Positions 1 through 51,275 of a stretch of DNA of 51,275 nucleotides are shown piece after piece. Both the position numbers and the translations under genes were made by a program. Position 1 is the first letter of the stretch, and every line of letters begins with the position of its first letter. This DNA is from a virus. Location: IMG/VR virus record IMGVR_UViG_3300050119_000272, positions 1 through 51,275 of that record; one strand, written 5' to 3'. Below the pieces are notes generated by a model. That model saw only the letters and a program-made list of their open reading frames with translations, had not been told where the DNA came from and ran no database searches.

Positions 1-1
1 G

Positions 2-229
2 GGCGACCCACTCGAGGCCTACGTCGAGGGCGCCGGTAAGGACGAGAGCGTGACCGAGGCGCGGGGACGCGTGATAACGGAAGCCTTTGAGGTCATCGAC
101 AGGAGGGGAGGCAAACGGTCCTCTTTCATCGAGAGCCTTCGGGACCAGTTCGAAGCGTCCGGCACCCTCAGCGATGCCCAGCGGGAGGCCCTGTTCAGAA
201 ACAGGGACGACCCGAGGTGGAGGACATGA
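2..229 (+). CDS. C-terminal part of an unidentified phage protein (5' truncated)
   Basis: An open frame enters from the left edge and stops at a TGA that overlaps the next ATG (ATGA), the same coupling used throughout this block. The visible 75 residues are charged and helical, ending with a segment like IESLRDQFEASGTLSDAQ. A short 'helix, gly, LSxxQ' tail of this kind is common at the C-terminus of phage replication-block proteins, but no function can be assigned. The N-terminus lies outside the window. Confidence 0.7.
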   Translation, partial: GDPLEAYVEGAGKDESVTEARGRVITEAFEVIDRRGGKRSSFIESLRDQFEASGTLSDAQREALFRNRDDPRWRT

Positions 230-654
230 GCGAGGCCAACTTCTGGCGTGACCTCCAGCCGATCTTCTCCTCCTTCGGGAAGGCCCAGAGGATCGAGACG
301 CCCGTGTCGCTCGGCGTTCCGGACGTGTGCTATGTCTTGACCTGGCGCGGCGTGACGGCCTCTGGATGGGTCGAGCTGAAATGGCTGCCGCGCTTCCCGG
401 TCAAACCAGAAACAGCCGTCGTCATCGACCACCTGACAAAGGATCAGGTCCTCTGGCAGGAAAGCTGGGCCGCCGCTGGAGGGCGGGTCTGCACTCTCCT
501 GAAGGTAGGTAAGATCACCCTCGCCATGACACCCGCCGTGACCCGGGCGGTCCATGAAAGACGGCTGACCGAGAAGGCCCTCCTTGGGGCTGTCGCACCA
601 CGGCTGGCCCACGGAATCCCCGTGAATATGCTTATGGAATGGCTCGTGCAATAA
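226..654 (+). CDS. PD-(D/E)XK-type nuclease (VRR-NUC/Hjc-like)
   Basis: A 142-residue protein. Near the N-terminus it shows SLGVPDVCYVL followed by GWVELKW, which matches the G-x-PD...E-x-K core of PD-(D/E)XK nucleases such as VRR-NUC and small Holliday-junction resolvases. The remaining helical part lacks obvious extra domains. The ATG at 226 overlaps the upstream stop. An in-frame GTG at 217 is possible but less likely. It precedes a helicase and topoisomerase-like genes, so a role in DNA repair, recombination or replication-intermediate processing is inferred. The substrate is unknown. Confidence 0.7.
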   Translation: MSEANFWRDLQPIFSSFGKAQRIETPVSLGVPDVCYVLTWRGVTASGWVELKWLPRFPVKPETAVVIDHLTKDQVLWQESWAAAGGRVCTLLKVGKITLAMTPAVTRAVHERRLTEKALLGAVAPRLAHGIPVNMLMEWLVQ

Positions 655-1100
655 TGTCACAAAGAAAGCACACGCCTGGAGCACGCTACGCGACGAAACA
701 GGGTCGGGGCCATACCAGGCTATCCCCCAAACGGAAGGCCCCTTGTTCGAAGGACCTCCGTGTGAGGACCCCCGGGGAAGAGCTTTGGTGCAGGCGCCGG
801 AAGGCCTCCCTCACGGGCCCGGAAGCGGCCACCCGGCTCGGGATCGGCCGTACCCTCCTATGGCTCGCCGAGAAGGACCTTGCCTCCGTGGATGGGGCCC
901 GAGGCCTCGCAGGACCCCCTGGCCTTCCCCAGCTCCTGGCCTTGGCGCGGCGGAGACAGGGGTGGGGGCTCTTGTCGACAGCCCAATGGGTAGGGGTGTC
1001 CCACACGACCCTGCTCGCCTGGGAGAAGGCCGGGGACCGGAGGCTCCAAAAAGACTGGGAACGCAAGGGGTTTACTTTCGTTCGGCCGTGGGTAAACTGA
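654..1100 (+). CDS. DNA-binding protein with two helix-turn-helix-like segments
   Basis: 148 residues. The ATG shares one base with the upstream TAA (TAATG). After a basic N-terminal 30-40 residues there are two similar segments: EELWCRRRKASLTGPEAATRLGIGRTLLW and, about 50 residues later, a stretch containing RRRQGWGLLSTAQWVGVSHTTLLAWEKAGD; both are shown here only as landmarks. Each has the spacing of an XRE/Cro-type helix-turn-helix (R-x(6-8)-ST/QxAxxxGVSxxTLxxWE). A phage transcriptional regulator is the natural reading. The operator is unknown. The start of the second block, with GTTTAC motifs, falls inside and just after its 3' end. Confidence 0.65.
   Translation: MSQRKHTPGARYATKQGRGHTRLSPKRKAPCSKDLRVRTPGEELWCRRRKASLTGPEAATRLGIGRTLLWLAEKDLASVDGARGLAGPPGLPQLLALARRRQGWGLLSTAQWVGVSHTTLLAWEKAGDRRLQKDWERKGFTFVRPWVN
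1071..1098 (+). promoter_or_regulatory. Candidate promoter TTTACT-N16-TAAACT
   Basis: TTTACT at 1071-1076 and TAAACT at 1093-1098 are 16 bases apart, and the exact 11-mer GGGGTTTACTT (1067-1077) recurs in a second promoter-like site at 2139-2149. GTTTAC (1070-1075) and GTAAAC (1092-1097) also form an inverted repeat. The site ends at the stop codon of the HTH gene and precedes the first gene of the next coupled cluster at 1147. Confidence 0.4.
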
Positions 1101-1146
1101 GGATGCGAAAGGGATTCCTTTCTGCCTTAGAACCAAAGGAGAGCCC

Positions 1147-1476
1147 ATGCGTAGATCAGATGTATTATTGAAAGCCTCGCTCCTAGCCGATGAGATCGGT
1201 CGCACGAAGGCGGCTGTGGCGATCATGACCTCGAAGGAGGAGGCCCTGAAGAAGAAGCTCCGGGACCTCGGCGTGAGGGAGGCGGAAGGCGAGCTGTTCC
1301 GCGTCACCATCGGGGACGACGTCGAATACGAGGTCCGCGACGAAGCCTTTAAGGTGCTCGTCGAGGGTCTGGTCGCTCGGGGTACCACGGCCCAGTACCG
1401 GGCTGCCCACACCGAGAAGAAGATGAAGGCCGGCGCCGTGCGCGTCGTCGCCAGGACCCGCAAGGAGGCTGCATGA
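1147..1476 (+). CDS. Hypothetical phage protein
   Basis: 109 residues behind a clear ribosome-binding site (AAAGGAG, 6 bases upstream). Residues 10-40 look coiled-coil forming (lysine/glutamate-rich, TSKEEALKKKLRDLG). The C-terminus is basic (RTRKEAA). No family recognised. The stop overlaps the next start (ATGA), so it is co-translated with the gene at 1473. Confidence 0.75.
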   Translation: MRRSDVLLKASLLADEIGRTKAAVAIMTSKEEALKKKLRDLGVREAEGELFRVTIGDDVEYEVRDEAFKVLVEGLVARGTTAQYRAAHTEKKMKAGAVRVVARTRKEAA

Positions 1477-1922
1477 GCCGCACCGAGAAGTTCGAGGTTG
1501 AGATTACGCGGGAGCGGATAGGCGACCTCTTCACCACCTGCATGGAAAGCGGCTACACGCCGTGGGTCCTTGGCGCCTCCATCGCTCCGGGCACTAGCTC
1601 AGAGGCCAGAAGGGTCTACGCGGAAGGCAACGCTGCGAGGCGAAAAGATGATAAGGAGGACCTCGTCTGGTGGGGCCACGAGGGTGTCTGGGAATCAGAT
1701 GCCCTAACTATTGAGCTGCATTACGACCGCGAGGAGGACGACGAACTCACCGGGAGGGGAAAGATACACCTCCGGATGGCGGACCTGGTGAAGGGCCTCT
1801 CGGCCATGGCTGGCAATGACGGGGCTCACAGCCTCGGCATGATCCTCAACGACGATATGGATGGACCCTCCGCTGACTGCTGGCTGCAACACGTCGTGTT
1901 CGGGAAGCTGGTCTATGGCTAA
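1473..1922 (+). CDS. Hypothetical acidic phage protein
   Basis: 149 residues, acidic, with many aromatic residues (DLVWWGHEGVWESDAL) and no membrane segment or signal peptide. The sequence looks like a compact soluble domain, possibly a protein-protein or inhibitor module, but I do not recognise the family. It is coupled to its neighbours by short overlaps on both sides. Confidence 0.75.
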   Translation: MSRTEKFEVEITRERIGDLFTTCMESGYTPWVLGASIAPGTSSEARRVYAEGNAARRKDDKEDLVWWGHEGVWESDALTIELHYDREEDDELTGRGKIHLRMADLVKGLSAMAGNDGAHSLGMILNDDMDGPSADCWLQHVVFGKLVYG

Positions 1923-2124
1923 CCTGATCAAGGGAGACCGGGTTGTCCTATCCCCCGAGGCCCTCTCCCGGGGGATCGGCACGAAATCCCCAAAGGGAAG
2001 GATCGGCACGGTGGACAATAAGCCCAGGAAGGGCAGCAGCCGGGTCCAGGTCCTCTGGGATGGTCGGAAGAGCCCAGAGAGCTACCACATCACCTTCGTA
2101 ACGAAGGCTGAAAAGGAGCAATAA
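1915..2124 (+). CDS. Small hypothetical protein, SH3/KOW-like
   Basis: 69 residues from the ATG at 1915, which overlaps the upstream gene by 8 bases. An earlier in-frame ATG at 1861 would overlap by 62 bases and is less likely. The pattern IKGDRVVLSPEA...GRIGTVD...RVQVLWDG resembles small SH3/KOW-type beta barrels that bind nucleic acid or protein. Function unknown. Confidence 0.65.
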   Translation: MANLIKGDRVVLSPEALSRGIGTKSPKGRIGTVDNKPRKGSSRVQVLWDGRKSPESYHITFVTKAEKEQ

Positions 2125-2142
2125 AATATCAATGCTGAGGGG

Positions 2143-2171
2143 TTTACTTCCCTCAGGTTATTCCTGATAAT
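2143..2171 (+). promoter_or_regulatory. Promoter TTTACT-N17-GATAAT
   Basis: TTTACT (2143-2148) and GATAAT (2166-2171) are 17 bases apart, close to a sigma70 promoter, in a 104-base gap. The -35 lies in the same GGGGTTTACTT 11-mer seen at 1067. Overlapping it, CTGAGGG (2135-2141) and CCCTCAG (2150-2156) form a 7-bp inverted repeat that could be an operator. It would drive the helicase-topoisomerase cluster starting at 2229. Confidence 0.5.
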
Positions 2172-2228
2172 CAGCTTACACCCCGTCTGCGGATATACGG
2201 CCGGGGAACCAGAGCAAGGAGAACCCAA

Positions 2229-2399
2229 ATGAAGTGGTTGACTAACGATCCAGAAGCTGCCAAGAAGATCATCAAAGCAGATAAGGACTATGCTAAGGCA
2301 AGGGCCGCTGCCGTAGACTTCCCCTTGGCCGAGAAAATAGAGGCCTACCGAGTAGCAAAAGAAGCCCGCGAGATAGCCTATAAGGCGGTGCGCTCATGA
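2229..2399 (+). CDS. Small hypothetical protein
   Basis: 56 residues starting MKWLTNDPEAAKK, behind AAGGAGAACCCAA. Highly helical and lysine/alanine-rich. It is preceded by the promoter-like element and its TGA overlaps the start of the helicase gene (ATGA), which supports it being expressed. No homologue recognised; it may mainly serve as the coupled leader gene of the cluster. Confidence 0.65.
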   Translation: MKWLTNDPEAAKKIIKADKDYAKARAAAVDFPLAEKIEAYRVAKEAREIAYKAVRS

Positions 2400-3925
2400 G
2401 CCCCTCCGTCCACCTCTTCGCCTTCAACACCGTGATCGCCGCCGAGCTGAAGGGCCGCGTCGCGCGGCTTAACCTACCGCCGACTCATCCGGACTACCTC
2501 GCGCCGAGAACGAACCCCTCGCCCTACCAGCAGGCGGTCTTCGCCCACATGAAGAAGCCCCGCTCGCTGATCGTCCGGGCGGTCGCTGGATCGGGAAAGA
2601 CCGACACCTGCGTCCACTCCCTCAAGCACATCCCCGGGATCGACCTCTCCAAGGTCCGGGCCTCCACCTTCCACTCGGTCGGCTTCGGCGCCGTGGCGAA
2701 GAAGCTGAACGTGAAGAAACTGGAGCCGGATTCGGGCAAGGTGATCAAGCTCGCCAAGCAGGCCCTCGGCGAAGACGAATACGACCTCTACGGCGCCTTC
2801 TGCGCCCGCCTGGTCGGTCTGGCGAAGGGCCAGGGGGTAGGTTGCCTGGTGCCGGACGTCGAAGATGTCTGGTACGGGCTGATCACTCATCACGACCTTT
2901 ATCTGGAAGACGAGCGGGCGGAAGACAGCCGTGCGGTTGCGATCGCCAAGGACCTCCTGCGCCGATCCAACGAGGCCGCAAAACAAGGGAGCGTCGACTT
3001 CGACGATCTGCTCTATCTCCCCCTCCTCTGGAGGCTCAGGCTCTGGCAGAACGACGTCGTGTTCGTGGACGAGGCCCAAGACACCAACCCGGTACGCCGG
3101 GCGATCGCTAAGCTCGCGCTCCGGCCGGGTGGAAAACTGGTCGCGGTCGGCGACGAGCGCCAGGCGATCTACGGCTTCACCGGGGCCTCGCACGATGCGC
3201 TGGACCTGATCCGCCAGGAGTTCGACTGCGAGGAGCTTCCTCTGACCGTCTCTTACCGCTGCCCGAAGTCGGTCGGCGAGAAGGCGAAGGAGCTGGTCCC
3301 GTACTTTGAAGTGGCCGATGGAGCGAAGGAAGGTTCCGTCGAGAACCTCCCGCTCAAGGAGGCCCTCAAGGTCCTGACGGCGCACGACGCGATCCTCTGC
3401 AGGCAGACGCGGCCTTTGTTCGAGCTGGCCTTCAAGCTGATCGCCAGCGGGACCGGCTGCGCCATCCTGGGCCGCGACATCGCGAAGGGCCTGACGGACC
3501 TGATCAAGAAGAGGAACGCCTCGGGCCTCCCGAACCTGGTCTCGAAGCTGGAGGTCTTCCGCGATCGGGAGGTGGCCCGCTTCATCGCCAAGGGCGAGGA
3601 GGGCAAGGCCGAGTCCATCGAGGACCGCGTGGCCTGCGTCCTCACCGTCGTAGACAACCTCCCCGAGGCCGAGAGGACGGTCCCCGGCCTGATCAGGAAG
3701 CTGGAGGGGCTCTTCACGGACACGAACGGCGTCCTCCTCCTGTCCACGGTCCACAAGGCTAAGGGCCGGGAGTGGGAGAACGTGGCGATCCTCGAGCCAG
3801 AGCTGGTGCCTTCTAAGTGGGCCCGGCAGGAATGGCAGATGCAGCAGGAACGGAACCTGATGTACGTGGCCTGGACCCGCACGATGGGACGGCTCCTGTT
3901 CCTAACGACGACGGAGGTGAAGTGA
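2396..3925 (+). CDS. UvrD/Rep-like superfamily 1 DNA helicase
   Basis: 509 residues with the SF1A motif series in order: Q-motif NPSPYQQAV (~40), Walker A AVAGSGKT (62-69), motif II VDEAQD (224-229), motif III VGDERQAIYGFTGA (~252-265), motif IV SYRCP, motif V STVHKAKGREW and motif VI MYVAWTR near the C-terminus. It should translocate 3'-5' on single-stranded DNA using ATP. It is shorter than host UvrD, mainly in the 2B region. It lies in one coupled cluster with a DUF2786 protein and the topoisomerase-like pair, so replication or recombination is the expected role. Confidence 0.93.
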   Translation: MSPSVHLFAFNTVIAAELKGRVARLNLPPTHPDYLAPRTNPSPYQQAVFAHMKKPRSLIVRAVAGSGKTDTCVHSLKHIPGIDLSKVRASTFHSVGFGAVAKKLNVKKLEPDSGKVIKLAKQALGEDEYDLYGAFCARLVGLAKGQGVGCLVPDVEDVWYGLITHHDLYLEDERAEDSRAVAIAKDLLRRSNEAAKQGSVDFDDLLYLPLLWRLRLWQNDVVFVDEAQDTNPVRRAIAKLALRPGGKLVAVGDERQAIYGFTGASHDALDLIRQEFDCEELPLTVSYRCPKSVGEKAKELVPYFEVADGAKEGSVENLPLKEALKVLTAHDAILCRQTRPLFELAFKLIASGTGCAILGRDIAKGLTDLIKKRNASGLPNLVSKLEVFRDREVARFIAKGEEGKAESIEDRVACVLTVVDNLPEAERTVPGLIRKLEGLFTDTNGVLLLSTVHKAKGREWENVAILEPELVPSKWARQEWQMQQERNLMYVAWTRTMGRLLFLTTTEVK

Positions 3926-3926
3926 T

Positions 3927-4871
3927 ATGACCAACCAAGCCCCAGAAGAGGTCCTGGAGAGGATCAAGAAGCTGCTGAAGCTCGCCGGGAACAACCCGAA
4001 CGAGAACGAGGCGTCGGCTGCGATGGCTAAGGCCCAGGAGCTGATGGTACAGCACAACCTGGACGCCGGCGCGGTCGAGCGCGGCGCCTCAGAACCCGGC
4101 AAGCGGGCCGAGGAGATGGTCGAAGGCGGCTTCTATCAGTACCAGCAGGAGCTGTGGGAGGCGATCGCACGGCTCAACTTCTGCATGTACTGGTCTCAAA
4201 AGGAGATACGCGAGAGGGGTCCTGACGGCTACCGCCGGGACAAGCAGGGCCGCATCTCACGGACCTTCCGCAGGCACAGGCTTCTCGGATCGAAGCTGAA
4301 CGTCGCCACGACCGTGGCGATGGCCCAGTATATGGAAGGGGCTATCGAGCGGCTCACGCGCGAGGAGTTCCCCGGCCGGAAGCTGGACAACTATGTGATG
4401 AGCTTCCGTCAGGGCATGGCCTACCGGCTGTGCCAGAAGCTCCGCGAGCGCCGGATGGACAACCTGGCGAAGGAGCAGGCCGCCGCTGAGGACGCCCTGA
4501 AGCGGAAGGGCGTGTCAACGGCGACAGCTCTCACGCTCTCGACTCTGAAGGAGCAGGAGGACGCCGCCAACTACGACCACGAATACGGCGAGGGTACTTG
4601 GGCCCGACGGAAGGTCTACATGGTCAAGGCCGCTGAGGAGGCGAGGATCAGGAGAGAGGCCTACACGAAGTGGGCCGCCGAGAACCCGAAGGAGGCTGCA
4701 CGCGAGGAAGAGAAACGTCGGAAGCAGGACGAGCGGGCAGATCGTTCTGCAGCCAACCAGCGCTTCGGAAAGGTGGACAACGGCGCCTTCTGGCGCGGAG
4801 CCGACAAGGCCAAGGCCATCGGCATCGACCCTCAAGCCTCATCGCAACCCGTCAAAGGGAGACTCAAATGA
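3927..4871 (+). CDS. DUF2786-domain phage protein
   Basis: 314 residues. The first 45 (EVLERIKKLLKLAGNN..ASAAMAKAQELMVQHNLD) match DUF2786, a short helical domain common in phage and plasmid proteins of unknown function. The middle (KLNVATTVAMAQYMEGAI...SFRQGMAYRL) resembles the partner region usually found with it. The C-terminal third is very basic and helical. It starts 1 base after the helicase stop and its own stop overlaps the Topo VI A-like gene, suggesting a shared DNA-processing role. Confidence 0.85.
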   Translation: MTNQAPEEVLERIKKLLKLAGNNPNENEASAAMAKAQELMVQHNLDAGAVERGASEPGKRAEEMVEGGFYQYQQELWEAIARLNFCMYWSQKEIRERGPDGYRRDKQGRISRTFRRHRLLGSKLNVATTVAMAQYMEGAIERLTREEFPGRKLDNYVMSFRQGMAYRLCQKLRERRMDNLAKEQAAAEDALKRKGVSTATALTLSTLKEQEDAANYDHEYGEGTWARRKVYMVKAAEEARIRREAYTKWAAENPKEAAREEEKRRKQDERADRSAANQRFGKVDNGAFWRGADKAKAIGIDPQASSQPVKGRLK

Positions 4872-5758
4872 CCGGCACATTCATCCGCTACAAGGACCTG
4901 AATCCGCGAGCAGATAAAATGAACCTCATCCGGCTGGCGGCCTCGCTGCTGGAGCCCGCCGAGGCGGCTGGCGACGTGATGACCGTCCGCCAGCTGCACT
5001 ATCAGTTCGTCTCGAAGGGTTGGTACCCGAACACGATGGAGAGCTACAACCTGCTCAAGGATGCCGTCTCGGACGGCCGTGTGTGCGGCCTCCTCTCCTG
5101 GACGGCGATCGAGGATCGTACCCGTGCCCTTCAGGGCCGGCGGACCTGGAACGGCCCCGCCGACGCCGTGAAGGACATGCGGTCGCGCTACCTGCGCGAC
5201 CTCTGGGCCACGCAGCCGATCCGTCCTGAAGTATGGGTAGAGAAGGAAGCGATGGAGGGTGTCGTAGCCCAAGCCTCGCACGCCCTGCGCGTCGACTTCT
5301 TCTGCGTCCGTGGTTACGGCTCCAGCTCGGCCCTCTGGGAGGCCGGCCAGCGCATGGCCTCCTACGTCCAGAAGGGCCAGATACCGATCGTCTTCTACCT
5401 CGGCGACCACGACCCCTCAGGCCTGCACATGGCCGTCGACATCCGTGAGCGGTTGGAGCTGTTCGCCGGCACGCCGATCCAGGTCGTTCGCATCGGCCTG
5501 AATATGGACCAGATCAAGAAGTACAACCCGCCGCCTAACCCGGCGAAGAAGACCGATAGCCGATTCCTCTCCTACCAGCGGGAAACCGGGCTCGACGAGA
5601 GCTGGGAGCTTGACGCCCTCCCGACGAACGTCATCCGCTCCCTCATCGCGAACTCGGTCCACAAGGTCACGGACGTCGCCCTCTGGGACGAGGCGCTGGC
5701 CCAGGAAGCCGACGACAAGGAGACCCTTGACGAGGTCATGAAGGAGATGGGACGATGA
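4868..5758 (+). CDS. Topoisomerase VI subunit A / Spo11-like protein
   Basis: 296 residues; the ATG overlaps the upstream stop. An N-terminal winged-helix-like part carries TVRQLHYQFVSKGW, aligning with the R-E-x-Y-Y active-site motif of Topo VI A/Spo11 and making Y45 the candidate DNA-cleaving tyrosine. A TOPRIM fold follows, with WVEKEAMEGV (E125) and YLGDHDPSG (D180, D182) as metal ligands. It is shorter than cellular Topo VI A (about 350-390 aa), like the reduced 'mini-A' type IIB proteins of mobile elements. Its direct neighbour is a GHKL-like ATPase, as expected for an A-B pair. Activity is inferred, not shown. Confidence 0.8.
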   Translation: MTGTFIRYKDLNPRADKMNLIRLAASLLEPAEAAGDVMTVRQLHYQFVSKGWYPNTMESYNLLKDAVSDGRVCGLLSWTAIEDRTRALQGRRTWNGPADAVKDMRSRYLRDLWATQPIRPEVWVEKEAMEGVVAQASHALRVDFFCVRGYGSSSALWEAGQRMASYVQKGQIPIVFYLGDHDPSGLHMAVDIRERLELFAGTPIQVVRIGLNMDQIKKYNPPPNPAKKTDSRFLSYQRETGLDESWELDALPTNVIRSLIANSVHKVTDVALWDEALAQEADDKETLDEVMKEMGR

Positions 5759-6948
5759 TCGCAGTCGTGTTCGAAACCCCTGGCCTGATAGATATGCGGG
5801 CCTTCACTGTGATGGGCGCCCATGCGAAGCCAAACACGGATGCCCCGATCGGCATATTCGGAACCGGCCTCAAGTATGCCCTGGCCACGCTTATACGCGA
5901 GGGGGCCGAGGTCGTGGTCTTCGTAGGCAGGGACCGCTTCCGCTTCACCCCGTATGCCTCGACCTTCCGGGGCGAGCCGATGGAGACGATCAAGATGTCC
6001 CGTCTGAAGGAGAGCAACGTCAAGGAGACCCACCACGAGCTGCCTTTCACGACCCGTATGGGGAAGAACTGGAAGCCCTGGATGGCCTACCGGGAGCTGG
6101 CCTCGAACACCTTCGACGAGGGCGGCAGGATATGGGTGGATAACGATGCCAGCACCCCTGACGACCGGGGCTGCGTACGCGGGGGCTGGTACGGCGATGT
6201 GGGCTGGCTCAACGGCAACGAGGGTCGTACCAGGATCGTGATCAAGCTGAAGGAGTTCTTCGACGTCCACGAGGGCGGCGAGCAGGTCTTCCTAAAGGAC
6301 GGCCTCCGCTCAGGCAAAGGCATCCAGGTTTTGCTCGGCGAGAGCGAGCACCTCTTCTGGCGCGGCATGCGTGTGCTCGACCTCCCGAAGCCGAGCCTCT
6401 TCACCTACAACATCCTGGACCCGATCGAGCTGACCGAGGATCGCACGCTGAAGTACGAGCACCAGGCCCGTCACGCCATCGCAAAGTGGGTGGTCGGAAC
6501 AGCAACGGCCGACCAGGCCGAAGCCGTCCTAAAAGCGAAAGAGGATAGCTGGGAGAGCGTTCTTGATTTCCCGGGCTGGGCTATGCCCACCCCAAGCGCT
6601 GCCTTTAAGGAGGTCCTAACCGAGCGCCGGGGCTCCCCGAAGCCTGACCACGGCGCAGAGTTCGACCGTAGGACAACGCTCTCGGGTCCTATAGTTTCAG
6701 GTCGTATCTCCCGGTCAGCATGGTCCTTCTTCGCCCCTCACGCCGCCAGGGACCGGCCCCGCCGGGTCACGGTGGAGTCGCCCTGGAAGCTCTCCGACGC
6801 CCACCCACGCCCGTGGCGGGTGGAAGGTCTGGAGGTCCTGGACCACACCGGTAACGCCGTCTTCGCGGCCCCGGAAGGCTACTACGACGACTGGGAGAGG
6901 ACGGCCCAGGGGATCGTGGACCGTGTGAACATAGGGATGACAAAATGA
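5755..6948 (+). CDS. GHKL-like ATPase, possible Topo VI B-type partner
   Basis: 397 residues, ATGA-coupled to the Topo VI A-like gene. Residues 31-42 (PIGIFGTGLKYA) look like the glycine box that closes the ATP lid in GHKL ATPases. Residues 112-124 (YRELASNTFDEGG; E114, N118, D121) look like the N-box E-x3-N-x2-D. The N-box normally comes first, so the order appears permuted. The downstream half has mixed alpha/beta character without a recognised transducer domain. Similar unnamed proteins occur in phages and plasmids. Partnership with the upstream protein is inferred from coupling and fold logic. Confidence 0.65.
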   Translation: MIAVVFETPGLIDMRAFTVMGAHAKPNTDAPIGIFGTGLKYALATLIREGAEVVVFVGRDRFRFTPYASTFRGEPMETIKMSRLKESNVKETHHELPFTTRMGKNWKPWMAYRELASNTFDEGGRIWVDNDASTPDDRGCVRGGWYGDVGWLNGNEGRTRIVIKLKEFFDVHEGGEQVFLKDGLRSGKGIQVLLGESEHLFWRGMRVLDLPKPSLFTYNILDPIELTEDRTLKYEHQARHAIAKWVVGTATADQAEAVLKAKEDSWESVLDFPGWAMPTPSAAFKEVLTERRGSPKPDHGAEFDRRTTLSGPIVSGRISRSAWSFFAPHAARDRPRRVTVESPWKLSDAHPRPWRVEGLEVLDHTGNAVFAAPEGYYDDWERTAQGIVDRVNIGMTK

Positions 6949-7199
6949 TCGAACCAGAAAAACCCTACACCACAAAGCCTCATCATTATGAGATCGGCGA
7001 CCGAGTGTCCTGCCGTGAGACCGGCCTCGCCGGCGTCGTCGAGGACTGGACGATCGCCAGGAACGGGAACGGCCGCCCTTCTATAGCCAAGGCCCGGAAG
7101 TACGCCGTCAGGATGGCCGATGGCCGGCTGCTGCACTTCCTCCGGCGCGGGCTCCTCCCCCTGGCTCCGCTGGCCGATGGGTCAGGGGGTGGGTCTTGA
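6945..7199 (+). CDS. Small hypothetical protein
   Basis: 84 residues, ATGA-coupled to the GHKL gene. The segment YEIGDRVSCRETGLAGVVEDW resembles a small SH3-like barrel; the C-terminus is glycine/serine-rich. No family recognised. Confidence 0.65.
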   Translation: MIEPEKPYTTKPHHYEIGDRVSCRETGLAGVVEDWTIARNGNGRPSIAKARKYAVRMADGRLLHFLRRGLLPLAPLADGSGGGS

Positions 7200-7405
7200 C
7201 CCCCGCCCAGGAAGAGGCCATCCACAAGGCCGCCGAGATGCTCGCCGCGACGTTCTATGACAGGCCCTCGCCGGGTGAGCTCGCCAGGATGGTCTTGGAC
7301 TTCGACACGATGGGCCTGCTAGGCCGCGCCAAGGAGCTGGAGGAGCTTCGGGCTACGCCTGGGGTCGTGGATGAAGTTGAGATGGTGATTGAAAGAGGAG
7401 AGTAA
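7196..7405 (+). CDS. Small hypothetical protein (TTG start)
   Basis: 69 residues starting at a TTG that overlaps the upstream TGA (TTGA). Predicted mostly helical and acidic (EEAIHKAAEMLAATFYDRP). No family recognised. It stops just ahead of an SD-preceded gene at 7408. Confidence 0.6.
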   Translation: MTPAQEEAIHKAAEMLAATFYDRPSPGELARMVLDFDTMGLLGRAKELEELRATPGVVDEVEMVIERGE

Positions 7406-7407
7406 GT

Positions 7408-7602
7408 ATGATCTATATAGTTTTCTTGTGCCTGAGTCTCAACGGCCAGACCTCGTGCGATCCTATAAGCCAGCCCTTGGCGACACTCACGGAGTGCATG
7501 GCTGAGCGCGATGTCGACGCCAGGGTCCCTCTGGGGGCGACCTCAGACCCGAGGGAGAAGGTGGTCTGCCTCCGGCGAGCCCCGGACTGGGTCATGCCGT
7601 GA
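7408..7602 (+). CDS. Small cysteine-containing, probably exported protein
   Basis: 64 residues with a good ribosome-binding site (AGAGGAG). The first ~12 residues are hydrophobic (MIYIVFLCLSL), followed by a short polar domain with four cysteines in all. This pattern is seen in small phage proteins with an N-terminal membrane or secretion signal. Function unknown. Confidence 0.55.
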   Translation: MIYIVFLCLSLNGQTSCDPISQPLATLTECMAERDVDARVPLGATSDPREKVVCLRRAPDWVMP

Positions 7603-7757
7603 TCTATGAACCACGCCCCGTGAGGCGTTTCTGGATCTTGTCGCCCGTGAAGACCCTGGCTGGCCTGACGCCGCTTGGCTTCGCCGGGGTCGTGGCTGTC
7701 GGCCTCATCACAGTGGCTTACGTGTGCGGGCTGGCCTGGGTTGCCGCAGCGCTCTGA
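7599..7757 (+). CDS. Small single-span membrane protein
   Basis: 52 residues from a GTG overlapping the upstream TGA (GTGA). A basic N-terminus (RPVRRFW) is followed by one long hydrophobic stretch (LGFAGVVAVGLITVAYVCGL). It is the last gene of the plus-strand block and ends just before the terminator. No family recognised. Confidence 0.5.
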   Translation: MIYEPRPVRRFWILSPVKTLAGLTPLGFAGVVAVGLITVAYVCGLAWVAAAL

Positions 7758-7761
7758 ATGC

Positions 7762-7787
7762 AAAAAAGGCCCGGATCGCTCCGGGCC
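7762..7787. terminator. Intrinsic terminator at the convergent junction
   Basis: GGCCCGGA-TCGC-TCCGGGCC is a perfect 8-bp stem with a four-base loop (7768-7787). Six A residues at 7762-7767 give a U-tract when read on the minus strand, ending the 32-kb late block. On the plus strand the A-run flanks the stem upstream, so termination of plus transcription would be weaker. The stem lies between the last plus gene and the last minus gene. Confidence 0.85.
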
Positions 7788-7827
7788 AAGTCTCTTAGGG
7801 AAAGGGGATGGAATCCCCGGAGGTGTC

Positions 7828-8112
7828 TTATAGCCCTTTATGGGCGATCAGGTATCCTATCACTGTCACCAGCGTCACAACGAGTCCGCACATTGCGATC
7901 CACATGCGGTTGTAGACAGTACTGATGGCTTTGCTCATCGCAGTCAATCGCTCGCCAATCGCATTCTCGATCTCCGACAGCTTTGACGTCGTTGATTCGC
8001 GCCACGTCGTAGCCGACTTTGATCGCTCTTCACAGACACGCTCATGTGCTGCAATCATGGCTATCGCTCTGTTTGCCAAATCACGGGCCTCTTGGTCTAC
8101 AGCTTCTGTCAC
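7828..8112 (-). CDS. Small tail-anchored membrane protein (XhlA-like layout)
   Basis: 94 residues from a GTG. A long helical, coiled-coil-prone N-terminal part (ERSKSATTWRESTTSKLSEI) is followed by one C-terminal membrane segment (MWIAMCGLVVTLVTVIGYLI). This is the layout of XhlA-type hemolysin/lysis accessory proteins. It is the last gene of the late block and sits in the lysis cassette, so a lysis or membrane role is inferred. Confidence 0.6.
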   Translation of the reverse strand: MTEAVDQEARDLANRAIAMIAAHERVCEERSKSATTWRESTTSKLSEIENAIGERLTAMSKAISTVYNRMWIAMCGLVVTLVTVIGYLIAHKGL

Positions 8113-8219
8113 TTATGTCCCCTTATAAAACGGCGTGAGGCCGGGAGGTTTCCTATGTACGAAGACAACCCTCACGCACGCGAAGGGGTATAATCCTGAC
8201 TCAACGCCTCATCGCGGGG

Positions 8220-8492
8220 TCATTTAGTCCACCCGCCTTTTATGACTGCAACTAGCCCCCCGACGCTTGCAGAGATCACCGTCACCAGCAGTGTCACAAA
8301 GCGATTGCGAGATGTCGCCGCCGCGATAATAGACGCCGCCTTCTCCGTCGCTACTAAGACAGCATCGGCCTTGGCGCGCTCCACGTCCTTCGCCCACTCT
8401 CTTTCGAGAGCAGAAAACCTGTCATCCATACGGGTTGAGAGGTCGTCGATACGTCCGTCTATGTAGTCTTTTACTGTGATTGAAGTCGGCAT
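8220..8492 (-). CDS. Second small tail-anchored membrane protein (XhlA-like layout)
   Basis: 90 residues: a helical, charged N-terminal domain (DGRIDDLSTRMDDRFSALER) and a C-terminal membrane segment (FVTLLVTVISASVGGLVAVI). It has the same design as the next gene downstream, with little direct sequence similarity. Probably a lysis accessory or membrane-tethered regulator. Confidence 0.6.
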   Translation of the reverse strand: MPTSITVKDYIDGRIDDLSTRMDDRFSALEREWAKDVERAKADAVLVATEKAASIIAAATSRNRFVTLLVTVISASVGGLVAVIKGGWTK

Positions 8493-8547
8493 CTTAGGTG
8501 CACCAGACTTGGGATTATTCAGCAGCCGATAATGGCTGCACGATGGT

Positions 8548-8664
8548 TTAAAAAGCAGGCGGCCGCTTCCGGCCTTTTCCCCGAAACGACAGCACCGCTT
8601 TTATACAGGATTTCAGCACGCGCAGCTCTTCCTTGGCCCATGCGATCTTGACGTGGTTAGCCAC
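8548..8664 (-). CDS. Tiny basic peptide downstream of the Rz1-like gene
   Basis: 38 residues from a GTG that overlaps the upstream TAA (GTGGCTAA). The sequence is strongly basic (RGKGRKRPPAF) with an amphipathic helix before it. It fills the space between two lysis genes in the usual coupled manner. Coding status rests only on overlap and fit. Confidence 0.35.
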   Translation of the reverse strand: MANHVKIAWAKEELRVLKSCIKAVLSFRGKGRKRPPAF

Positions 8665-8875
8665 GACAGGCCTGACGGAGCTTTATGTAGTCCTCGATCT
8701 GGGAGACCGTCTCCGGGCCGTCCTTGGCCAGCTCGTCAGACAACACGCTTTGCTCCAGCGCGGAGTAGGTTGCGATGGGTGGGCAGGTGATCTTCGGCGC
8801 GGCCGGCGGGTCCGGGATCACGGCTGCGCAGCCCCCCAGCATGAGCGCAAAGCTGAGACAAATCATCCGCATCAC
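8657..8875 (-). CDS. Rz1-like outer-membrane spanin lipoprotein
   Basis: 72 residues. MRMICLSFALMLGGCAA is a lipoprotein signal with lipobox LGGC (Cys15). The mature part is proline-rich at first (IPDPPAAPKITCPP) and ends in a short helix (QIEDYIKLRQACRG), typical of o-spanins (Rz1/LysC) that join inner and outer membranes in the last lysis step. No clear Rz partner overlaps it; candidate partners are the nearby membrane proteins. Confidence 0.65.
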   Translation of the reverse strand: MMRMICLSFALMLGGCAAVIPDPPAAPKITCPPIATYSALEQSVLSDELAKDGPETVSQIEDYIKLRQACRG

Positions 8876-9303
8876 TCTTGCCCCGCTTGAAGGATCGCCT
8901 GGACCTCCTGGAGGGCCGCCGGTGTTCCCGACGGAGCTGAGGACGCCTTTACCGCTGCCACCAGTACCTTATCGTTGATCTGGGAATCGGTTCCGCCCGC
9001 CTTGGCGATGGCGATTTTCGCGCCCACGTTGTTCACGTCGATCATGGAATAGATCGCGCTGCCGCCGCTGAGGATAACGCCTGCGACCCCGGCTCCGAGC
9101 GCCGTGGCGATCGCCGCGGCATCGGTCTGGGAAATCTGGAAAGACATCCCGGCGATTGAGAGGTGGATGTGGTTGTAGAGGAAAGCTCCCGCCGTGGTGG
9201 TCACCGCGACGCCGGCCGCATTCGAGGCCCAGCGCAGCCACTTCAGGGCCTTGGCCTTTGTCGCCGGGCTGGAAAGGAATTTTTGGACAAGCCATTTGAT
9301 CAT
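8872..9303 (-). CDS. Membrane protein in the lysis cassette
   Basis: 143 residues with a basic amphipathic N-terminus and two hydrophobic stretches (AAGVAVTTTAGAFLYN and AAAIATALGAGVAGVILSGG), then an alanine-rich tail. Its stop overlaps the spanin start by 4 bases. It could be a holin, a holin antagonist or the inner-membrane half of the spanin pair; the sequence does not decide. Confidence 0.55.
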   Translation of the reverse strand: MIKWLVQKFLSSPATKAKALKWLRWASNAAGVAVTTTAGAFLYNHIHLSIAGMSFQISQTDAAAIATALGAGVAGVILSGGSAIYSMIDVNNVGAKIAIAKAGGTDSQINDKVLVAAVKASSAPSGTPAALQEVQAILQAGQE

Positions 9304-9312
9304 AAGGTCTCC

Positions 9313-9726
9313 TTAGCCGTGATAGTCGGCCATGACGGCAGAGCCGTCGAGGGACGTCAATCGGTCCATGCAGAGGACCAAGGATGTGATGGACTTTTCG
9401 CCGGTCAGGTCATATCCGCCGACTATGCCGCCAACTAGGCCGGCACCGGCGCCGCCGACGATCACCAGCGGATTGATGACGGCAACCGCGCCATTGTTTG
9501 TTGCGCCGTTCACCGTACCGCTAGCGACCGCTCCGATGTCCGGCAACGACGAGAGGCCGTCTATAGCTGAATGACATTCCTGTAGATCGGCGTTGTATTG
9601 GGCCTGATTGTTTAGACGGGCCCATACCGGGATATAATTTTTAGATGATGGCAGCACGAAGGCTGCGCAACCTCCGAGGAGGAGCGGGGCGGCAAGGAAC
9701 AAGGCTCTAGCCGCCCCGCGCCGCAT
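9313..9726 (-). CDS. Lipoprotein with glycine-zipper segment
   Basis: 137 residues with a lipoprotein signal (LFLAAPLLLGGCAAF, lipobox LGGC) and a later glycine-zipper-like stretch (VIVGGAGAGLVGGIVGGYDL). Glycine-zipper lipoproteins of this sort sit in the outer membrane of Gram-negative bacteria. In the lysis cassette it may serve lysis or superinfection exclusion. It is coupled to the upstream gene by TGATG. Confidence 0.6.
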   Translation of the reverse strand: MRRGAARALFLAAPLLLGGCAAFVLPSSKNYIPVWARLNNQAQYNADLQECHSAIDGLSSLPDIGAVASGTVNGATNNGAVAVINPLVIVGGAGAGLVGGIVGGYDLTGEKSITSLVLCMDRLTSLDGSAVMADYHG

Positions 9727-10109
9727 CAGGCGCCCGCCGCTTGCTTGGCCGCAGCCGCCGCGGTCTGGATCGAAGTGACCGCTGCATTGACGCCGTTGAC
9801 AACGGTGCCGAGGCCGATCTGTTCCGTCCCGGTCACAAGGCTAGCGCCTACCTGGGTCACTAGGCCACCAACGACCTTGGATTGGTCCGCGATGTTGCCG
9901 GAGGTCAGAGCGGTCAGCTCGTCTTCCGCCAGCGTCGGCAGGGCACTCTGGACCGCAGAGGCCACCAGGGCGGTCTCCTGCTTTGCGGCGGTTGCCGCAT
10001 CGCCTTCCAGCGTGCCGAACAAGCTGGAACCCCAGCTCTCAAGATCGGCCACGATGTTGGCATACCATGGGTGGGACGCGCCAACCGCAACTTTTGCTGC
10101 TGAACTCAT
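9726..10109 (-). CDS. Alanine-rich hypothetical protein
   Basis: 127 residues, alanine- and threonine-rich, mostly helical (AAKQETALVASAVQSALPTLA), with no signal peptide. A good SD (GGAGAG) precedes the ATG. No family recognised. Upstream of it are about 140 bases (10110-10251) without a supported gene. Confidence 0.6.
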   Translation of the reverse strand: MSSAAKVAVGASHPWYANIVADLESWGSSLFGTLEGDAATAAKQETALVASAVQSALPTLAEDELTALTSGNIADQSKVVGGLVTQVGASLVTGTEQIGLGTVVNGVNAAVTSIQTAAAAAKQAAGA

Positions 10110-10251
10110 GACAATTCTCTCCGTGGTTCACATTACTGCATCGCACCATGCGCCGCAGTGGTGGAGCCCTCCCCCGACAGGCTGCCCTTCGCTTCGGCAC
10201 CACGGATGGGACCGATGATCTGGACAGCGAACGTCGCTGGAGGGCTCCCCG

Positions 10252-10470
10252 CTAAGGCGCCGGTGTCTTTGTGATGACCAAGCCGCCCAGGAGGCCGACA
10301 AAGCAGCCTATGACGGTCTGGAAAGAAGGTCCGATAATGGCAAAGATTTCCTTATTGTCCACGGCCGGCGTAAAGAGGCCGGCTAGAAGGACAAAGACGA
10401 CAGACATCACGACGACCGCGAGTGTGATAATTACGATCTTAAAGATGAAGCTACGGTCATTGTCGTTCAA
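10252..10470 (-). CDS. Holin-like two-span membrane protein
   Basis: 72 residues from a TTG that overlaps the endolysin stop (TTGA); a longer frame from 10539 would overlap the endolysin by 73 bases. Two hydrophobic spans (IVIITLAVVVMSVVFVLLAG and TVIGCFVGLLGGLVI) flank a short acidic loop. Size, topology and position directly after the endolysin fit a holin that releases the lysozyme across the inner membrane. It could also be an antiholin. Confidence 0.65.
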   Translation of the reverse strand: MNDNDRSFIFKIVIITLAVVVMSVVFVLLAGLFTPAVDNKEIFAIIGPSFQTVIGCFVGLLGGLVITKTPAP

Positions 10471-10940
10471 GGGGCGGCCCCGCCACTCCGGATCACGGAG
10501 ACCAGGCGAACCCCCCTGGTCCCTACCTGCTTGTACCATGGCGTCGTCATAAGATCATCGGCGGCCGTCCCATATTGGCCGGCCTGGACCAAGCCTAGGA
10601 AAGTGGTGAACTGCTCCTCACCGTGGTCGCCGAGGTTATAGGCCATGTCCGCAAGGGCTCGTTGGATCGGCTCCGGCAGGTCCGCGACCCACGGGAGGTC
10701 GGCCTGGAGCTTCGCATCTATCGCCGCCGCGCGAGAGGTCAAGATCGGCAGGCTCTCTGCTTGGGTAAGCGGGCTGACATCTAGAGCAAAGCCGTATCCG
10801 CCAGTCGGATGGCCCACCAGCGTATAGCCGGGTACGACCGCCTTACGGGTCGCGTCATCATAAAGGGCTGGCCGACCGTTGATCAGTTTAAAACCTTCGT
10901 CGCCCTGCAGATCGGCAACGAGAAGCGCAAGATCGGTCAC
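10467..10940 (-). CDS. Endolysin, T4-type lysozyme (GH24)
   Basis: 157 residues from a GTG. LQGDEGF gives the catalytic glutamate (E15), and GHPTGGYGFALD matches the (P)T-x-GYG motif with T46. MAYNLG and a C-terminal TPWYKQVGTRGVRL are both hallmarks of phage GH24 muramidases. There is no signal peptide, so it should depend on a holin. It lies between a tail-fibre assembly gene and the holin-like gene. Confidence 0.9.
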   Translation of the reverse strand: MTDLALLVADLQGDEGFKLINGRPALYDDATRKAVVPGYTLVGHPTGGYGFALDVSPLTQAESLPILTSRAAAIDAKLQADLPWVADLPEPIQRALADMAYNLGDHGEEQFTTFLGLVQAGQYGTAADDLMTTPWYKQVGTRGVRLVSVIRSGGAAP

Positions 10941-11203
10941 GGAAACACTGGGCCGGTCGGCAGCGTGGCATTGGCCACCGGGCTATCGATCATCGCGCGA
11001 AGCGCCTGCCGGTAGGTCGCCCATGCGGACGGAATCGCACTGCCGCTTTCCAGATATTGTAGCAAGACTTTGTCGGACTCGTTGTGCGCGTCGGACGCAA
11101 GCCATTGTATCCAGTCCGGGTCGGTAAGGTCATTCTGGATGACCTTTTTATCGCTCACGCGAATAACGTAGAAAGTGCTTCGGATGAAAGCTGGAATACC
11201 CAT
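10937..11203 (-). CDS. Putative tail-fibre assembly chaperone-like protein
   Basis: 88 residues. The C-terminal part PSAWATYRQALRAMIDS...LPTGPVFP carries the W-x-x-YR-x-ALR...P-x-P pattern of small proteins next to phage tail-fibre genes, often called tail assembly chaperones. It directly follows the fibre genes and is coupled to the endolysin. Role inferred from motif and position. Confidence 0.55.
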   Translation of the reverse strand: MGIPAFIRSTFYVIRVSDKKVIQNDLTDPDWIQWLASDAHNESDKVLLQYLESGSAIPSAWATYRQALRAMIDSPVANATLPTGPVFP

Positions 11204-11220
11204 TTTTCTATCTCCGTATT

Positions 11221-13287
11221 CTAGTAATACAGCTTGACATAGGCCCCGCCACCAGTCCCACCAGACACGATGCCTGCCGTGAGGCTGATAGAGCCGCCCG
11301 CGCCGCCGCCGTAGCCCGTAGCATTGCTTCCGTTGACGCCCGTGGCGGATGTGATGGTAACGGCCTGGCCGCCCATGCCGAAGGGCGTGCTGCCACCCGC
11401 TCCACTGCTGTCCCAGGCTGTTGCACCACCGGAATTTGAAAATGGTGTTTGGCCTGCCTGCGATCCCGCACCGGAACTTGCGGCACCAAGCGTAGCTTCA
11501 TTGGCCGCGCTGAGGCTCCCTAACCCGCCGGTCAACGTGAGAAGCGTGGTGGAGGTAGTCGTGTCCACAATGGTGACGTTACCGCCATTTCCGCCTTGGG
11601 CTATGTCTGTTCCCGCCGTGCCTGCCGCTCCACTGGTAATCGTTATGGTGTCACCTGGGTTTACAGAAAGCGCTTGCCCGACAACGCTCATGCCGCTGGA
11701 TGCGCCGCCTGTTTCGCCGGGTGTTACGGCGACGCCGCCGCTGCCGCCGCCGCACGCCGTCGCATCCGCGTATATGGTGGTGACGCCGGTCGAGACGGTT
11801 AGCGTAGTCGAGCTCGTCCCGGTATAGATTTCATAACCGTGTGGCGCAGCAGCGGCCCCGCTAACGACAGTTTGAACAAAGGCATCCGTCGCCACCTTCG
11901 TCGTATTGTCGGTCGATGTCTGCGTGGTCGCGGCGGTGCCATTCGCAAGCGCGGTGGAAACTGATGGCGTGCCGCTGGCATATTGCTGAAGACCGGTTGC
12001 CGATGAATTGTTCGCCCCGGTACCTCCATTGGCGACATTGATAGAGCCGGATTGCGTTGAGGAGCCAAAATTGAGCGTGAAGCCCGCGCCGGTCGCGCCG
12101 GAAGTCAACGTGCCGGTGCCGGTGATCAAGGATGGTGTGACGACGCCTCCGGTCGTCGTCACGACGAGCGTGCTGTTCCCGGTCAGGCCGTAGGGCTGGA
12201 AGCTGCCCGCGCCGGTCGCGCTCAGTGCGGTCAGGACGTTGCCCGCGCTCGACGTTCCGCCGTAGGCCGCGAAGCCGCCGCCGGTCGCGCCGAGGAGTAT
12301 GTCTGCGCCGACGCCCGATGTGTCGGTCAAGGTCTTTCCGGCTGCTATGGTGAGGGTGCCGGTGCCGGCGGTGAAGGTGTTGCCGTTGAAGGTGCTCGCT
12401 GTCAGACCAAGCGGGTGAGCGACGACGCCGCCCCCGGAGATCGTAAGAGCCGCCGTGGCTGCGTTCTGAGCGGTCCCGCTCGACCCGGACGGATGCACAT
12501 AGAATGAATATCCGCCGGAGGACGCATTGCCTGTCCCGGAGCTATCATAAACTTTGAGCATCGAGCCGGCCGTGTTTGATGTCCCGGCGACGACGTTCTG
12601 TACTGAGAGTGTCTGCGCGACCGGCGCGGCGGCGTCCGGCGCACCGAAGCGGATGTCAGCTGGTCCCGCCCGTTCAAGGAGAACGTCGCGGACCGCGTTT
12701 CCGGGCCCGAAGGCGACCGACGGGACGTCTGTGCTGTTGAGGCCAACGCGGACACGAGCGTCGGCGTCACCGGCGATCTGTGCGTACCAGCCGGGCTGCG
12801 TAGTCGTCAAACCCTGATCGGTCTGGAGAGCGGTCCAGGTGTTGGCGTGAGCGACGTTCAGGGATGCTATAACGTTTCCGGCGGTGGGCGATACGGCCAA
12901 GGAGCCGTCGCTGTTCGAGACCGAAAGGACGTCGCCGGCCGAAGAGGACAGCTGGACCGTCGCGCCGTTCAGGCGAAAGAATAGCCCCGTGGCGGTCGAC
13001 CACATGTCGCCGTTGATCGGGCTGGAGGGGCCGGCGACCCCAGGCTGAAGATTTAGGCTTGCGGCGACAGCGCTAGGGACCGAGGTGAACAGCTCACCCT
13101 GCATGGTATCACCGGCCCTGTTGACGGGCGTGTAGCCTAGGACGTTCTGCTTCGAAGCGAAGCAGGCCTGCCACTGCGCGGCCGTTAGGACTGCACCATA
13201 AACAATCGGAGGCGAGCAGTTGCTTTGCGCGAAGGCGGCGGACGCCCACCAGAGTAAAAAGATAAGGCCGAGGATTATTTTTTTCAT
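11221..13287 (-). CDS. Tail fibre / receptor-binding protein with N-terminal signal-like segment
   Basis: 688 residues. It begins with an apparent signal peptide (KKIILGLIFLLWWASAAFA). LGYTPVNRAGDTMQGEL, a classical phage tail-fibre motif, follows at ~50-70. The long middle is low-complexity Ser/Thr/Gly/Ala beta-rich sequence. TSTDNTTKVATDAFV comes at ~460, and the last ~190 residues are very glycine-rich, as in tip adhesins such as T-even gp38-type proteins. It should bind the host receptor. A cleavable export signal is odd for a virion protein assembled in the cytoplasm. Confidence 0.8.
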   Translation of the reverse strand: MKKIILGLIFLLWWASAAFAQSNCSPPIVYGAVLTAAQWQACFASKQNVLGYTPVNRAGDTMQGELFTSVPSAVAASLNLQPGVAGPSSPINGDMWSTATGLFFRLNGATVQLSSSAGDVLSVSNSDGSLAVSPTAGNVIASLNVAHANTWTALQTDQGLTTTQPGWYAQIAGDADARVRVGLNSTDVPSVAFGPGNAVRDVLLERAGPADIRFGAPDAAAPVAQTLSVQNVVAGTSNTAGSMLKVYDSSGTGNASSGGYSFYVHPSGSSGTAQNAATAALTISGGGVVAHPLGLTASTFNGNTFTAGTGTLTIAAGKTLTDTSGVGADILLGATGGGFAAYGGTSSAGNVLTALSATGAGSFQPYGLTGNSTLVVTTTGGVVTPSLITGTGTLTSGATGAGFTLNFGSSTQSGSINVANGGTGANNSSATGLQQYASGTPSVSTALANGTAATTQTSTDNTTKVATDAFVQTVVSGAAAAPHGYEIYTGTSSTTLTVSTGVTTIYADATACGGGSGGVAVTPGETGGASSGMSVVGQALSVNPGDTITITSGAAGTAGTDIAQGGNGGNVTIVDTTTSTTLLTLTGGLGSLSAANEATLGAASSGAGSQAGQTPFSNSGGATAWDSSGAGGSTPFGMGGQAVTITSATGVNGSNATGYGGGAGGSISLTAGIVSGGTGGGAYVKLYY

Positions 13288-13294
13288 TGGGACC

Positions 13295-14323
13295 TCAGAA
13301 CCGAAGAGTAGCTTGAACGCTGGTCGGATTATAGGTTGCAGCCGTGAGGGCTAAGGTCAGCCCGCCGGCGCTGCTGTCGAATCCGTAGGTCCGCGTGCCT
13401 TGGCCGCCAGCAGAACCGTTCACCTCCACCATTGGGCTGGGTGTGGCATATTGGACCGCCCCAACGATGTCCATGAATTGCGTCCCAGGGGAAGCATAGG
13501 TACCTTGGACAATGATCTCGCCTGCGCCGCCGTCATAGGTTCCATCGCATTTCAGTTGGAGCCTGGTCGTGCCCCCGCCGTTCAAAACTTGGACCGGACA
13601 GTATTTTCGGATATTCGTGGCGCATGCGCCGGCCAGCTCCGCCACCTGATAGCTAGAGCCGACGTAGGTGAACGTATAAACGCCGCCGGCGATCAAATCC
13701 TCATACTGAAGGATATTTCCATCAGGACGAACGACCGCAGCCGGGGTCACCGTGCCGGGATTCGGCGTGAAGGTTGACACCAAGGTTTGGGTGTTGGCTA
13801 TCTTCACCCGTATGGCAAGATTTGCCTTGTGGGCAGAAAGCGCCGGCACGACCGTCGCCGCATACGCGTTGGCGGTGCCCGTATCCGCATAGACGTTGGA
13901 CGAATCGGCGAGCTGGCCAGTGTCGGACCAGCCGGCGCCGCCGGTGTCCGGATCGGTGACGTTGTTGTCTACCGTTGAAATCCAGAACTTACCGACGACC
14001 GATGCATTGGCCAGGACCGCGCCTTCCGGATAGCCGCCGATCTCGCCGGAGAAAGTCCCGTCGTATGACCACTGGCCGCCGGCCTGGGCCCACTGGCTGC
14101 TGGCTGTGATCTGATTGAGAATACCATTCATATCCTGGCCGAACGGCGGCGTTCCGCCCGCGTCCACCGGCGTGAAGCAGAGCGGAGGGAAACCGTCCGT
14201 GAGGGACGCCGCGCCGTTCTGGATTCCGATCTGAGACGCCACGGGTATCTCACGGATATAGGAGCCCCCCGCGCCGTTCGCCCAGGGGATCGGAAATTTA
14301 GTCGGGACAGCTGCTATGAGCAT
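13295..14323 (-). CDS. Tail fibre / collar-type baseplate-proximal protein
   Basis: 342 residues. GIQNGAASLTDGFPPLCF and GGTPPFGQDMNGILNQIT are typical of the N-terminal attachment region of phage tail fibres and collar proteins. The remainder is beta-rich without enzymatic motifs. It lies between the baseplate gene and the distal fibre, so it probably links the two. Confidence 0.75.
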   Translation of the reverse strand: MLIAAVPTKFPIPWANGAGGSYIREIPVASQIGIQNGAASLTDGFPPLCFTPVDAGGTPPFGQDMNGILNQITASSQWAQAGGQWSYDGTFSGEIGGYPEGAVLANASVVGKFWISTVDNNVTDPDTGGAGWSDTGQLADSSNVYADTGTANAYAATVVPALSAHKANLAIRVKIANTQTLVSTFTPNPGTVTPAAVVRPDGNILQYEDLIAGGVYTFTYVGSSYQVAELAGACATNIRKYCPVQVLNGGGTTRLQLKCDGTYDGGAGEIIVQGTYASPGTQFMDIVGAVQYATPSPMVEVNGSAGGQGTRTYGFDSSAGGLTLALTAATYNPTSVQATLRF

Positions 14324-14334
14324 CGGTTGTGCCT

Positions 14335-15093
14335 CTAGTCGTTGATCGTTATGAAGGCTTGGACGCCGGACGGCGTGGGAAGAACCCCGGACTGGGTGAC
14401 GATGGCCAGCTCCACCGGATCGAGGGCGAAATCAAACACGTACTGCATACTCATGGTGAGGAAAGCCTCGCCGTAGTAAAAAGGCTGCTGATTGAACCCG
14501 CGGGCGTTCGTCTCGCCGGACTCGACGAACCCGAAATAAGTCTCGATGTCTCCGGCCCCCTCCTGGACGTAGGCGTTGCCCCGTCCGGGGAACAGCGCCA
14601 TGAGTATCTTGTTCATGGCCGGGATCGAGCCGTCGCAGATATTAAACGCAGCCTTTGCCAGCAACAGCAGCAGATATGACTGGTCGCTGAGGCTGTAGTT
14701 GCCAGAGGAGGGAGGGCCGCTGAAGAATCCCTGCTGGTTCCAGCCATTCGATCCCGGCAGGGCCTCCTCGTAGCCGAAGTACTCCCCAGCGTCGACGGTC
14801 AAGGTACGGCTCACGACGAGTATGCGGCCCCAGTTGTCGAGACCGGCCCCCTGAGCCGTGAGGATATTCCACACGTCGTCGTAGAAGGCGTCGAACTCGG
14901 GCGTGACGTCCTCCGCGTCGTCGAAGGCCGCGATGATCGCCAGGAGGACCGGGCTGTTCGCATACTGGCTCAAGACCGTGTCGTGCCACGGGAAGCCGAT
15001 GGTCCCGATCGGGCTAACGCCTATCTGAAAAGACCCTATCGCGTTCGATCCCGGCCTTGGCTGGGGAGGGTAGAAGTTGGTGCTCTGCGTCAC
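14335..15093 (-). CDS. Baseplate/tail protein (DUF2612-like, gpI position)
   Basis: 252 residues from a GTG overlapping the stop of the J-like gene. The section LLLLLAKAAFNICDGSIPAM...LFPGRGNAYV matches DUF2612 phage proteins, which occupy the place of P2 gpI after the baseplate J gene. It probably forms the outer wedge of the baseplate that carries the fibres. Confidence 0.75.
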   Translation of the reverse strand: MTQSTNFYPPQPRPGSNAIGSFQIGVSPIGTIGFPWHDTVLSQYANSPVLLAIIAAFDDAEDVTPEFDAFYDDVWNILTAQGAGLDNWGRILVVSRTLTVDAGEYFGYEEALPGSNGWNQQGFFSGPPSSGNYSLSDQSYLLLLLAKAAFNICDGSIPAMNKILMALFPGRGNAYVQEGAGDIETYFGFVESGETNARGFNQQPFYYGEAFLTMSMQYVFDFALDPVELAIVTQSGVLPTPSGVQAFITIND

Positions 15094-16529
15094 GTGTTGA
15101 AGGCCACGATGATGTTAGCTGCGGATGTCGCCGGGGCTTCGTCTATATCTAGCGTCGCGGAGAACTCGTCGATCGCGTAGGAGGAGGCATCCCCGGAGCC
15201 CGCCGTCTGCGTGTTTGACATCTGATATGTCCCAGTGCTCCCGGTGCTCCCGGTCAGCTGGCTAAGGATCACGGCACCCAGGACATTGACACCCTGGATG
15301 GCCTGGCCTGGGGCGAGGGCGCCGCTTGAGACCGCCGTAACGGTCATTGTTGTCCCAGCTATGGATGCCGTGAAGACGGCCGCGGCGGTCCATCCCGAGG
15401 ACAGCTGGACGGAGAGTATCTGAGCCCACGGCCCCAAGGCAGCAACGGGGGCATAGAACCTGCTAGCGAATGTGGTCGCGCCGATCTTTGCCCGCGGGCC
15501 GCCGTCCCCGCCGGCGAAGGCATTCAGGATCGCGTTCCGAACCTGTGTTGCCCCGTCTGATGGGACCAGGGGGTTGTTCTGGATCACGACCAGGAAGCCT
15601 AGGGTCTCGTCATCCGGAATCTCGAACGTGATTGTGTATGACGGGTATGGCGGGTTATAGCCTGGGCTCTGGTCAGTGACTGTGACCGATGTGTTGCCGT
15701 CGTAGTATCCACAGCCCGGGGACTTCTTCGACCAGATGGCCTGGCCTATAGCCTGGGGATTGCCACCAACAACTGCGATATAGATCGAGTGGGCGGGTAT
15801 CTCGACGCCGCCTGTTGTGACAGGGCTCCCGGTGTCGTTCTGATAGCAGTATGCGTCCAGCACGCCGGGGACAGGCAGGACCGCGCCCATGATAGCCTGA
15901 ATAGTCCCCCGGGAGTTGCCAGCGACAGAGGCCTGGCGTCGTGCCTCGAACTCGGCCCTTGTCTCGGTGTCGTTTCCTACGACGCCGTCCTCAGGGTTGT
16001 TCACGGTATCCCACCCGACAACAGCCTTATAGATGGCTGTGAGGGTGTTCGCAGGGCATGGTGTCGGTCCCGGAACCGTGTTGCTGAATGAGGCCGTCAC
16101 TGTACCGCCGACCCCGATCGTGAAGTCGACGAGTGTCTGATAGATATTTCCGGATGTATCTATGGCCTGCGATCCGGCGGGGATGACCGTAGTGGCTAGG
16201 CCGACGCATGCGCACTGTACGACAGTTGGCTCGGCCGGGTCCCTCTGTATGAAATAGATGTCGCCAATGGCGTCCTGCATACGGCCCGTGGCGTATGCCG
16301 GATCGGTCTGCGTCGTGTAGAGGAGAAAGGTCTGATAGGTATACGAGATGACCGCGGCCATGCTCGTGGCCAGCTGGCCCTGAGGCGTCGACGGCGCCAT
16401 GTTCAGGTTTCCGCCGAACGCCGCATTGATGTCGGCCTGGACACCGGCCAGGATCGCGTCGTCGGAGGGTATCTGGAAACCGGTCGGGCCGAAGGTCGGC
16501 TTCGGAACATTCGTCGTGATCTGCGCCAT
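15090..16529 (-). CDS. Baseplate J-like protein with inserted repeat module
   Basis: 479 residues. Residues ~20-380 follow baseplate J (P2 gpJ / Mu gp47) architecture: TPQGQLATSMAA, GSQAIDTSGNIYQT, and a central NDTETRAEFEARRQASVAGNSRGT segment. Residues 386-445 are a copy of the repeated beta-type module found in three other virion proteins here (SIAGTTMTVTAVSSGAL...SQLTGSTGSTGTYQMS). The C-terminus then resumes with a short baseplate-like tail. It forms part of the inner baseplate wedge. Confidence 0.9.
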   Translation of the reverse strand: MAQITTNVPKPTFGPTGFQIPSDDAILAGVQADINAAFGGNLNMAPSTPQGQLATSMAAVISYTYQTFLLYTTQTDPAYATGRMQDAIGDIYFIQRDPAEPTVVQCACVGLATTVIPAGSQAIDTSGNIYQTLVDFTIGVGGTVTASFSNTVPGPTPCPANTLTAIYKAVVGWDTVNNPEDGVVGNDTETRAEFEARRQASVAGNSRGTIQAIMGAVLPVPGVLDAYCYQNDTGSPVTTGGVEIPAHSIYIAVVGGNPQAIGQAIWSKKSPGCGYYDGNTSVTVTDQSPGYNPPYPSYTITFEIPDDETLGFLVVIQNNPLVPSDGATQVRNAILNAFAGGDGGPRAKIGATTFASRFYAPVAALGPWAQILSVQLSSGWTAAAVFTASIAGTTMTVTAVSSGALAPGQAIQGVNVLGAVILSQLTGSTGSTGTYQMSNTQTAGSGDASSYAIDEFSATLDIDEAPATSAANIIVAFNT

Positions 16530-16897
16530 CAGAATGGCACCGTCGTGGTCGAGCCGTCAGAGGTCGTAAGGCTTACCCTGCCGGATAAGGTCCTGTTCAC
16601 GACGGACGCTATGGTCACGACGGCGGCCGTGACGCCCGGCACGGTGAGGGCAGCCGCCGCTATCAGCGACCTCACGAGGGAGAGGGGAGGCAGACGGCCC
16701 AGTATATTCTGCCAGTACGGAACACCTAGTGTCGTATCATAATAGGCCTCGCCCTGGAAGGTCTTGATCGCACTGGCCGCGTCCTGCGCCTGCGAGTACG
16801 GGTCCGAGGCGACGGCGATGTCGCCGCCGGAGGTTACGGAGAGGTCCCACTGTTCGGTCAATAGAAGGGTGTCCATAGATCGTCCTGTGAGGTTCAT
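16529..16897 (-). CDS. Baseplate wedge protein, gp25/gpW-like
   Basis: 122 residues. AIKTFQGEAYYDTTLGVPYW is the conserved lysozyme-like-fold motif of gp25/gpW wedge proteins that start sheath polymerisation. Start 16897 overlaps the upstream stop by 4 bases. It lies directly before the J-like gene, the conserved order in contractile phages. Confidence 0.88.
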   Translation of the reverse strand: MNLTGRSMDTLLLTEQWDLSVTSGGDIAVASDPYSQAQDAASAIKTFQGEAYYDTTLGVPYWQNILGRLPPLSLVRSLIAAAALTVPGVTAAVVTIASVVNRTLSGRVSLTTSDGSTTTVPF

Positions 16898-17439
16898 AGA
16901 CCCGTGATCGACGGTATGACGATACTACACCCTGGTATATTCGCCGCTGCGTCGTTTATAGCGCTGGTCAAAGAAGCGATCTGGCTTGTCAGCTCTGTAA
17001 GCTGCGTTGCCAGTGTCGTATAAGGGATGACGTAAGGCGTCAGGAATCCAGTGATGAAATTTCCGATCCAGGTCACTGCTGCAATCGGGTTATCTGGCGG
17101 GGAGAGGAGCGCCAAGATCGGCAGTATAGCCGTTATTTGCGCGTTGACGTCATTCACCTGGTCCTGGAGCGCAGAGAATATATCATCAACCTGTGCTTGA
17201 AGCTCAGCGCAGACGGTGGCCACCCCGATCACGGATTCCAGGTTTGAGAAGTAGTCCGCATTCACCGGGCTAGACGCCCCGACGCCATTTCCACAAACAT
17301 TAGTGATGACGCCGTTCACCGCATTAACGACCTGCCCGGTCGGTGACGTGAAGCTGGCTGTTATTCCACCCGTCCCGGCAGCGAGATTGCCCGTGAACTT
17401 CGCATTAAACTTATTCAGTAGTAATGCCAATTCAGACAC
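16894..17439 (-). CDS. Hypothetical baseplate-region protein
   Basis: 181 residues. The N-terminal half is beta-rich; the C-terminal half is helical with coiled-coil character (LQAQVDDIFSALQDQVNDVN; TTLATQLTELTSQIASLTS). It sits between the spike and the gp25-like gene. It may be a baseplate component, possibly spike- or hub-associated. No family recognised. Confidence 0.65.
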   Translation of the reverse strand: MSELALLLNKFNAKFTGNLAAGTGGITASFTSPTGQVVNAVNGVITNVCGNGVGASSPVNADYFSNLESVIGVATVCAELQAQVDDIFSALQDQVNDVNAQITAILPILALLSPPDNPIAAVTWIGNFITGFLTPYVIPYTTLATQLTELTSQIASLTSAINDAAANIPGCSIVIPSITGL

Positions 17440-17448
17440 GGGGTCTCC

Positions 17449-17994
17449 TTAAACGGAAAGAATCTGTATGCCGGACGCATTCATGATGATGGTGTTGCCG
17501 TTGACATCCGCGATCGTGATGCCTGTCGGGTTTCCGTCAGAGTCGGTTGTGAACTGCACGTACTGGGTCGGGACACCGTTCAGGAAGCCGCCGAGGTAAA
17601 GGCCGTCGGCGTAGTCGTACCTGCGCGCTGAGCCCGGGTTCGACACGGCCTTATTGGCCTTTACGCTTGAGATGTCCCGCATAGCGAACACCGCCACGCC
17701 TATATCACCCTTGACGGGATCGAGTATTATAGCGCTCTTCCCGCCCTGGAGGCGCATCACCGGTATATTGTAGATGGGGCCGTGAGGGACGGCGGTGCCG
17801 TCTCCTCCCACCTGGTTCACCATCGGCTGGACCTCGACGACGGGAGGAAGAAGGCCGGCGCCGGGCGTCACGCTCTTGACTAAGACCAGCTGGGCCGTGG
17901 CTGTCCCGGCCATCAGCTGGGAGAATATGAAGGAGACGACGTTGAAATCGTCGAGCCCGTCCGTTATGCCTTTGAAGCCAGGAGCCCCGCTCAT
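17449..17994 (-). CDS. Baseplate spike, gpV/Gp138-like
   Basis: 181 residues. VVEVQPMVNQVGGDGTAVPH...IYNIPVMRLQGGKSAIILDP followed by KGDIGVAVFAMRDIS matches the OB-fold of gpV/Gp138-type spikes. The C-terminus (GITIADVNGNTIIMNASGI) resembles the beta-helical spike stem. It should form the membrane-puncturing trimer. It is coupled to the hub gene upstream. Confidence 0.85.
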   Translation of the reverse strand: MSGAPGFKGITDGLDDFNVVSFIFSQLMAGTATAQLVLVKSVTPGAGLLPPVVEVQPMVNQVGGDGTAVPHGPIYNIPVMRLQGGKSAIILDPVKGDIGVAVFAMRDISSVKANKAVSNPGSARRYDYADGLYLGGFLNGVPTQYVQFTTDSDGNPTGITIADVNGNTIIMNASGIQILSV

Positions 17995-18911
17995 GATCTG
18001 GCCAACTGGCTATTGCCGATCGCCTCGGTGAACCAGTCGCCGCCAGGCTGGAAGGCGGATAGCCTGTGCGTGAGCTGGACCACGCGCCAGAGGCCGTTGG
18101 CCGTCTCGTTGACGCTGTTCTGAACCTGGATGTTCCCGCCGAACCTTATACCTGGATTGAACTCGGTCTTGACCCCTATTTGGGCAGGACCCACGTAATA
18201 GGGGAAGCCGACCATGCCGGTGTCCGGAGAGATGAGCGGAACGAGGGTATTACGAGAACCGTCTTTCGGAAATATGGCCAGCGTGCCAGCGGCCGTGCTC
18301 GTGGGATCATCGTCGATGACCAAAAAGATGTCGGCAGCCTGGGCAGCCGCAATGGCCTGAGAACGGGCCGTGCCGGGCAGGTAGGGGCTCGAGAGAAGGA
18401 CGCCCTTAACGCCGTTGTTCTCGAACGTGTAACCCATCTGCGAGGCAAGGCTGGACATGATCGTCGCCACATCCGTTGGGCCCGTGTAACTGCTCGGGAG
18501 GATAGGCGTCAGCGCCTGGAGGAGGCCTGTCAGCGCTGTGATGTTGAAAGCGACGTCTGGAGACGCAGAGAAGTCCGGCCAGGCGTATTGTATGACCCCG
18601 GAGAAGGCGAGGGCCTGAGACCCTGAAGATGTCCCGGCCAGGACTGTGGCGATGTTCTTCTTCGTGAATGTCGGGACCTGGCCAACGGTCGACAGCTGGT
18701 TCATCAGCGAGGCCGAGAGTCCGTACACTGTGATCTGGGCCTTGTTCATCGACGGGATGCCGCTCTTGTCTATGACAGCGGTCGTGCGGTATCCCTTGAG
18801 CGTTAGGGTGTTGTCTGACGGGCTCTCCGTGAACTGCTGAGGGGCCTCGCCGTCCGGACCGGAGTCAAGTGTGACGCCGATCGTCAGGGCCGTCTGCTGG
18901 ACGTCCGCCAT
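17991..18911 (-). CDS. Baseplate hub protein (gpD-like)
   Basis: 306 residues. The pattern TLTLKGYRTTAVIDKSGIPSMNKAQITVYGL near the N-terminus and GIRFGGNIQVQNSVNETANGLWRVVQLTHRL at the C-terminus are characteristic of phage baseplate hub proteins of the P2 gpD / T4 gp27 type. It precedes the spike it is expected to hold. The start shares one base with the plug-gene stop. Confidence 0.82.
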   Translation of the reverse strand: MADVQQTALTIGVTLDSGPDGEAPQQFTESPSDNTLTLKGYRTTAVIDKSGIPSMNKAQITVYGLSASLMNQLSTVGQVPTFTKKNIATVLAGTSSGSQALAFSGVIQYAWPDFSASPDVAFNITALTGLLQALTPILPSSYTGPTDVATIMSSLASQMGYTFENNGVKGVLLSSPYLPGTARSQAIAAAQAADIFLVIDDDPTSTAAGTLAIFPKDGSRNTLVPLISPDTGMVGFPYYVGPAQIGVKTEFNPGIRFGGNIQVQNSVNETANGLWRVVQLTHRLSAFQPGGDWFTEAIGNSQLARS

Positions 18912-19231
18912 CAGTTTATAGCCGGGACGGGGTCCGAGGCTGAGAGGTACGCGAGGATGAACCTCGTCCCAAGCCCGGTAAATACAGGGTCCTCTGTCCC
19001 CTGGAGATCAGAGAATACGAGATCGCCTGCGAACCCGAGATACGCGGACCTGACTATGCGGTTCAGGTTCTCGCAGAGCACCCCATAGAGGCCTCCGTCC
19101 AGGATCGCAGGGCTGACGACGTCCATGTAGAGGCCGGACGGCTTCTGATAGATATTTAGCGCGCACTGCTGCCCGCCTAGCGTGGTAGTCAGCGTCTGTG
19201 ATGGTTTTGAGGTCAACGGGATGATCAGCAT
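18911..19231 (-). CDS. Baseplate plug-like protein
   Basis: 106 residues. The N-terminus IIPLTSKPSQTLTTTLGGQQCALNIYQ and the later SGLYMDV...GGLYGVLCENLNRIV resemble the small beta-sandwich 'plug' protein of contractile phages (as in cyanophage Pam3 gp18). It lies between the Dit-like protein and the hub, the expected place. Confidence 0.7.
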   Translation of the reverse strand: MLIIPLTSKPSQTLTTTLGGQQCALNIYQKPSGLYMDVVSPAILDGGLYGVLCENLNRIVRSAYLGFAGDLVFSDLQGTEDPVFTGLGTRFILAYLSASDPVPAIN

Positions 19232-19232
19232 G

Positions 19233-19841
19233 TCATTGAAACAGAGCCAGGGTCGGATCGTTTGGGTTCAAAAAAGAAGCGCTCTGGGACGCCGTCGGGA
19301 TCGACGGCTGCACAGGACCGTTGTTCGTCTGGCTCGCAGCTGCAGGGTTCTGGGGATTCGTTATAGGCGCGGCCCCTGAGCTCGAGGAGAACGTGGCCTG
19401 GGCGGTCGGCCTTACCTCTTCGAGCATTATCTCGACGGTCAGGAGGGTCATGCCCTCGGTGTTCGTCCTGCGATAGTTATAATCGGTCGGGTTAGCATTC
19501 GGATAAGAAACCTCACCGGCGACAGCGTTATACAATGAGATCGACGCCACGACCGAAGCGACGGTGTTCAGAAACACCTGACGGTCGTTCTCGGATCCTC
19601 CCTTCGTGAAGGTCATCTTGAAGTCGTAAGGGGTCTCAACCTTGTTGTACGAGGCGAAGGACCCAGGCTCGACCTGGTAATCCGATATGCGATACCCCTT
19701 GCGGAAGTCGACGAGGAGGCACGAGTCGCCTACGATCACAGGTTGGAGGCTCTGGTCGAAGATGCCCCACTGGGGGCCAGGGGGTTGGGGGTCGCCGCGT
19801 TCGGGCTGGCCGGCATCGTCGAGGAGCCCTGGGTCGCTCAA
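19233..19841 (-). CDS. Dit-like baseplate/tail adaptor protein
   Basis: 202 residues from a TTG overlapping the tape-measure stop (TTGA). Residues ~45-150 (FRKGYRISDYQVEPGSFASY...DRQVFLNTVASV...LLTVEIMLEEVR) follow the N-terminal domain pattern of Dit-like proteins that join tube and baseplate. The C-terminal 50 residues are low-complexity Ser/Pro/Asn. The assignment is by pattern and gene order. Confidence 0.65.
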   Translation of the reverse strand: MSDPGLLDDAGQPERGDPQPPGPQWGIFDQSLQPVIVGDSCLLVDFRKGYRISDYQVEPGSFASYNKVETPYDFKMTFTKGGSENDRQVFLNTVASVVASISLYNAVAGEVSYPNANPTDYNYRRTNTEGMTLLTVEIMLEEVRPTAQATFSSSSGAAPITNPQNPAAASQTNNGPVQPSIPTASQSASFLNPNDPTLALFQ

Positions 19842-21541
19842 TTGAGCCCCGTGTTGGCCTGGTCGGCCATCGTACTCTTCTGGAGGGCGGTCTTGATGCT
19901 GGATGCTATGCCTGGCGCGTCGGTGGCCTGCGTATGGACCTCGACAGTATCGACGTATGTTACGCTTGAACTTGAAGCCCCCGACCCGGAAGAGGCGGAG
20001 TCCTTAGCGCTAGGGGCAGGTGTGCCGGCCAGTGAATATCTTGAGGAGAGGCGCTCGGCCCTGGCAAGGTAACTCTGGGTCTCGGGGAGGAGGACAGAGA
20101 CATCGCCGCCGCTCTTATTGAATTTGTCGACGTAGCCAGGTGTGGAGTTATATCCGATCAGGATGTCGGCGATATTCCCGTTATACTTCTTCGAGAGGTC
20201 GTCCAGGATAGCCCTGGCGACCTTCTCGTTGTAGGCTGGGTCCTTAAGGCGGCTCGGGTCAAACCCGTAGGCCTTCGCTGTGGCGGGTTTGATCTGGTAC
20301 CGGCCAACCGCGCCGCCATGGGAGCCTGGGAAGGCCGGCGTAGACACAGCGTCGTCGGCACTGTTCTCGTCGCTTCTGATGAGATGGAGGAGTGCGTCCT
20401 GGTCGATGGTCTGGGCCTGAGGGGCCGGGGTTGGGAAAGTCGTCCTGGGGTCTCTACCGCCGAGGGTGTAATACCCTGAGGATGAGGATATACCGTCTGG
20501 GGCTGAATGCTCAGAGAGATACTTTGCGTTCTGCCCGCCGAGGAAAGCGCCGATACCTGCGCCGGCTATAGCGCCTGAGATGGTCCCTCCAGGACCTGCT
20601 AATGTGCCGACGACGCCTCCCACAACACCCCCGAACAGTGTGGCGATAGGACCAGTCTTACCCTGAACCCAGCCAGTTACCTGATCCAGCAAGCTATCGA
20701 CCTGCGGACGATCTTTCGTGAGGAAATCACGAGCGAGTTGGTCGACTGCCTGTCCTAGGCCTTTGAACTTCTCCTGTAGGTCCCTGGCTGCATCGGCGGC
20801 ACCCTTGTTGGCTATACCGAGCCGGATCGACTCCTGAAGGTCTATATTATACTGCTTCTGACCCTTCAGGAGCTCGCTGAGGGTCGCGTTATCCGTGATG
20901 CCGATGCCGCCTAGAATGGCGGATACCTTCGCAGGATCGTTCTGGTTCTTTCCAGCGTACGCGGCTGCCTTCTCAAGGACGTCAAATGGCGTGTCCTGAC
21001 CAGAGTACCCGATGGTACCCAGCGATATTTTGAACTGGTCTGACGCCTGTCCAAATAGCTTATATTGCTCAAGGGCAGATACAAACCCTTGGACCTGAGC
21101 TGTCGCCGCCGCAGCGTCACCACCGTTCCGGGCAATTAGGTTTCCGAAAGCCGAGAGCTTCTCAAGATCAACACCGGCTACGGCCGCTGCACGGCCTAGG
21201 TCAGCCGTCGCGTTCGTGACGCCGACGACCTCTCCTTTGACGGCCTCGAACCCGACGACCGCTGCGGCGAGGGCGATCACCTTGTTCTGTATCTGGCCGA
21301 AGAACTCAGCGGCCTGGGCCCCTCGTGACTGAAGCTCTTTAGCGGTCCCAGCGGCATCGTCCCTCAGACCCTTCATGGCCTGAGAGGATTTCCCAGCGCT
21401 AGACGATACAGCTTCGGCTGTCTGTCCGGCTGCGTCCTTGACGTTTTGGTAGGCCTTCTCCGCGCCCTGGGCGTCTTTGTCCAAGCCTGAGGTGTCGAAG
21501 CCAAGCGAGACAACGAGGGCGTCGACGACGGTCGTTCCTAT
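19838..21541 (-). CDS. Tail tape measure protein with lysozyme-like (SLT) domain, apparent ATA start
   Basis: 567 residues if started at ATA 21541. That start includes TTVVDALVVSLGFDTSG, the usual N-terminus of tape measure proteins; the first canonical start, TTG 21484, would remove it. AGGAG stands 6 bases before the ATA, and ATA overlaps the chaperone TAG. The middle is helical, with a glycine-rich membrane-like stretch (ATLFGGVVGGVVGTLAG). A C-terminal transglycosylase-like domain follows, with GGAVGRYQIKPATAKAYGFDP and an upstream SDENSADD acidic cluster. It sets tail length and should aid DNA entry through peptidoglycan. Confidence 0.85.
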   Translation of the reverse strand: MGTTVVDALVVSLGFDTSGLDKDAQGAEKAYQNVKDAAGQTAEAVSSSAGKSSQAMKGLRDDAAGTAKELQSRGAQAAEFFGQIQNKVIALAAAVVGFEAVKGEVVGVTNATADLGRAAAVAGVDLEKLSAFGNLIARNGGDAAAATAQVQGFVSALEQYKLFGQASDQFKISLGTIGYSGQDTPFDVLEKAAAYAGKNQNDPAKVSAILGGIGITDNATLSELLKGQKQYNIDLQESIRLGIANKGAADAARDLQEKFKGLGQAVDQLARDFLTKDRPQVDSLLDQVTGWVQGKTGPIATLFGGVVGGVVGTLAGPGGTISGAIAGAGIGAFLGGQNAKYLSEHSAPDGISSSSGYYTLGGRDPRTTFPTPAPQAQTIDQDALLHLIRSDENSADDAVSTPAFPGSHGGAVGRYQIKPATAKAYGFDPSRLKDPAYNEKVARAILDDLSKKYNGNIADILIGYNSTPGYVDKFNKSGGDVSVLLPETQSYLARAERLSSRYSLAGTPAPSAKDSASSGSGASSSSVTYVDTVEVHTQATDAPGIASSIKTALQKSTMADQANTGLN

Positions 21542-22130
21542 GGGACGCTCCTGTTGTGGCTGTCGACCATAACGATCTCCAGAAGGTTGTGAAGGTCCTC
21601 GAGGCTGTAGATCGTCTCAAGCTCGTGGAGCGTCGCAAGCCTGGAGGATATTACGGCGGCGATCCTGACGTCGATGTTTGTGTATTCTGCAAATGATCCT
21701 CTACGCGTTTTCCGGCCGCTTCCCAGATTTTCAACAGGTAAGCGGCCACGGAAAAACCCGTGTGTAGCTCCAGCACCCCCGAATGCAGTGTGGCTATGGT
21801 CTGAGGCTCTTCGATGTCGCTGGCCACAAGGGGCCTCCCGGCCGGAACGGCGTCCTCGATCCTGGTGACGCACGCCGTCAGGTCGTCGAGGAGCGGCTCC
21901 GCCTCCCTGAAATCGCACCCCAGGATTGCCTTCAGGCCCATGGCCAGGACGCCGGCCATGCCCATGTCGGCGATGTTCTGAGGTATCTCCAGGCCGGCCT
22001 TCGTCATGGCCCCAAAGGCCCTATAGGCCCACTTGTAGGCCTGCATGGAAGGCATCTCGGTCAGGAGGTAGGTCTTTCCCTCGTCCCTCCCCTTGCGCTC
22101 AATCGTAAGCGACTTGGTCTTCAGTGCCAT
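21538..22130 (-). CDS. Tail assembly chaperone, -1 frameshift product (GT-type)
   Basis: A -1 shift at CGGAAAA (21708-21714) joins about 141 residues of the G-type protein to about 56 residues of the -1 frame (FAEYTNIDVRIAAVISSR...ETIYSLEDLHNLLEIV), giving 197 residues ending at TAG 21538. The coding length with one base read twice is exactly 198 codons. The T-part should bind the tube or tape measure during assembly. This extension lies just before the tape-measure start, as in many tailed phages. Confidence 0.7.
21651..22130 (-). CDS. Tail assembly chaperone, zero-frame product (G-type)
   Basis: 159 residues from the ATG at 22130, one base after the tube stop; a longer frame from 22178 overlaps the tube and is unlikely. 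LTIERKGRDEGKTYLLTEMPSMQAYKWAYRA is typical of small chaperones between tube and tape measure. Its end (DHLQNTQTSTSGSPP) looks like out-of-frame sequence, while the -1 frame continues as well-behaved protein, as in lambda G/GT. Confidence 0.8.
   Translation of the reverse strand: MALKTKSLTIERKGRDEGKTYLLTEMPSMQAYKWAYRAFGAMTKAGLEIPQNIADMGMAGVLAMGLKAILGCDFREAEPLLDDLTACVTRIEDAVPAGRPLVASDIEEPQTIATLHSGVLELHTGFSVAAYLLKIWEAAGKRVEDHLQNTQTSTSGSPP
21708..21714 (-). other. Candidate -1 ribosomal slippery site
   Basis: On the minus strand the heptamer reads C GGA AAA in the zero frame. The A-site tRNA-Lys can re-pair perfectly on AAA after a -1 slip; the P-site re-pairing (GGA to CGG) is imperfect, unlike lambda's GGGAAAG. 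It is the best slip site in the overlap of the two frames. Confidence 0.5.
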
Positions 22131-22131
22131 A

Positions 22132-22557
22132 TTAAGCTGGGGAGACCTGGAGGGACTCCCAGGTGACGCCGAACTCACGACGCTGGAGGAGCTTCTTGAC
22201 CGCTGGGGTGGGCATGAAGGTGGTCAAGAAGCCCTTAGTCAGCGTCCACTTTCTCTGGATACCTGGAAGGATAATGATCCCTTGAGCAGTCATCGTGACT
22301 CCCTGCTGATTCACCGCATCCCATTGGTCAAAGAGGTCGTTCGATGCGGAGTCTGCCTGGAGGAAGATGTTCTGCTCGATCGGGACGGCGACGAAGCCTC
22401 CGGAGAGCACCTGGTCGACGCCCATGAGGACCTCTGCCCTCTTGATCGCCGTGGTGGCAAAGGCGTCGTCCGTGGCGAACCCTTGTATCTGCTGCGGCGC
22501 GGTGTACACCCCGTTGATGGCGAGGGTGAATATCGCAGATGAGCCTTCTAGCGTCAT
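22132..22557 (-). CDS. Tail tube protein
   Basis: 141 residues from the ATG at 22557; upstream in-frame starts would run into the sheath gene. The sequence is beta-rich (AIFTLAINGVYTAPQQIQGF, VPIEQNIFLQADSASNDLF), without enzymatic motifs. Position directly after the sheath, length and pattern fit the tube subunit of contractile phages with DUF3383 sheaths. Confidence 0.8.
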   Translation of the reverse strand: MTLEGSSAIFTLAINGVYTAPQQIQGFATDDAFATTAIKRAEVLMGVDQVLSGGFVAVPIEQNIFLQADSASNDLFDQWDAVNQQGVTMTAQGIIILPGIQRKWTLTKGFLTTFMPTPAVKKLLQRREFGVTWESLQVSPA

Positions 22558-22577
22558 GTCTGATGTCCTTTTCCGGG

Positions 22578-24569
22578 TTACTGGACGACGATGGAGGCCA
22601 TTCTGATGGCCTGGACGGAGCCTCCGTCCACGTACCAGAACGTGATCGGGGGCGAAGAGCGGCTCTGCCTCGAGGTGGGAGACGCGATACCGATCTGGAG
22701 ATACCATCCACGGGTCTGGAGGACCCCCGCGATGTTGGCGCCGGCGTCCTGGTTGACCTCAGCGATCTGGGATGACGAGAGGGTCACGTTCTCGGTGATG
22801 GCGCCGAAGTCCAGCATCTGCTGGATAGTGTCCGCCAGCGCGGTCTCGACCATGGAGTTGCCGACGGGGTTGTAAGAGATCGAGTTCGTGTTCTGGAGTA
22901 GCTCCATGAGGTCCAGCTGGAACTGGTTCCGCATGTATATCTGGTTGAAGTAGCTGTCCGCCCACTGGAACGGCCCGGTGACCGTGCCTCGCTGATACCC
23001 GGTGAAGGCCTGATTCGCCGTGGCGAAGGCCCCGTAGTAGTTATAGCCGTTGCCGAAGCTGCCGGCGACCAGGGGGGAGCCGCCCAGGTTGGCCGCGATT
23101 TGCTCGTTCACGACGCTCGGCGCCAGCCCGGCCTGCGAGCGTCCGGCGAGCGTGGTACGGCCGGCCATCGCGGAGAAGTTCAGCGACGCACCGTAGGCGC
23201 AGATGCCCTGGGCCAGGTTCAGGTCGGAGCCCTCGTAGACCAGGATCGTGCCGGAGTCCCCGTTGTTCTTCAGGATGTAGCCGAGGGACCCTGTCGCGGG
23301 GACGCTCTCCGTCGGGGTCACGTCCGTGTCCCAGCAGACGTACGCGAAGCGGTTGTTGTAGGCGTTCTTCCACGCCGCGAAGGCCTGCTTCTGCGTGTTG
23401 CCCGACCCGTTGTCCGGGTCGAAGGCGGTCATGTACGACGCCCAGTTCTGGGTGATGCCGAAGGCCGACGACATCACGACGGACGGCGTCATGGCCGCGG
23501 AGCCCTGACTCAGGTAGGCGCCGGTCGCGGAGGTGAGGAGGAGGGGATCCGCCAGGGTACCGGTGGCGAAGGCGGAGGTCGACGGCGCGCCGGTGATCCC
23601 GGACGTAATCACGAAGGCCCCGGAGAGGCTGTCGAACGTGACGACGGGCGCGGTGGCCGTGCCGGTCATGGATTCGCTGGCCACGCTCTGCTGAGCACCG
23701 CTGATGCGGTACGTTCCGATCGTGCCCGCCGTGCCGGTGAGCTGCGAGGTGATCACCGGCGCTCCGGTCACGCCAGACCCAACGACGGTCTGGCCGACCG
23801 CGATGTTGTGGTCCGTGTTCACGGTCACGTCGAGGATGGTCGAGGTCGATGTGCAGCTCGCGGAGCTCGCGGTGTTGGCTGCGCTGAGGTTGTAGGTGCC
23901 GGCGCCGCCAGGCGTGCCGCCGGCGTCCTGCGACACGATCGTGGTGGACGCCGGGATGCCGGTGCCCGAGACGGTGTCCCCGACGGAGATGAGGCCCGTG
24001 ACGGCTGTGACCACGAGCTTCGTGCTCGGGCTTCCCGCCGTCGCGGTGAAGGAGGCGCCGAGGGACGCGGTGAAGTTGGCCTCGGTTGGATCGGTGAAGG
24101 CTGCGGAGATGCCGGCCGCGGCCGCCGAATAGCTGCTGTAGCCGGAGAGATTGATCGAAGAGATGACGTGCGTGTAGCCGTCCATGACCACGGTCAGGGA
24201 GCCGCTGAGGGCCTGCATCTGGGCGACAGTGTTGGACCCGGCGAAGTTGCCGCCCCACACGTAGGCCGAGACGGCCGAGACAGCGTCCTGGACGAACAGC
24301 AGGTTTCCGGGGACCTGGGTGGCGTTGTTGATCCCGGCGAAGTATCCGGACCCGAGGCTGGCCCCGCCGTTCGCGATGATGTCCTCCTGGGACCCGGCGC
24401 CGAAGAAGCTCGTGACCGCCGGCCCCGACGAGAAGGAGGCCACGGTGCCGATCGGCACGCGGACGCTCTTGGTCGCGACCATCCCGTTCAGGCTGAAGGG
24501 GCTCCCGGCCGCCGGAAGAACACCGGGGATAACCTGGACGAGGAAGTCTGCGGGGATGCTGCCGTTCAT
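22578..24569 (-). CDS. Tail sheath protein (DUF3383 family) with two inserted repeat modules
   Basis: 663 residues. The N-terminus (IPADFLVQVIPGVLPAAG...KSVRVPIGTVASFSS) and C-terminal half (RFAYVCWDTD, YNYYGAFATANQAFTGYQRG, QLDLMELLQNTNSISYNPVG) match DUF3383 contractile-sheath proteins. Residues ~174-237 and 239-303 are two tandem copies of the repeated beta-type module (LVVTAVTGLISVGDTVSGTG...; SQLTGTAGTIGTYRISGAQQ). They sit in an outward-facing position between sheath domains, so they probably decorate the tail surface. Confidence 0.9.
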   Translation of the reverse strand: MNGSIPADFLVQVIPGVLPAAGSPFSLNGMVATKSVRVPIGTVASFSSGPAVTSFFGAGSQEDIIANGGASLGSGYFAGINNATQVPGNLLFVQDAVSAVSAYVWGGNFAGSNTVAQMQALSGSLTVVMDGYTHVISSINLSGYSSYSAAAAGISAAFTDPTEANFTASLGASFTATAGSPSTKLVVTAVTGLISVGDTVSGTGIPASTTIVSQDAGGTPGGAGTYNLSAANTASSASCTSTSTILDVTVNTDHNIAVGQTVVGSGVTGAPVITSQLTGTAGTIGTYRISGAQQSVASESMTGTATAPVVTFDSLSGAFVITSGITGAPSTSAFATGTLADPLLLTSATGAYLSQGSAAMTPSVVMSSAFGITQNWASYMTAFDPDNGSGNTQKQAFAAWKNAYNNRFAYVCWDTDVTPTESVPATGSLGYILKNNGDSGTILVYEGSDLNLAQGICAYGASLNFSAMAGRTTLAGRSQAGLAPSVVNEQIAANLGGSPLVAGSFGNGYNYYGAFATANQAFTGYQRGTVTGPFQWADSYFNQIYMRNQFQLDLMELLQNTNSISYNPVGNSMVETALADTIQQMLDFGAITENVTLSSSQIAEVNQDAGANIAGVLQTRGWYLQIGIASPTSRQSRSSPPITFWYVDGGSVQAIRMASIVVQ

Positions 24570-24581
24570 AAATTCTCTCCT

Positions 24582-25517
24582 TTAAGAGGGATACTGAGCC
24601 TCGACCTCGATGAGGCCGACGACCAAAGCGTCTGCGAACTGCTGCGGCACGACCACCGTCTGGTTCGCCTGGAGGCGCGCATCTAGGCGCCATCTATCTT
24701 CATATTGCTGCTCTCCGTCTACGAACGGCCCCTGTGTAGGATCGTCGGCGTAGAGGGGTGCCACGGGGAGGCCAGAGGCCTGGAGGAGCGTGACGCCGTA
24801 TTGGTCACGGAAGGCTGTCGAGATGACCTGGGAATAATCTGCGGCGTTTGGGCCGAAGCAGTCGATCTGAAATTTCCACTCCGAGTTCTGGGTCATGGAC
24901 AACGTGCCGCACGCCATACCTTCTTCGGAGACCGTCTGAGATACGCTGACGGAATAGACCCCTGGGCCCCCACCTCCGGGGACGCCGTTTATAATCGTCC
25001 CATCAGCCACGCCAACGCCGAAGACCTGGGCCCCTTCGATGAGCTCGCCGTAAGCGACCTCCGACACCGCCATGACGCTGCCGGCGATCGAAGCCTGGAA
25101 ATAACAATCGACGAGGTCGTCGACATTGGTCTCGAGACGGTCGCGGCCCATAGGCGTCACGATCACGAAGTCCATCGCCGGAGGCTGGGCCACCCGGTTC
25201 CCCTGACCCTTCAGGATCGGGACGCCTGTGTTCAGGGGGACGCCTGAGACGGTTTGGGGTACGCTGACCTCGTAGGTCCCGAGACCTCCAGGAGAACCAG
25301 TCAGCTGAGAGATCACCTCTGTCTGAGGAGAGACCCCGCTCCCGAAGACCATGTCGCCGACGGCCAGGAGGCCGGTCGTCAGCTTCGTCACGGTCATGAC
25401 GTTCCCTGAGATGGATCCGGAGAACATCGCGCTGCCCTGAGGCAGGACCTGCTGGAGGAAGTTCACCCGAAGCGCCTGCAGTATCTGGGACTGCGTTGGC
25501 GAGAGGGAGATGATCAT
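24582..25517 (-). CDS. Neck/tail terminator-like protein (LIC_12616/gp12-like) with two repeat modules
   Basis: 311 residues. The scaffold FRDQYGVTLLQASGLPVAPLYADDPTQG...GEQQYEDRWRLDARLQANQ in the C-terminal third matches phage neck terminator proteins. Copies of the repeated module occupy residues 32-96 and 140-204, each starting GSI/ASI-x-G and ending VSVPQTV / VSVSQTV. With them the protein is roughly twice the length of module-free relatives (family knowledge). It should cap the tail tube. Confidence 0.75.
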   Translation of the reverse strand: MIISLSPTQSQILQALRVNFLQQVLPQGSAMFSGSISGNVMTVTKLTTGLLAVGDMVFGSGVSPQTEVISQLTGSPGGLGTYEVSVPQTVSGVPLNTGVPILKGQGNRVAQPPAMDFVIVTPMGRDRLETNVDDLVDCYFQASIAGSVMAVSEVAYGELIEGAQVFGVGVADGTIINGVPGGGGPGVYSVSVSQTVSEEGMACGTLSMTQNSEWKFQIDCFGPNAADYSQVISTAFRDQYGVTLLQASGLPVAPLYADDPTQGPFVDGEQQYEDRWRLDARLQANQTVVVPQQFADALVVGLIEVEAQYPS

Positions 25518-26098
25518 TACATATACAGGACGGTTAGGTTCGCCGCCCCGCCGCCGTCGGCCGCGACTGCGATGATGCCGTTCTGTACCTGGACGCCGAT
25601 CGGGAGGCTCGCCTGCGCGACGGTGGAGAAGGTGCCGATCGGGTTTGAGACATCGTAGGCGGTCTGGACGCCTGACTGGGAGCCAGAGGTGTTGATTGAA
25701 TTTGTGCCGGCGATGGCATGGGCTTTTGTGTCGGCCAGCAAGAAGCTATTCGCGGCGAGATCGAGCGAGCTTACGTAGTAGGTAGTGCCCGCCGTGAGGC
25801 CTGTCGGCAGGGCTCCGGTGGTCTGGAGCTGGACAGCGGCGCCTGCCGCAAGGTTGTGGGCAGGCCACGAGACCGCACCCGGGCTTGCCAGGGTGATCGT
25901 GACCGGAGACGACGTGCCGTCGTACAGCTCGATGGTCGATGTGGTGCCGATAGTGTTCACGACTAACCCTACGAGGACACCTAGGCCGGTCTTGATCTGC
26001 TTATAGATGCTTGTGGCCAGGTTCGCAAAGTTGCTTCCGCTCGGGAAGGTTGGAAGTGCGTTGGCTAGGGCCTGGGGAGTGAGCTGGGCGGGGATCAT
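25517..26098 (-). CDS. Virion protein with a tail-type beta module
   Basis: 193 residues. Residues ~75-150 (VSWPAHNLAAGAAVQLQTTG, LPTGLTAGTTYYV, NSFLLADTKAHAIAG) form a second kind of phage repeat domain, frequent in structural proteins as 'HGL-x-aGd-x-V...LPtGl..g..YYV'. The C-terminus (GTFSTVAQASLPIGVQVQNGIIAVAADGG) is unlike known enzymes. It sits among neck genes and is likely a virion decoration. Confidence 0.65.
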   Translation of the reverse strand: MIPAQLTPQALANALPTFPSGSNFANLATSIYKQIKTGLGVLVGLVVNTIGTTSTIELYDGTSSPVTITLASPGAVSWPAHNLAAGAAVQLQTTGALPTGLTAGTTYYVSSLDLAANSFLLADTKAHAIAGTNSINTSGSQSGVQTAYDVSNPIGTFSTVAQASLPIGVQVQNGIIAVAADGGGAANLTVLYM

Positions 26099-26108
26099 CG
26101 GGTTTCCT

Positions 26109-26480
26109 TTATGAGCCGTCCTGGAGGGTTACGACGACGGCGCACCAATCAGGCCACTGCTCGAGCTGCGTGGTGACCTTCCAGATGGTGCCGTCAGAGC
26201 GGGTGACGAGGTCTCCGCCTTTATTCAGCATTCTGATGATGGCGTCGACCTCACCCTCGAAGTACATCCTCCGGAGCGTGCCCTGGAGGTTCATGCTCTC
26301 TATCTGGCGCAGGTCCTTGCCCGTCAGGGCCTGTATCTGAGCCTGGATGGTGTCCGTCGTATATGCCGGCGATTGAGAGCCGTCAGGGTTGAGAGCGTAG
26401 CCGGTGCTCTCTGAGACGGCGACCGTCTCGAAGGGATTGACGACCCCCACGGCCCCGGAGGTGAGGCCGAGGAGGTCCAC
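26109..26480 (-). CDS. Neck-region protein of unknown function
   Basis: 123 residues. DLRQIESMNLQGTLRRMYFEGE...GGDLVTRSDGTIWKVTTQLEQWPDWCAVVVTLQ is seen in phage proteins between head-tail connector and terminator genes. It is probably a head-tail joining component. The name is by position and general resemblance. Confidence 0.6.
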   Translation of the reverse strand: MDLLGLTSGAVGVVNPFETVAVSESTGYALNPDGSQSPAYTTDTIQAQIQALTGKDLRQIESMNLQGTLRRMYFEGEVDAIIRMLNKGGDLVTRSDGTIWKVTTQLEQWPDWCAVVVTLQDGS

Positions 26481-26483
26481 GGC

Positions 26484-27140
26484 TTAAAGCTCGACGGCCG
26501 AGACGCTGACGTTTGAGAGGCCGCCCGAAGAGGCTGTCGCCAAGGACTTGGCGGCGAGGTCTAGCCAGTAGGCGGTGTTGAGCGTCAAGCCGGTGATGAC
26601 GGCCGAGGTGGAGAAGGGCACCGCGACGTCGGCTGCGGTGACGATCGCCGGATTGGTGTATGACTGGACCGTGCCGACCTGGGTGCCGGCCAGGGCCGCC
26701 GCATTTGCGGGCGCCGCTCCGGTGCCGTATGAGAGCTGGTGCTCGATGCCGTCGCCGGCGGTCACGGTCGAAGCGATGACCGTGCCGGAGATGGTGAGGA
26801 GGACCTTGCCAGAACGGACCGGGGTGATGGAGCCGGCAAGCCCCTGCATGAAGTAAGCCGAGGTGCTGGATGGCGCAACGGGCGCGGCGACAGCTTTCTG
26901 ATCGGTGGCACCGACGACGAAGTTTGCTTCGCTGGCGATCTGTTCCCAGGCGGCAGCGCCGACGGCCGAGCTGGTGCAGATGTATACCGCAGAGCCGTAA
27001 AGCCAGATCGAGCCGGGCTCATAGCCTTGCGTTGAGTCGTTGCCCACAACGGGGGTGCCGGTCGCGACGAGATTATTGATGACCGCGAAGTTCGCGGGGC
27101 GGGAGCCTTGGTTCGAGTCCCAAAGGGTCAGCTTCGACAT
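26484..27140 (-). CDS. Probable virion decoration protein
   Basis: 218 residues. The N-terminus (GYEPGSIWLYGSAVYICTSS..AAWEQI) resembles short modules in fibre-type proteins. The rest is a beta-sandwich-like, Ser/Thr/Ala-rich region, with a fibronectin-like stretch (ITGLTLNTAYWLDLAAKSLA). It lies between neck genes. A surface or neck appendage is plausible; no firm family. Confidence 0.6.
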   Translation of the reverse strand: MSKLTLWDSNQGSRPANFAVINNLVATGTPVVGNDSTQGYEPGSIWLYGSAVYICTSSAVGAAAWEQIASEANFVVGATDQKAVAAPVAPSSTSAYFMQGLAGSITPVRSGKVLLTISGTVIASTVTAGDGIEHQLSYGTGAAPANAAALAGTQVGTVQSYTNPAIVTAADVAVPFSTSAVITGLTLNTAYWLDLAAKSLATASSGGLSNVSVSAVEL

Positions 27141-27271
27141 TGCGTTCTCCGGTTAGAGGGGTTCATTCGGTCTACAGAGCCTCCCCTTCAAGGAGGCGGA
27201 AATCTTTGCCTTCGTCTCTTCCGATCTCTTCTTTCCGGACCAGTGTCCTACCCTTCCGGTCAGAGCAGAGC

Positions 27272-27778
27272 TTATGTTTTTCCTATGCTCCTCCGAGAGA
27301 ATGTACGGCCGCGCATCTTTTTCTTCGCAGCCTCGGTATGCTTCCAGCCCTTCTGGGTACGAATCTTTTCACGGGTATCTTCAGAGACAAGACGGCCCCG
27401 CAACTTCTCCGACTTCCTTCTCCTTGTTTCTTCAGAATCTTTTGTACCAAGCATTCTCTTGCTTTGCCTGGCTTTAGATTCCTCAGACCACTTCAAACCT
27501 AGCGTGTTAGAAGCGCAAGGGCTCAAATTATATTCAGGTCTAAACCTGTCTATAACAAGCTGCTCGTACAAGAGAAGGTCGACCCTCCTGCATACGATCA
27601 ATTTTAAAAAAGATAGGCGGCCGTTGTATTTGTTCCAGGCGTTTTGGAGATACCTATTCTTATGATTCCCACGGGAGAGGTCCCTCTTATGAAGGCTCCA
27701 TCTCTTTTCAAAATCAACGGTGCTTCCGATATAAAACTTTCCCGAAGGAGAGGTTATCGAATAGATACCACTGATCAC
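27272..27778 (-). CDS. GIY-YIG homing endonuclease with NUMOD3-type repeats
   Basis: 168 residues. GIYSITSPSGKFYIGST begins the GIY-YIG core, with R26-region DFEKRWSLH and YEQLVIDRF as further motifs. The tail has repeated KARQSKRML/EETRRRKSEKLRG/EDTREKIRTQ-type segments, like NUMOD3 DNA-binding motifs. It is clearly less GC-rich than its neighbours and basic, and its start overlaps the upstream stop (ATGA). A free-standing homing endonuclease inserted among neck genes fits; its cleavage site is unknown. Confidence 0.9.
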   Translation of the reverse strand: MISGIYSITSPSGKFYIGSTVDFEKRWSLHKRDLSRGNHKNRYLQNAWNKYNGRLSFLKLIVCRRVDLLLYEQLVIDRFRPEYNLSPCASNTLGLKWSEESKARQSKRMLGTKDSEETRRRKSEKLRGRLVSEDTREKIRTQKGWKHTEAAKKKMRGRTFSRRSIGKT

Positions 27779-28260
27779 TTCATCTCCACCTCGTGGTCGA
27801 CGGAGTTTAGCATGTGTGCGCTATCTATTAAAGGCTTATCGAACCCTTTCCTGGCGATCGTCGAAGGGGCCAGGGGCGGGGACGTGAGGTCGCGTATGGA
27901 CTGCTGGAGTTGGCCGCCTACTGCAGCGCCTACGACCGTGAGGGTCCTCTCGACATCATAGTTGTTCCTCTTCAGCTGCAGGGCCATCGCGTCGGGCCAC
28001 TCCGGCTTCTTCGCTGCTATCATCCTACGGAAGAACGGCCTGGGGAGGACAAAGTATGACCCCTCGTCGTCGCCTTTCTTGACCGTGTGGCCGTATTCGT
28101 TGAGCGAAGCTACCTCGGCGACGCTCTGTCCCGTTTCTGGATAAGTGGCGCCCTCGAGGAAGCCGACGCGCACGCTTCCGGATCGGATCTTGCCGGCGAA
28201 GGCCTTTATCGCAGGGCCGAACTTGTCGCCGCCGCTCACGCCCTTCGTCACGTCAGCCAC
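27775..28260 (-). CDS. Tail completion/neck protein, HK97 gp10-like
   Basis: 161 residues from the GTG at 28260, overlapping the DUF4054 stop by 8 bases; an upstream in-frame GTG at 28290 would add 10 residues and overlap more. VRVGFLEGATYPETGQ, VASLNEYGH and LPRPFFRRMI are the typical motifs of HK97 gp10-like/virion morphogenesis proteins joining head and tail. Its stop is overlapped by the homing endonuclease start. Confidence 0.78.
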   Translation of the reverse strand: MADVTKGVSGGDKFGPAIKAFAGKIRSGSVRVGFLEGATYPETGQSVAEVASLNEYGHTVKKGDDEGSYFVLPRPFFRRMIAAKKPEWPDAMALQLKRNNYDVERTLTVVGAAVGGQLQQSIRDLTSPPLAPSTIARKGFDKPLIDSAHMLNSVDHEVEMK

Positions 28261-28729
28261 TTCCGTTAGGATAAAGCCATGGAAGCCCACCGGACGAGGC
28301 CGGCCCGGCGCCGAAGGTGCTCTGCGGCTTGTAGTGCGAGAGGCGGTAGGGGAGCGAGGCCTGCCAGTAAGCCGCGCCGTATTTCGTTTGTTGGTACCAC
28401 TGCGCCGTGCCGGGAGGATAGTCGTTCACGAAGGTCGCAGATACCGACCCCTGGGTCGCGCTGCCGATCCGCCCCGGCGGCGTCGCAGAGCTCGCCCCGG
28501 ACGCCGTCGTAGGAGAGTTCAGCTGTGCGATGTGAGCCGTTAGCATGTACAGCATCATCGTCAGGGCCTGGACCTGGCGGACGACGTTCAGATTGTTTGC
28601 GCAGTAGAGCGTTGCCTCCGTGAAGTACATCTGGGCCGACCCGGAGGACACGGCGGCGAACTCCGGATAGCGTGCGACCCAGTTGTCATAATTGAAGACG
28701 ACTGGGGGCACGCATCCGGGGCCGCTCAT
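28253..28729 (-). CDS. Head-tail adaptor (DUF4054-like)
   Basis: 158 residues. VVFNYDNWVARYPEFAAVS, YFTEATLYCANN and MMLYMLTAHIAQLNSP match DUF4054 phage proteins, which form part of the connector between portal and tail. TGATG coupling to the upstream gene. Confidence 0.8.
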   Translation of the reverse strand: MSGPGCVPPVVFNYDNWVARYPEFAAVSSGSAQMYFTEATLYCANNLNVVRQVQALTMMLYMLTAHIAQLNSPTTASGASSATPPGRIGSATQGSVSATFVNDYPPGTAQWYQQTKYGAAYWQASLPYRLSHYKPQSTFGAGPASSGGLPWLYPNGSG

Positions 28730-29259
28730 CAGGCTGCCTGGTTCGACGGCTGCTCGTCGGCCACGACGACCGCGTCGACGAACTTGCCATCGCGGTTGCG
28801 TTTCTTGTCGACACGGGGATCGCTCCTGCGCAGGAGGGGCTCGAGGCCGCTGCGGGTGGCTTCATGGTCCTTGGCGAAGGCGGCGGCATCCTCACCGCTG
28901 GCGTAAGCGCGGATCAGGTGGTTGAGGACCACGGGGGAGTCCTTGTGCTGCTTCAGCCAGGTCTCCCACACCTCTTTCGGGACGCCGTGGGTAAGGGCAT
29001 AGCCGGCCACGATGGGGTAATTCGGGGTCGCGCCCGCCGGCACCCGTGTGCCGTGGACTACGTATTGCTGTCCGGTGCTTCGCCAGACAGCGACCTTCCT
29101 CATGCCGCCGCCGAGGACAGGCTCCGAGCCGGCCTCCTCACGGAAACACTCGAGGACAAGACCCGTCGGGTGCTTTAGGGCGACGGTGACCGTCTCGGTC
29201 CCGGTGGCGGGTTTCGGCGTTGCTTTTGCCGGGGCATCCGGCTTAGTCGTTTCGGTCAT
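28729..29259 (-). CDS. Hypothetical head-region protein
   Basis: 176 residues from the ATG at 29259 behind GGAGAGACC; a longer frame to 29313 would run into the terminator. After a low-complexity Lys/Pro/Thr N-terminus, a compact domain follows (VALKHPTGLVLECFREE...GYALTHGVPKEVWETWLKQH). C-terminal residues are charged. Located between capsid and connector genes; function unknown. Confidence 0.65.
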   Translation of the reverse strand: MTETTKPDAPAKATPKPATGTETVTVALKHPTGLVLECFREEAGSEPVLGGGMRKVAVWRSTGQQYVVHGTRVPAGATPNYPIVAGYALTHGVPKEVWETWLKQHKDSPVVLNHLIRAYASGEDAAAFAKDHEATRSGLEPLLRRSDPRVDKKRNRDGKFVDAVVVADEQPSNQAA

Positions 29260-29311
29260 GGTCTCTCCGTTTGGTGTGCGGTTTCGAATCCCGGCGTTGT
29301 GCAGGGCTCTC

Positions 29312-29350
29312 ATAAAAAAGCAACGGACTCGCGTCCGCTGCTTTTTCTTA
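29312..29350 (-). terminator. Rho-independent terminator after the capsid gene
   Basis: On the minus strand AGCAGCGGAC-GCGA-GTCCGTTGCT forms a 10-bp stem (one G-U pair) followed by TTTTTT. It lies 19 bases after the capsid gene and should give more capsid mRNA than downstream connector mRNA. Confidence 0.85.
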
Positions 29351-29368
29351 GTCTTGTCGTCAGGAGGC

Positions 29369-30481
29369 TCAGACCCCGAGCATGCTCGCGATGGCGAACG
29401 GCTGCTTGATAATCGCGCCCCAGGTGCCGCCGGTGAGCTTCTGGCGGTAGGAGGAAGCGCCGACCACGATCTTGTGGGCGCGCATCTTCTCGCCGAAGGA
29501 GACCGACGCCGTCTTCTGACCTTCGACCGCTGCGGCGATCAGCTGGATCAAGTTGCCGGCCACGAGCCCCTGGTTGTTCGAGGCGGTCTGCTGCCCGTAC
29601 TGCACCGCGGTCTTCACGGTCAGGTTCGGGAAGTTCTTCTTCAGCAGGTCCTCGACATTCACCGCGAAGGCATTCGTGGTGGTCAGGGCCATCGCGACGG
29701 CGGGAGACATCGCAAGGGTCATCTTCGACTTGGCGTCGATGAGGCCATTGCTCTGGTTCACCGCGGCCAGGAAGACAGCCTGGATGTCGGAGAAGATTTC
29801 GTTCGCAGACGCCACGACGGCGCCATTCACGATCCACTTGGTACCGCCATAGGCCTTCGGCGCTGGGGACAGCGACGCCGGCAGGTTGGGGTCGTTGAGC
29901 GCCCCGTAGGTCTGCAGGTTGACGACGCCGAACGCGTACGTGAGGTTCTCGTACTTGTTCATCGTCAGGGACGCGGCGCGGTCCTGCTCGGAGACCCACG
30001 ACAGCTTCGCCAGGCCCATGCGTTCCAGCTCCAGCTCTCCGTATTCCTTGAAGGTCTGGTACAGGTACTGCTGGCGCTGGGGCCAGTTGACATTGGCGCC
30101 GGCGCTGCCGTTCTCGTTGTAGTCGCCGTACGAGCTCACCTCGCCGGTGTGCTCGACCATCGGGAAGAAGGCCGTCTGTGTGGTCCAGTCGCCCTTTTTC
30201 TCTTCGGTAAAGATGTCCGCCATCATATTGGCGGCGAACAGCACGTCGACGGTCTCTGGGTCGACCCAGTTGGTGAGGAAGGCTGGAACAGCCGAGTTGG
30301 CCGCGGTGCTCAGCGAAGGCTGGGCGTCCATCGCCAGCCTCGCCTGTCGGAAGTCCTGCTTGAAGTGCTCCGGGAGGTATCCCTTCGCGTCGGGCATGAT
30401 CATGCCCTTGAGGGCCAGCACCGGGGCGTCTTCACGCCACGCCGCTTGTCCCTCGGAGAGAGTCCTGCAACGAAAAGTCAT
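29369..30481 (-). CDS. Major capsid protein (DUF2184 family)
   Basis: 370 residues behind AAAGGAGACGACCAGA. The protein carries the family signatures FLTNWVDPETVDVLF, MMADIFTEEKKGDW, the FPMVEHTGEVSSYGDY stretch and a C-terminal ASSYRQKLTGGTWGAIIKQP, all typical of DUF2184 HK97-fold capsid proteins. A cement protein and a protease/scaffold gene are immediately upstream and a terminator lies downstream, supporting the assignment. Confidence 0.92.
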   Translation of the reverse strand: MTFRCRTLSEGQAAWREDAPVLALKGMIMPDAKGYLPEHFKQDFRQARLAMDAQPSLSTAANSAVPAFLTNWVDPETVDVLFAANMMADIFTEEKKGDWTTQTAFFPMVEHTGEVSSYGDYNENGSAGANVNWPQRQQYLYQTFKEYGELELERMGLAKLSWVSEQDRAASLTMNKYENLTYAFGVVNLQTYGALNDPNLPASLSPAPKAYGGTKWIVNGAVVASANEIFSDIQAVFLAAVNQSNGLIDAKSKMTLAMSPAVAMALTTTNAFAVNVEDLLKKNFPNLTVKTAVQYGQQTASNNQGLVAGNLIQLIAAAVEGQKTASVSFGEKMRAHKIVVGASSYRQKLTGGTWGAIIKQPFAIASMLGV

Positions 30482-30527
30482 TCTGGTCGTCTCCTTTTAG
30501 AGAGGGTCAGGGGGTTGGTGGCTGGGG

Positions 30528-31487
30528 TCAGCCGAGGGATTTGTCGGACATCTTCACGACCTCGCCGGGGAGCCCCGTCGAGCGCGCGAACCACTTGGTC
30601 TCGATCGTGTTGCTGCCCACGATGGTCGCCGAGCTGACCACGGTGTTGTTGTTCACGACCGAGGTGCCGCTGGAGCCGCCCGCGCCGGTTGCGAGGTAGG
30701 TGATCACGGTCGGGGGAACAAGCACGACGCCCGTGCCGGTCAGGACCTGGCCAACGGCGAACGCGCCGGTGACCGTGCCGTTGGACAGGAGGCCGTAGGC
30801 GCCCGCGATGGTCTGCGGGGTCGAGATGGACTGCTCGCCGGTGTCGATCAGGTAGGTGCCGGCGCCGAACGCAGTACCGGTGAGCTGCTTGACCACGGTG
30901 CCGACCACACCCGAGCTGGTGATGTAAGAGCCGGGATAGATGTCCCCAGTCACCACGCCGCCGGAGGTGTTCAGGATATTCCCGACCAGCGTGCTGAGGG
31001 TGGCGCTCCAGGTCTCGGCCGCGATCGAGGCCGTGGCGCCGGAGCCGCCACCGGAAACCGTTCCGGGGGCTGCGAAGGAGACGCTGCCGTCGTTGATGTT
31101 GGCGAAGGCCTTCTGGCCGTTCTGCGCCTGGGTAGCGCCGTTGTTGTAGGTCCAGAAGCCGCCGCCGATCATCAACGTGACCCCGAAGCCAGACTGGATC
31201 GTCAGGCCCGAAGAGGCCAGGTAGTTGACGATGAGGCCCTGCTGCTCGCGGTGGATGAAGCCCGATGGCGCGCCAAGGCCGAAGCTGTTGACGAGCGACG
31301 GCGTGCCATCCCCGTCGGGCGGAAAGGTCGCCCAGGCGAAGTGGCCAACCGTGCAGCCATTTGCGCCCGCCACAAGCCCGCCGGGGCCTGCGTCAAAGCT
31401 GTACCTGGGGTTCTTGTCGCAGTAGTCGCCGATCACTCCCGGGGCCTGCGAGACATTGACCTGGGACTGGAAATCGCCTTGATTCAT
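30528..31487 (-). CDS. Capsid cement protein (gp24-like) with two repeat modules
   Basis: 319 residues. VNVSQAPGVIGDYCDKNP and DAGPGGLVAGANGCTVGHFAW match structural cement proteins of the gp24 type that stabilise capsids. Residues ~158-225 and 229-288 are copies of the repeated beta-type module (VVKQLTGTAFGAGTYLI, GTVTGAFAVGQVLTGTGVVL), one of four virion proteins here with it. The extension is expected to project from the capsid surface. Confidence 0.8.
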   Translation of the reverse strand: MNQGDFQSQVNVSQAPGVIGDYCDKNPRYSFDAGPGGLVAGANGCTVGHFAWATFPPDGDGTPSLVNSFGLGAPSGFIHREQQGLIVNYLASSGLTIQSGFGVTLMIGGGFWTYNNGATQAQNGQKAFANINDGSVSFAAPGTVSGGGSGATASIAAETWSATLSTLVGNILNTSGGVVTGDIYPGSYITSSGVVGTVVKQLTGTAFGAGTYLIDTGEQSISTPQTIAGAYGLLSNGTVTGAFAVGQVLTGTGVVLVPPTVITYLATGAGGSSGTSVVNNNTVVSSATIVGSNTIETKWFARSTGLPGEVVKMSDKSLG

Positions 31488-31532
31488 GACGTCGTGTTCC
31501 TTGTCTTAAGAGGGGTTTTGGTGGGACGCCGA

Positions 31533-33617
31533 TCAGGCGTTGCTGATGCGTTCGAGGCCGGCCAGCCGCGAGGAGGATGCGGCCGAGGGCTCGTAGATCG
31601 CCGCATCATGGGTCAGCTCCCGGACGCCGTTCTCGCTGCCCGGCTTCGGCTGGGCGAGGAGGATGGACTTCAGGGCAGTCGGGTGGACACCCGCGACGTC
31701 GACCTTGAGGCCGTCGAGGGCTGCCTTGTAGACATCCTCGGCGCTGTCGAAGGCCAAGCCGACCTTGCCGACATAGGGTTCAACGAACTCACGGGCCTCG
31801 GCGATCTCACGCATGGTCTTGATCGTCGAGAGACGGGTGGTTTCAGAGGCTACGGAAATAGCCGCGTCCATAGCCTTGCGGTCCATACCCTTCTCTTCAG
31901 GCTGGCCATCCTTAGCCTTGCCGCCGCCTTCGTCGCCTTCTTCGTTCTCCATGGCCGCTTCGGCCTGGGCGTCCATGCCGTCGAGCTTGCCCATGACCTC
32001 GTCCAGGGCCGCACAGGCCTTGGCATCCATGCCGGTCGACTTCTTGAGTTCGTCCATGGCCTTGTCGCGGGCCTTGCGCTTCGCGTCCTTGGCCGCCATC
32101 ATCTTGGCGTCCTTGGCGCGCTTCTTGTCCTCGGCCTTCTTCTTCTCCTCGGCGATGGCCTCGTCCTTGGCCTTCGCCTTCATCTCTTCGGCGTTCATCG
32201 GGAGGCCAGAGGACGGGTCGGCGTCGCAACCTTCGGTTACGTCCTCCTTCTCGAAGGCGTCGAAGGCGAGCAGGACAGGCTCAATCTTGGCATCCTGCGC
32301 CAGCGGGACGGCGCGGAGGGCCGCGATGATTTGCGGCTTTCTCTGGGCGAGGTTCCTCGCCGAGACGCCGTCGAAAAGGACGCCGACGTCGAGCTTGGAG
32401 TCCTTGGCCAGGATCGGGGCCATCAGGGCGCCGACGCCGGCTGCCATGTAGAGGCCCTTGCGGGAAAGCAGTGATTTCATGACGACTTCTCCATTTTGAG
32501 TGGGTGTGGTTTCTTCGGCCGGTTTGCTGTCTGCGACGAGGACGTCGGCTCCGGCCCTCCCCGCTGGCACGAGTGCCTCGTGATTGAAACTGATATTAGT
32601 CATACGTCCGTCGTACGGCGCCCCTTGATACTCGCCGGGCTCCATGACCGCGACGTAGTGATAGGAGGCGGACAGCTCGCAGCGGCTCTTGTTCTCGATG
32701 CCGCTGATGCCCTCGCGGTCCCAAACCGTCATGCTGTTGTAGAGGTAGGGGTGGACGAACTCGGCGTCTGTCCCCATGGCGCCGACGACCAACTCGCGCG
32801 GGTGTTGATCGGCGCTCGAGCCCTCGTGGATGAGCATTACCGGCTTGCCGTTCAGCGTCTTGGCCGCCCTGGACAGCTCGGCCGGATCACGAAGCATCCG
32901 GTACTTCTTCAGGGGCTCCAGGCCGAGGGCCTCGGAGCCGGGTATCTCGTTGCCGCGGTACTCGCAGACGTTAGCCTTGGAGCAGGGGGTGCGGCTGACG
33001 TGGAGGTGGCCGTCGACGTCGTAGGTGCGGACGGATTGGTAGTCGAGGGCCAGGCGGTCGTTGGCCGCGGCGTGCTCAGGTTCCTTCTGCTCCTCGCGCG
33101 TCCATTTGGCGAAGTTCTTCCGGAGGCTATCCCAGTCCTCGGGCTTCATGTCGTTCGCGACGCCGAGGCCGTCGGTCAGAACGCGCTTCACCGACGGGTG
33201 CAGCGGGCCAGGCAGCTGGTCGACCGAAGCCCAGCAGTACCCGGTGTGCTCGGCGTCGAGGACCGGGACGAACTTGTCTTCAGCCGGGTTCACGAAGGTG
33301 GTGAAGGCCATGCCATTCGGCGTGGCCAGGCGGTCGACGGGCCTGAGCGCCCTGGCGGACACGTCCTGCTTTATCTCTTCGCGGCACTCGCGTACCGCGG
33401 CCTCCTCGGCTGTCTCGCCACCCTCGGCCTTGCCTCCGGGAAACCCCCAGTGGCCGCCGTAGTTCTTCTCGTCGGACGAGCGGCGCAGCAGGAGCACGTC
33501 ACCATCCGGGGCGACGAAGATGATTCCAGCCGCGATCGGGGCGTCAGGCTTGGCCAAGGCTCCGTCGGCGGCGACGAAGTCTTTGCGGACAACCTTGGGG
33601 ACGCCGAGGGTACTCAT
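31533..33617 (-). CDS. Nudix hydrolase-head protease (DUF2213)-scaffold fusion
   Basis: 694 residues from the ATG at 33617 (TGATG with the upstream stop). Residues ~25-145 are a Nudix domain with the box GGKAEGGETAEEAAVRECRE (G-x5-E-x7-RE-x2-EE complete). Residues ~190-385 match DUF2213 phage head proteases: VSRTPCSKANVCEYRG, LNGKPVMLIHEG, SYHYVAVMEPGEYQGAPYDG, NHEALVPAGRAGADV. The last ~300 are highly charged helix, like scaffold (DEAIAEEKKKAEDKKRAKD). It should cleave and assemble proheads. A Nudix front end on this protein is unusual. Confidence 0.82.
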   Translation of the reverse strand: MSTLGVPKVVRKDFVAADGALAKPDAPIAAGIIFVAPDGDVLLLRRSSDEKNYGGHWGFPGGKAEGGETAEEAAVRECREEIKQDVSARALRPVDRLATPNGMAFTTFVNPAEDKFVPVLDAEHTGYCWASVDQLPGPLHPSVKRVLTDGLGVANDMKPEDWDSLRKNFAKWTREEQKEPEHAAANDRLALDYQSVRTYDVDGHLHVSRTPCSKANVCEYRGNEIPGSEALGLEPLKKYRMLRDPAELSRAAKTLNGKPVMLIHEGSSADQHPRELVVGAMGTDAEFVHPYLYNSMTVWDREGISGIENKSRCELSASYHYVAVMEPGEYQGAPYDGRMTNISFNHEALVPAGRAGADVLVADSKPAEETTPTQNGEVVMKSLLSRKGLYMAAGVGALMAPILAKDSKLDVGVLFDGVSARNLAQRKPQIIAALRAVPLAQDAKIEPVLLAFDAFEKEDVTEGCDADPSSGLPMNAEEMKAKAKDEAIAEEKKKAEDKKRAKDAKMMAAKDAKRKARDKAMDELKKSTGMDAKACAALDEVMGKLDGMDAQAEAAMENEEGDEGGGKAKDGQPEEKGMDRKAMDAAISVASETTRLSTIKTMREIAEAREFVEPYVGKVGLAFDSAEDVYKAALDGLKVDVAGVHPTALKSILLAQPKPGSENGVRELTHDAAIYEPSAASSSRLAGLERISNA

Positions 33618-33811
33618 CAGCAACTCCCGGCTGGGGTGAGGTTGGCGAGCTTCCTGGCCTCCTCATTCATGCGGAGGAAGAAGGGCTCGAGGGTCGAGGC
33701 CGACAGCTCGGGCATCGCCTTGGCGAAGGTCGCGGTGACCTCGTCCATGCCTAGCGTCCGCGAGGACATGAACATGGAGGCGCCGGGATGGAGCTTGAGC
33801 TCGAGGAGCAT
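33617..33811 (-). CDS. Small hypothetical protein
   Basis: 64 residues from ATG 33811 behind GAAGGATAC. Helical (MDEVTATFAKAMPELSASTL); its stop shares a base with the next start (TGATG). No family recognised. Longer in-frame starts run into the upstream gene. Confidence 0.55.
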   Translation of the reverse strand: MLLELKLHPGASMFMSSRTLGMDEVTATFAKAMPELSASTLEPFFLRMNEEARKLANLTPAGSC

Positions 33812-33830
33812 CGTATCCTTCAGAGTTGTT

Positions 33831-34322
33831 TTAGCAGGTCGTCCAGATGCCGGGCTTCTTCCCGTCGGAGCCGCCGAGATGGCCGTGCCAGTGGCAGCCA
33901 TACCTCTTCGAGATGGAAGGACTCACGACCGGGTTGGCGACGTCACCGTTCCAGGCCCAGCTCTTGTCCTGCTTCGGTCCTGTTAGGACCGGTATCCAGC
34001 TGATCTCACCGCACCCGCAGGGGCAGCAGAAGTAAAGATCGTCCTCACGGATGTCGTAGGCGCCAGGCGGGATGTCCTTCGTCCTATGGAGGCCGGGCTC
34101 GCCGGGGGACGGGCTGTCCCCGAGCAGGACGCCTTTCCAAGAAAGGCCCTTCGTGAGGATGGCCTTGACATCCGGCTTCGCAGGCTGAGGATTAGAGGCC
34201 GTCGGAGGCTGGGCCTGAATAGATGGTCGTTCGTTTCCTGGCAAGGGAGGCGACAGGTGTCCCGTGCTGTGAAGGGTGACGCGATGCTTATGCATGTCGA
34301 GCCTCGGATCGCCAGTGAGCAT
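33831..34322 (-). CDS. DUF6527-like zinc-binding protein
   Basis: 163 residues. The C-terminal half LYFCCPCGCGEISWIPV...SWAWNGDVANPVVSPSI...GCHWHGHL..GIW resembles the DUF6527 pattern (CPCGCG...W.w...PSi..C..H..i..G.w..C), a small zinc-binding domain found beside phage and mobile genes. N-terminal ~60 residues are low complexity. Coupled by TGATG to the head morphogenesis gene. Confidence 0.65.
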   Translation of the reverse strand: MLTGDPRLDMHKHRVTLHSTGHLSPPLPGNERPSIQAQPPTASNPQPAKPDVKAILTKGLSWKGVLLGDSPSPGEPGLHRTKDIPPGAYDIREDDLYFCCPCGCGEISWIPVLTGPKQDKSWAWNGDVANPVVSPSISKRYGCHWHGHLGGSDGKKPGIWTTC

Positions 34323-35152
34323 CAGCTGAAGCCCTCAACGACAGGCTTCGACACGCACCGGCAGTTGATCAGCTCGCCGGGCCAGATGTTCTTTCCCTCG
34401 TGGGGATCGAACCAGCCTTCAGAGATGTCGTAGGTGTTGCCGTCATTCTCCAGGTGGGTCGGACGGGGGACCTTTCCTCCGTGGCTATGGAGCCAGACGG
34501 CCTTTTTGATTCCAAGCTCCTCGTGCCTCACCCTGGTGAAGCTCGCGGTCATCTTGTTGTTCTGATCGCGGGCGATCAGGGCTGCCCGGCGCTTGGTCCT
34601 GGCAGCGATACTCTTGTCGCTCTCCCCTGGCTTCGGCGCCAGCTGGACCTTATCGCCGATCTCCTTCATCAAGGAGTGGAGATCGCGGCCCGTCTGGGCA
34701 GAGCGCATGACCGCGCCCTCGACGTCCTTGAAGTACTGCTCCGGGATTGAACGGATGAGGCCGACCTGCTCAGAGACCGAGGCGCTCATCACGTCCCGCA
34801 TGGCCCGGGTCATCTTGAACCTGACGCTGAAGCCGGCCTCGCGAAGCGTCCGCTCTAGCTGGAGGGCTGAGCGGCTCGAAGCCGCCTTGGCGTAATAGGC
34901 TGCGAGGATCGGGGCGGCATCGGCGAAGTTCTTCTCCCAGCGGGAGGAGAGCTTGTTGATGGCCCTCTTGAGGGCCTCGGAAGGAAGCTCATCAGAGGCC
35001 ATAACCGGAGGGGTCTTGCGGTACTGGGCCTTGAGGAAGTACGCAACGCTGTCGGCCATCTCGTTTATCAGGCGTGATAGGCGGCGCTGGTAAAGGACTG
35101 TGGTGCCGGCGTTCGGACGGACCGGGGGGATGGTGAAAGGCTTAGTCTTCAT
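34322..35152 (-). CDS. Phage head morphogenesis protein (SPP1 gp7 / Mu F-like)
   Basis: 276 residues from ATG 35152, which overlaps the upstream stop by 11 bases. RAALIARDQNNKMTASFTRVRHEELGIKKAVWLHSH...RPTHLENDGNTYDISEGWFDP...LINCRCVSKPV is the classical SPP1 gp7/Mu F C-terminal domain. It is a minor head protein acting in portal-vertex assembly or early infection. Confidence 0.9.
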   Translation of the reverse strand: MKTKPFTIPPVRPNAGTTVLYQRRLSRLINEMADSVAYFLKAQYRKTPPVMASDELPSEALKRAINKLSSRWEKNFADAAPILAAYYAKAASSRSALQLERTLREAGFSVRFKMTRAMRDVMSASVSEQVGLIRSIPEQYFKDVEGAVMRSAQTGRDLHSLMKEIGDKVQLAPKPGESDKSIAARTKRRAALIARDQNNKMTASFTRVRHEELGIKKAVWLHSHGGKVPRPTHLENDGNTYDISEGWFDPHEGKNIWPGELINCRCVSKPVVEGFS

Positions 35153-35585
35153 CAAATCGACGCGGTGGAGCTTTCTTGTAGCCGAGGCGGTTATCACTCT
35201 CATGCTTTTCGACGCGTTCGGCGGTCTCGTCGGCACGGTCGTGGTGCTTTATGGCTTGAGACTCCATACCCTTTGCATAGTGGTCTGAGGCCTGATGATA
35301 ATTGAAAGAGGCGCTGCCGTGAGCTGTTGCTGCGCTTCGGTGCATCTGGGCCACGCCGTACATGCGGCGCCCGTTCCAATCTGCGGCTTCCTTTTCGTGG
35401 GCAGCTGCCTGCTCCCCGTGATGAATACCCGACGCATTGGTGGCTGTGGCCTCAGCGGCGAACTTTCCACCCTCATCCCGCGGGTGATCCCCCTCGTTGA
35501 AGGAGGCGTCGTTCGCAAGCCGCGTCGCCCGGTTTACCCGGAGGGCCGCTGCAAGGTCTTCGCCGCCGCTGAAGCAGGTCTTCAT
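35142..35585 (-). CDS. Head-region protein with 'NEGDHPRDEGGKFA' motif
   Basis: 147 residues. FNEGDHPRDEGGKFA is a short motif common in phage head proteins, often at a domain edge; an alanine/histidine-rich helical region follows (HHGEQAAAHEKEAADWNGRR, AIKHHDRADETAERVEKHE). The role is not known. Its stop overlaps the head morphogenesis start. Confidence 0.65.
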   Translation of the reverse strand: MKTCFSGGEDLAAALRVNRATRLANDASFNEGDHPRDEGGKFAAEATATNASGIHHGEQAAAHEKEAADWNGRRMYGVAQMHRSAATAHGSASFNYHQASDHYAKGMESQAIKHHDRADETAERVEKHESDNRLGYKKAPPRRFDED

Positions 35586-37219
35586 TGCTGGTCCTCGTCT
35601 GGATCGGGCTTCGAGGCGGGCTCGTTCCCGGAGCCTTTGTTTGCGCCTGGGGCGTTCAGGTTGTCGTTCTCGACGTTGCGCGTATCCGATTTGATGTTGC
35701 CGGGCAGCGGCTCGTCGGGCTCGGGCACATCCTCCGGGTCCAGCTCGCCGTAGGGCTGGTCGGGCTCATCAGCCAGGCGCTGGCGCGACTCTTCCGGGGC
35801 GAGCGAGCCGGCCTCGATGAGGGTGCGGTCGGCGTCGGCTTTCTTCGATGAGAGGTCGGCCAGCTGCAGCTCGGTCAGCTCGAACAGCGGCACGAAGACG
35901 TACTCGAGGTCGTCGTCGACCTCGCCGAATATGTTGATCTGCGCCATCTTGAACACGGTGTCCAGATGGGGCCGCATGAAGCTCTCCTGGTAGGCGTGCT
36001 CGCGGTCGTAGAAGACCCTTATCTCACCCTCGGAGCTGGCGTTCAGGCCGGACGGGCTGATACCCGTGTACTTGACAAGCGGTATCTGGCCAACGCTGCA
36101 GATGTGCTCCTGGGCCTGGGCCTGGAGCTTGTCGAGGCCGGAGAGCGGCGCGGAGACATTCTTGAAGTCTTCATCGTTCTTGGCGAGGACGAAGACGCCG
36201 CGGTTGTTGCGGCATTTGTTGAAAAGCTCTATGCGCTTGTCCAGCTCCATGCCGCCGGTCTGGAGGATGCCGGCCAGGTCCGTCTGGAGGACCATCACGC
36301 TGAAGGCCTGGATGAGGTCGTTGACCGACTGGCGCGTCTGGAGCCAGTTGTCGATGTACGGCTTAGCCATCTGCGACAGGCTGAGGCCGCCGAACGAGAA
36401 GGCCGGCTTCAGGAGGTCGCCGACCGGGCGGCCCACGAAGGGCAGCAGGCGGGTAGCGTGCGTCTCCTTGCCGTTCACAAACCAGGTATCGGGACGGTAC
36501 CAGTTGTCGGCCAACGGATCAGCCGCGTTGTAGCGGGCCGGGTAGCACCAGACGGGCTCGACGCACTTAAGCGACCGGAGCCTCCCTCGCTTTCCCTTCT
36601 TGAAGCCGCCGGGCCAGAGCTTTGTGACCGTGAGCTTGCCGCCGTTTCCGAGAGGCTTCTTCAGCTCCTTCGGGTCTTCCCGGTCGCCCGTGTCGAGGTA
36701 GAGGTGGGCGCGGCCAAACCAGCTGTCCTGCTCGCTGATCAGCTTGAAGGCCTCACGGGCCCCCAGCCTTTTGAACTCATCCTCTAGGTCTGAGATGCGC
36801 TTCGTCTGTGCCTTCGAGCCGGACTTCGACTTGATCTCGATCCACTTCCGCGTGGCCTCTTCGGCCACGGTGCTGCCGAGCAGCCGGTACTCCGGGATGT
36901 TCGAGAGCTGCGTCAGGTACGGGTAGCCGAGGAACGTGTAGCCCTCGACGAAGGCCCAGTTGTATTGGGCGCCGGCTACCCAGCCGTTGAAGTCCGGTGT
37001 GAAGCTGTCCATCGCCAGGCGACGCCCCGGAGGGATAACGCCTGGAGGCGGCTCTGCCGGGCGGAGCATCTCGATGAACTGCTCACGGGTATAGGACGGC
37101 ACGACGGGGTCGCGGCGCCCGGCATCGGCGCCGAGGCTGTCGATTGCAGCCTGTAGGTTTCGCTTCAGGTCTGGCTTCGGCGCCTCGGGCACAGCCTTGA
37201 TAGGTGTAGGCTCAGCCAC
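35582..37219 (-). CDS. Portal protein (DUF1073 family)
   Basis: 545 residues. AGAQYNWAFVEGYTFLGYPY, RKWIEIKS, DSWFGRAHLYLD, KYTGISPSGLNASSEGEIR and VFKMAQINIFGEVDDD match DUF1073 portals of tailed phages. It forms the dodecameric gate for packaging and the tail joining site. Acidic C-terminal extension (DEPLPGNIKSDTRN). It overlaps the terminase gene by 8 bases. Confidence 0.9.
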   Translation of the reverse strand: MAEPTPIKAVPEAPKPDLKRNLQAAIDSLGADAGRRDPVVPSYTREQFIEMLRPAEPPPGVIPPGRRLAMDSFTPDFNGWVAGAQYNWAFVEGYTFLGYPYLTQLSNIPEYRLLGSTVAEEATRKWIEIKSKSGSKAQTKRISDLEDEFKRLGAREAFKLISEQDSWFGRAHLYLDTGDREDPKELKKPLGNGGKLTVTKLWPGGFKKGKRGRLRSLKCVEPVWCYPARYNAADPLADNWYRPDTWFVNGKETHATRLLPFVGRPVGDLLKPAFSFGGLSLSQMAKPYIDNWLQTRQSVNDLIQAFSVMVLQTDLAGILQTGGMELDKRIELFNKCRNNRGVFVLAKNDEDFKNVSAPLSGLDKLQAQAQEHICSVGQIPLVKYTGISPSGLNASSEGEIRVFYDREHAYQESFMRPHLDTVFKMAQINIFGEVDDDLEYVFVPLFELTELQLADLSSKKADADRTLIEAGSLAPEESRQRLADEPDQPYGELDPEDVPEPDEPLPGNIKSDTRNVENDNLNAPGANKGSGNEPASKPDPDEDQQ

Positions 37220-38912
37220 GCGACGGTCCGCTGACCGAAGCGATCGTCGCTGCCGAGATGGAGATCGGGAGCCTCGCGGGGTAGTAGCACATCATCGTCG
37301 CGTCTCCCAGGTTTGGGCTCTTGGCGCCCTCGGGTTTCTTGTCCACTACCAACCGGAGGTCCGGCGTCTTGCCCACGACGGGCTGCGAAAGCTCACGCAT
37401 AAGCCTCTTCAGGGCCGGCATCTTTGACGACAGGCTGATGAGCTGCTCCGGCGGGAACTTGGTGCTAGGCTCCGTGAGCATGCGGTGGGTGCGCTCGAAG
37501 CGGAGACGTAGCGCCCACCAGCCCTGGGCCTTTATATTCTTGAAGAAGTCCTCGTTCGTCGGCGTCGAGCTGTCACCGGCTATGACCCGTTGGAGGGGGT
37601 TAAGCACCGCAGCGCCAGCATCCCAAGCGTGGAATGTGATGCCGATTGGGAGCTTCTTCTCCTTCTGCAGCCGGTTGGCTTCAGACTTGACCCCGGCCCC
37701 GATCCCTATGCAGTCGTACTGGACGGCGACGGGGCTCTTCCCGGTCAGGTCCATGATGACTTTCCGCGTGCCTTCGCCGACGTCCCCCTCACCCCAATCG
37801 TCGGCGAAGTGCATAACGACGCCCTTCCGGGCCACGAGGGCGTGGAGGTCCCCACCTTCGTCGGCGGGATCATATCCTGCGCACCATCCGCCGACATCTA
37901 TGAACTTCAGAGCGATGTGGGCGTCGATTGCGGACTTCACCCAGTCCTGTGGGATGATGACACCCTGGAGGGAGGCCGTGGCATCGCGGTCTACCTCCTG
38001 CCTGAACAGGTGGAGGAGGCCATTGTCGACAGCGGACTTCCGTCGCTTGTCATACCAGGTTTTTGTCTTCGCCGGATGGTCGGACCAATCAAGCACAAAC
38101 ACACGGGTCGTGCCGGGATCCGGTTTGGGCCGTCCGGACTCCCACTCACGGCCGGCCTCACGCTTCCGGTCGAAGACTGTGCCGACACCGTTGTGGGTCG
38201 AAATATCAATCTGGACATTAGTGTTATCCATGAGCGCAGCCTCGATGCTCTCGGGGTGCTCGTAGTGCGCACTCTCGTCCTTGAAGTATATCAGCGTGCG
38301 GCCGCCACGGCCGATGTTATCCCCACCCTCGCCGACGATCGTGGCCTCGTTCTCAGGGTTCACGAAGCGAAGGTAGCTCATGTGCTTCGTTTCGTCGAAG
38401 CCCTTGGGGAGGAAGACGTCGGGCAGGCCCCGGATGCTCTTCCTCATCTTCTCAAATACAGACGTCGGATCGCCGAGCTTGTCCACGAGGTCTTGCTTGC
38501 GGGAGCCCCAGCCGGTCGCGGAGCCTTCCACAAAGAGCCAGAGGCAGATGCTCAAAGCGCTGCAGATCCAGGTCGCACCGGTCTCACGGCTCTTGTCGAT
38601 GAGGCCGTTTTCCTGATCCTTCAGGCACGCGACGAGGAAGTCCACCAGCTCACCCTGACGCTCGAACGGGACGAGCGGCAGTCGGGTAGGGAGCTTACGC
38701 TCGAAAGAGTTACGCGGGTCGAAGGTGTCGACCCAGTGTGCGATGAAGTGCTTGAAGTTCTCAGGCTGCGAGTAATAGGACTTTGCGGCGAAGAGGAAGC
38801 CCTCATCCTTCCGCATCTTGGCAAGCTGCTGCTGCCGCCAGCCGAACACCGCTGTATAATCAGGTGGCCAGGTTTCCTTAGTCAGTATACTCGGCGGGAG
38901 CCAGAGCGTCAC
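37212..38912 (-). CDS. Terminase large subunit
   Basis: 566 residues from a GTG (GTGA coupling). LIDKSRETGATWI acts as the Walker A-like loop, TLIYFKDESAHYE is Walker B with the catalytic glutamate, and STHNG is the coupling motif. CAGYDPADEGGDLHALVA gives the first nuclease aspartate, and VQYDCIGIGAG a second. It packages DNA into the prohead with TerS. Confidence 0.9.
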   Translation of the reverse strand: MTLWLPPSILTKETWPPDYTAVFGWRQQQLAKMRKDEGFLFAAKSYYSQPENFKHFIAHWVDTFDPRNSFERKLPTRLPLVPFERQGELVDFLVACLKDQENGLIDKSRETGATWICSALSICLWLFVEGSATGWGSRKQDLVDKLGDPTSVFEKMRKSIRGLPDVFLPKGFDETKHMSYLRFVNPENEATIVGEGGDNIGRGGRTLIYFKDESAHYEHPESIEAALMDNTNVQIDISTHNGVGTVFDRKREAGREWESGRPKPDPGTTRVFVLDWSDHPAKTKTWYDKRRKSAVDNGLLHLFRQEVDRDATASLQGVIIPQDWVKSAIDAHIALKFIDVGGWCAGYDPADEGGDLHALVARKGVVMHFADDWGEGDVGEGTRKVIMDLTGKSPVAVQYDCIGIGAGVKSEANRLQKEKKLPIGITFHAWDAGAAVLNPLQRVIAGDSSTPTNEDFFKNIKAQGWWALRLRFERTHRMLTEPSTKFPPEQLISLSSKMPALKRLMRELSQPVVGKTPDLRLVVDKKPEGAKSPNLGDATMMCYYPARLPISISAATIASVSGPSRG

Positions 38913-39358
38913 AGCCGGCCTTTAAGGCTCTGCTCGTAGGCCAGGGCAGCGGCACGCGGATCGAGCTGGTGTGTAATCTTCGGGAGCTTATCCTCCTCAG
39001 TCGGATCGGCGGGCCAAGCGACCTCAATCTGGCTCAAACGGGGATGACGATAAGGCGCCATATCCACGGCGCACTCCTGCGCTTTGTCCCGCGCGATAAG
39101 CATATTCTTGATGTTTGTATTCAGGTCCTTGAGCAACTCTGGCTCGTCGGCAAACCTCTCAGCCGGAAGCTCCAGGATGGCCACGATCTTATTCGTTAAG
39201 GCTGTCGCAGCGTCGTACCAGAAGCGGAGGTTCTCGGCGAACACACGGGCCGGGGTGAGATCAACAGCCTTCGTGGCCTCGAGCATTGCCTCGCGGGTTG
39301 TCTTGACCAGCGGGTTCTTCTTCGGTCCTGAATTTGGCCTTGCGCCTCCACGGGGCAT
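38909..39358 (-). CDS. Terminase small subunit
   Basis: 149 residues. MPRGGARPNSGPKK is the characteristic N-terminus of many terminase small subunits, followed by a helical body. It lies next to TerL with a 4-base overlap. It should recognise the packaging site. Confidence 0.82.
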   Translation of the reverse strand: MPRGGARPNSGPKKNPLVKTTREAMLEATKAVDLTPARVFAENLRFWYDAATALTNKIVAILELPAERFADEPELLKDLNTNIKNMLIARDKAQECAVDMAPYRHPRLSQIEVAWPADPTEEDKLPKITHQLDPRAAALAYEQSLKGRL

Positions 39359-39406
39359 CAGTGTCGGCCTTTGGATTCTTGGATGAGGTTCAGATAGCTC
39401 CGCACT

Positions 39407-39946
39407 TTACGCGGCCAGACACGGGCGCAGAACTGGGGGAGCGACGCACGACGGCGGGATTGTTACCTCACGCTTGCCCCCGAGTAAAGCCAAAAGAACG
39501 ACCATGCCGCCACGACGGTATTTCACCATCTCGCCGGCATAACCTGAAAACGGCCCCTTATCAATCTCAACGAAGTCGCCGCGTACATAAGAACGCGCGA
39601 GGGCCTCGGCGCTCTTCGGTGTAAACTCGCCGGCCTCGGTCATCTTTATCATCCTCTCGACGAACCCTTCCGGCAAGAATCCCGGGTATCCGTCGCCGGG
39701 CAGCAGCCTCGTGATCCCTTTGATCCTCTTCGCTTTTTGCCAGACGAAGTCAGCCTCCTGGTCGAACCTCAGGAAGATATACCCAGGGAAGACGTCGCCC
39801 GTCCCGCGGCCGAACAGCTTCTTCTGCAGCGGATATGAAGGCGAGAAGACCGCCCGGCCATTGTCCTCAAACCCTTCCCTCTTCAGATGCCGACGCACAC
39901 TCAGATCCAAACCAGAGTTCACCTGGCCGACGTGCCATCGCATCAT
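39407..39946 (-). CDS. NusG/RfaH-like transcription antiterminator
   Basis: 179 residues starting MMRWHVGQVN behind AGGAGGGCTCTTT; an upstream in-frame GTG/TTG-type start at 39970 lies before this SD. NGN domain: MRWHVGQVNSG, RRHLKREGF, GDVFPGYIFLRFD, KGITRLLPGDGYPGFLPEGF. KOW domain: YVRGDFVEIDKGPFSGYAGEMV. As the first gene of the 32-kb late operon it probably travels with RNA polymerase and suppresses termination, as RfaH does. Confidence 0.88.
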   Translation of the reverse strand: MMRWHVGQVNSGLDLSVRRHLKREGFEDNGRAVFSPSYPLQKKLFGRGTGDVFPGYIFLRFDQEADFVWQKAKRIKGITRLLPGDGYPGFLPEGFVERMIKMTEAGEFTPKSAEALARSYVRGDFVEIDKGPFSGYAGEMVKYRRGGMVVLLALLGGKREVTIPPSCVAPPVLRPCLAA

Positions 39947-40050
39947 AAAGAGCCCTCCTATCACCAGCACCGGAGGCTATGCACGGACTAGCTCAATTGT
40001 AAATACAGCCTCACGAAAGGGCACGGAAACAGGGGGTAACGCTCCCACCG

Positions 40051-40076
40051 AGGTGGTCACTTCTGTCACACCACCT
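40051..40076. repeat. Inverted repeat in the late leader
   Basis: AGGTGGT (40051-40057) and ACCACCT (40070-40076) are perfect 7-bp arms around 12 bases. CCACC at 40045-40049 can pair instead with GGTGG inside the left arm (CCACC-GA-GGTGG), giving alternative hairpins. It lies in the ~225-base leader ahead of the NusG-like gene, so a regulatory hairpin or operator is possible. Confidence 0.45.
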
Positions 40077-40176
40077 TCCTCATTCTACACCGTCACACAA
40101 CACGATCTTACGAAAGACCCACAATCGCGCATATTACCAACAGCCAACAACCCTATGATCCAGGCTCTTCGGCATG

Positions 40177-40206
40177 ATTATAGCAACGCGCGCACGCGCA
40201 CGTAAA
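40177..40206 (-). promoter_or_regulatory. Late promoter candidate TTTACG-N18-TATAAT
   Basis: On the minus strand TATAAT (plus coordinates 40177-40182) matches the sigma70 -10 consensus and TTTACG (40201-40206) is 18 bases upstream. Transcription from it would read through ~225 bases of leader into the NusG-like gene and the late block. Confidence 0.55.
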
Positions 40207-40226
40207 AAAGGCCGCAACTTGGAGAT

Positions 40227-40255
40227 TTGAAACACTCTCACATCATGAATAATTT
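40227..40255 (+). promoter_or_regulatory. Promoter TTGAAA-N17-TAATTT
   Basis: TTGAAA (40227-40232) and TAATTT (40250-40255) with a 17-base spacer, ~70 bases ahead of the first plus-strand gene. It stands back-to-back with the minus promoter at 40177. A short palindrome ACATC-AC-GATGT follows at 40262-40273 and may be an operator. Confidence 0.6.
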
Positions 40256-40324
40256 TGGTATACATCACGATGTGCAAGTGTTTCTATTCTACGACATACG
40301 TACTTATAGGGAGACCCCTGTCCA

Positions 40325-40927
40325 ATGGGACGCACCGCCGACTATTCCCTCGAAACCGCCGACCTCGATGCTGCCCGGAAGAACCGGGTCATGTGGGTCG
40401 AAGGCCACGTCCTCATCATAGGCTTCCACGACGACCGCATCCTCGCCGCCGACCAGGCCTCGAAGCTCCTGACCGGTCTGGGCTTCCACGTCCATACCCA
40501 GCTCACCGACTCTGAGAAGCTCGAGGGCATGACCCTCCGCCGCCGTACCGACCATCGCCGTATCCCCCTCAGCGCCGTCGAAGGCGTCCTGAGGGTCTAC
40601 CCCGGTCTGAAGCCGGCCGAGATCGCCGCCCTCGCCTACAAAACCGACCCGTGGACCGATCTCGCCAAAGCCGTTGCAGAGCGCAAAACGAAAGTCGCCC
40701 TCGTCCGGCTCCTCAACGCTAACGCCGCCTCCCGCTTCTACCTCCCCGACGGCCAAGACGTATGGGGGCCTCCCGGCTGGACGCCGAAGGCCGGCCTTCC
40801 TTCCGTGGCCTACGACCCATCCGAGCATCCCAACCCGGCCATGATCAAAGCCGGCGCCACTCTCCTTGGCGGAGACCAGGCCCTCGCCATCCGCATCTAC
40901 CAGGAGATGAGAAGGATGAAGCCATGA
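40325..40927 (+). CDS. Hypothetical protein, first gene of the plus-strand block
   Basis: 200 residues, preceded by GGGAGACCCCTGTCCA. WVEGHVLIIGFHDDRILAADQ, HRRIPLSAVEGVLRVYPGL and GDQALAIRIYQEMRRM suggest a mostly alpha soluble protein. No recognised domain. As the first gene from the divergent promoter it is likely an early, host-directed or regulatory protein. Confidence 0.75.
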   Translation: MGRTADYSLETADLDAARKNRVMWVEGHVLIIGFHDDRILAADQASKLLTGLGFHVHTQLTDSEKLEGMTLRRRTDHRRIPLSAVEGVLRVYPGLKPAEIAALAYKTDPWTDLAKAVAERKTKVALVRLLNANAASRFYLPDGQDVWGPPGWTPKAGLPSVAYDPSEHPNPAMIKAGATLLGGDQALAIRIYQEMRRMKP

Positions 40928-40989
40928 CCGACGCCGAGCACAACAAAGGCCAGCTCTTGAAAGCTAGCCCTCCCGCCCCTACCCTCTGA
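40924..40989 (+). CDS. Tiny coupled peptide
   Basis: 21 codons from an ATG overlapping the previous stop (ATGA): MTDAEHNKGQLLKASPP. Only the coupling supports it, and there is no next gene directly after it. It could be non-coding. Confidence 0.25.
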   Translation: MTDAEHNKGQLLKASPPAPTL

Positions 40990-41197
40990 AGGTCATATCC
41001 CTCTCGACCACGCACCCCTCCCAGTCCACCTCGTACGCGGTGTTCAGGAGCTTCCGCCTGGCCTCCTCCGAGAGCCTGAACCCTCCCACCTCGGCATTGT
41101 TGAGCCGCCACTCAGCGGCCCCTCCCTTGTACTGCGGGGGTATCCACCGCAGGGCTTCCACCGGGAGGGATAGGGTTTCCGGAAGCTCGCCGTCCAA
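40979..41197 (-). CDS. Possible antisense-orientation small gene
   Basis: 72 residues on the minus strand in a region with no supported plus-strand gene. The composition is protein-like (LRWIPPQYKGGAAEWRLNN, FRLSEEARRKLLNTAYEVDWEG), but the only start is a TTG at 41197 with no close SD; the frame is open further upstream without ATG or GTG. It may be a genuine gene with an unusual start, or a degraded one. Confidence 0.35.
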   Translation of the reverse strand: MDGELPETLSLPVEALRWIPPQYKGGAAEWRLNNAEVGGFRLSEEARRKLLNTAYEVDWEGCVVERDMTFRG

Positions 41198-41249
41198 AAT
41201 CCACAGACGGCTGAAAAACCTCCTCCGCCGCCCTTTTTCTTCCTTAAAA

Positions 41250-41297
41250 TAACCCTTTCCTTACAGCCACTTACCTTCACTGCGTGACTAACCCTTT
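41250..41297 (+). repeat. Two TAACCCTTT direct repeats
   Basis: TAACCCTTT at 41250-41258 and again at 41289-41297, each followed within a few bases by TACA/ACAC, in the gene-poor stretch 41198-41436. The third, degenerate CCCTTTGGCCCTTACAC follows at ~41309. Possibly protein binding sites or a small origin-like element; the rest of this 240-base stretch holds GGTTCC...GGAACC dyads and nothing else I can name. Confidence 0.3.
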
Positions 41298-41436
41298 ACA
41301 CGCCCCTCCCTTTGGCCCTTACACTTCATCCTGTGGCCCGGGGCCGCTCCGTCTGGTTCCGCTCTCATTGGAAGGAACGGGGAACCCGAGACGCCGACCC
41401 CGGCCACGCAGAGATTAGAATCAGAGAGCCTGTTAA

Positions 41437-41511
41437 ATGAAGTTCCTCCCCCTTATCATTTTTGCCATCATCCTCTGGGCCTTCCTCGATGAAGTCTGGG
41501 AGGATTCATGA
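41437..41511 (+). CDS. Tiny membrane peptide
   Basis: 24 residues, MKFLPLIIFAIILWAFLDEV, a single hydrophobic helix with an acidic end. Its TGA overlaps the next ATG (ATGA). Such mini-membrane proteins are common in phage early regions; function unknown. Confidence 0.4.
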   Translation: MKFLPLIIFAIILWAFLDEVWEDS

Positions 41512-41774
41512 CCTACGCCCTCGCCTTCCTAGCCTGCGCCCTTTCCTTCTGGGCCGGCCACGCCCTCGGCCGCGGGCCTTACACCGCGAAGGAGCGCATC
41601 ATCGCCGTCTTGAAGCTATCCGGTGACCCGTGGGTGACGTCCCTCGAACTATCAATATCCTGCGGGCTCCCACTGGCGGTTCTCCACATCGCTTTAGCCT
41701 CTCTTGAAGGGGACGGCGTCGTCAAGTCGGATCGCGCCCGCCGCCTCTATATGCTCTACGCGGCCTACCGATGA
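41508..41774 (+). CDS. Membrane-anchored winged-helix-like protein
   Basis: 88 residues: an N-terminal membrane segment (MTYALAFLACALSFWAGHAL), then YTAKERIIAVLKLSG..TSLELSISCGLPLAVLHIALAS, which reads as a winged helix-turn-helix (ERIxxxL...tslELs...L.lavLhiaLasLE.dG.V). Membrane-tethered DNA-binding proteins of this layout are unusual. Coupled on both sides. Confidence 0.55.
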   Translation: MTYALAFLACALSFWAGHALGRGPYTAKERIIAVLKLSGDPWVTSLELSISCGLPLAVLHIALASLEGDGVVKSDRARRLYMLYAAYR

Positions 41775-41974
41775 TCCTCTACAGTGATGTCCCCTCCTTC
41801 GGTTGTGACCGCGGCGGCTGTGTCTATCCGCTAGCCTGCTCGTCAGCGAACCGATGCCGCTGCATCGAGTTCGCCCAGGACGCCAACCTCGTTTGCTGCC
41901 CGAACTGCAAAGGGACGGGGCGTACACCACCTAACGCCTGTGCAAGCTGCAACGGCACGGGCCGCACCCGATGA
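41771..41974 (+). CDS. Small DnaJ-type zinc-finger protein
   Basis: 67 residues. Two CxxCxGxG units, CPNCKGTGRT and CASCNGTGRT, as in the DnaJ central zinc-finger, plus further N-terminal cysteines. It is coupled (ATGA) to the SNF2-like helicase, whose own insertion carries related cysteines, suggesting a shared zinc-dependent function. Confidence 0.65.
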   Translation: MILYSDVPSFGCDRGGCVYPLACSSANRCRCIEFAQDANLVCCPNCKGTGRTPPNACASCNGTGRTR

Positions 41975-43623
41975 CTTACGAACCCAAGACCGCACCCTGG
42001 AAGCATCAGGCCGAAATCTTTCCAACCTCGTCCCGGCTGCCGCTCTTCTTCTACCAATGGGAGCAACGGGTCGGGAAGACGAAGCCCGTCATCGACACCA
42101 TAGCCTTCTGGTATGAGCACCCGGCCGGCCATGTGATAGACGCTCTCCTCGTCGTGGCGATGCCCGGTGGCGTCCCTGCGAACTGGGTGACCGACGAGTT
42201 GCCCGCCCATCTCCCTGATCGCATTGACCGCATGATGATAGTATGGGACGCGAAGAAGACTAAAACCAAGGCGTTCCAGGGTTGGCTCGAAGCCCTCTTG
42301 AACTTCCACGGCCTCGCGGTCCTCGCCGTGAATGGTGAGGCGGTTACGACCAAGGCCTTCAACGACTTCGCCGTCAAGTTCCTCCGCCGCCGGCGTGTCC
42401 TCTTCGCCGCCGACGAGACCACGCTGATCATGAAGACGCCCGGGATCGCCCGGACCCGCGCGATGCACGCTTACGGACGGCTCCTCAACAAGGAGATCGC
42501 ACGCTCCCCTTTGGAGGCCCTAACCGATGATCGTGCGAAGGCGATCATCGGTGCCGGGCCCGGCGTCGTGATCAAAGCCATCATGGACGGCACCCCGGTC
42601 GGCGAGGGCCCTTTCGACCTCTACGCCCAGTGCATGTTTCTCAGCCACCGCATCCTCGGCTATACCAGCTTCTTTGCCTTCAAGAACCGCTACGCGAAGT
42701 TCACCAAGGGCTACCGCTTCGACCCTGTGAAACAACAGAAGGTCGAGTACCCGGTCCTTGAGGAGTACCAGCACCTCGACGAGCTGGCGACCCACCTCGC
42801 CCCCTGGTCCTCCCGCATCACCCGCAAAGACGCCTTCCCGAACATGCCCCCTCAAGTCATAATCCCAGTCAGGTTCGAGCTGACCGACGAGCAGCGCCGG
42901 GTATATGACAGCCTCCGCGACCAGTACGAGGCCGAGCTGCGCGACAAATCCATAGTTACCGCTTCCCATGTCCTCACCCGCCAGCTCAGGCTGCAACAGA
43001 TTGCATCAAACGTATGGCCGGGTGAGAAGGGCTACGCCATGTGCTCCTGCGACGGCGCCGGCTGCGAAATCTGCGACGGCGTCGGCGCCGTAGAGGTCCA
43101 GAGCAAACCCCGCATCATAGACCCGAAGCACGACGCCCGCCTGGAGTGCTTTGAGGACCAGCTTTCAAGAACATCAGAACCTTTTATTGTTTGGTGCCGC
43201 TTCACCCGCGACGTGGATCAGGTGCTCGCCGTCTGCGAAGCCAAGGGCGTAACGGCCGTCCGCTACGACGGTCTTGTATCCAAGGAGGACAAGGCTCTCA
43301 ATAAAGCCGCCTTCCAGTCCTCCACCGGTCCACAAGGTTTCATCGGCAACCCGACCTCCGGCGGCCGCGGCCTCACGCTCAAGCGCGCCAAAACCGTCTA
43401 TAATTACTCAGGCTTCTTCTCCCTCCTGACCTATCTCCAGGGCAACGACCGCGGTGAGGATGTCTCCCTCGATCAGACCAAGGGCGACCGCGGCACGGCG
43501 ATCGTGAACCTTCTTGCCATCGACAGTGTAGACGAGGACATCGACGAGGCCCACACCGTGAAGGGCTCCGTCGCCGACATGCTCCTGGCCCGCAGGGCCA
43601 GGGGGGAGCGGGTCTTCAGATGA
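41971..43623 (+). CDS. SNF2-like DEAD/H helicase-ATPase with zinc insertion
   Basis: 550 residues. FFYQWEQRVGKTK is the SNF2-type motif I, LLVVAMPGGVPANWVTDELP motif Ia, and LFAADETTLIMKTPGIART the DEAD-like motif II/III. WCRFTRDVDQVLAVCEAKG, YDGLVSKEDKALNKAAFQ, NPTSGGRGLTLKRAKTVYNY and QGNDRGEDV complete the C-terminal helicase lobe. An insertion with MCSCDGAGCEICDG (five cysteines) lies between the lobes. It likely remodels DNA or protein-DNA complexes in replication or recombination. Confidence 0.88.
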   Translation: MTYEPKTAPWKHQAEIFPTSSRLPLFFYQWEQRVGKTKPVIDTIAFWYEHPAGHVIDALLVVAMPGGVPANWVTDELPAHLPDRIDRMMIVWDAKKTKTKAFQGWLEALLNFHGLAVLAVNGEAVTTKAFNDFAVKFLRRRRVLFAADETTLIMKTPGIARTRAMHAYGRLLNKEIARSPLEALTDDRAKAIIGAGPGVVIKAIMDGTPVGEGPFDLYAQCMFLSHRILGYTSFFAFKNRYAKFTKGYRFDPVKQQKVEYPVLEEYQHLDELATHLAPWSSRITRKDAFPNMPPQVIIPVRFELTDEQRRVYDSLRDQYEAELRDKSIVTASHVLTRQLRLQQIASNVWPGEKGYAMCSCDGAGCEICDGVGAVEVQSKPRIIDPKHDARLECFEDQLSRTSEPFIVWCRFTRDVDQVLAVCEAKGVTAVRYDGLVSKEDKALNKAAFQSSTGPQGFIGNPTSGGRGLTLKRAKTVYNYSGFFSLLTYLQGNDRGEDVSLDQTKGDRGTAIVNLLAIDSVDEDIDEAHTVKGSVADMLLARRARGERVFR

Positions 43624-43967
43624 CCGGCATGACCGCCTTCACCCTTCAACGCTCGATCGAAAAGGCCCTTCTAGAAACCATCTCGAAGCCGATGAATATC
43701 AGGAACGACGCAGAGGGCCGTGAGGTTCTGTGCCGTGCTATAGAGGGCGTCATCCCGTCTTTGAAGAACGACTGGCGTGCCCACATCGAGCTAAGGCCGA
43801 AAGGTGAAGGTATTCTCTTCGTTCCTAAGGATAAGGAGGGTCTCCGCATCATAGAGATTTTTTATGATCTCCCAGAGGGGGTGTGCGTCAGCGTGGATGA
43901 AGATGGGTCCGTGACGATCAAACTTTCGGAAGCCATCACAGTCAAAATTCAGGCGGCTCTCCTATGA
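43620..43967 (+). CDS. Hypothetical protein
   Basis: 115 residues, ATGA-coupled to the SNF2 gene. Beta-rich C-terminal half (LRIIEIFYDLPEGVCVSVDEDG). Soluble, no known domain. Part of the run of small early genes. Confidence 0.7.
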   Translation: MTGMTAFTLQRSIEKALLETISKPMNIRNDAEGREVLCRAIEGVIPSLKNDWRAHIELRPKGEGILFVPKDKEGLRIIEIFYDLPEGVCVSVDEDGSVTIKLSEAITVKIQAALL

Positions 43968-44179
43968 GAGAGCCTGTCCTCGAATACCTCGACACCGGCG
44001 TGGCCCTCCCTCTAAGCCTCGTCCCCGTGCGCGACCTCATCGACATCGTAGCCGGCCGCGTGAGCTGGACGCCCGAGGCCTTCGAGACGGACCGCTCCGT
44101 CAGCGTCGCCATCGCGGCTCATTACCTTCGCGAGAAGACCGACAACACCTTCCTATCCGAACCAGGAGCCCTCCGATGA
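43964..44179 (+). CDS. Hypothetical protein
   Basis: 71 residues, coupled on both sides by 4-base overlaps. Mixed sequence (VPVRDLIDIVAGRVSWTPEA) without membrane segment. No family recognised. Confidence 0.65.
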   Translation: MREPVLEYLDTGVALPLSLVPVRDLIDIVAGRVSWTPEAFETDRSVSVAIAAHYLREKTDNTFLSEPGALR

Positions 44180-44532
44180 GCAACCCATCCCAGATACTCG
44201 CCGAACGCCTCATGAAGGAGAGCCCGCCGGGCTCCCTCGAGCACAACATGGCCCGCGAGGTCCTCGCCCGCCTGAAGAGGCAGGATGACGAAGCTCTCGT
44301 CCTCATTATGCCGCCGGAAGGCGACGGCTGGATCAAGTGGGAAGGCGGTACCACTCCACCTGATTTATACTCCGATGAAAAGGCCCCGCCTTATATGAAC
44401 GAACTCGTCCGCGTCGACGTCCGCTTCCGCTCCGGCCTCCTCCAGCCCGACCACGTCGCAGGCTGCTGGAGCTGGCGCCACGGTTCGCCGAACCCGGCCG
44501 GCGAGATCGTCTGGTATCGGAGGACGCCATGA
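44176..44532 (+). CDS. Hypothetical protein
   Basis: 118 residues. Helical N-terminus (LEHNMAREVLARLKRQDDE), then a tryptophan-rich beta-like part (GDGWIKWEGG, VAGCWSWRHGSP). No domain recognised. Coupled to its neighbours. Confidence 0.7.
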   Translation: MSNPSQILAERLMKESPPGSLEHNMAREVLARLKRQDDEALVLIMPPEGDGWIKWEGGTTPPDLYSDEKAPPYMNELVRVDVRFRSGLLQPDHVAGCWSWRHGSPNPAGEIVWYRRTP

Positions 44533-44711
44533 GGCTCGACGTCGGGTCCATCTTCGTCCTCGGCTGCATGGCTGCGGCCTTCGTCGGTGTCGGCTATATG
44601 GCCGTGACCATGCCGCAGTGCCCTCCGAACGCCTCGGCCTTCATCAACCGCTATCCGTTCCACGGCCCGCTCTGGTTCTGCGTCACGGTCGTCCCTCCGG
44701 TAAAGACATGA
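44529..44711 (+). CDS. Small membrane protein
   Basis: 60 residues with an N-terminal membrane helix (VGSIFVLGCMAAAFVGVGYM) and a short periplasmic-type domain with two further cysteines. Coupled by ATGA. No family recognised. Confidence 0.6.
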   Translation: MRLDVGSIFVLGCMAAAFVGVGYMAVTMPQCPPNASAFINRYPFHGPLWFCVTVVPPVKT

Positions 44712-44968
44712 CCTTCGACGACCTCCCGAAGGTGTCGCCGGGCCGCATCGTCGCTGGCCTGGTCGTTCTCTCCGCCTCGGTGGAGACCCGTTCGCACCCG
44801 TCGTCCAGCGATCACGTCGTCCTGGGCGTGTTCAACGATATGATCGAGATGGGCAAGGCGATGGGCTCCTACGAGAGGGCCTGTACCCATCGCGTCTCCT
44901 TCCGCCAGACGGAGGTGTCGGCGATAAACCAGCCGAATGAATCCTCCATGAGAAAGTTCGCATCATGA
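44708..44968 (+). CDS. Hypothetical protein
   Basis: 86 residues from ATG 44708, overlapping the previous stop by 4 bases. A soluble helix-rich protein (LGVFNDMIEMGKAMGSYERA). No family recognised. Confidence 0.65.
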   Translation: MTFDDLPKVSPGRIVAGLVVLSASVETRSHPSSSDHVVLGVFNDMIEMGKAMGSYERACTHRVSFRQTEVSAINQPNESSMRKFAS

Positions 44969-45294
44969 GCCGCGTATTCGTAGTCAATGAGCCAACGACT
45001 GATAGCGGCACCCGCACCATGGACATCTCGCCGGCCTCCGACCACGGCGAGCTAGTCTTCCTGAACCCCCCTGGTAATCCGCCTCATGATCTCACTCAAA
45101 ATATCGAAAGGATGAAGGAACTCCTCCGGGATTTCACCCCGCAGGATTTCCTTCTCCCCGTCGGTCACCCAATGCTTATCGCCTTGGCAGGAGCCATCGC
45201 AGCCCGCTCCTCCGGAGGGAAGATCGCCATGCTCCTCTGGAAGGGCCGTGATGCCTGCTATCGGCCAGTCGTAGCTGATATCGGTACACAGTAA
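44965..45294 (+). CDS. Hypothetical protein
   Basis: 109 residues, ATGA-coupled. The second half (LLPVGHPMLIALAGAIAARSSG) includes one hydrophobic helix, with YRPVVADIG at the end. No domain recognised. It closes the dense coupled cluster; the next gene has its own SD. Confidence 0.65.
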   Translation: MSRVFVVNEPTTDSGTRTMDISPASDHGELVFLNPPGNPPHDLTQNIERMKELLRDFTPQDFLLPVGHPMLIALAGAIAARSSGGKIAMLLWKGRDACYRPVVADIGTQ

Positions 45295-45305
45295 AGGAGG
45301 CCGGG

Positions 45306-45617
45306 ATGAAATTCGACGCTCAAGGCGAACAGATCAAGCCGCCGCGCAAGAATGGTGGCTATGTCTATTTCATGCGAGTGGATGGGCGCGGTCCGGTGAA
45401 GATCGGATTTTCCGTCAATGTCGCCCAGCGACTAAGCAACCACGGCGTCTCAAATTCCGGCAAGCCCGTGCTTGTTGCCTCTATGCACGGCACCAAGGCG
45501 ACAGAGAAGCGGCTGCACAATAAATACGGAGACCTTCACATCAAGGGCGAATGGTTCAAATATACTGGCGCGCTCAAAGCCTTTGTGGAAGCATTGCCAG
45601 AGACAGATTTGAAATAG
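45306..45617 (+). CDS. GIY-YIG family protein (T5orf172/MUG113-like)
   Basis: 103 residues behind AAAGGAGGCCGGG. YVYFMRVDGRGPVKIGFS, VNVAQRLSNHG and ATEKRLHNKYGDLHIKGEWF follow the T5orf172/MUG113 branch of GIY-YIG nucleases (YIY-x-IGxS core, then E..lH...). Less GC-rich than the flanking genes. Probably a small DNA-cutting enzyme or its derivative; a mobile origin is possible. Confidence 0.75.
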   Translation: MKFDAQGEQIKPPRKNGGYVYFMRVDGRGPVKIGFSVNVAQRLSNHGVSNSGKPVLVASMHGTKATEKRLHNKYGDLHIKGEWFKYTGALKAFVEALPETDLK

Positions 45618-45629
45618 AGGAGACTTTTC

Positions 45630-46004
45630 ATGCCGCACGAAACAGCAATGGCTCTGATCCGTCAGGAGCGTGACAGGCAGATCAAGGTCGAGGGCTGGAC
45701 GCGTGAGCATGACGATGAACACGATAACGGAGAAATGCTTCGCGCCGCCGTCATCTATCTTCATTGGGGCACCGATCGCCAGCAGCCGGTCATTGATGAC
45801 GAAACTGATCCGCGTGACGGGACGCCGGAAGGCTGGCCTTGGGATATGAAGTGGTGGAAGCCGAAGGATCGTGTCCGCAATCTCGAACGGGCGGGTGCTC
45901 TGTGTCTGGCGGAAAAAGACCGCCTTGCGCGCGCTGGCGGGTACTCGGGACACGTTGACCAGAAGTATGAATTGATCGTCGCTGCGCTTGACGCGGTTTT
46001 ATAG
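45630..46004 (+). CDS. Conserved phage protein of unknown function
   Basis: 124 residues. LIRQERDRQIKVEGWTREHD, NGEMLRAAVIYL, GWPWDMKWWKPKDRVRNLER and AGALCLAEKDRL form a pattern widely seen in phages of Gram-negative hosts. Helical, no known activity. Its own SD (AGAGGAG); same low-GC islet. Confidence 0.75.
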   Translation: MPHETAMALIRQERDRQIKVEGWTREHDDEHDNGEMLRAAVIYLHWGTDRQQPVIDDETDPRDGTPEGWPWDMKWWKPKDRVRNLERAGALCLAEKDRLARAGGYSGHVDQKYELIVAALDAVL

Positions 46005-46019
46005 GAAGGGAGGCGGGCC

Positions 46020-46241
46020 GTGCGTGATTATGAAGTTCACACCAGATGCAGAAAAACCGGCGCGTCGAAGGGCTATCGAAAGATTGCTGATCTCCCCACA
46101 CACGCGCTCTATTGGTTACGTGATTGTGACTGGAGCCGACCAGCGCCAATGGCGACCTCTCGCAACGAAGCCAGCCTTGAAGACATTCGTTCAAGAGTAT
46201 CTATCGAAATAACAGCACGCGCCATTGAGGGGCGCTTATAG
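46020..46241 (+). CDS. Hypothetical protein (GTG start)
   Basis: 73 residues from a GTG in the context GGGAGGCGGGCC-GTG, matching the starts at 46387 and 46612. ASKGYRKIADLPTHALYWLR suggests a small alpha/beta protein. An overlapping frame (45988-46212) is a weaker competitor. It is followed by the structured 146-base gap. Confidence 0.55.
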   Translation: MRDYEVHTRCRKTGASKGYRKIADLPTHALYWLRDCDWSRPAPMATSRNEASLEDIRSRVSIEITARAIEGRL

Positions 46242-46262
46242 CAACTGAAACATTTTGACATG

Positions 46263-46350
46263 GGCACACGGCGGCTTAGACCCAGAGATAACTTCATGCT
46301 CCGCCGTACCGGGATACAGAAGCAGGTCTAAACCCGGTGTACCGTGTGTC
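46263..46350 (+). promoter_or_regulatory. Structured leader RNA candidate: two hairpins with complementary loops, or alternative fold
   Basis: Hairpin A pairs 46268-46274 (ACGGCGG) with 46301-46307 (CCGCCGT). The adjacent hairpin B pairs 46308-46313 (ACCGGG) with 46333-46338 (CCCGGT). The loop of A holds TTAGACC (46276-46282) and the loop of B holds GGTCTAA (46325-46331), perfect 7-base complements. In an alternative fold, 46263-46271 pairs with 46342-46350 (CACACGG/CCGTGTG core) around the TTAGACC/GGTCTAA helix, excluding hairpin A. It lies 37 bases ahead of a GTG start. Confidence 0.55.
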
Positions 46351-46386
46351 TTTGTGAAAGTGGTTTACTAATGAAGGAGACGGGCC

Positions 46387-46599
46387 GTGGGTAAGATCAG
46401 GCTTGGCGTTACCGCACTCTCTCGACGCATCTTCGCTGGATACCCGAACAAAGCGGGTGACGGATTTAGAGGCGAGCGCCACGACGTAACTGGCGATGTT
46501 CTGAAAACTATCGCCGAGTACATCGGCATGGATCACGAAGAAACTGTCAATATAGACGGCAAGCCTGCATACACAATTACAGTCAAGAAAATCAGTTAA
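46387..46599 (+). CDS. Small conserved phage protein (GTG start)
   Basis: 70 residues behind AAGGAGACGGGCC-GTG. IRLGVTALSRRIFAGYPNKAG and ERHDVTGDVLKTIAEYIG, with NIDGKPAYTITVKKI at the end, resemble small conserved phage proteins of unknown role. The structured leader at 46263-46350 probably controls it. Confidence 0.65.
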   Translation: MGKIRLGVTALSRRIFAGYPNKAGDGFRGERHDVTGDVLKTIAEYIGMDHEETVNIDGKPAYTITVKKIS

Positions 46600-46611
46600 G
46601 GAGGCCCTGCC

Positions 46612-46863
46612 GTGACTTTGCTTGAACGTCTAAATGAGCGATGGGAACGGATGGACGGCGCTGCCGCAACCAAAATTGACCGCATCCTGAAAGATCGCCG
46701 TGAAGCCGCCGCTGAGATTGAGCATTTGCGCAGCGCATTGAAACTCGCGGCGGCCTACTGGTCCGACTATCACGTTCCTTGCGTCTACGAGGAATGGGAT
46801 AAAGATTGCGATTTATGTCCCGTCATTGGGGCGGTTCGCGCTGCTCTGGGAGATGATACATGA
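46612..46863 (+). CDS. Hypothetical coiled-coil protein
   Basis: 83 residues from GTG (GGAGGCCCTGCC-GTG). Helical N-terminal part (LERLNERWERMDGAAATKI, IEHLRSALKLAAAYW), with a C-terminal cysteine pair (DKDCDLCPV). No family recognised. Confidence 0.6.
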   Translation: MTLLERLNERWERMDGAAATKIDRILKDRREAAAEIEHLRSALKLAAAYWSDYHVPCVYEEWDKDCDLCPVIGAVRAALGDDT

Positions 46864-47063
46864 ATGCGCCAGACTCAATCTGCTTCTACGGCGAGGAACT
46901 TCAAACTCTCTGCGAATGGTTTGGCGTCGTGCAAGACCTCAACCCTGATTATCTGGAGAAGAAAGATTTTCTTATCGCCGCCCGGCTTTATGTCTGCGCC
47001 AACAGGCGAGTGACGAACGAAATGCGTGCGAAGCTGGAATTGTCCAGCCCAGCAACCGTGTAA
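46860..47063 (+). CDS. Hypothetical protein
   Basis: 67 residues coupled by ATGA. Helical, acidic (FYGEELQTLCEWFGVVQDLN). No family recognised. Last gene of the lower-GC islet. Confidence 0.6.
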   Translation: MNAPDSICFYGEELQTLCEWFGVVQDLNPDYLEKKDFLIAARLYVCANRRVTNEMRAKLELSSPATV

Positions 47064-47081
47064 CCGAGGAGCCTTTACTAG

Positions 47082-47366
47082 ATGACCCAACCACTGCCCG
47101 CCTCAGAGGCCTCACCAACCCCCTCCAAGAAGAAGGGGTTCGCGAAGGAGCGTCTGCGGTCCTTCGTCGACCGCATTGAGCGTCTCGATGAGGAGCGCGC
47201 CTCGCTCTCCGCCGACATCCGCGAGGTCTACACCGAGGCCAAGGGCGTGGGCTTTGACGCCCGCATCCTGCGTCAGGCCGTCCGTCTCCACAAGATGGAT
47301 AAGGCCGACTTCCAGGAGCAGGAGGCCATCCTTGACCTCTATCTGACCGCACTGGGGATGAGATGA
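47082..47366 (+). CDS. GapR-like (UPF0335/DUF2312) DNA-binding protein
   Basis: 94 residues. RLRSFVDRIERLDEERASLS, ADIREVYTEAKGVGFDARIL, RQAVRLHKM and EILDLYLTALGM-type sequence (here EAILDLYLTALGM) match GapR, the overtwisted-DNA-binding chromosome protein of alphaproteobacteria. It should bind the DNA ahead of polymerases and help topoisomerases; here it may support the phage's own topology system. Confidence 0.9.
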   Translation: MTQPLPASEASPTPSKKKGFAKERLRSFVDRIERLDEERASLSADIREVYTEAKGVGFDARILRQAVRLHKMDKADFQEQEAILDLYLTALGMR

Positions 47367-47680
47367 GCGACAAGGAGGTCTGCCAGTCCTACCACGCCAG
47401 GGTCTTGATGGGGGCTTGCCAGAACTGCGGCGGCTCCTACGAGCGCCACGTCGAGGTCCAGGTCGTCCACGTGACGAAGGCCGAGCTGGACGGCCTCCGC
47501 GAGTACGCCCCGAAGATGCAAGCCGTCCTAGCCAAGTTGAAGGACTCCTACGTTGAGCTGTCCAGCCCCGGCAGCGGGAAGGCCCTCGCGGACCTCTGCA
47601 TCGCTTCTGCGAAGCTGATCGCCGAGCAGGAGATGAAGGGCCTGATCAAAGTCAAACTTAAACAGGAGAACGGAGCATGA
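47363..47680 (+). CDS. Hypothetical protein with CxxC motif
   Basis: 105 residues, ATGA-coupled to the GapR-like gene. ACQNCGGSY forms a CxxC site, and the remainder is helical (YAPKMQAVLAKLKDSYVELS). No family recognised. Confidence 0.7.
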   Translation: MSDKEVCQSYHARVLMGACQNCGGSYERHVEVQVVHVTKAELDGLREYAPKMQAVLAKLKDSYVELSSPGSGKALADLCIASAKLIAEQEMKGLIKVKLKQENGA

Positions 47681-48300
47681 GTACCCACCTGCCGGAAGCC
47701 GATGTCGAGGCCACGCCGGCCGCATCAGACGCCCAGATCAAACGGGTTCGAGACCTGGCCGAGAAGGCTGTCCGGCTCGACGCGGACATCGCCGAAGCCA
47801 GCAAGGCCCTTGCCAAGCTCGGTGAGGAGCGCACGGCCATCGTCGAGTGTGATTTGGTGAACGCCATGGTCGAAGCCCGTCTGGAGACCTGGCCCATGGG
47901 CGGCGGGTTGGCCTTCGAGCTGGCCCTGGTGGTAGGGGCCTCCATCCCAAAGGACCGGCAGGACGAGGCCTTCGAGCGTCTGGAGAAGGACGGCCACGGG
48001 GACCTTATAAAGCGGAAGTTCACTATCCAGTTCGGCCGGGACGATCTTACCTGGGCGAAGAAGTTCTACAACGATTGCATGAAGCGGAAGAAGCCCCTTA
48101 ATATCGAGCAGAAGACATGGATTGAGCCGCAGACCTTTGGCGCCTTCGTCCGTGAGCAGTTGAAGGAGGCTGCGGCCCAGGGGAAGGACCCGGAGGACCT
48201 GGCGCCGTCCCTCCTGTACGGCGTCTACAAGAAGACCTACGCGAAGCTCGTCGCCCCCAAGGCGGCTAAGCCCCGCGCTGTCTCCGCGAGGGTCAAATGA
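47677..48300 (+). CDS. Hypothetical phage DNA-metabolism-region protein
   Basis: 207 residues. A coiled-coil start (EKAVRLDADIAEASKALAKL), then FTIQFGRDDLTWAKKFYNDC and IEPQTFGAFVREQLKEAA, and a basic C-terminus. No recognised domain. Gene order before the primase suggests a replication accessory role. Confidence 0.7.
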   Translation: MSTHLPEADVEATPAASDAQIKRVRDLAEKAVRLDADIAEASKALAKLGEERTAIVECDLVNAMVEARLETWPMGGGLAFELALVVGASIPKDRQDEAFERLEKDGHGDLIKRKFTIQFGRDDLTWAKKFYNDCMKRKKPLNIEQKTWIEPQTFGAFVREQLKEAAAQGKDPEDLAPSLLYGVYKKTYAKLVAPKAAKPRAVSARVK

Positions 48301-48482
48301 CCCGGGACGAGCTCAGGAAGATAATCGACCACGGAAACGCTGTCCTGGGAATGGCTAACGCCATCCCAACCAAGAAGCCTGCCGTCGACCACGATGAATC
48401 GGTATTCGATTCGGCCCTGGCGTGCTTCCTGAAGATTTACCCGGACTCGCCTCTCGCGAAGCTGGTAAAAGATTCCTCCTGA
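48297..48482 (+). CDS. Small hypothetical protein
   Basis: 61 residues, ATGA-coupled. LRKIIDHGNAVLGMANAIPT, FLKIYPDSPLAKLVKDS. Helical, no family recognised. Confidence 0.6.
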   Translation: MTRDELRKIIDHGNAVLGMANAIPTKKPAVDHDESVFDSALACFLKIYPDSPLAKLVKDSS

Positions 48483-48545
48483 CGGAGGAAGGCCGCGCAG
48501 CCGACAGGCGGCCATTCCTGCCGGCAGAAGAAGGAATGAAGAAAG

Positions 48546-49481
48546 ATGAACGCTCAGACAGACAAGAATAAGCCGAAGCCGGCCGAGGCTCCAAAGGGCG
48601 GCGATGTTGCCCTGCGTCAGACCGGGACCGATATGGCCGTGGCCGACTTCGGCTCCGACGCCGGCGCCGGCATGGAGAACGTCCAGGCGGGCGAGCTCAA
48701 GATACCCTTCTTGACCGCCCTCGACGCCAAGTCCCCGCAGTGCGCACCTCCGGCGCGAGGCGGCGTCCCCGGCGCGGTCCAGGGTATGATGATGAACAAA
48801 GGCACCGGCGAGCTTTACGACGGCGACGAGGCCGGCGGCGTCGTCTTCGTTCCTGTCCACCGCGACCACAACTACGTGGAGTTCACGCCGCAGAACCTCG
48901 GCGGCGGCTTCGTGGCGGTCCATTCCCCAGACGATCCGAAGATTCTGGAGATGAGGGCCAAGCAAGGCAAGTTCGGAAAACTGTACTCGGTCTTCCCGCC
49001 GAAGCGCGACGACCAGGGCAACGTGACCGAGGGCACCGAGATCATCGAGACCTATTACCTCTATGGCCTGGTCGTGGATCAGAACGGCGGCACCTCCGGC
49101 GTCATCGTTCCTTTCAAGTCCACCCAGATCGCCAAGTATCAGGCCTTCATGCAGCGGCAGACCTCGTTCAAGTACAAGGACTCGAAGAGCACGGACGAGA
49201 ACCCCCTGCCCCCGGTCCAGCCGCCGATCTACGCCCATCGGTGGCGCCTCAGCACGGTGCCTGAGAATAAGAAGACCTTCAACTGGTGGGGCTGGACGCT
49301 CTCGCTCGCCGAGAAGGAGGCCGACGGCCGCGAGTCCCCTTACTTCAAGAGCCTCATTCCGACAAGTTCGCAGCTCTATAAGGACGCCCAGAAGTTCCGC
49401 GAGATGATCGTAGGCGGAGCGGCAAAGGCTGACTTCAAGCAGCAGTCGAACGAAGAGCCCAAAGAAGAAGTCCCGATGTAA
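48546..49481 (+). CDS. Conserved phage protein, possible ssDNA-binding role
   Basis: 311 residues. After a low-complexity N-terminus come KIPFLTALDAKSPQC, NKGTGELYDGDEAGGVVFVP and VPFKSTQIAKYQAFMQRQ, with an acidic tail (QQSNEEPKEEVPM). Such an N-terminal OB-type body with an acidic tail and its place before the primase fit a single-strand DNA-binding or recombination mediator protein, but the assignment is inference. Own SD and a strong terminator after it suggest high expression. Confidence 0.6.
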   Translation: MNAQTDKNKPKPAEAPKGGDVALRQTGTDMAVADFGSDAGAGMENVQAGELKIPFLTALDAKSPQCAPPARGGVPGAVQGMMMNKGTGELYDGDEAGGVVFVPVHRDHNYVEFTPQNLGGGFVAVHSPDDPKILEMRAKQGKFGKLYSVFPPKRDDQGNVTEGTEIIETYYLYGLVVDQNGGTSGVIVPFKSTQIAKYQAFMQRQTSFKYKDSKSTDENPLPPVQPPIYAHRWRLSTVPENKKTFNWWGWTLSLAEKEADGRESPYFKSLIPTSSQLYKDAQKFREMIVGGAAKADFKQQSNEEPKEEVPM

Positions 49482-49490
49482 CTCAGACAA

Positions 49491-49527
49491 GAAGGGAACG
49501 GGTGATGAGCCCGTTCCCTTCTTCTTT
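49491..49527 (+). terminator. Rho-independent terminator
   Basis: GAAGGGAACGGG (49491-49502) pairs perfectly over 12 bases with CCCGTTCCCTTC (49510-49521), with a 7-base loop and the U-rich tail TTCTTTC. It follows the putative ssDNA-binding gene and reduces transcription into the primase gene. Confidence 0.88.
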
Positions 49528-49553
49528 CAGCGTCTCATAGGGATTCTATCGGG

Positions 49554-51146
49554 TTGTCAAAGAAGAAGAACATCGCAGAGCGTTTCGCGCAGGCCTTCGA
49601 GGGCCTCGCCCGTGTCTATGGTCGCTACGACATCCCTGCCGGTCAGAAGCCTAACGGCAAGGGGAAGGTCGAGGGCGTGCGCAAGGACGGCGCGCCGGGC
49701 GGCAGCACACGCCACATACGCCCAGAGGATGGCCTCCCTGAGGATGTCTGGCCCATTCTATTCGACGACCATCTCTCAGGCAAGCACGGCCTCGGCGTGG
49801 TCCCGATCAACGACCAATCTTTGGCCCGGTTCGGCGCCATCGACGACGACCGCTACCCGGTCGACCCCGTCGCCTTCAACAAGCTGATCCGGGAGAAAAA
49901 GCTCCCGCTGATCGTGTGCCGCACAAAGAGCGCCGGCGCCCACGCCTACCTGTTTACGAAGGGCTTCGTGCCTGCCGAGCTGATCCACTCAAAGCTCCTT
50001 GAGTGGGAAGTGGCCCTTGGCCGCCCGGCTGCGGAGGTCTTCCCGAAGCAGACGAGGCTCGCCGGCGAGGCCGATGAGGGTAATTGGATCAATCTCCCAT
50101 ACTTCGGCGGCGATGTCTCGACGCGCTATGCCCTCGATCCAATAACGGGAGAGTCCGTCTCGCTCGAAGCGTTTCTGGATCTCATCGAGAAAACCTCGGT
50201 CACCGAGGAGGAGCTTCGCGCCATCATAGCGCCATTGGATGAAGCCTCCGACGACCTCTTCAAAGACGGTCCCCCATGCCTCCAGACGCTCGCGGCCAGG
50301 GGGTTCCCAGAAGGGTCCAGGAACAACGGGCTATTCAGCATCGCCGTGTACCTGAAGAAGAGATACCCGGCGGATTGGGCCGATAGGATCGGCCAATACA
50401 ACATGGCCGTGATGGACCCGCCGATGGCTGCGGTCGAAGTCACATCGACGCAGAAGAGCGTCGCGAAGAAGAGCTACTCATACAAGTGCAAGGACCAACC
50501 GATCGTATCTGTGTGCAACAGGGCCGTATGCCTGAAGCGCGACTTCGGTGTCTACGGCGGCAACGATGACCCGGGCGTTGTCTTCGGCCCCCTGACCAAG
50601 CTGAAGACTGATCCGCCGACCTGGATATGGGACGTGGATGGCGTGAGGCTCGAGGTCACGACCGAGCAGCTCATGGACCAGAGGGCCTTCGCTAGGGTCG
50701 CCGTGGAGCGTCTTAACCGGCTGCCGGCGCTGGTGAAGGCTTCGACCTGGGAAGGGATAGTACGGGAGAGGATCGAGGCCGTGGAGGAGGTGGAGGTCCC
50801 TGAGGACGCCACGCGCGAGGGACAGCTCTGGGTGCAGCTCTCGAAGTTCTGCACCGGCCGCAGCGTCGGCAAGAAGCTCGACGAGCTTCTCCTCGGCAAG
50901 CCGTATACGGATGAGGTGGTCGGCCGGTCGTACTTCTGCGCCGCCGACTTCCTTCAGTTCCTGGCACAGCATCGCGTCCAGGTGAACGAGAAGGACCTCT
51001 ATCGCTTCCTCCGCCGCCGGGCCGATGTCCGACACCATGGGACGCAGATCAAGGGCAAGTTCCTGAACTACTGGAGCGTCAAGGCGTTTGACCGCCAGAC
51101 CGCCGAGCACGATGTGCCCCGCAAAGCTCCTCCGGAGGCGATGTGA
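49554..51146 (+). CDS. Archaeo-eukaryotic-type primase (TOTE/AEP-like)
   Basis: 530 residues from a TTG. GVVPINDQSLARFGAIDDDR (catalytic acidic triplet D97-D99), TKSAGAHAYLF (H130), EVFPKQ and NWINLPYFGGDVSTRYAL follow the AEP primase family seen in TOTE and phage primases. A C-terminal zinc-like region has CKD..P..SVCNRAVC. It probably makes primers or short DNA for replication. No separate replicative helicase is fused to it. Confidence 0.82.
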   Translation: MSKKKNIAERFAQAFEGLARVYGRYDIPAGQKPNGKGKVEGVRKDGAPGGSTRHIRPEDGLPEDVWPILFDDHLSGKHGLGVVPINDQSLARFGAIDDDRYPVDPVAFNKLIREKKLPLIVCRTKSAGAHAYLFTKGFVPAELIHSKLLEWEVALGRPAAEVFPKQTRLAGEADEGNWINLPYFGGDVSTRYALDPITGESVSLEAFLDLIEKTSVTEEELRAIIAPLDEASDDLFKDGPPCLQTLAARGFPEGSRNNGLFSIAVYLKKRYPADWADRIGQYNMAVMDPPMAAVEVTSTQKSVAKKSYSYKCKDQPIVSVCNRAVCLKRDFGVYGGNDDPGVVFGPLTKLKTDPPTWIWDVDGVRLEVTTEQLMDQRAFARVAVERLNRLPALVKASTWEGIVRERIEAVEEVEVPEDATREGQLWVQLSKFCTGRSVGKKLDELLLGKPYTDEVVGRSYFCAADFLQFLAQHRVQVNEKDLYRFLRRRADVRHHGTQIKGKFLNYWSVKAFDRQTAEHDVPRKAPPEAM

Positions 51147-51275
51147 TCCCGCCAGGCGGTCTGCCTAACACCCCTCGGCCGGAAGATCGCCGACCAGATA
51201 CACGCGGAGGAGGGATGACCTTTCGTGAAGCCAAGGTCAAGGACCCGGCCTTCTGCCCCCGCTGCGGTGTGAACC
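51143..51275 (+). CDS. N-terminal part of an unidentified zinc-finger protein (3' truncated)
   Basis: An open frame from a GTG overlapping the primase stop (GTGA) runs to the window edge. A better-placed ATG at 51215 follows GGAGGAGGG and may be the real start. FREAKVKDPAFCPRCG carries a CxxC zinc pair, the beginning of a DNA-binding or nuclease domain. It is not in frame with the partial gene at the left edge. Confidence 0.55.
   Translation, partial: MIPPGGLPNTPRPEDRRPDTRGGGMTFREAKVKDPAFCPRCGVN

Follow-up and report, generated by a model that had tools for sequence, protein, structure and literature searches.

The window is the whole IMG/VR virus record IMGVR_UViG_3300050119_000272, 51,275 bases long and without end repeats. 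Its gene content marks its source as a contractile-tailed phage: the window annotation places tail sheath, baseplate, portal and terminase genes on the minus strand, and primase and helicase genes on the plus strand. An early plus-strand block opens with a small protein of a PHROG helicase family and continues through a UvrD-like helicase, a DUF2786/DUF7168 protein, protein A and protein B to an 84-aa ORF (Table 1). Pfam and PHROG searches with this last ORF gave no family match at E < 0.1.

As the initial annotation had observed, proteins A and B are encoded by two coupled ORFs spanning 4868-6948; A has the size it gave, and the two ORFs overlap in ATGA at 5755-5758. Both ORFs are genuine genes, since each belongs to a conserved protein family with tens of phage relatives. 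The A-B junction is, however, one of three successive 4-bp overlaps, the others joining DUF2786 to A (4868-4871) and B to the next ORF (6945-6948). Translational coupling alone, therefore, does not mark out A and B as a pair.

Table 1. Genes and motifs of the early plus-strand block, in window coordinates
Feature	Position	Strand	Basis or remark
Small PHROG helicase-family protein	217-654	+	Early block
UvrD-like helicase	2396-3925	+	Early block
DUF2786/DUF7168 protein, 314 aa, phrog_421	3927-4871	+	Pfam DUF2786, E 4.7e-16
Protein A, predicted Mini-A (Topo VI-A/Spo11-like cleavage protein), 296 aa, ATG start	4868-5758	+	phrog_6247, fold
A: Y45, presumed catalytic tyrosine, winged-helix part, codon TAT	5000-5002	+	Invariant in 72
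A: E125, TOPRIM glutamate	5240-5242	+	Invariant in 72
A: D180-H-D182, TOPRIM DxD	5405-5413	+	D180 and D182 invariant in 72
Protein B, predicted circularly permuted GHKL-like ATPase, 397 aa, ATG start	5755-6948	+	phrog_8203/phrog_6077, motifs, model
B: G1-like strand and loop, residues 5-13, VFETPGLID	5767-5793	+	First strand of model
B: G2 motif, residues 31-45, PIGIFGTGLKYALAT	5845-5889	+	HtpG G2 and MORC G2 matches
B: N-box, residues 110-124, MAYRELASNTFDEGG, placed after G2, not before	6082-6126	+	HtpG N-box match, hhalign
B: LTEDRT motif, residues 226-231	6430-6447	+	Invariant L226, E228, R230
ORF overlapping the end of B, 84 aa	6945-7199	+	ORF call

Protein A and the Mini-A family

A match to phrog_6247, 'DNA topoisomerase', covers the whole of protein A (E 1.2e-87). 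The protein shares ~54% identity with proteins from Rhizobium phage RHph_TM26 and from Pseudanabaena phage Pam3, and 38% identity over 288 aa with the Mini-A of Pseudomonas phage NP1, a protein given as a Mini-A example in a review (PMC7614492). Reviews describe Mini-A as a short homologue of the type IIB A subunit that is found in mobile elements and has no known function. The AlphaFold2 model of A (pLDDT 93.6) pointed to the same group of enzymes. The top three Foldseek matches were Topo VI-A, with Methanosarcina Topo VI-A supplying the only matches with E < 0.001. VIA likewise placed Topo VI-A first (Z 11.5), at the head of a list of Topo VI-A, JetD-type nucleases, small TOPRIM proteins and Spo11 with Z from 11.5 to 9.2; most of these rows span residues 99-268.

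Alignment of 72 Mini-A proteins revealed seven invariant residues: R41, Q42, Y45, E125, K126, D180 and D182. Y45, E125, D180 and D182 had all been singled out in the initial annotation, and each lies where it was placed. The accompanying claim that A is Topo VI A/Spo11-like also holds, given the phrog_6247 match, the resemblance to the NP1 protein and the leading Topo VI-A fold match. A JetD/Wadjet nuclease was considered for A and rejected: PADLOC JetD2 matched over the TOPRIM part only (E 0.0084), and the phrog_6247 match is far stronger. A is thus a typical representative of the phage Mini-A proteins already known, and this identity is not new. Mini-A itself is related to Spo11 and Topo VI-A and has hardly been characterised. 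In a separate record, L010, Mini-A is split into two ORFs (5953-6901), with a frame break or stop between the N- and C-terminal parts.

Neither A nor B had a significant match in Pfam, NCBIfam or PDB sequences, whether searched as a single sequence or as a profile; for both proteins the informative evidence comes only from folds and motif segments.

Motif order and fold of protein B

In known GHKL proteins, the N-box precedes G1 and G2. Protein B rotates this order, with G1, lid and G2 at residues 5-45 followed by the N-box, RELASNTFDE, at residues 113-122. In the model of B (pLDDT 86.5), a G1-like strand (residues 3-9) opens the protein, and the N-box helix (residues 108-121) is followed by a strand at 125-129. 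On the simplest reading of the model, the permutation cut would fall in the turn that separates the strand following the N-box from the G1 strand.

Comparison of the B model by VIA returned GHKL proteins at every rank from 1 to 37, with Z of at most 6.4, below 8. These matches comprised TRAP1/Hsp90 (TRAP1, Z 6.4), MORC2/3/4 (MORC2, Z 6.0), Topo VI-B, a part of which aligns with B (Z 5.0), GyrB/ParE (GyrB, Z 4.8), and the topoisomerase II of phage T6 and ASFV. Alignments to the topoisomerases and MORC proteins begin with B residue 1 opposite chain residue ~54-106, just past the N-box. Foldseek against the PDB gave no match with E < 0.001.

We also compared segments of B with known sequences. 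A profile of residues 1-62, run against 177,635 PDB sequences, ranked MORC4 and MORC2 highest, matching precisely at G2, although E was no better than 0.4-1.3. The N-box segment by itself, as a profile or a single sequence, returned unrelated PDB chains only. Against E. coli HtpG, the best match of the B G2 block was residues 119-133, the HtpG G2 (shuffle P 0.003), and the best match of the N-box block was residues 30-44, the HtpG N-box (shuffle P 0.038). Unlike HtpG, GyrB did not align to the B motifs. When an alignment of B was set against ten HtpG proteins with hhalign, B 113-121 aligned with HtpG 33-41 (RELASNTFD/RELISNASD, P 0.011) and B 20-45 with HtpG 109-133 (P 0.048), all remaining alignments having P >= 0.63. 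The order of these two best alignments is reversed between the proteins.

Four lines thus bear on the permutation: the VIA alignments to GHKL proteins, the MORC profile match at G2, the HtpG motif blocks and the reversed hhalign order. Each is weak alone, and together they are good evidence, from sequence and model, for predicting that B is a circularly permuted Hsp90/MORC-like GHKL ATPase. The earlier description of B as GHKL-like is upheld by the 37 best VIA rows and by the MORC and HtpG motif matches. The permuted family is the unexpected and more novel part of the analysis; in the literature searched, we found no description of it, nor any passage that connects circular permutation to GHKL, Bergerat or HATPase ATPases. 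If a widespread phage GHKL family is so permuted, it would represent a natural permutation of a textbook ATPase fold, and the permuted order would explain why B-family proteins escape the Pfam GHKL models.

Three blocks are among the residues kept unchanged across 69 relatives of B, with invariant G21, K25, G33, F35, G36, G38 and K40 in the lid and G2 block, R113, E114, N118, D121 and E122 in the N-box block, and L226, E228 and R230 in the LTEDRT block. LTEDRT might provide the catalytic loop in a domain resembling a transducer. An E114A mutant had been proposed in the initial annotation; it suits B, where E114 is the N-box glutamate and is invariant in 69/69, and does not suit A. Position 8, which we infer to be in register with the adenine-binding Asp of G1, is N or T in 69/69. 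The apparent change of this usual Asp to Asn or Thr would fit B being a nucleotide-independent scaffold and not an ATPase, but we consider such a scaffold unlikely: an N-box with E, N and D and a glycine-rich G2 are kept in 69/69, and invariant E114, N118, D121 and E122 together with G33, G36, G38 and K40 would imply a maintained nucleotide site.

The PHROGs that B matches, phrog_8203 and phrog_6077 among them, are all of unknown function, and Foldseek retrieved further uncharacterised phage proteins that share its fold. An EExxH motif, mostly LIEEFLH-like (e.g. LIEEFLHLRH), occurs at the C terminus of about 29/69 B proteins, and the clade of the window lacks it. Record L060 encodes, 0.8 kb after Mini-A, a protein (9788-11230) that combines a HATPase_c domain in canonical order, a weak match scoring under the Pfam cut-off, with a HEFTH motif at its C terminus; a divergent B follows it. 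This HATPase_c/HEFTH protein, whose C-terminal motif is metallopeptidase-like, is perhaps an unpermuted counterpart of the B architecture. With these variable C-termini, Hsp90/MORC-like ATPase is a better description of B than topoisomerase subunit. In record L011, a close relative of B (6001-7071) carries an in-frame TAG near its C-terminal end, beyond which homology resumes; the TAG reflects recoding, error or decay.

Occurrence of A, B and DUF2786 across phages

In a cultured-phage set of 50,697 records, A was present in 71 and B in 71, and among the matches listed (all but a few of each 71) no phage had both. In IMG/VR, where many records are fragments or of unknown completeness and absence is not proof, B was found in 4/51 records of the A sample (one of these chosen by B and lacking A) and in 1/11 records of an added sample, and A in 3/54 B records, one with a C-terminal remnant of A only. 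The records holding the window's three nearest B relatives, L011, L093 and L095 (support 0.98), are 68-72 kb long and contain no A, and B is missing from 10/14 records of the window's Mini-A clade. A canonical HATPase_c was detected in 2/50 Mini-A records at E 0.01 and in 0/50 above the Pfam cut-off. Across the six phages with both genes, A and B identities did not correlate (Mantel P 0.76, n=6). Co-occurrence, set beforehand as a test that could refute the pairing, is thus weak, with most A found without B and most B without A. In L096, a C-terminal Mini-A remnant without the catalytic tyrosine (9646-9864) lies downstream of B.

B is nonetheless enriched in one group: 4/14 records of the DUF2786-Mini-A clade carry it, compared with 0/47 of the remaining Mini-A records that were searched whole (Fisher P 0.002, with no correction for relatedness); L060, a shorter record, is a further case of A with B. 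The order DUF2786-A-B on the same strand is found in the window, L024 (0.26 kb gap), L103 (~1.1 kb) and L203 (2.4 kb). The shared gene pool of related phages explains the enrichment without physical partnership, and a facultative functional A-B link within the DUF2786-Mini-A clade is possible.

The same enrichment and four-phage gene order, with the ATGA overlap and the VIA alignment of the region past the GHKL-like domain of B with Hsp90, MORC and Topo VI-B, would suit a two-subunit type IIB topoisomerase in which a non-orthologous B, the permuted GHKL protein, forms an ATP-dependent dimer and controls DNA cleavage or strand passage by the Mini-A dimer. Such an enzyme is improbable in our judgement, as it has to contend with closest B relatives that lack A, clade members with Mini-A and no B (10/14), uncorrelated A and B divergence, a B model without a long stalk helix, and the many B proteins that end in a different, EExxH domain. 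We see a slim chance that Mini-A has, in some phages, recruited a permuted Hsp90/MORC-like ATPase as a non-orthologous B subunit; this would constitute a new form of type IIB topoisomerase or a controlled double-strand-break enzyme.

The initial annotation had gone further, taking B for the matching B-type partner of A. Topo VI-B contacts the winged-helix domain of A through a hairpin that ends a long stalk (PMC13040014). The B model contains no long C-terminal stalk helix; its longest helix has 14 residues, and residues ~300-340 are of low confidence. PF09239, the Topo VI-B transducer, had no match in the whole record at E 1 or better, although VIA aligned B with part of Topo VI-B (Z 5.0), and the canonical order of N-box, G1 and G2 is absent, the N-box of B coming after G2. 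A Topo VI-B orthologue was rejected on motif order, the missing stalk and distribution, and the matching-partner claim is not supported, in view of the permutation, the Hsp90/MORC-like character, the stalkless model, the lack of a transducer match and the loose pairing. A different phage gene acting as the real B was also considered and rejected, neither PF09239 nor PF13589 having a match anywhere in the record.

Throughout the window's Mini-A clade, A is preceded by DUF2786, in many cases overlapping it by 4 bp; in RHph_TM26 and Pam3, DUF2786 is the gene immediately before A. In L101 and L102, it sits directly upstream of B with no A. Outside the window's clade, most Mini-A records have no DUF2786. 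The constant attached gene of this Mini-A clade is DUF2786, not B, and the DUF2786 protein is a concrete candidate partner of Mini-A. Its clade-wide position and the L101 and L102 arrangement would accord with a module in which Mini-A works with the DUF2786/DUF7168 protein and B is an optional third component; we find this module improbable, with most Mini-A records outside the clade doing without DUF2786.

Interpretation and comparison with known systems

The best explanation, and one we hold to be likely, is that A is a stand-alone Mini-A and B an independent permuted GHKL ATPase, encoded by two adjacent but separate early phage genes. Because each mostly occurs without the other in viruses, A and B are probably not halves of one enzyme. 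The B family is independent and widespread in phages. Judging from the genomes, Mini-A probably works without this ATPase, and since it normally travels without a recognisable ATPase, stand-alone cleavage becomes the hypothesis to test.

Under this explanation, A would act on its own as a dimeric type IIB cleavage enzyme. If it works as Topo VI-A and Spo11 do, DNA held at the metal site of one subunit (E125, D180, D182) would be attacked by Y45 of the other, and these hybrid active sites would yield a Spo11-like, protein-linked double-strand break with 5'-phosphotyrosyl linkage. Mouse SPO11 cuts through hybrid active sites as 2:2 complexes with TOP6BL, leaving 5'-phosphotyrosyl breaks (PMC11922745). 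The neighbours of Mini-A are a ligase, a Sak4-like annealing protein, a Cas4-type exonuclease and a helicase in NP1, and polymerases, RecT, RecE and helicase in other phages; this gene context suggests a role in replication or recombination. A would need no ATPase subunit of its own, and the breaks that it makes would serve recombination or replication of the phage DNA.

B keeps similar company, with ligase, exonucleases and Sak4/RecT/Erf annealing proteins as neighbours. As these are DNA-processing genes, B may take part in the same processes as a switch powered by ATP. Its N-box helix follows G2 in sequence yet should still fill the ATP pocket, and B would probably act as a conformational switch, driven by ATP, within the same DNA-processing gene set.

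Compared with Topo VI/VIII, A has the Topo VI-A fold and B comes from the same ATPase superfamily as Topo VI-B. The differences are that the motif order of B is rotated, its motifs are Hsp90/MORC-like, it has neither a PF09239 match nor a modelled stalk, and A and B are mostly found apart. With Hsp90/HtpG and MORC, B shares the N-box RELxSNxxD and the G2 IGxFGxG, and its first two domains, as modelled, align structurally; it differs in its permuted order, in a G1 Asp that is apparently N/T, and in its other C-terminal parts. The phrog_8203/phrog_6077 proteins (e.g. Yua gp29), annotated as unknown function or HATPase, are the family of B, although many of them end in an EExxH-containing domain that the window B lacks. 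Finally, A resembles the Mini-A proteins of phages and archaeal viruses (e.g. NP1) in size, winged-helix tyrosine, TOPRIM E/DxD, phage location and phrog_6247 membership, in genomes generally without a canonical GHKL gene, and it differs from them only in the GHKL-like gene directly downstream and the DUF2786 gene upstream.

Follow-up and report, generated by a model that had tools for sequence, protein, structure and literature searches.

The window analysed here is a 51,275-nucleotide stretch of viral DNA, and four genes on its minus strand, each a single continuous frame, encode virion proteins that carry copies of one small module. Profile annotations agree with an earlier note on this DNA in placing these copies within four different proteins, namely a baseplate J protein, the tail sheath, a neck terminator and a head-surface protein. 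The seven copies also lie where that note had located them, as a check of the window sequence showed: in frame and inside the four reading frames. The genes and module copies are as follows:

15090..16529, minus strand: baseplate wedge J-type protein, 479 aa, with one module near the C-terminus (PF04865, E 3e-10; phrog_6, E 3e-54)
15177..15389, minus strand: module in baseplate J, residues about 384-452 (profile A2, E 8.4e-24)
22578..24569, minus strand: tail sheath, 663 aa (DUF3383, E 5e-90; phrog_205)
23649..23855, minus strand: sheath tandem copy 2, 61 residues past copy 1 (E 9.2e-18)
23835..24053, minus strand: sheath tandem copy 1, inserted after residue 171 (E 5.1e-17)
24582..25517, minus strand: neck / tail terminator protein, 311 aa, with two separate modules (PF23961, E 4e-20; phrog_1876, E 2e-37; NF047498)
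24897..25109, minus strand: module at neck site 2, scaffold residue ~72 (E 7.7e-21)
25224..25436, minus strand: module at neck site 1, after residue ~31 (E 1.5e-26)
30528..31487, minus strand: capsid decoration (cement) protein, 319 aa, with two tandem modules in a hairpin near the C-terminus (phrog_2122 'minor head protein', E 9e-34)
30618..30812, minus strand: cement tandem copy 2, the most divergent copy (13.6 bits vs best shuffle 9.9; retrained HMM, E 3e-8)
30810..31001, minus strand: cement tandem copy 1 (retrained HMM, E 2e-6)

For the baseplate J-type protein, E217 gp44 is among the solved relatives. The sheath, 663 aa long compared with about 490-516 aa in cultured relatives, has a profile (A3) that matches the E217 gp31 kind across the full sheath (8fvg_A, E 2.1e-53, profile 26-491). 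By sequence, the neck protein only weakly resembled tail terminators in the PDB (E 0.018 and 0.072), and a search of the PDB with the cement protein found no relative. The 'capsid cement' identity of the latter had been guessed from the phrog_2122 label and is now supported by its predicted fold, since the model (mba509a03c786) matches the solved decoration proteins of Pa193 (9b40_K; Z 15.0 over 156 residues) and E217 (8frs_f; Z 14.1 over 157 residues), the scaffold thus being of the E217 gp24 / Pa193 gp25 kind. Its gene sits between those of the protease (31533-33623) and the major head protein (29369-30481). When whole proteins were searched against Pfam and NCBIfam, the matches fell on the scaffold parts.

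The copies are rich in Gly, Thr and Ser, and some pairs from the window score poorly against each other (for example neck copy 2 with cement copy 2, z 0.9), as would be expected if the resemblance merely reflected a beta-prone composition rich in these residues. However, when each copy was scored with an HMM built from the six others, it exceeded all 5000 of its own composition-keeping shuffles. The scores were 48.3 bits for the baseplate copy (best shuffle 12.9), 35.6 and 42.1 for the sheath copies (10.4 and 10.9), 64.0 and 23.9 for the neck copies (14.9 and 11.5), and 24.0 and 13.6 for the cement copies (16.5 and 9.9), the second cement copy being the weakest of the seven. Together with reversed decoy ORFs, of which 0 out of 17,322 matched the module, the shuffles rule out a composition artefact, and the confident predicted fold described below also speaks against it; we leave this explanation next to no probability and regard the seven copies as homologous. 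In all six translated frames of the window, the HMM of the seven copies returned exactly these seven (best other frame E 0.27), an HMM retrained on virus loci recovered 7/7 (domain E 2e-23 to 2e-6), and profile A2, which was built without the cement copies, found 6/7 at E <= 1e-3. The size of ~65 residues given earlier turned out to be a mean of two situations: an isolated copy spans ~70 residues, and the tandem period is ~61 because neighbouring copies overlap.

The module had been described as unnamed, and indeed on its own it matched nothing in Pfam-A (six sequences) or NCBIfam (three sequences). The Pfam queries were the module consensus and five members; no Ig-like family appeared up to E 10, and the sole match was TSCPD at E 0.19. 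A sequence search of the PDB with the module gave no relative, with three rows at chance level. AlphaFold predicts with confidence (pLDDT 93 for the copy at neck site 1) a small all-beta fold, which in Foldseek and VIA-align weakly resembles EF-Tu domain-2-type barrels and a capsid chain of phage Bridgette; residues 157-231 of the cement model likewise match EF-Tu-type barrels. The structural matches listed were mostly other barrels, with no immunoglobulin chain ranking high, a result that in itself excludes nothing. Collagen-like proteins of the giant virus Indivirus ILV1 also match the module (32-43% identity, Foldseek E below 1e-3). Searches of the open-licence literature listed no paper describing the domain.

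The module is widespread: of 237 pattern-found virus loci, 229 matched the HMM, with 462 module copies in a total of 304 ORFs; three of 50 pattern-found stretches had no HMM match, all three from Curtobacterium. Clustering of the module-bearing ORFs that have 80 aa or more of scaffold gave 59 clusters, and for 20 of the 59 representatives PHROG scans identified tail fibre, minor head, sheath, head closure Hc3, neck, baseplate J and other proteins, to which the module proteins of prophages add phrog_49 head decoration, phrog_3645 and a fibre. At the sampled loci the module was borne by 24/33 sheath, 22/29 neck, 28/30 cement and 17/18 baseplate J proteins, proportions that give no prevalence since the loci were chosen for the module. 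In cultured relatives it was absent from 8/8 whole records (no match at E <= 0.1); MW202520, an environmental genome, was searched as a ninth record because it has the module. The module is thus not essential, as cultured members of these scaffold families lack it. The scaffold clusters and these module-free relatives support the earlier proposal that it is inserted into unrelated head, neck, tail and baseplate scaffolds. With single modules as tblastn queries, one of 50,697 isolate phage records matched at E <= 1e-3, in a test that the low-complexity filter makes insensitive, and with a tandem query five matched at E <= 1, Sinorhizobium phages among them; because the filter of BLAST lowers sensitivity, rarity in isolates is not proved. 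A search for related loci with the window sheath gave no relative.

In bacterial genomes, Rhizobium prophages carry nearly the same set of module-bearing proteins as the window virus; R. freirei PRF 81 is one cultured strain with such a prophage. In five of twelve bacterial genomes (G047, G048, G050, G052 and G058) all matches fell within one 15-20 kb stretch with several module proteins, and that of G048 is collinear with the window. Matches lay on two contigs in G053 and on three short contigs in G049, were confined to one protein each in G051, G054, G055 and G057, and were absent from G056. Among 289 genomes of the class of G048, 2 have the module, as do 4 of 100 in its genus, both figures including G048 itself, and it is nearly confined to viral or prophage DNA.

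Insertion sites are fixed at sheath residue ~172, at neck ~26-31 and ~70-72, at cement ~158, and at baseplate J ~237, ~343 and ~384. At one site, relatives have from 0 to 3 copies. After identical and short rows were dropped, 42 sheath rows showed 5 presence/absence and 12 copy-number changes, and 42 neck rows showed 8 and 13, respectively. Two Rhizobium prophages provide a clean empty/filled site, in which a single 207-bp in-frame block distinguishes proteins identical at 192 of 245 shared residues; in this one pair examined, the edges of the block share a GGC codon and no longer duplication.

Rickettsia palindromic elements insert in frame into genes, and the clean in-frame presence or absence of 207 bp at one site would fit a mobile DNA element of that kind. 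We nevertheless consider such an element very improbable, because the edges share GGC alone, the sites are few and fixed per scaffold, and the best match of every window copy lies in another virus. The last result also rules out a recent amplification within this genome, so that the seven copies can no longer be seen as recent copies of one another. Among 398 near-full-length modules, 301 fell in nine labelled scaffold groups, and with pairs of >=90% identity left out, 227 of the 301 had their nearest neighbour elsewhere within their own scaffold family; nearest matches in the same genome on another scaffold numbered 0 against 0.6 expected by chance, which makes this a weak test. Best matches in other viruses and same-family neighbours thus point to old resident sites with occasional exchange. 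In a tree of 232 modules (of the 301, after removal of near-copies) there were 63 changes of scaffold label, compared with a least possible 8 and a shuffled mean of 157. This tree rests on few columns, 108 of its 229 inner branches are open, and its strongly supported branches force only 3 changes for cement, 3 for sheath, 2 for baseplate J and 2 for Hc3. Some exchange of modules between unrelated scaffolds has occurred. Of the 'mobile' domain proposed earlier, exchangeability in evolution therefore stands, on the module tree, the gains and losses and the empty/filled pair, and an active mobile element is not supported. The modules are under purifying selection, with pN/pS values of 0.05-0.39 for the module and 0.14-0.28 for the scaffold in eight comparisons. 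The conserved columns mostly hold turn glycines or residues of the core; being mostly structural, they give no hint of a ligand.

The mapped sites, those of sheath and cement, lie in accessory or outer parts of virion proteins. The sheath site corresponds to E217 gp31 ~149-158 and falls inside the 'flexible domain' of Pa193 gp32, which spans residues 91-210 (PMC11042391). Additional sheath domains are positioned away from the tube (PMC9230969). In the cement protein, the scaffold match covers model residues 6-316 with the modules inside, and the site is a hairpin of the decoration protein. With a stoichiometry of the E217 type, the modules may cover the whole virion, as had been suggested earlier.

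Our preferred reading, to which we give a probability of about 0.5, is that the module is an independently folding, optional and exchangeable accessory bead on the surface of outer virion proteins, probably outward-facing and possibly binding by avidity. Each bead would be a small beta barrel of ~70 residues, as its predicted fold suggests, able to fold independently, and tailed phages would keep it as an optional addition to structural proteins at the virion exterior. Several hundred copies might project outward from the assembled virion, and many such beads could act by avidity, through weak attachment to polysaccharide of an envelope or matrix, which would hold the particle near its host or habitat. 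In the model, tandem copies overlap in a long strand, and added units would therefore lengthen a stiff spike. The bead probably helps particles adhere or hold together, adhesion being the part that we infer.

Modules of neighbouring subunits might instead touch and stabilise the capsid, neck and sheath lattices, with no role in adhesion. In line with such cementing, a decoration protein of a capsid-caging kind (PMC10329688) bears two of the window copies. Foldseek ranks first a chain of Bridgette, a phage with a capsid cement protein mentioned in PMC13033339, and a stabilising role for additional sheath domains has been proposed (PMC9230969). Precise lattice contacts are hard to square with 0 to 3 copies per site among relatives, and the modules also occur in tail fibre proteins, so we judge cementing unlikely, though it is the strongest competitor. 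Still less likely is that the modules are tolerated passengers or shields, which fold harmlessly or simply hide the virion surface, without any specific partner. Their mostly structural conservation and their absence from cultured relatives would suit such a role, but the selection at the amino-acid level is near that on the scaffolds, and the strong bias to virion proteins is unexpected of a random passenger; the modules might still act purely as a shield.

The accessory-bead reading can be widened, tentatively and at slightly less than even odds, to a general, unnamed domain of the virion surface in uncultured and temperate phages. This would be a barrel counterpart of the phage Ig-like domain, suited to almost any outer head, neck, sheath, baseplate or fibre protein, forming a polysaccharide-binding avidity coat of several hundred copies and occurring also in giant-virus collagen-like proteins. 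The module is common in environmental phages. Since it has no Pfam or NCBIfam model, it is invisible to annotation, where a protein is labelled sheath, neck or fibre and its bead is overlooked. It opens the testable question of why one and the same small domain decorates every part of the phage particle, and because cultured Rhizobium strains offer nearly the same bead set and a natural empty/filled prophage pair, testing can precede cultivation of the uncultured virus.

Among known systems, the large profiles PHROG 21413 and PHROG 38233 include the module as a single stretch (~397-470 of 595 positions in the first and ~550-624 of 896 in the second); one is unannotated, the other is labelled 'tail fiber protein', and neither sets the module apart as a domain. 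The best PDB match in Foldseek is chain 1 of 8eci (124 residues; TM 0.62 by query) from Arthrobacter phage Bridgette, with a VIA-align Z of 6.8 over 69 residues; an E of 0.048 and 14-16% identity do not establish common origin. This chain is probably the capsid cement protein of Bridgette, whose head bears dimeric cement proteins (PMC13033339), and it is a separate protein whereas the module is inserted. Domain 2 of EF-Tu, IF2 and SelB forms a similar barrel (VIA-align Z 5.7-7.1 over about 70 residues), where a Z under 8 may reflect a mere common arrangement; such chains have a Foldseek E of 1.5 or more among the matches listed, and the module shares with these factors neither a sequence relation nor a GTPase context.

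The closest parallel in behaviour is provided by the phage Ig-like accessory domains, on which Fraser and colleagues have reportedly worked. Some of these domains are appended by programmed frameshift, whereas the window modules lie inside single open reading frames. The module also differs from them in the lack of an Ig sequence match (six sequences) and in its overlapping tandem units of ~70 residues, and its predicted fold appears to be another. For the Ig-like domains a weak binding of surface carbohydrate has been proposed, as quoted in PMC9230969. Like the module, they are often tandem and dispensable in relatives, and as Hoc and as capsid, tail and sheath add-ons they are likewise optional, exchangeable beta domains on unrelated virion proteins, so that the module represents a second case of an exchangeable virion domain, with what appears to be another predicted fold.

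The window, a whole IMG/VR record of 51,275 bases, has on its minus strand a cluster of structural genes for a contractile tail, and four of the virion proteins encoded there carry the module:

Baseplate J (minus strand): one module
Sheath (minus strand): two modules in tandem
Neck terminator (minus strand): two modules, set apart
Capsid decoration protein, or cement (minus strand): two modules in tandem

When each copy was scored with an HMM trained on the other six, every copy exceeded all 5000 of its own shuffles, which bears out the homology of the seven copies proposed in the earlier note. The margin was large in five copies, moderate in cement copy 1 (24.0 bits versus 16.5 for the best shuffle) and small in cement copy 2 (13.6 versus 9.9 bits). 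The HMM found no further module in the other frames of the window (best remaining E 0.27).

Three other genes of the window were noticed:

27272-27778 (-): GIY-YIG endonuclease ORF (PF01541, E 6e-10) among the virion genes, close to those of the neck; probably a homing endonuclease
31533-33623 (-): head maturation protease (DUF2213), one frame of 696 residues whose N-terminal part is a NUDIX hydrolase domain (E 5e-20)
25517-26098 (-): 193-residue protein adjoining the neck gene, with the motif PAHNLAAG...TGALPTGLTAGTTYYV, unlike the module

The last of these had only a weak match to phrog_967; its motif is common in phage fibre proteins, and the protein may represent another type of add-on domain.

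The spread of the module was followed with two degenerate DNA patterns for its turn motif, which gave at least 120 matches each on viral contigs. An iterated HMM run on 237 pattern-found loci among the matches listed yielded 462 copies in 304 ORFs at 229 loci, and none of 17,322 reversed ORFs matched. One pattern, scanned over all 84,980 bacterial and archaeal species genomes, returned 50 stretches, 47 of them with HMM-confirmed modules. All 47 virus records searched whole (the window and 46 picked for holding a locus) contained 1 to 10 copies. In five of 12 bacterial genomes (G047, G048, G050, G052 and G058), all copies fell within one 15-20 kb stretch with several module proteins. We read these stretches as prophages of the window's kind, because the one in G048 runs collinear with the window, portal through tail fibre: along it lie, in order, the best matches of 20 window proteins, one extra match being an opposite-strand frame. 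The decoration locus of the G048 prophage, between the protease and major capsid genes, encodes a different family (phrog_3645) that also bears a module. Giant module-bearing ORFs were seen as well, of 4384 residues with seven modules (locus L155:2-13153, +) and of 5376, 5376 and 5191 residues in records G019, G021 and G033. At the locus of Acetobacter phage phiAO1 (LC644971.1, L292, 2173-4876), genes annotated as sulfurtransferase, peroxiredoxin and Cu-Zn superoxide dismutase adjoin the terminase.

After the modules were masked, the remaining scaffold proteins fell into 59 clusters, and the representatives of 20 of these were scanned against PHROG, with these named families:

Tail fibre: phrog_9851, cluster of 39
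Minor head / cement: phrog_2122, cluster of 27
Sheath: phrog_205, cluster of 24
Head closure Hc3: phrog_578, cluster of 22
Neck: phrog_1876, cluster of 22
Baseplate J: phrog_6, cluster of 17
Head protein: phrog_1912, cluster of 4

The other scanned representatives, two of them from large clusters (31 and 17), had no named family. The bacterial loci add head decoration phrog_49, phrog_687 and a fibre; at locus L245:989-1858 (-) the module occupies the N-terminal part of the phrog_49 protein. Sharing of the module among head, neck, tail and baseplate scaffolds, likewise proposed earlier, holds for the four window proteins, and module-bearing scaffolds overall form the 59 clusters. Among predicted viral proteins, the module model matched an HK97-type capsid protein, a pectate-lyase protein, a P22 gp10-type protein and a lambda Stf-type fibre (Foldseek E < 1e-3), and at the same threshold two collagen-repeat proteins of the giant virus Indivirus ILV1 (BFVD A0A1V0SCQ2, E 3.8e-5, 43% identity; A0A1V0SDM6, E 8.8e-4, 32% identity). 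Judged from these model matches, the Indivirus domain may have passed between bacterial and protist viruses.

Insertion sites were read on scaffold alignments, with stray positions arising from partial ORFs and some of the alignments:

Sheath: after residue ~172, 0 to 3 copies
Neck: ~26-31 and ~70-72
Cement: ~158
Baseplate J: ~237, ~343 and ~384

At least 12 copy-number changes were required on the sheath scaffold tree and at least 13 on the poorly resolved neck tree (42 rows each). In two Rhizobium prophages, whose neck proteins are identical at 192 of 245 shared residues, the genes differ by a single in-frame block of 207 bp that holds exactly one module, with a GGC codon at both edges. That the modules cement the virion lattices is the main rival explanation; such variable copy number sits poorly with the exact contacts of a lattice, and we consider this role unlikely.

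The earlier note had also suggested that the domain is mobile, and here the picture is mixed. Modules of different scaffold clusters reach 86% identity, part of which may be drift toward consensus, and the baseplate J copy of the window and its first copies in sheath, neck and cement match best to a module on another scaffold type; the second copies in these three proteins match best to one on their own type. The module tree required 63 scaffold-label changes (least possible 8, shuffled 157), of which well-supported branches force only a handful, so modules are kept at each site with some exchange between scaffolds. Mobility is supported in the sense of occasional exchange, not of an active mobile element. 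In eight gene comparisons among Rhizobiales prophages, pN/pS was 0.05-0.39 for modules and 0.14-0.28 for scaffolds, rough values given high to saturated dS, which nonetheless argue against free drift. That they are passengers or shields ranks after cementing, and we hold it to be more doubtful still.

AlphaFold on the 90-row alignment A2, made without the cement copies, predicted an all-beta fold (mean pLDDT 93.0, pTM 0.81) with two long strands (residues 5-23 and 55-73). The nearest PDB chain by Foldseek was 8eci chain 1 of Arthrobacter phage Bridgette (E 0.048, TM 0.62 by query), which VIA-align scored at Z 6.8, next to IF2, EF-Tu, SelB and eEF1A chain ranges (Z 5.7-7.1) that we take to be domain 2. 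Because all module Z values lie below 8, these comparisons of a predicted model show a common arrangement rather than ancestry. No sequence relative of the module was found in the PDB, and no Pfam or NCBIfam model matched it.

A lone module spans ~70 residues. Over 107 adjacent pairs the median distance between equivalent tyrosines was 61 residues (60 and 61 being the most frequent values), and many second copies align to the profile only from position ~10-17 onward. The cement model has a single long strand (225-240) at the module junction. The simplest reading is that adjacent modules share a long strand, which would give a stiff chain of beads. A second class of exactly 71 residues (20 pairs) was also observed, and the two classes suggest two ways of joining units.

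As to position on the particle, the cement model (mean pLDDT 85.6) matched the solved decoration proteins of Pa193, FCWL1 and T1 (Z 15.0 each) and E217 (Z 14.1), and this predicted fold supports the capsid cement identity given earlier. The matches run from model residue 1 or 6 to 316 yet align 148-157 of 319 residues, so that in the model the cement modules are an insertion within the decoration-protein fold. Aligned to E217 gp31 (E 2e-53) and Pa193 gp32 (E 2e-55), the sheath profile places the insertion point near E217 residues 149-158, by our reading of the secondary structure a helix-to-strand loop. The Pa193 authors describe residues 91-210 as lying outside the core and forming a flexible domain (PMC11042391), and in a survey of sheath proteins additional domains sit away from the tube (PMC9230969). 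For E217, the structural account lists 180 decoration and 204 sheath copies (PMC10329688); if the window virus were like E217, several hundred modules would coat each particle.

The module is best read as a putative accessory surface domain acting by avidity: it can be absent, it comes in tandem and in varying number, it is under selection, and outer proteins all the way from the head to the fibre share it. Many outer beads per particle would act together, and the occurrence of modules in tail fibre proteins is in keeping with a putative role in adhesion. We found no description of the module as a domain of its own in Pfam, NCBIfam, PHROG or the open-licence literature; a subscription paper may hold one. 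Phage Ig-like domains resemble it in behaviour, as exchangeable accessory domains of the virion, but the module has no sequence match to any Ig family and the comparison of its predicted fold points elsewhere, short of proof. We do not file the module as Ig-like, but place it in an already known kind, the exchangeable accessory virion domain; what is new is the module family, its predicted fold, the overlap of its tandem units and the wide range of its scaffolds.

Follow-up and report, generated by a model that had tools for sequence, protein, structure and literature searches.

Does the intergenic gap ahead of the DUF7446 gene in this viral DNA hold a functional structured RNA, and if so, of what kind? 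The window, that is, the whole stretch of DNA that was analysed, is a single virus record of 51,275 bases. Contractile-tail structural proteins (sheath, portal, maturation protease and terminase) are coded on its minus strand, and a replication-type operon runs on the plus strand from about 40 kb, with a SNF2-like helicase, a T5orf172/MUG113 protein, the DUF7446 protein, a GapR-like DNA-binding protein, Pam3 gp33-like and gp34-like proteins and an AEP-type primase. The site of interest is the gap of 145 nt between a short ORF of no known family and the DUF7446 gene, both on the plus strand. A sequence-only reading had picked out 88 bases here as a novel structured RNA candidate: adjacent hairpins with perfectly complementary loops, and an outer helix competing with one of them.

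No coding family was found across this site on either strand, and a coding sequence spanning it was dropped on that ground, as was an overlapping promoter, none being recognised in the gap region. No terminator-like site was found on the plus strand from 46213 to 46700, and a limited literature search returned no paper on DUF7446. The upstream ORF is overlapped by an alternative plus-strand frame (ATG at 46030 to a stop at 46212), and with neither frame giving a convincing family match the length of the gap is uncertain, being 145 or 174 nt. Two further observations were made in the operon. The GapR-like DNA-binding protein (47082-47366, Pfam E 8e-31) is phage-borne, and directly 3' of the gp34-like gene, at 49482-49530, there is a strong terminator-shaped inverted repeat with 21-nt arms and a 7-nt spacer that is missing from the list of the consensus terminator scan.

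Letter-by-letter checking of the pairings bore out the helices that the sequence-only reading had listed: the seven Watson-Crick pairs of the hairpin A stem, a hairpin B stem of six pairs (46308-46313 with 46333-46338), the seven Watson-Crick pairs between the two loops, and an outer helix of nine pairs, one of them G-U (46263-46271 with 46342-46350). The downstream gene has a GTG start. What had been overlooked was the full extent of the outer helix, P1, which has 26 positions and 23 pairs (19 Watson-Crick and four G-U) interrupted by three single 1x1 mismatches, and most of which is also visible in inverted repeat I1 and in the centroid of a 208-nt fold. With P1 included the element is 122 nt long and nearly fills the gap, beginning 4 nt past the upstream stop codon and ending 6 nt before a presumed Shine-Dalgarno sequence. 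Given the four-pair form of hairpin A, all four helices are mutually compatible on paper: they would make up a three-way junction whose two hairpins are tied together at their tips, and the kissing helix may form in three dimensions. The parts are collected in Table 1.

Table 1. Coordinates of the element, its parts and its neighbours in the window
Feature	Position	Strand	Remarks
Whole element	46246..46367	+	Outer stem of 26 positions, three-way junction, two hairpins whose loops are complementary
P1, 5' strand	46246..46271	+	Pairs with 46342-46367 (pair table); partly seen as inverted repeat I1
P1, 3' strand	46342..46367	+	From pair table
Hairpin A (P2)	46272..46306	+	Joint fold 46272-46275/46303-46306 (4 bp)
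Hairpin A, alternative 7-bp stem	46268-46274/46301-46307	+	7 Watson-Crick pairs
Hairpin B (P3)	46307..46339	+	Stem 46307-46313/46333-46339; one G-U
Loop A kissing strand, UUAGACC	46276..46282	+	Complementary to loop B strand
Loop B kissing strand, GGUCUAA	46325..46331	+	Complementary to loop A strand
Upstream ORF	46020..46241	+	73 aa, no family
AAGGAG, presumed Shine-Dalgarno sequence	46374..46379	+	6 nt past P1 end
Downstream gene	46387..46599	+	GTG start, 70 aa, DUF7446 (PF24233), Pfam E 1.1e-13

Whether this arrangement exceeds chance depends on how much of it is counted. The argument that four such helices in 88 bases are improbable was not borne out by comparison with shuffled sequence. 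When adjacent hairpins were required to have stems of 5 bp or more and a kissing match of 7 or more, two cases turned up in the window, and 100 dinucleotide shuffles averaged 1.71; the simple motif of adjacent hairpins with 7-base complementary loops is common in this GC-rich window and stands at chance level. The score for all four helices with a short P1, -53.9, ranks second among 1,066 plus-strand tiles. In 6 of 24 shuffled windows the best tile does as well or better, mainly as a result of the higher GC content of the remainder of the window; when the 145-nt gap alone was shuffled, none of 40,000 versions reached the score.

With a long P1 in which single mismatches are allowed, the architecture scores -64.5, the best of 1,764 tiles (882 per strand), and this score was reached in none of 60 shuffled windows and none of 20,000 local shuffles; an exponential fit to the tail gives, by extrapolation, a p of about 4e-7. 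The long-P1 setting was picked post hoc, after the 208-nt fold had been seen, and when P1 length and mismatch penalty were varied over four settings, the extrapolated p values ranged from 1e-5 to 3e-7. With P1 left out altogether, the extrapolated p is about 1e-4, and 1 of 10,000 shuffles reaches the score. A control set of 139 other loci (43,727 tiles, 1.29 Mb) yielded five non-redundant tiles whose raw scores were -64.4 or better; 43 of the loci (L100-L142) had entered the set through the kissing-strand pattern, which biases them towards pairings of this kind. For the 55 non-redundant control tiles at -56 or better, composition-matched extrapolated p values went no lower than 7e-6, compared with about 4e-7 for the element. 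Folding energy was examined as well: the minimum free energy of 119 nt (46248-46366) has a z-score of -3.74, with none of 200 shuffles as stable, and that of 106 nt a z-score of -2.39, whereas at 208 nt z is only -1.02 and the fold is unremarkable in that context. The element is more stable or more ordered than composition-matched shuffles, and it is in this form, on single-sequence statistics and given the full outer helix, that the proposal of a structured RNA candidate stands.

Relatives of the element were sought in several collections. Rfam 15 gave no matches in the window, and none in 46000-46700 at E values up to 10; blastn of the gap found nothing credible in phages or plasmids. Two covariance models, R1 and R2, were built from the single sequence and have little power. 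R1 found nothing in 2 records or in sets of 19, 15 and 55 loci, and in a search of 19 records it matched one, the window itself (L018 and L019, near copies of L017, were omitted from this search and included in that of the 19 loci). In genome samples R1 matched 1 of 8 genomes at E 8.4, 2 of 397 at E of 0.5 or less, and 2 of 385 at E of 0.05 or less. R2 matched none of 385 genomes and 1 of 387 (27.8 bits, E 0.001 per genome), at the same place as the best R1 match among the 397; across 70 sources (the window and 69 loci) it found the window only. These isolated weak matches are consistent with chance. The best of them (L040/L143) lies opposite an ORF that we take to be TPR-like and has no kissing match. 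Another (L041) has a hairpin B that resembled a compensated relative, yet it is antisense to a presumably inorganic-pyrophosphatase-like ORF, a third (L098) sits within an ORF that we assume to be sulfatase-like, and two more (L039 and L099) were judged on score and alignment alone.

Searches by way of the flanking genes reached distant relatives. In the viral collection, the gp34-like protein gave one locus (L002), the closest relative that carries the flanking replication genes; the closest gp34 shares 57% identity, and in the record that it comes from this place is taken up by other small genes, with no match to the element. The DUF7446 protein and the proteins at 46612 and 46860 each gave none, the protein at 45630 gave 19 loci, and a two-row gp34 alignment gave 55. 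One DNA pattern around the kissing strands found nothing in that collection, and a second pattern of this sort returned 43 stretches, none of which showed the flanking stems on inspection by eye. In the genome collection, the DUF7446 alignment found none and the 45630 alignment 15 loci; the DUF7446 family was seen in 1 of 385 genomes at E of 0.001 or less and in none of the 385 over the cut-off, and tblastn found it in one phage and in no plasmid. The known-phage collection held distant relatives of the flanking genes only, with none of 442 records and none of 776 reaching 60% identity. No homologue was found by R1, R2 or blastn, and hence no covariation. The absence of homologues is nonetheless weak evidence, because single-sequence models lack power and the collections hold distant relatives only.

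Two other patterns were noticed among the collected loci. In two gp34-relative loci (L060:4215-4280 and L063:6140-6225) a common hairpin lies right upstream of the gp34-like gene; its stem varies in sequence with the pairing kept, and its loop CGCCGCGC is complementary to a CCGCGCGG-type stretch that closely follows it, so that it is possibly a pseudoknotted, terminator-like element with a conserved loop. Around 5987-6047 of L101, a locus of the kissing-strand pattern, TTAGACC-type and GGTCTAA-type repeats alternate at close spacing, unrelated to the element in the window; such alternating repeats also occur in the viral contigs L100, L104, L107, L109, L111, L113, L115, L120 and L140.

Taken against these results, a selected RNA structure is probable. 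The opposing view, that the gap has no RNA function and that its pairings are chance complementarity or the relic of an insertion or decay in a little-constrained gap, draws on the single copy and the lack of any relative found, on the chance level of the simple motif and the shuffled windows that equal the version first described, and on the extended score having been chosen post hoc. Against it stands the full stem, whose score no shuffled window or local shuffle attained and which is robust to the settings. We regard this view as unlikely, although deserving of real weight.

A second possibility is that the inverted repeats act in DNA, as a replication origin, a protein-binding dyad or a recombination site. 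The repeats are nested and have long arms, the operon also codes for the GapR-like and gp34-like proteins and the AEP-type primase, and the folding z-scores of the two strands are alike (-3.47 on the plus strand and -3.30 on the minus strand). However, when the same architecture is scored on the minus strand it reaches -51.0 as against -64.5 on the plus strand, because G-U pairs turn into C-A there, and the five G-U pairs of P1 and P3 (four and one) would weaken a dyad in DNA. Moreover, the sequence of the element is not repeated elsewhere in the window beyond 12-nt matches (a repeat family was dropped for the same reason), no clear GC-skew extremum falls exactly at the site, and no integrase was found among the proteins scanned, which were part of the window's proteins. 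Strand scores, G-U pairs and the plus-strand orientation of both flanking ORFs together modestly favour a plus-strand RNA over a DNA dyad, and a DNA element is considered distinctly unlikely.

The proposal of a two-state switch found no support. The competition between the outer helix and hairpin A is real to the extent of a four-base overlap (46268-46271), but a compatible four-pair form of hairpin A exists and P1 wins in the computed ensemble, with a probability of about 1.0 compared with about 0 for the seven-pair form of the hairpin. In the centroid of the 208-nt fold, the Shine-Dalgarno sequence is not paired with the element. Two states, and a switch between them, are possible in the computed energies because the fold with a nested loop-loop helix, at -33.2 kcal/mol, is only about 2 kcal/mol worse than the junction fold at -35.2 kcal/mol. 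A riboswitch-like leader in which these two folds alternate and set expression of the DUF7446 gene could draw on their near equality and on the position directly before the Shine-Dalgarno sequence. It is quite improbable, however, in view of the dominance of P1, the lack of a plus-strand terminator-like site in the gap, a Shine-Dalgarno sequence that the element leaves free in that centroid, the lack of any Rfam riboswitch match even at E 10, and a downstream gene, DUF7446, that is not metabolic. The purine riboswitch aptamer, which we take to be Rfam family RF00167, is like the element in having P1 followed by two side-by-side hairpins with interacting loops, but the loop contact of the element would be seven Watson-Crick pairs and its P1 has 26 positions; neither an Rfam match nor a conserved junction core was found, and no ligand core was seen. 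PMC5480868 gives side-by-side hairpins with touching loops as the purine-riboswitch plan, in keeping with a riboswitch-like leader. Highly doubtful is the further claim of a new class of phage cis-regulatory RNA, in which a 122-nt element with a kissing-locked junction head would swap to a nested hairpin and so switch processing or translation of the DUF7446 message; the near-equal computed fold energies are the sole positive evidence for it.

Other known RNAs offer partial likenesses. For the pistol ribozyme, presumably Rfam family RF02679, the combination of three stems, a loop pseudoknot and a conserved core was not found in the element, which has no Rfam match, no third stem at the corresponding place and one nucleotide between 46325-46331 and P3 at 46333. 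As described in PMC6154101, the ribozyme, often found near phage genes, forms a six-pair pseudoknot between a hairpin-loop strand and a downstream region, and the pairing of a hairpin-loop strand with a downstream region is what the element would have in common with it. An antitermination RNA like put of phage HK022, modifying RNA polymerase during transcription of the early operon, is very improbable: the put RNAs, in the portion of PMC9378689 consulted, are about 70 nt with two stem-loops in early transcripts, and the element, as a predicted RNA, has two abutting stem-loops inside the replication operon with the terminator-shaped hairpin of 49482-49530 downstream, but that portion describes put near early promoters, with no closing stem or kissing (the word "kissing" is absent from the text), whereas the element lies far within its operon and no promoter was recognised upstream on the plus strand.

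The reading we tentatively prefer is a cis-acting intercistronic RNA, most likely an element of mRNA processing or stability; about half of the confidence placed in a selected structure extends to such a role. On this proposal a plus-strand polycistronic transcript would carry the structured RNA in the gap before the DUF7446 gene, its imperfect stem of 26 positions closing a three-way junction from which two hairpins project side by side, their tips tied by the 7-bp kissing helix. The long irregular stem would serve as the site at which a double-strand-specific RNase of the RNase III type binds or cuts. The DUF7446 message would thereby gain a separate 5' end shortly before its Shine-Dalgarno sequence, the upstream message would be left with a structured 3' end, and the compact kissing head may serve as a rigid, protective cap. 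The nearest parallel considered is R1.1 of phage T7, an RNase III site between genes 1.0 and 1.1 of the early region whose stem has an irregular internal loop (PMC6121014, PMC8708148), a structured RNA of 60 nt with a 4/5-nt internal loop (PMC6121014). Like R1.1, the element is intercistronic in what would be a phage polycistronic transcript and has a long irregular stem; unlike R1.1, it bears at the top of this stem a junction from which two hairpins rise, possibly joined by a kissing helix. Two features of a T7-type RNase III site, an intercistronic position and a long double-stranded stem, are present here (23 pairs in 26 positions, within the 145-nt gap), and by this analogy the element appears to resemble the T7 sites, with putative cleavage. 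No description of it was found in a literature search that was not exhaustive.

In summary, this orphan candidate would be a structured intercistronic phage RNA, a kind already known. If the processing reading is the whole of it, the element would be of an ordinary kind with an unusual cap. If the structure is as proposed, it would represent an orphan phage RNA of unusual plan, a long stem bearing a head of kissing hairpins, placed between cistrons and outside every Rfam family, and it would provide a compact case for testing whether functional RNAs of viruses without close relatives can be found by architecture statistics on single sequences.
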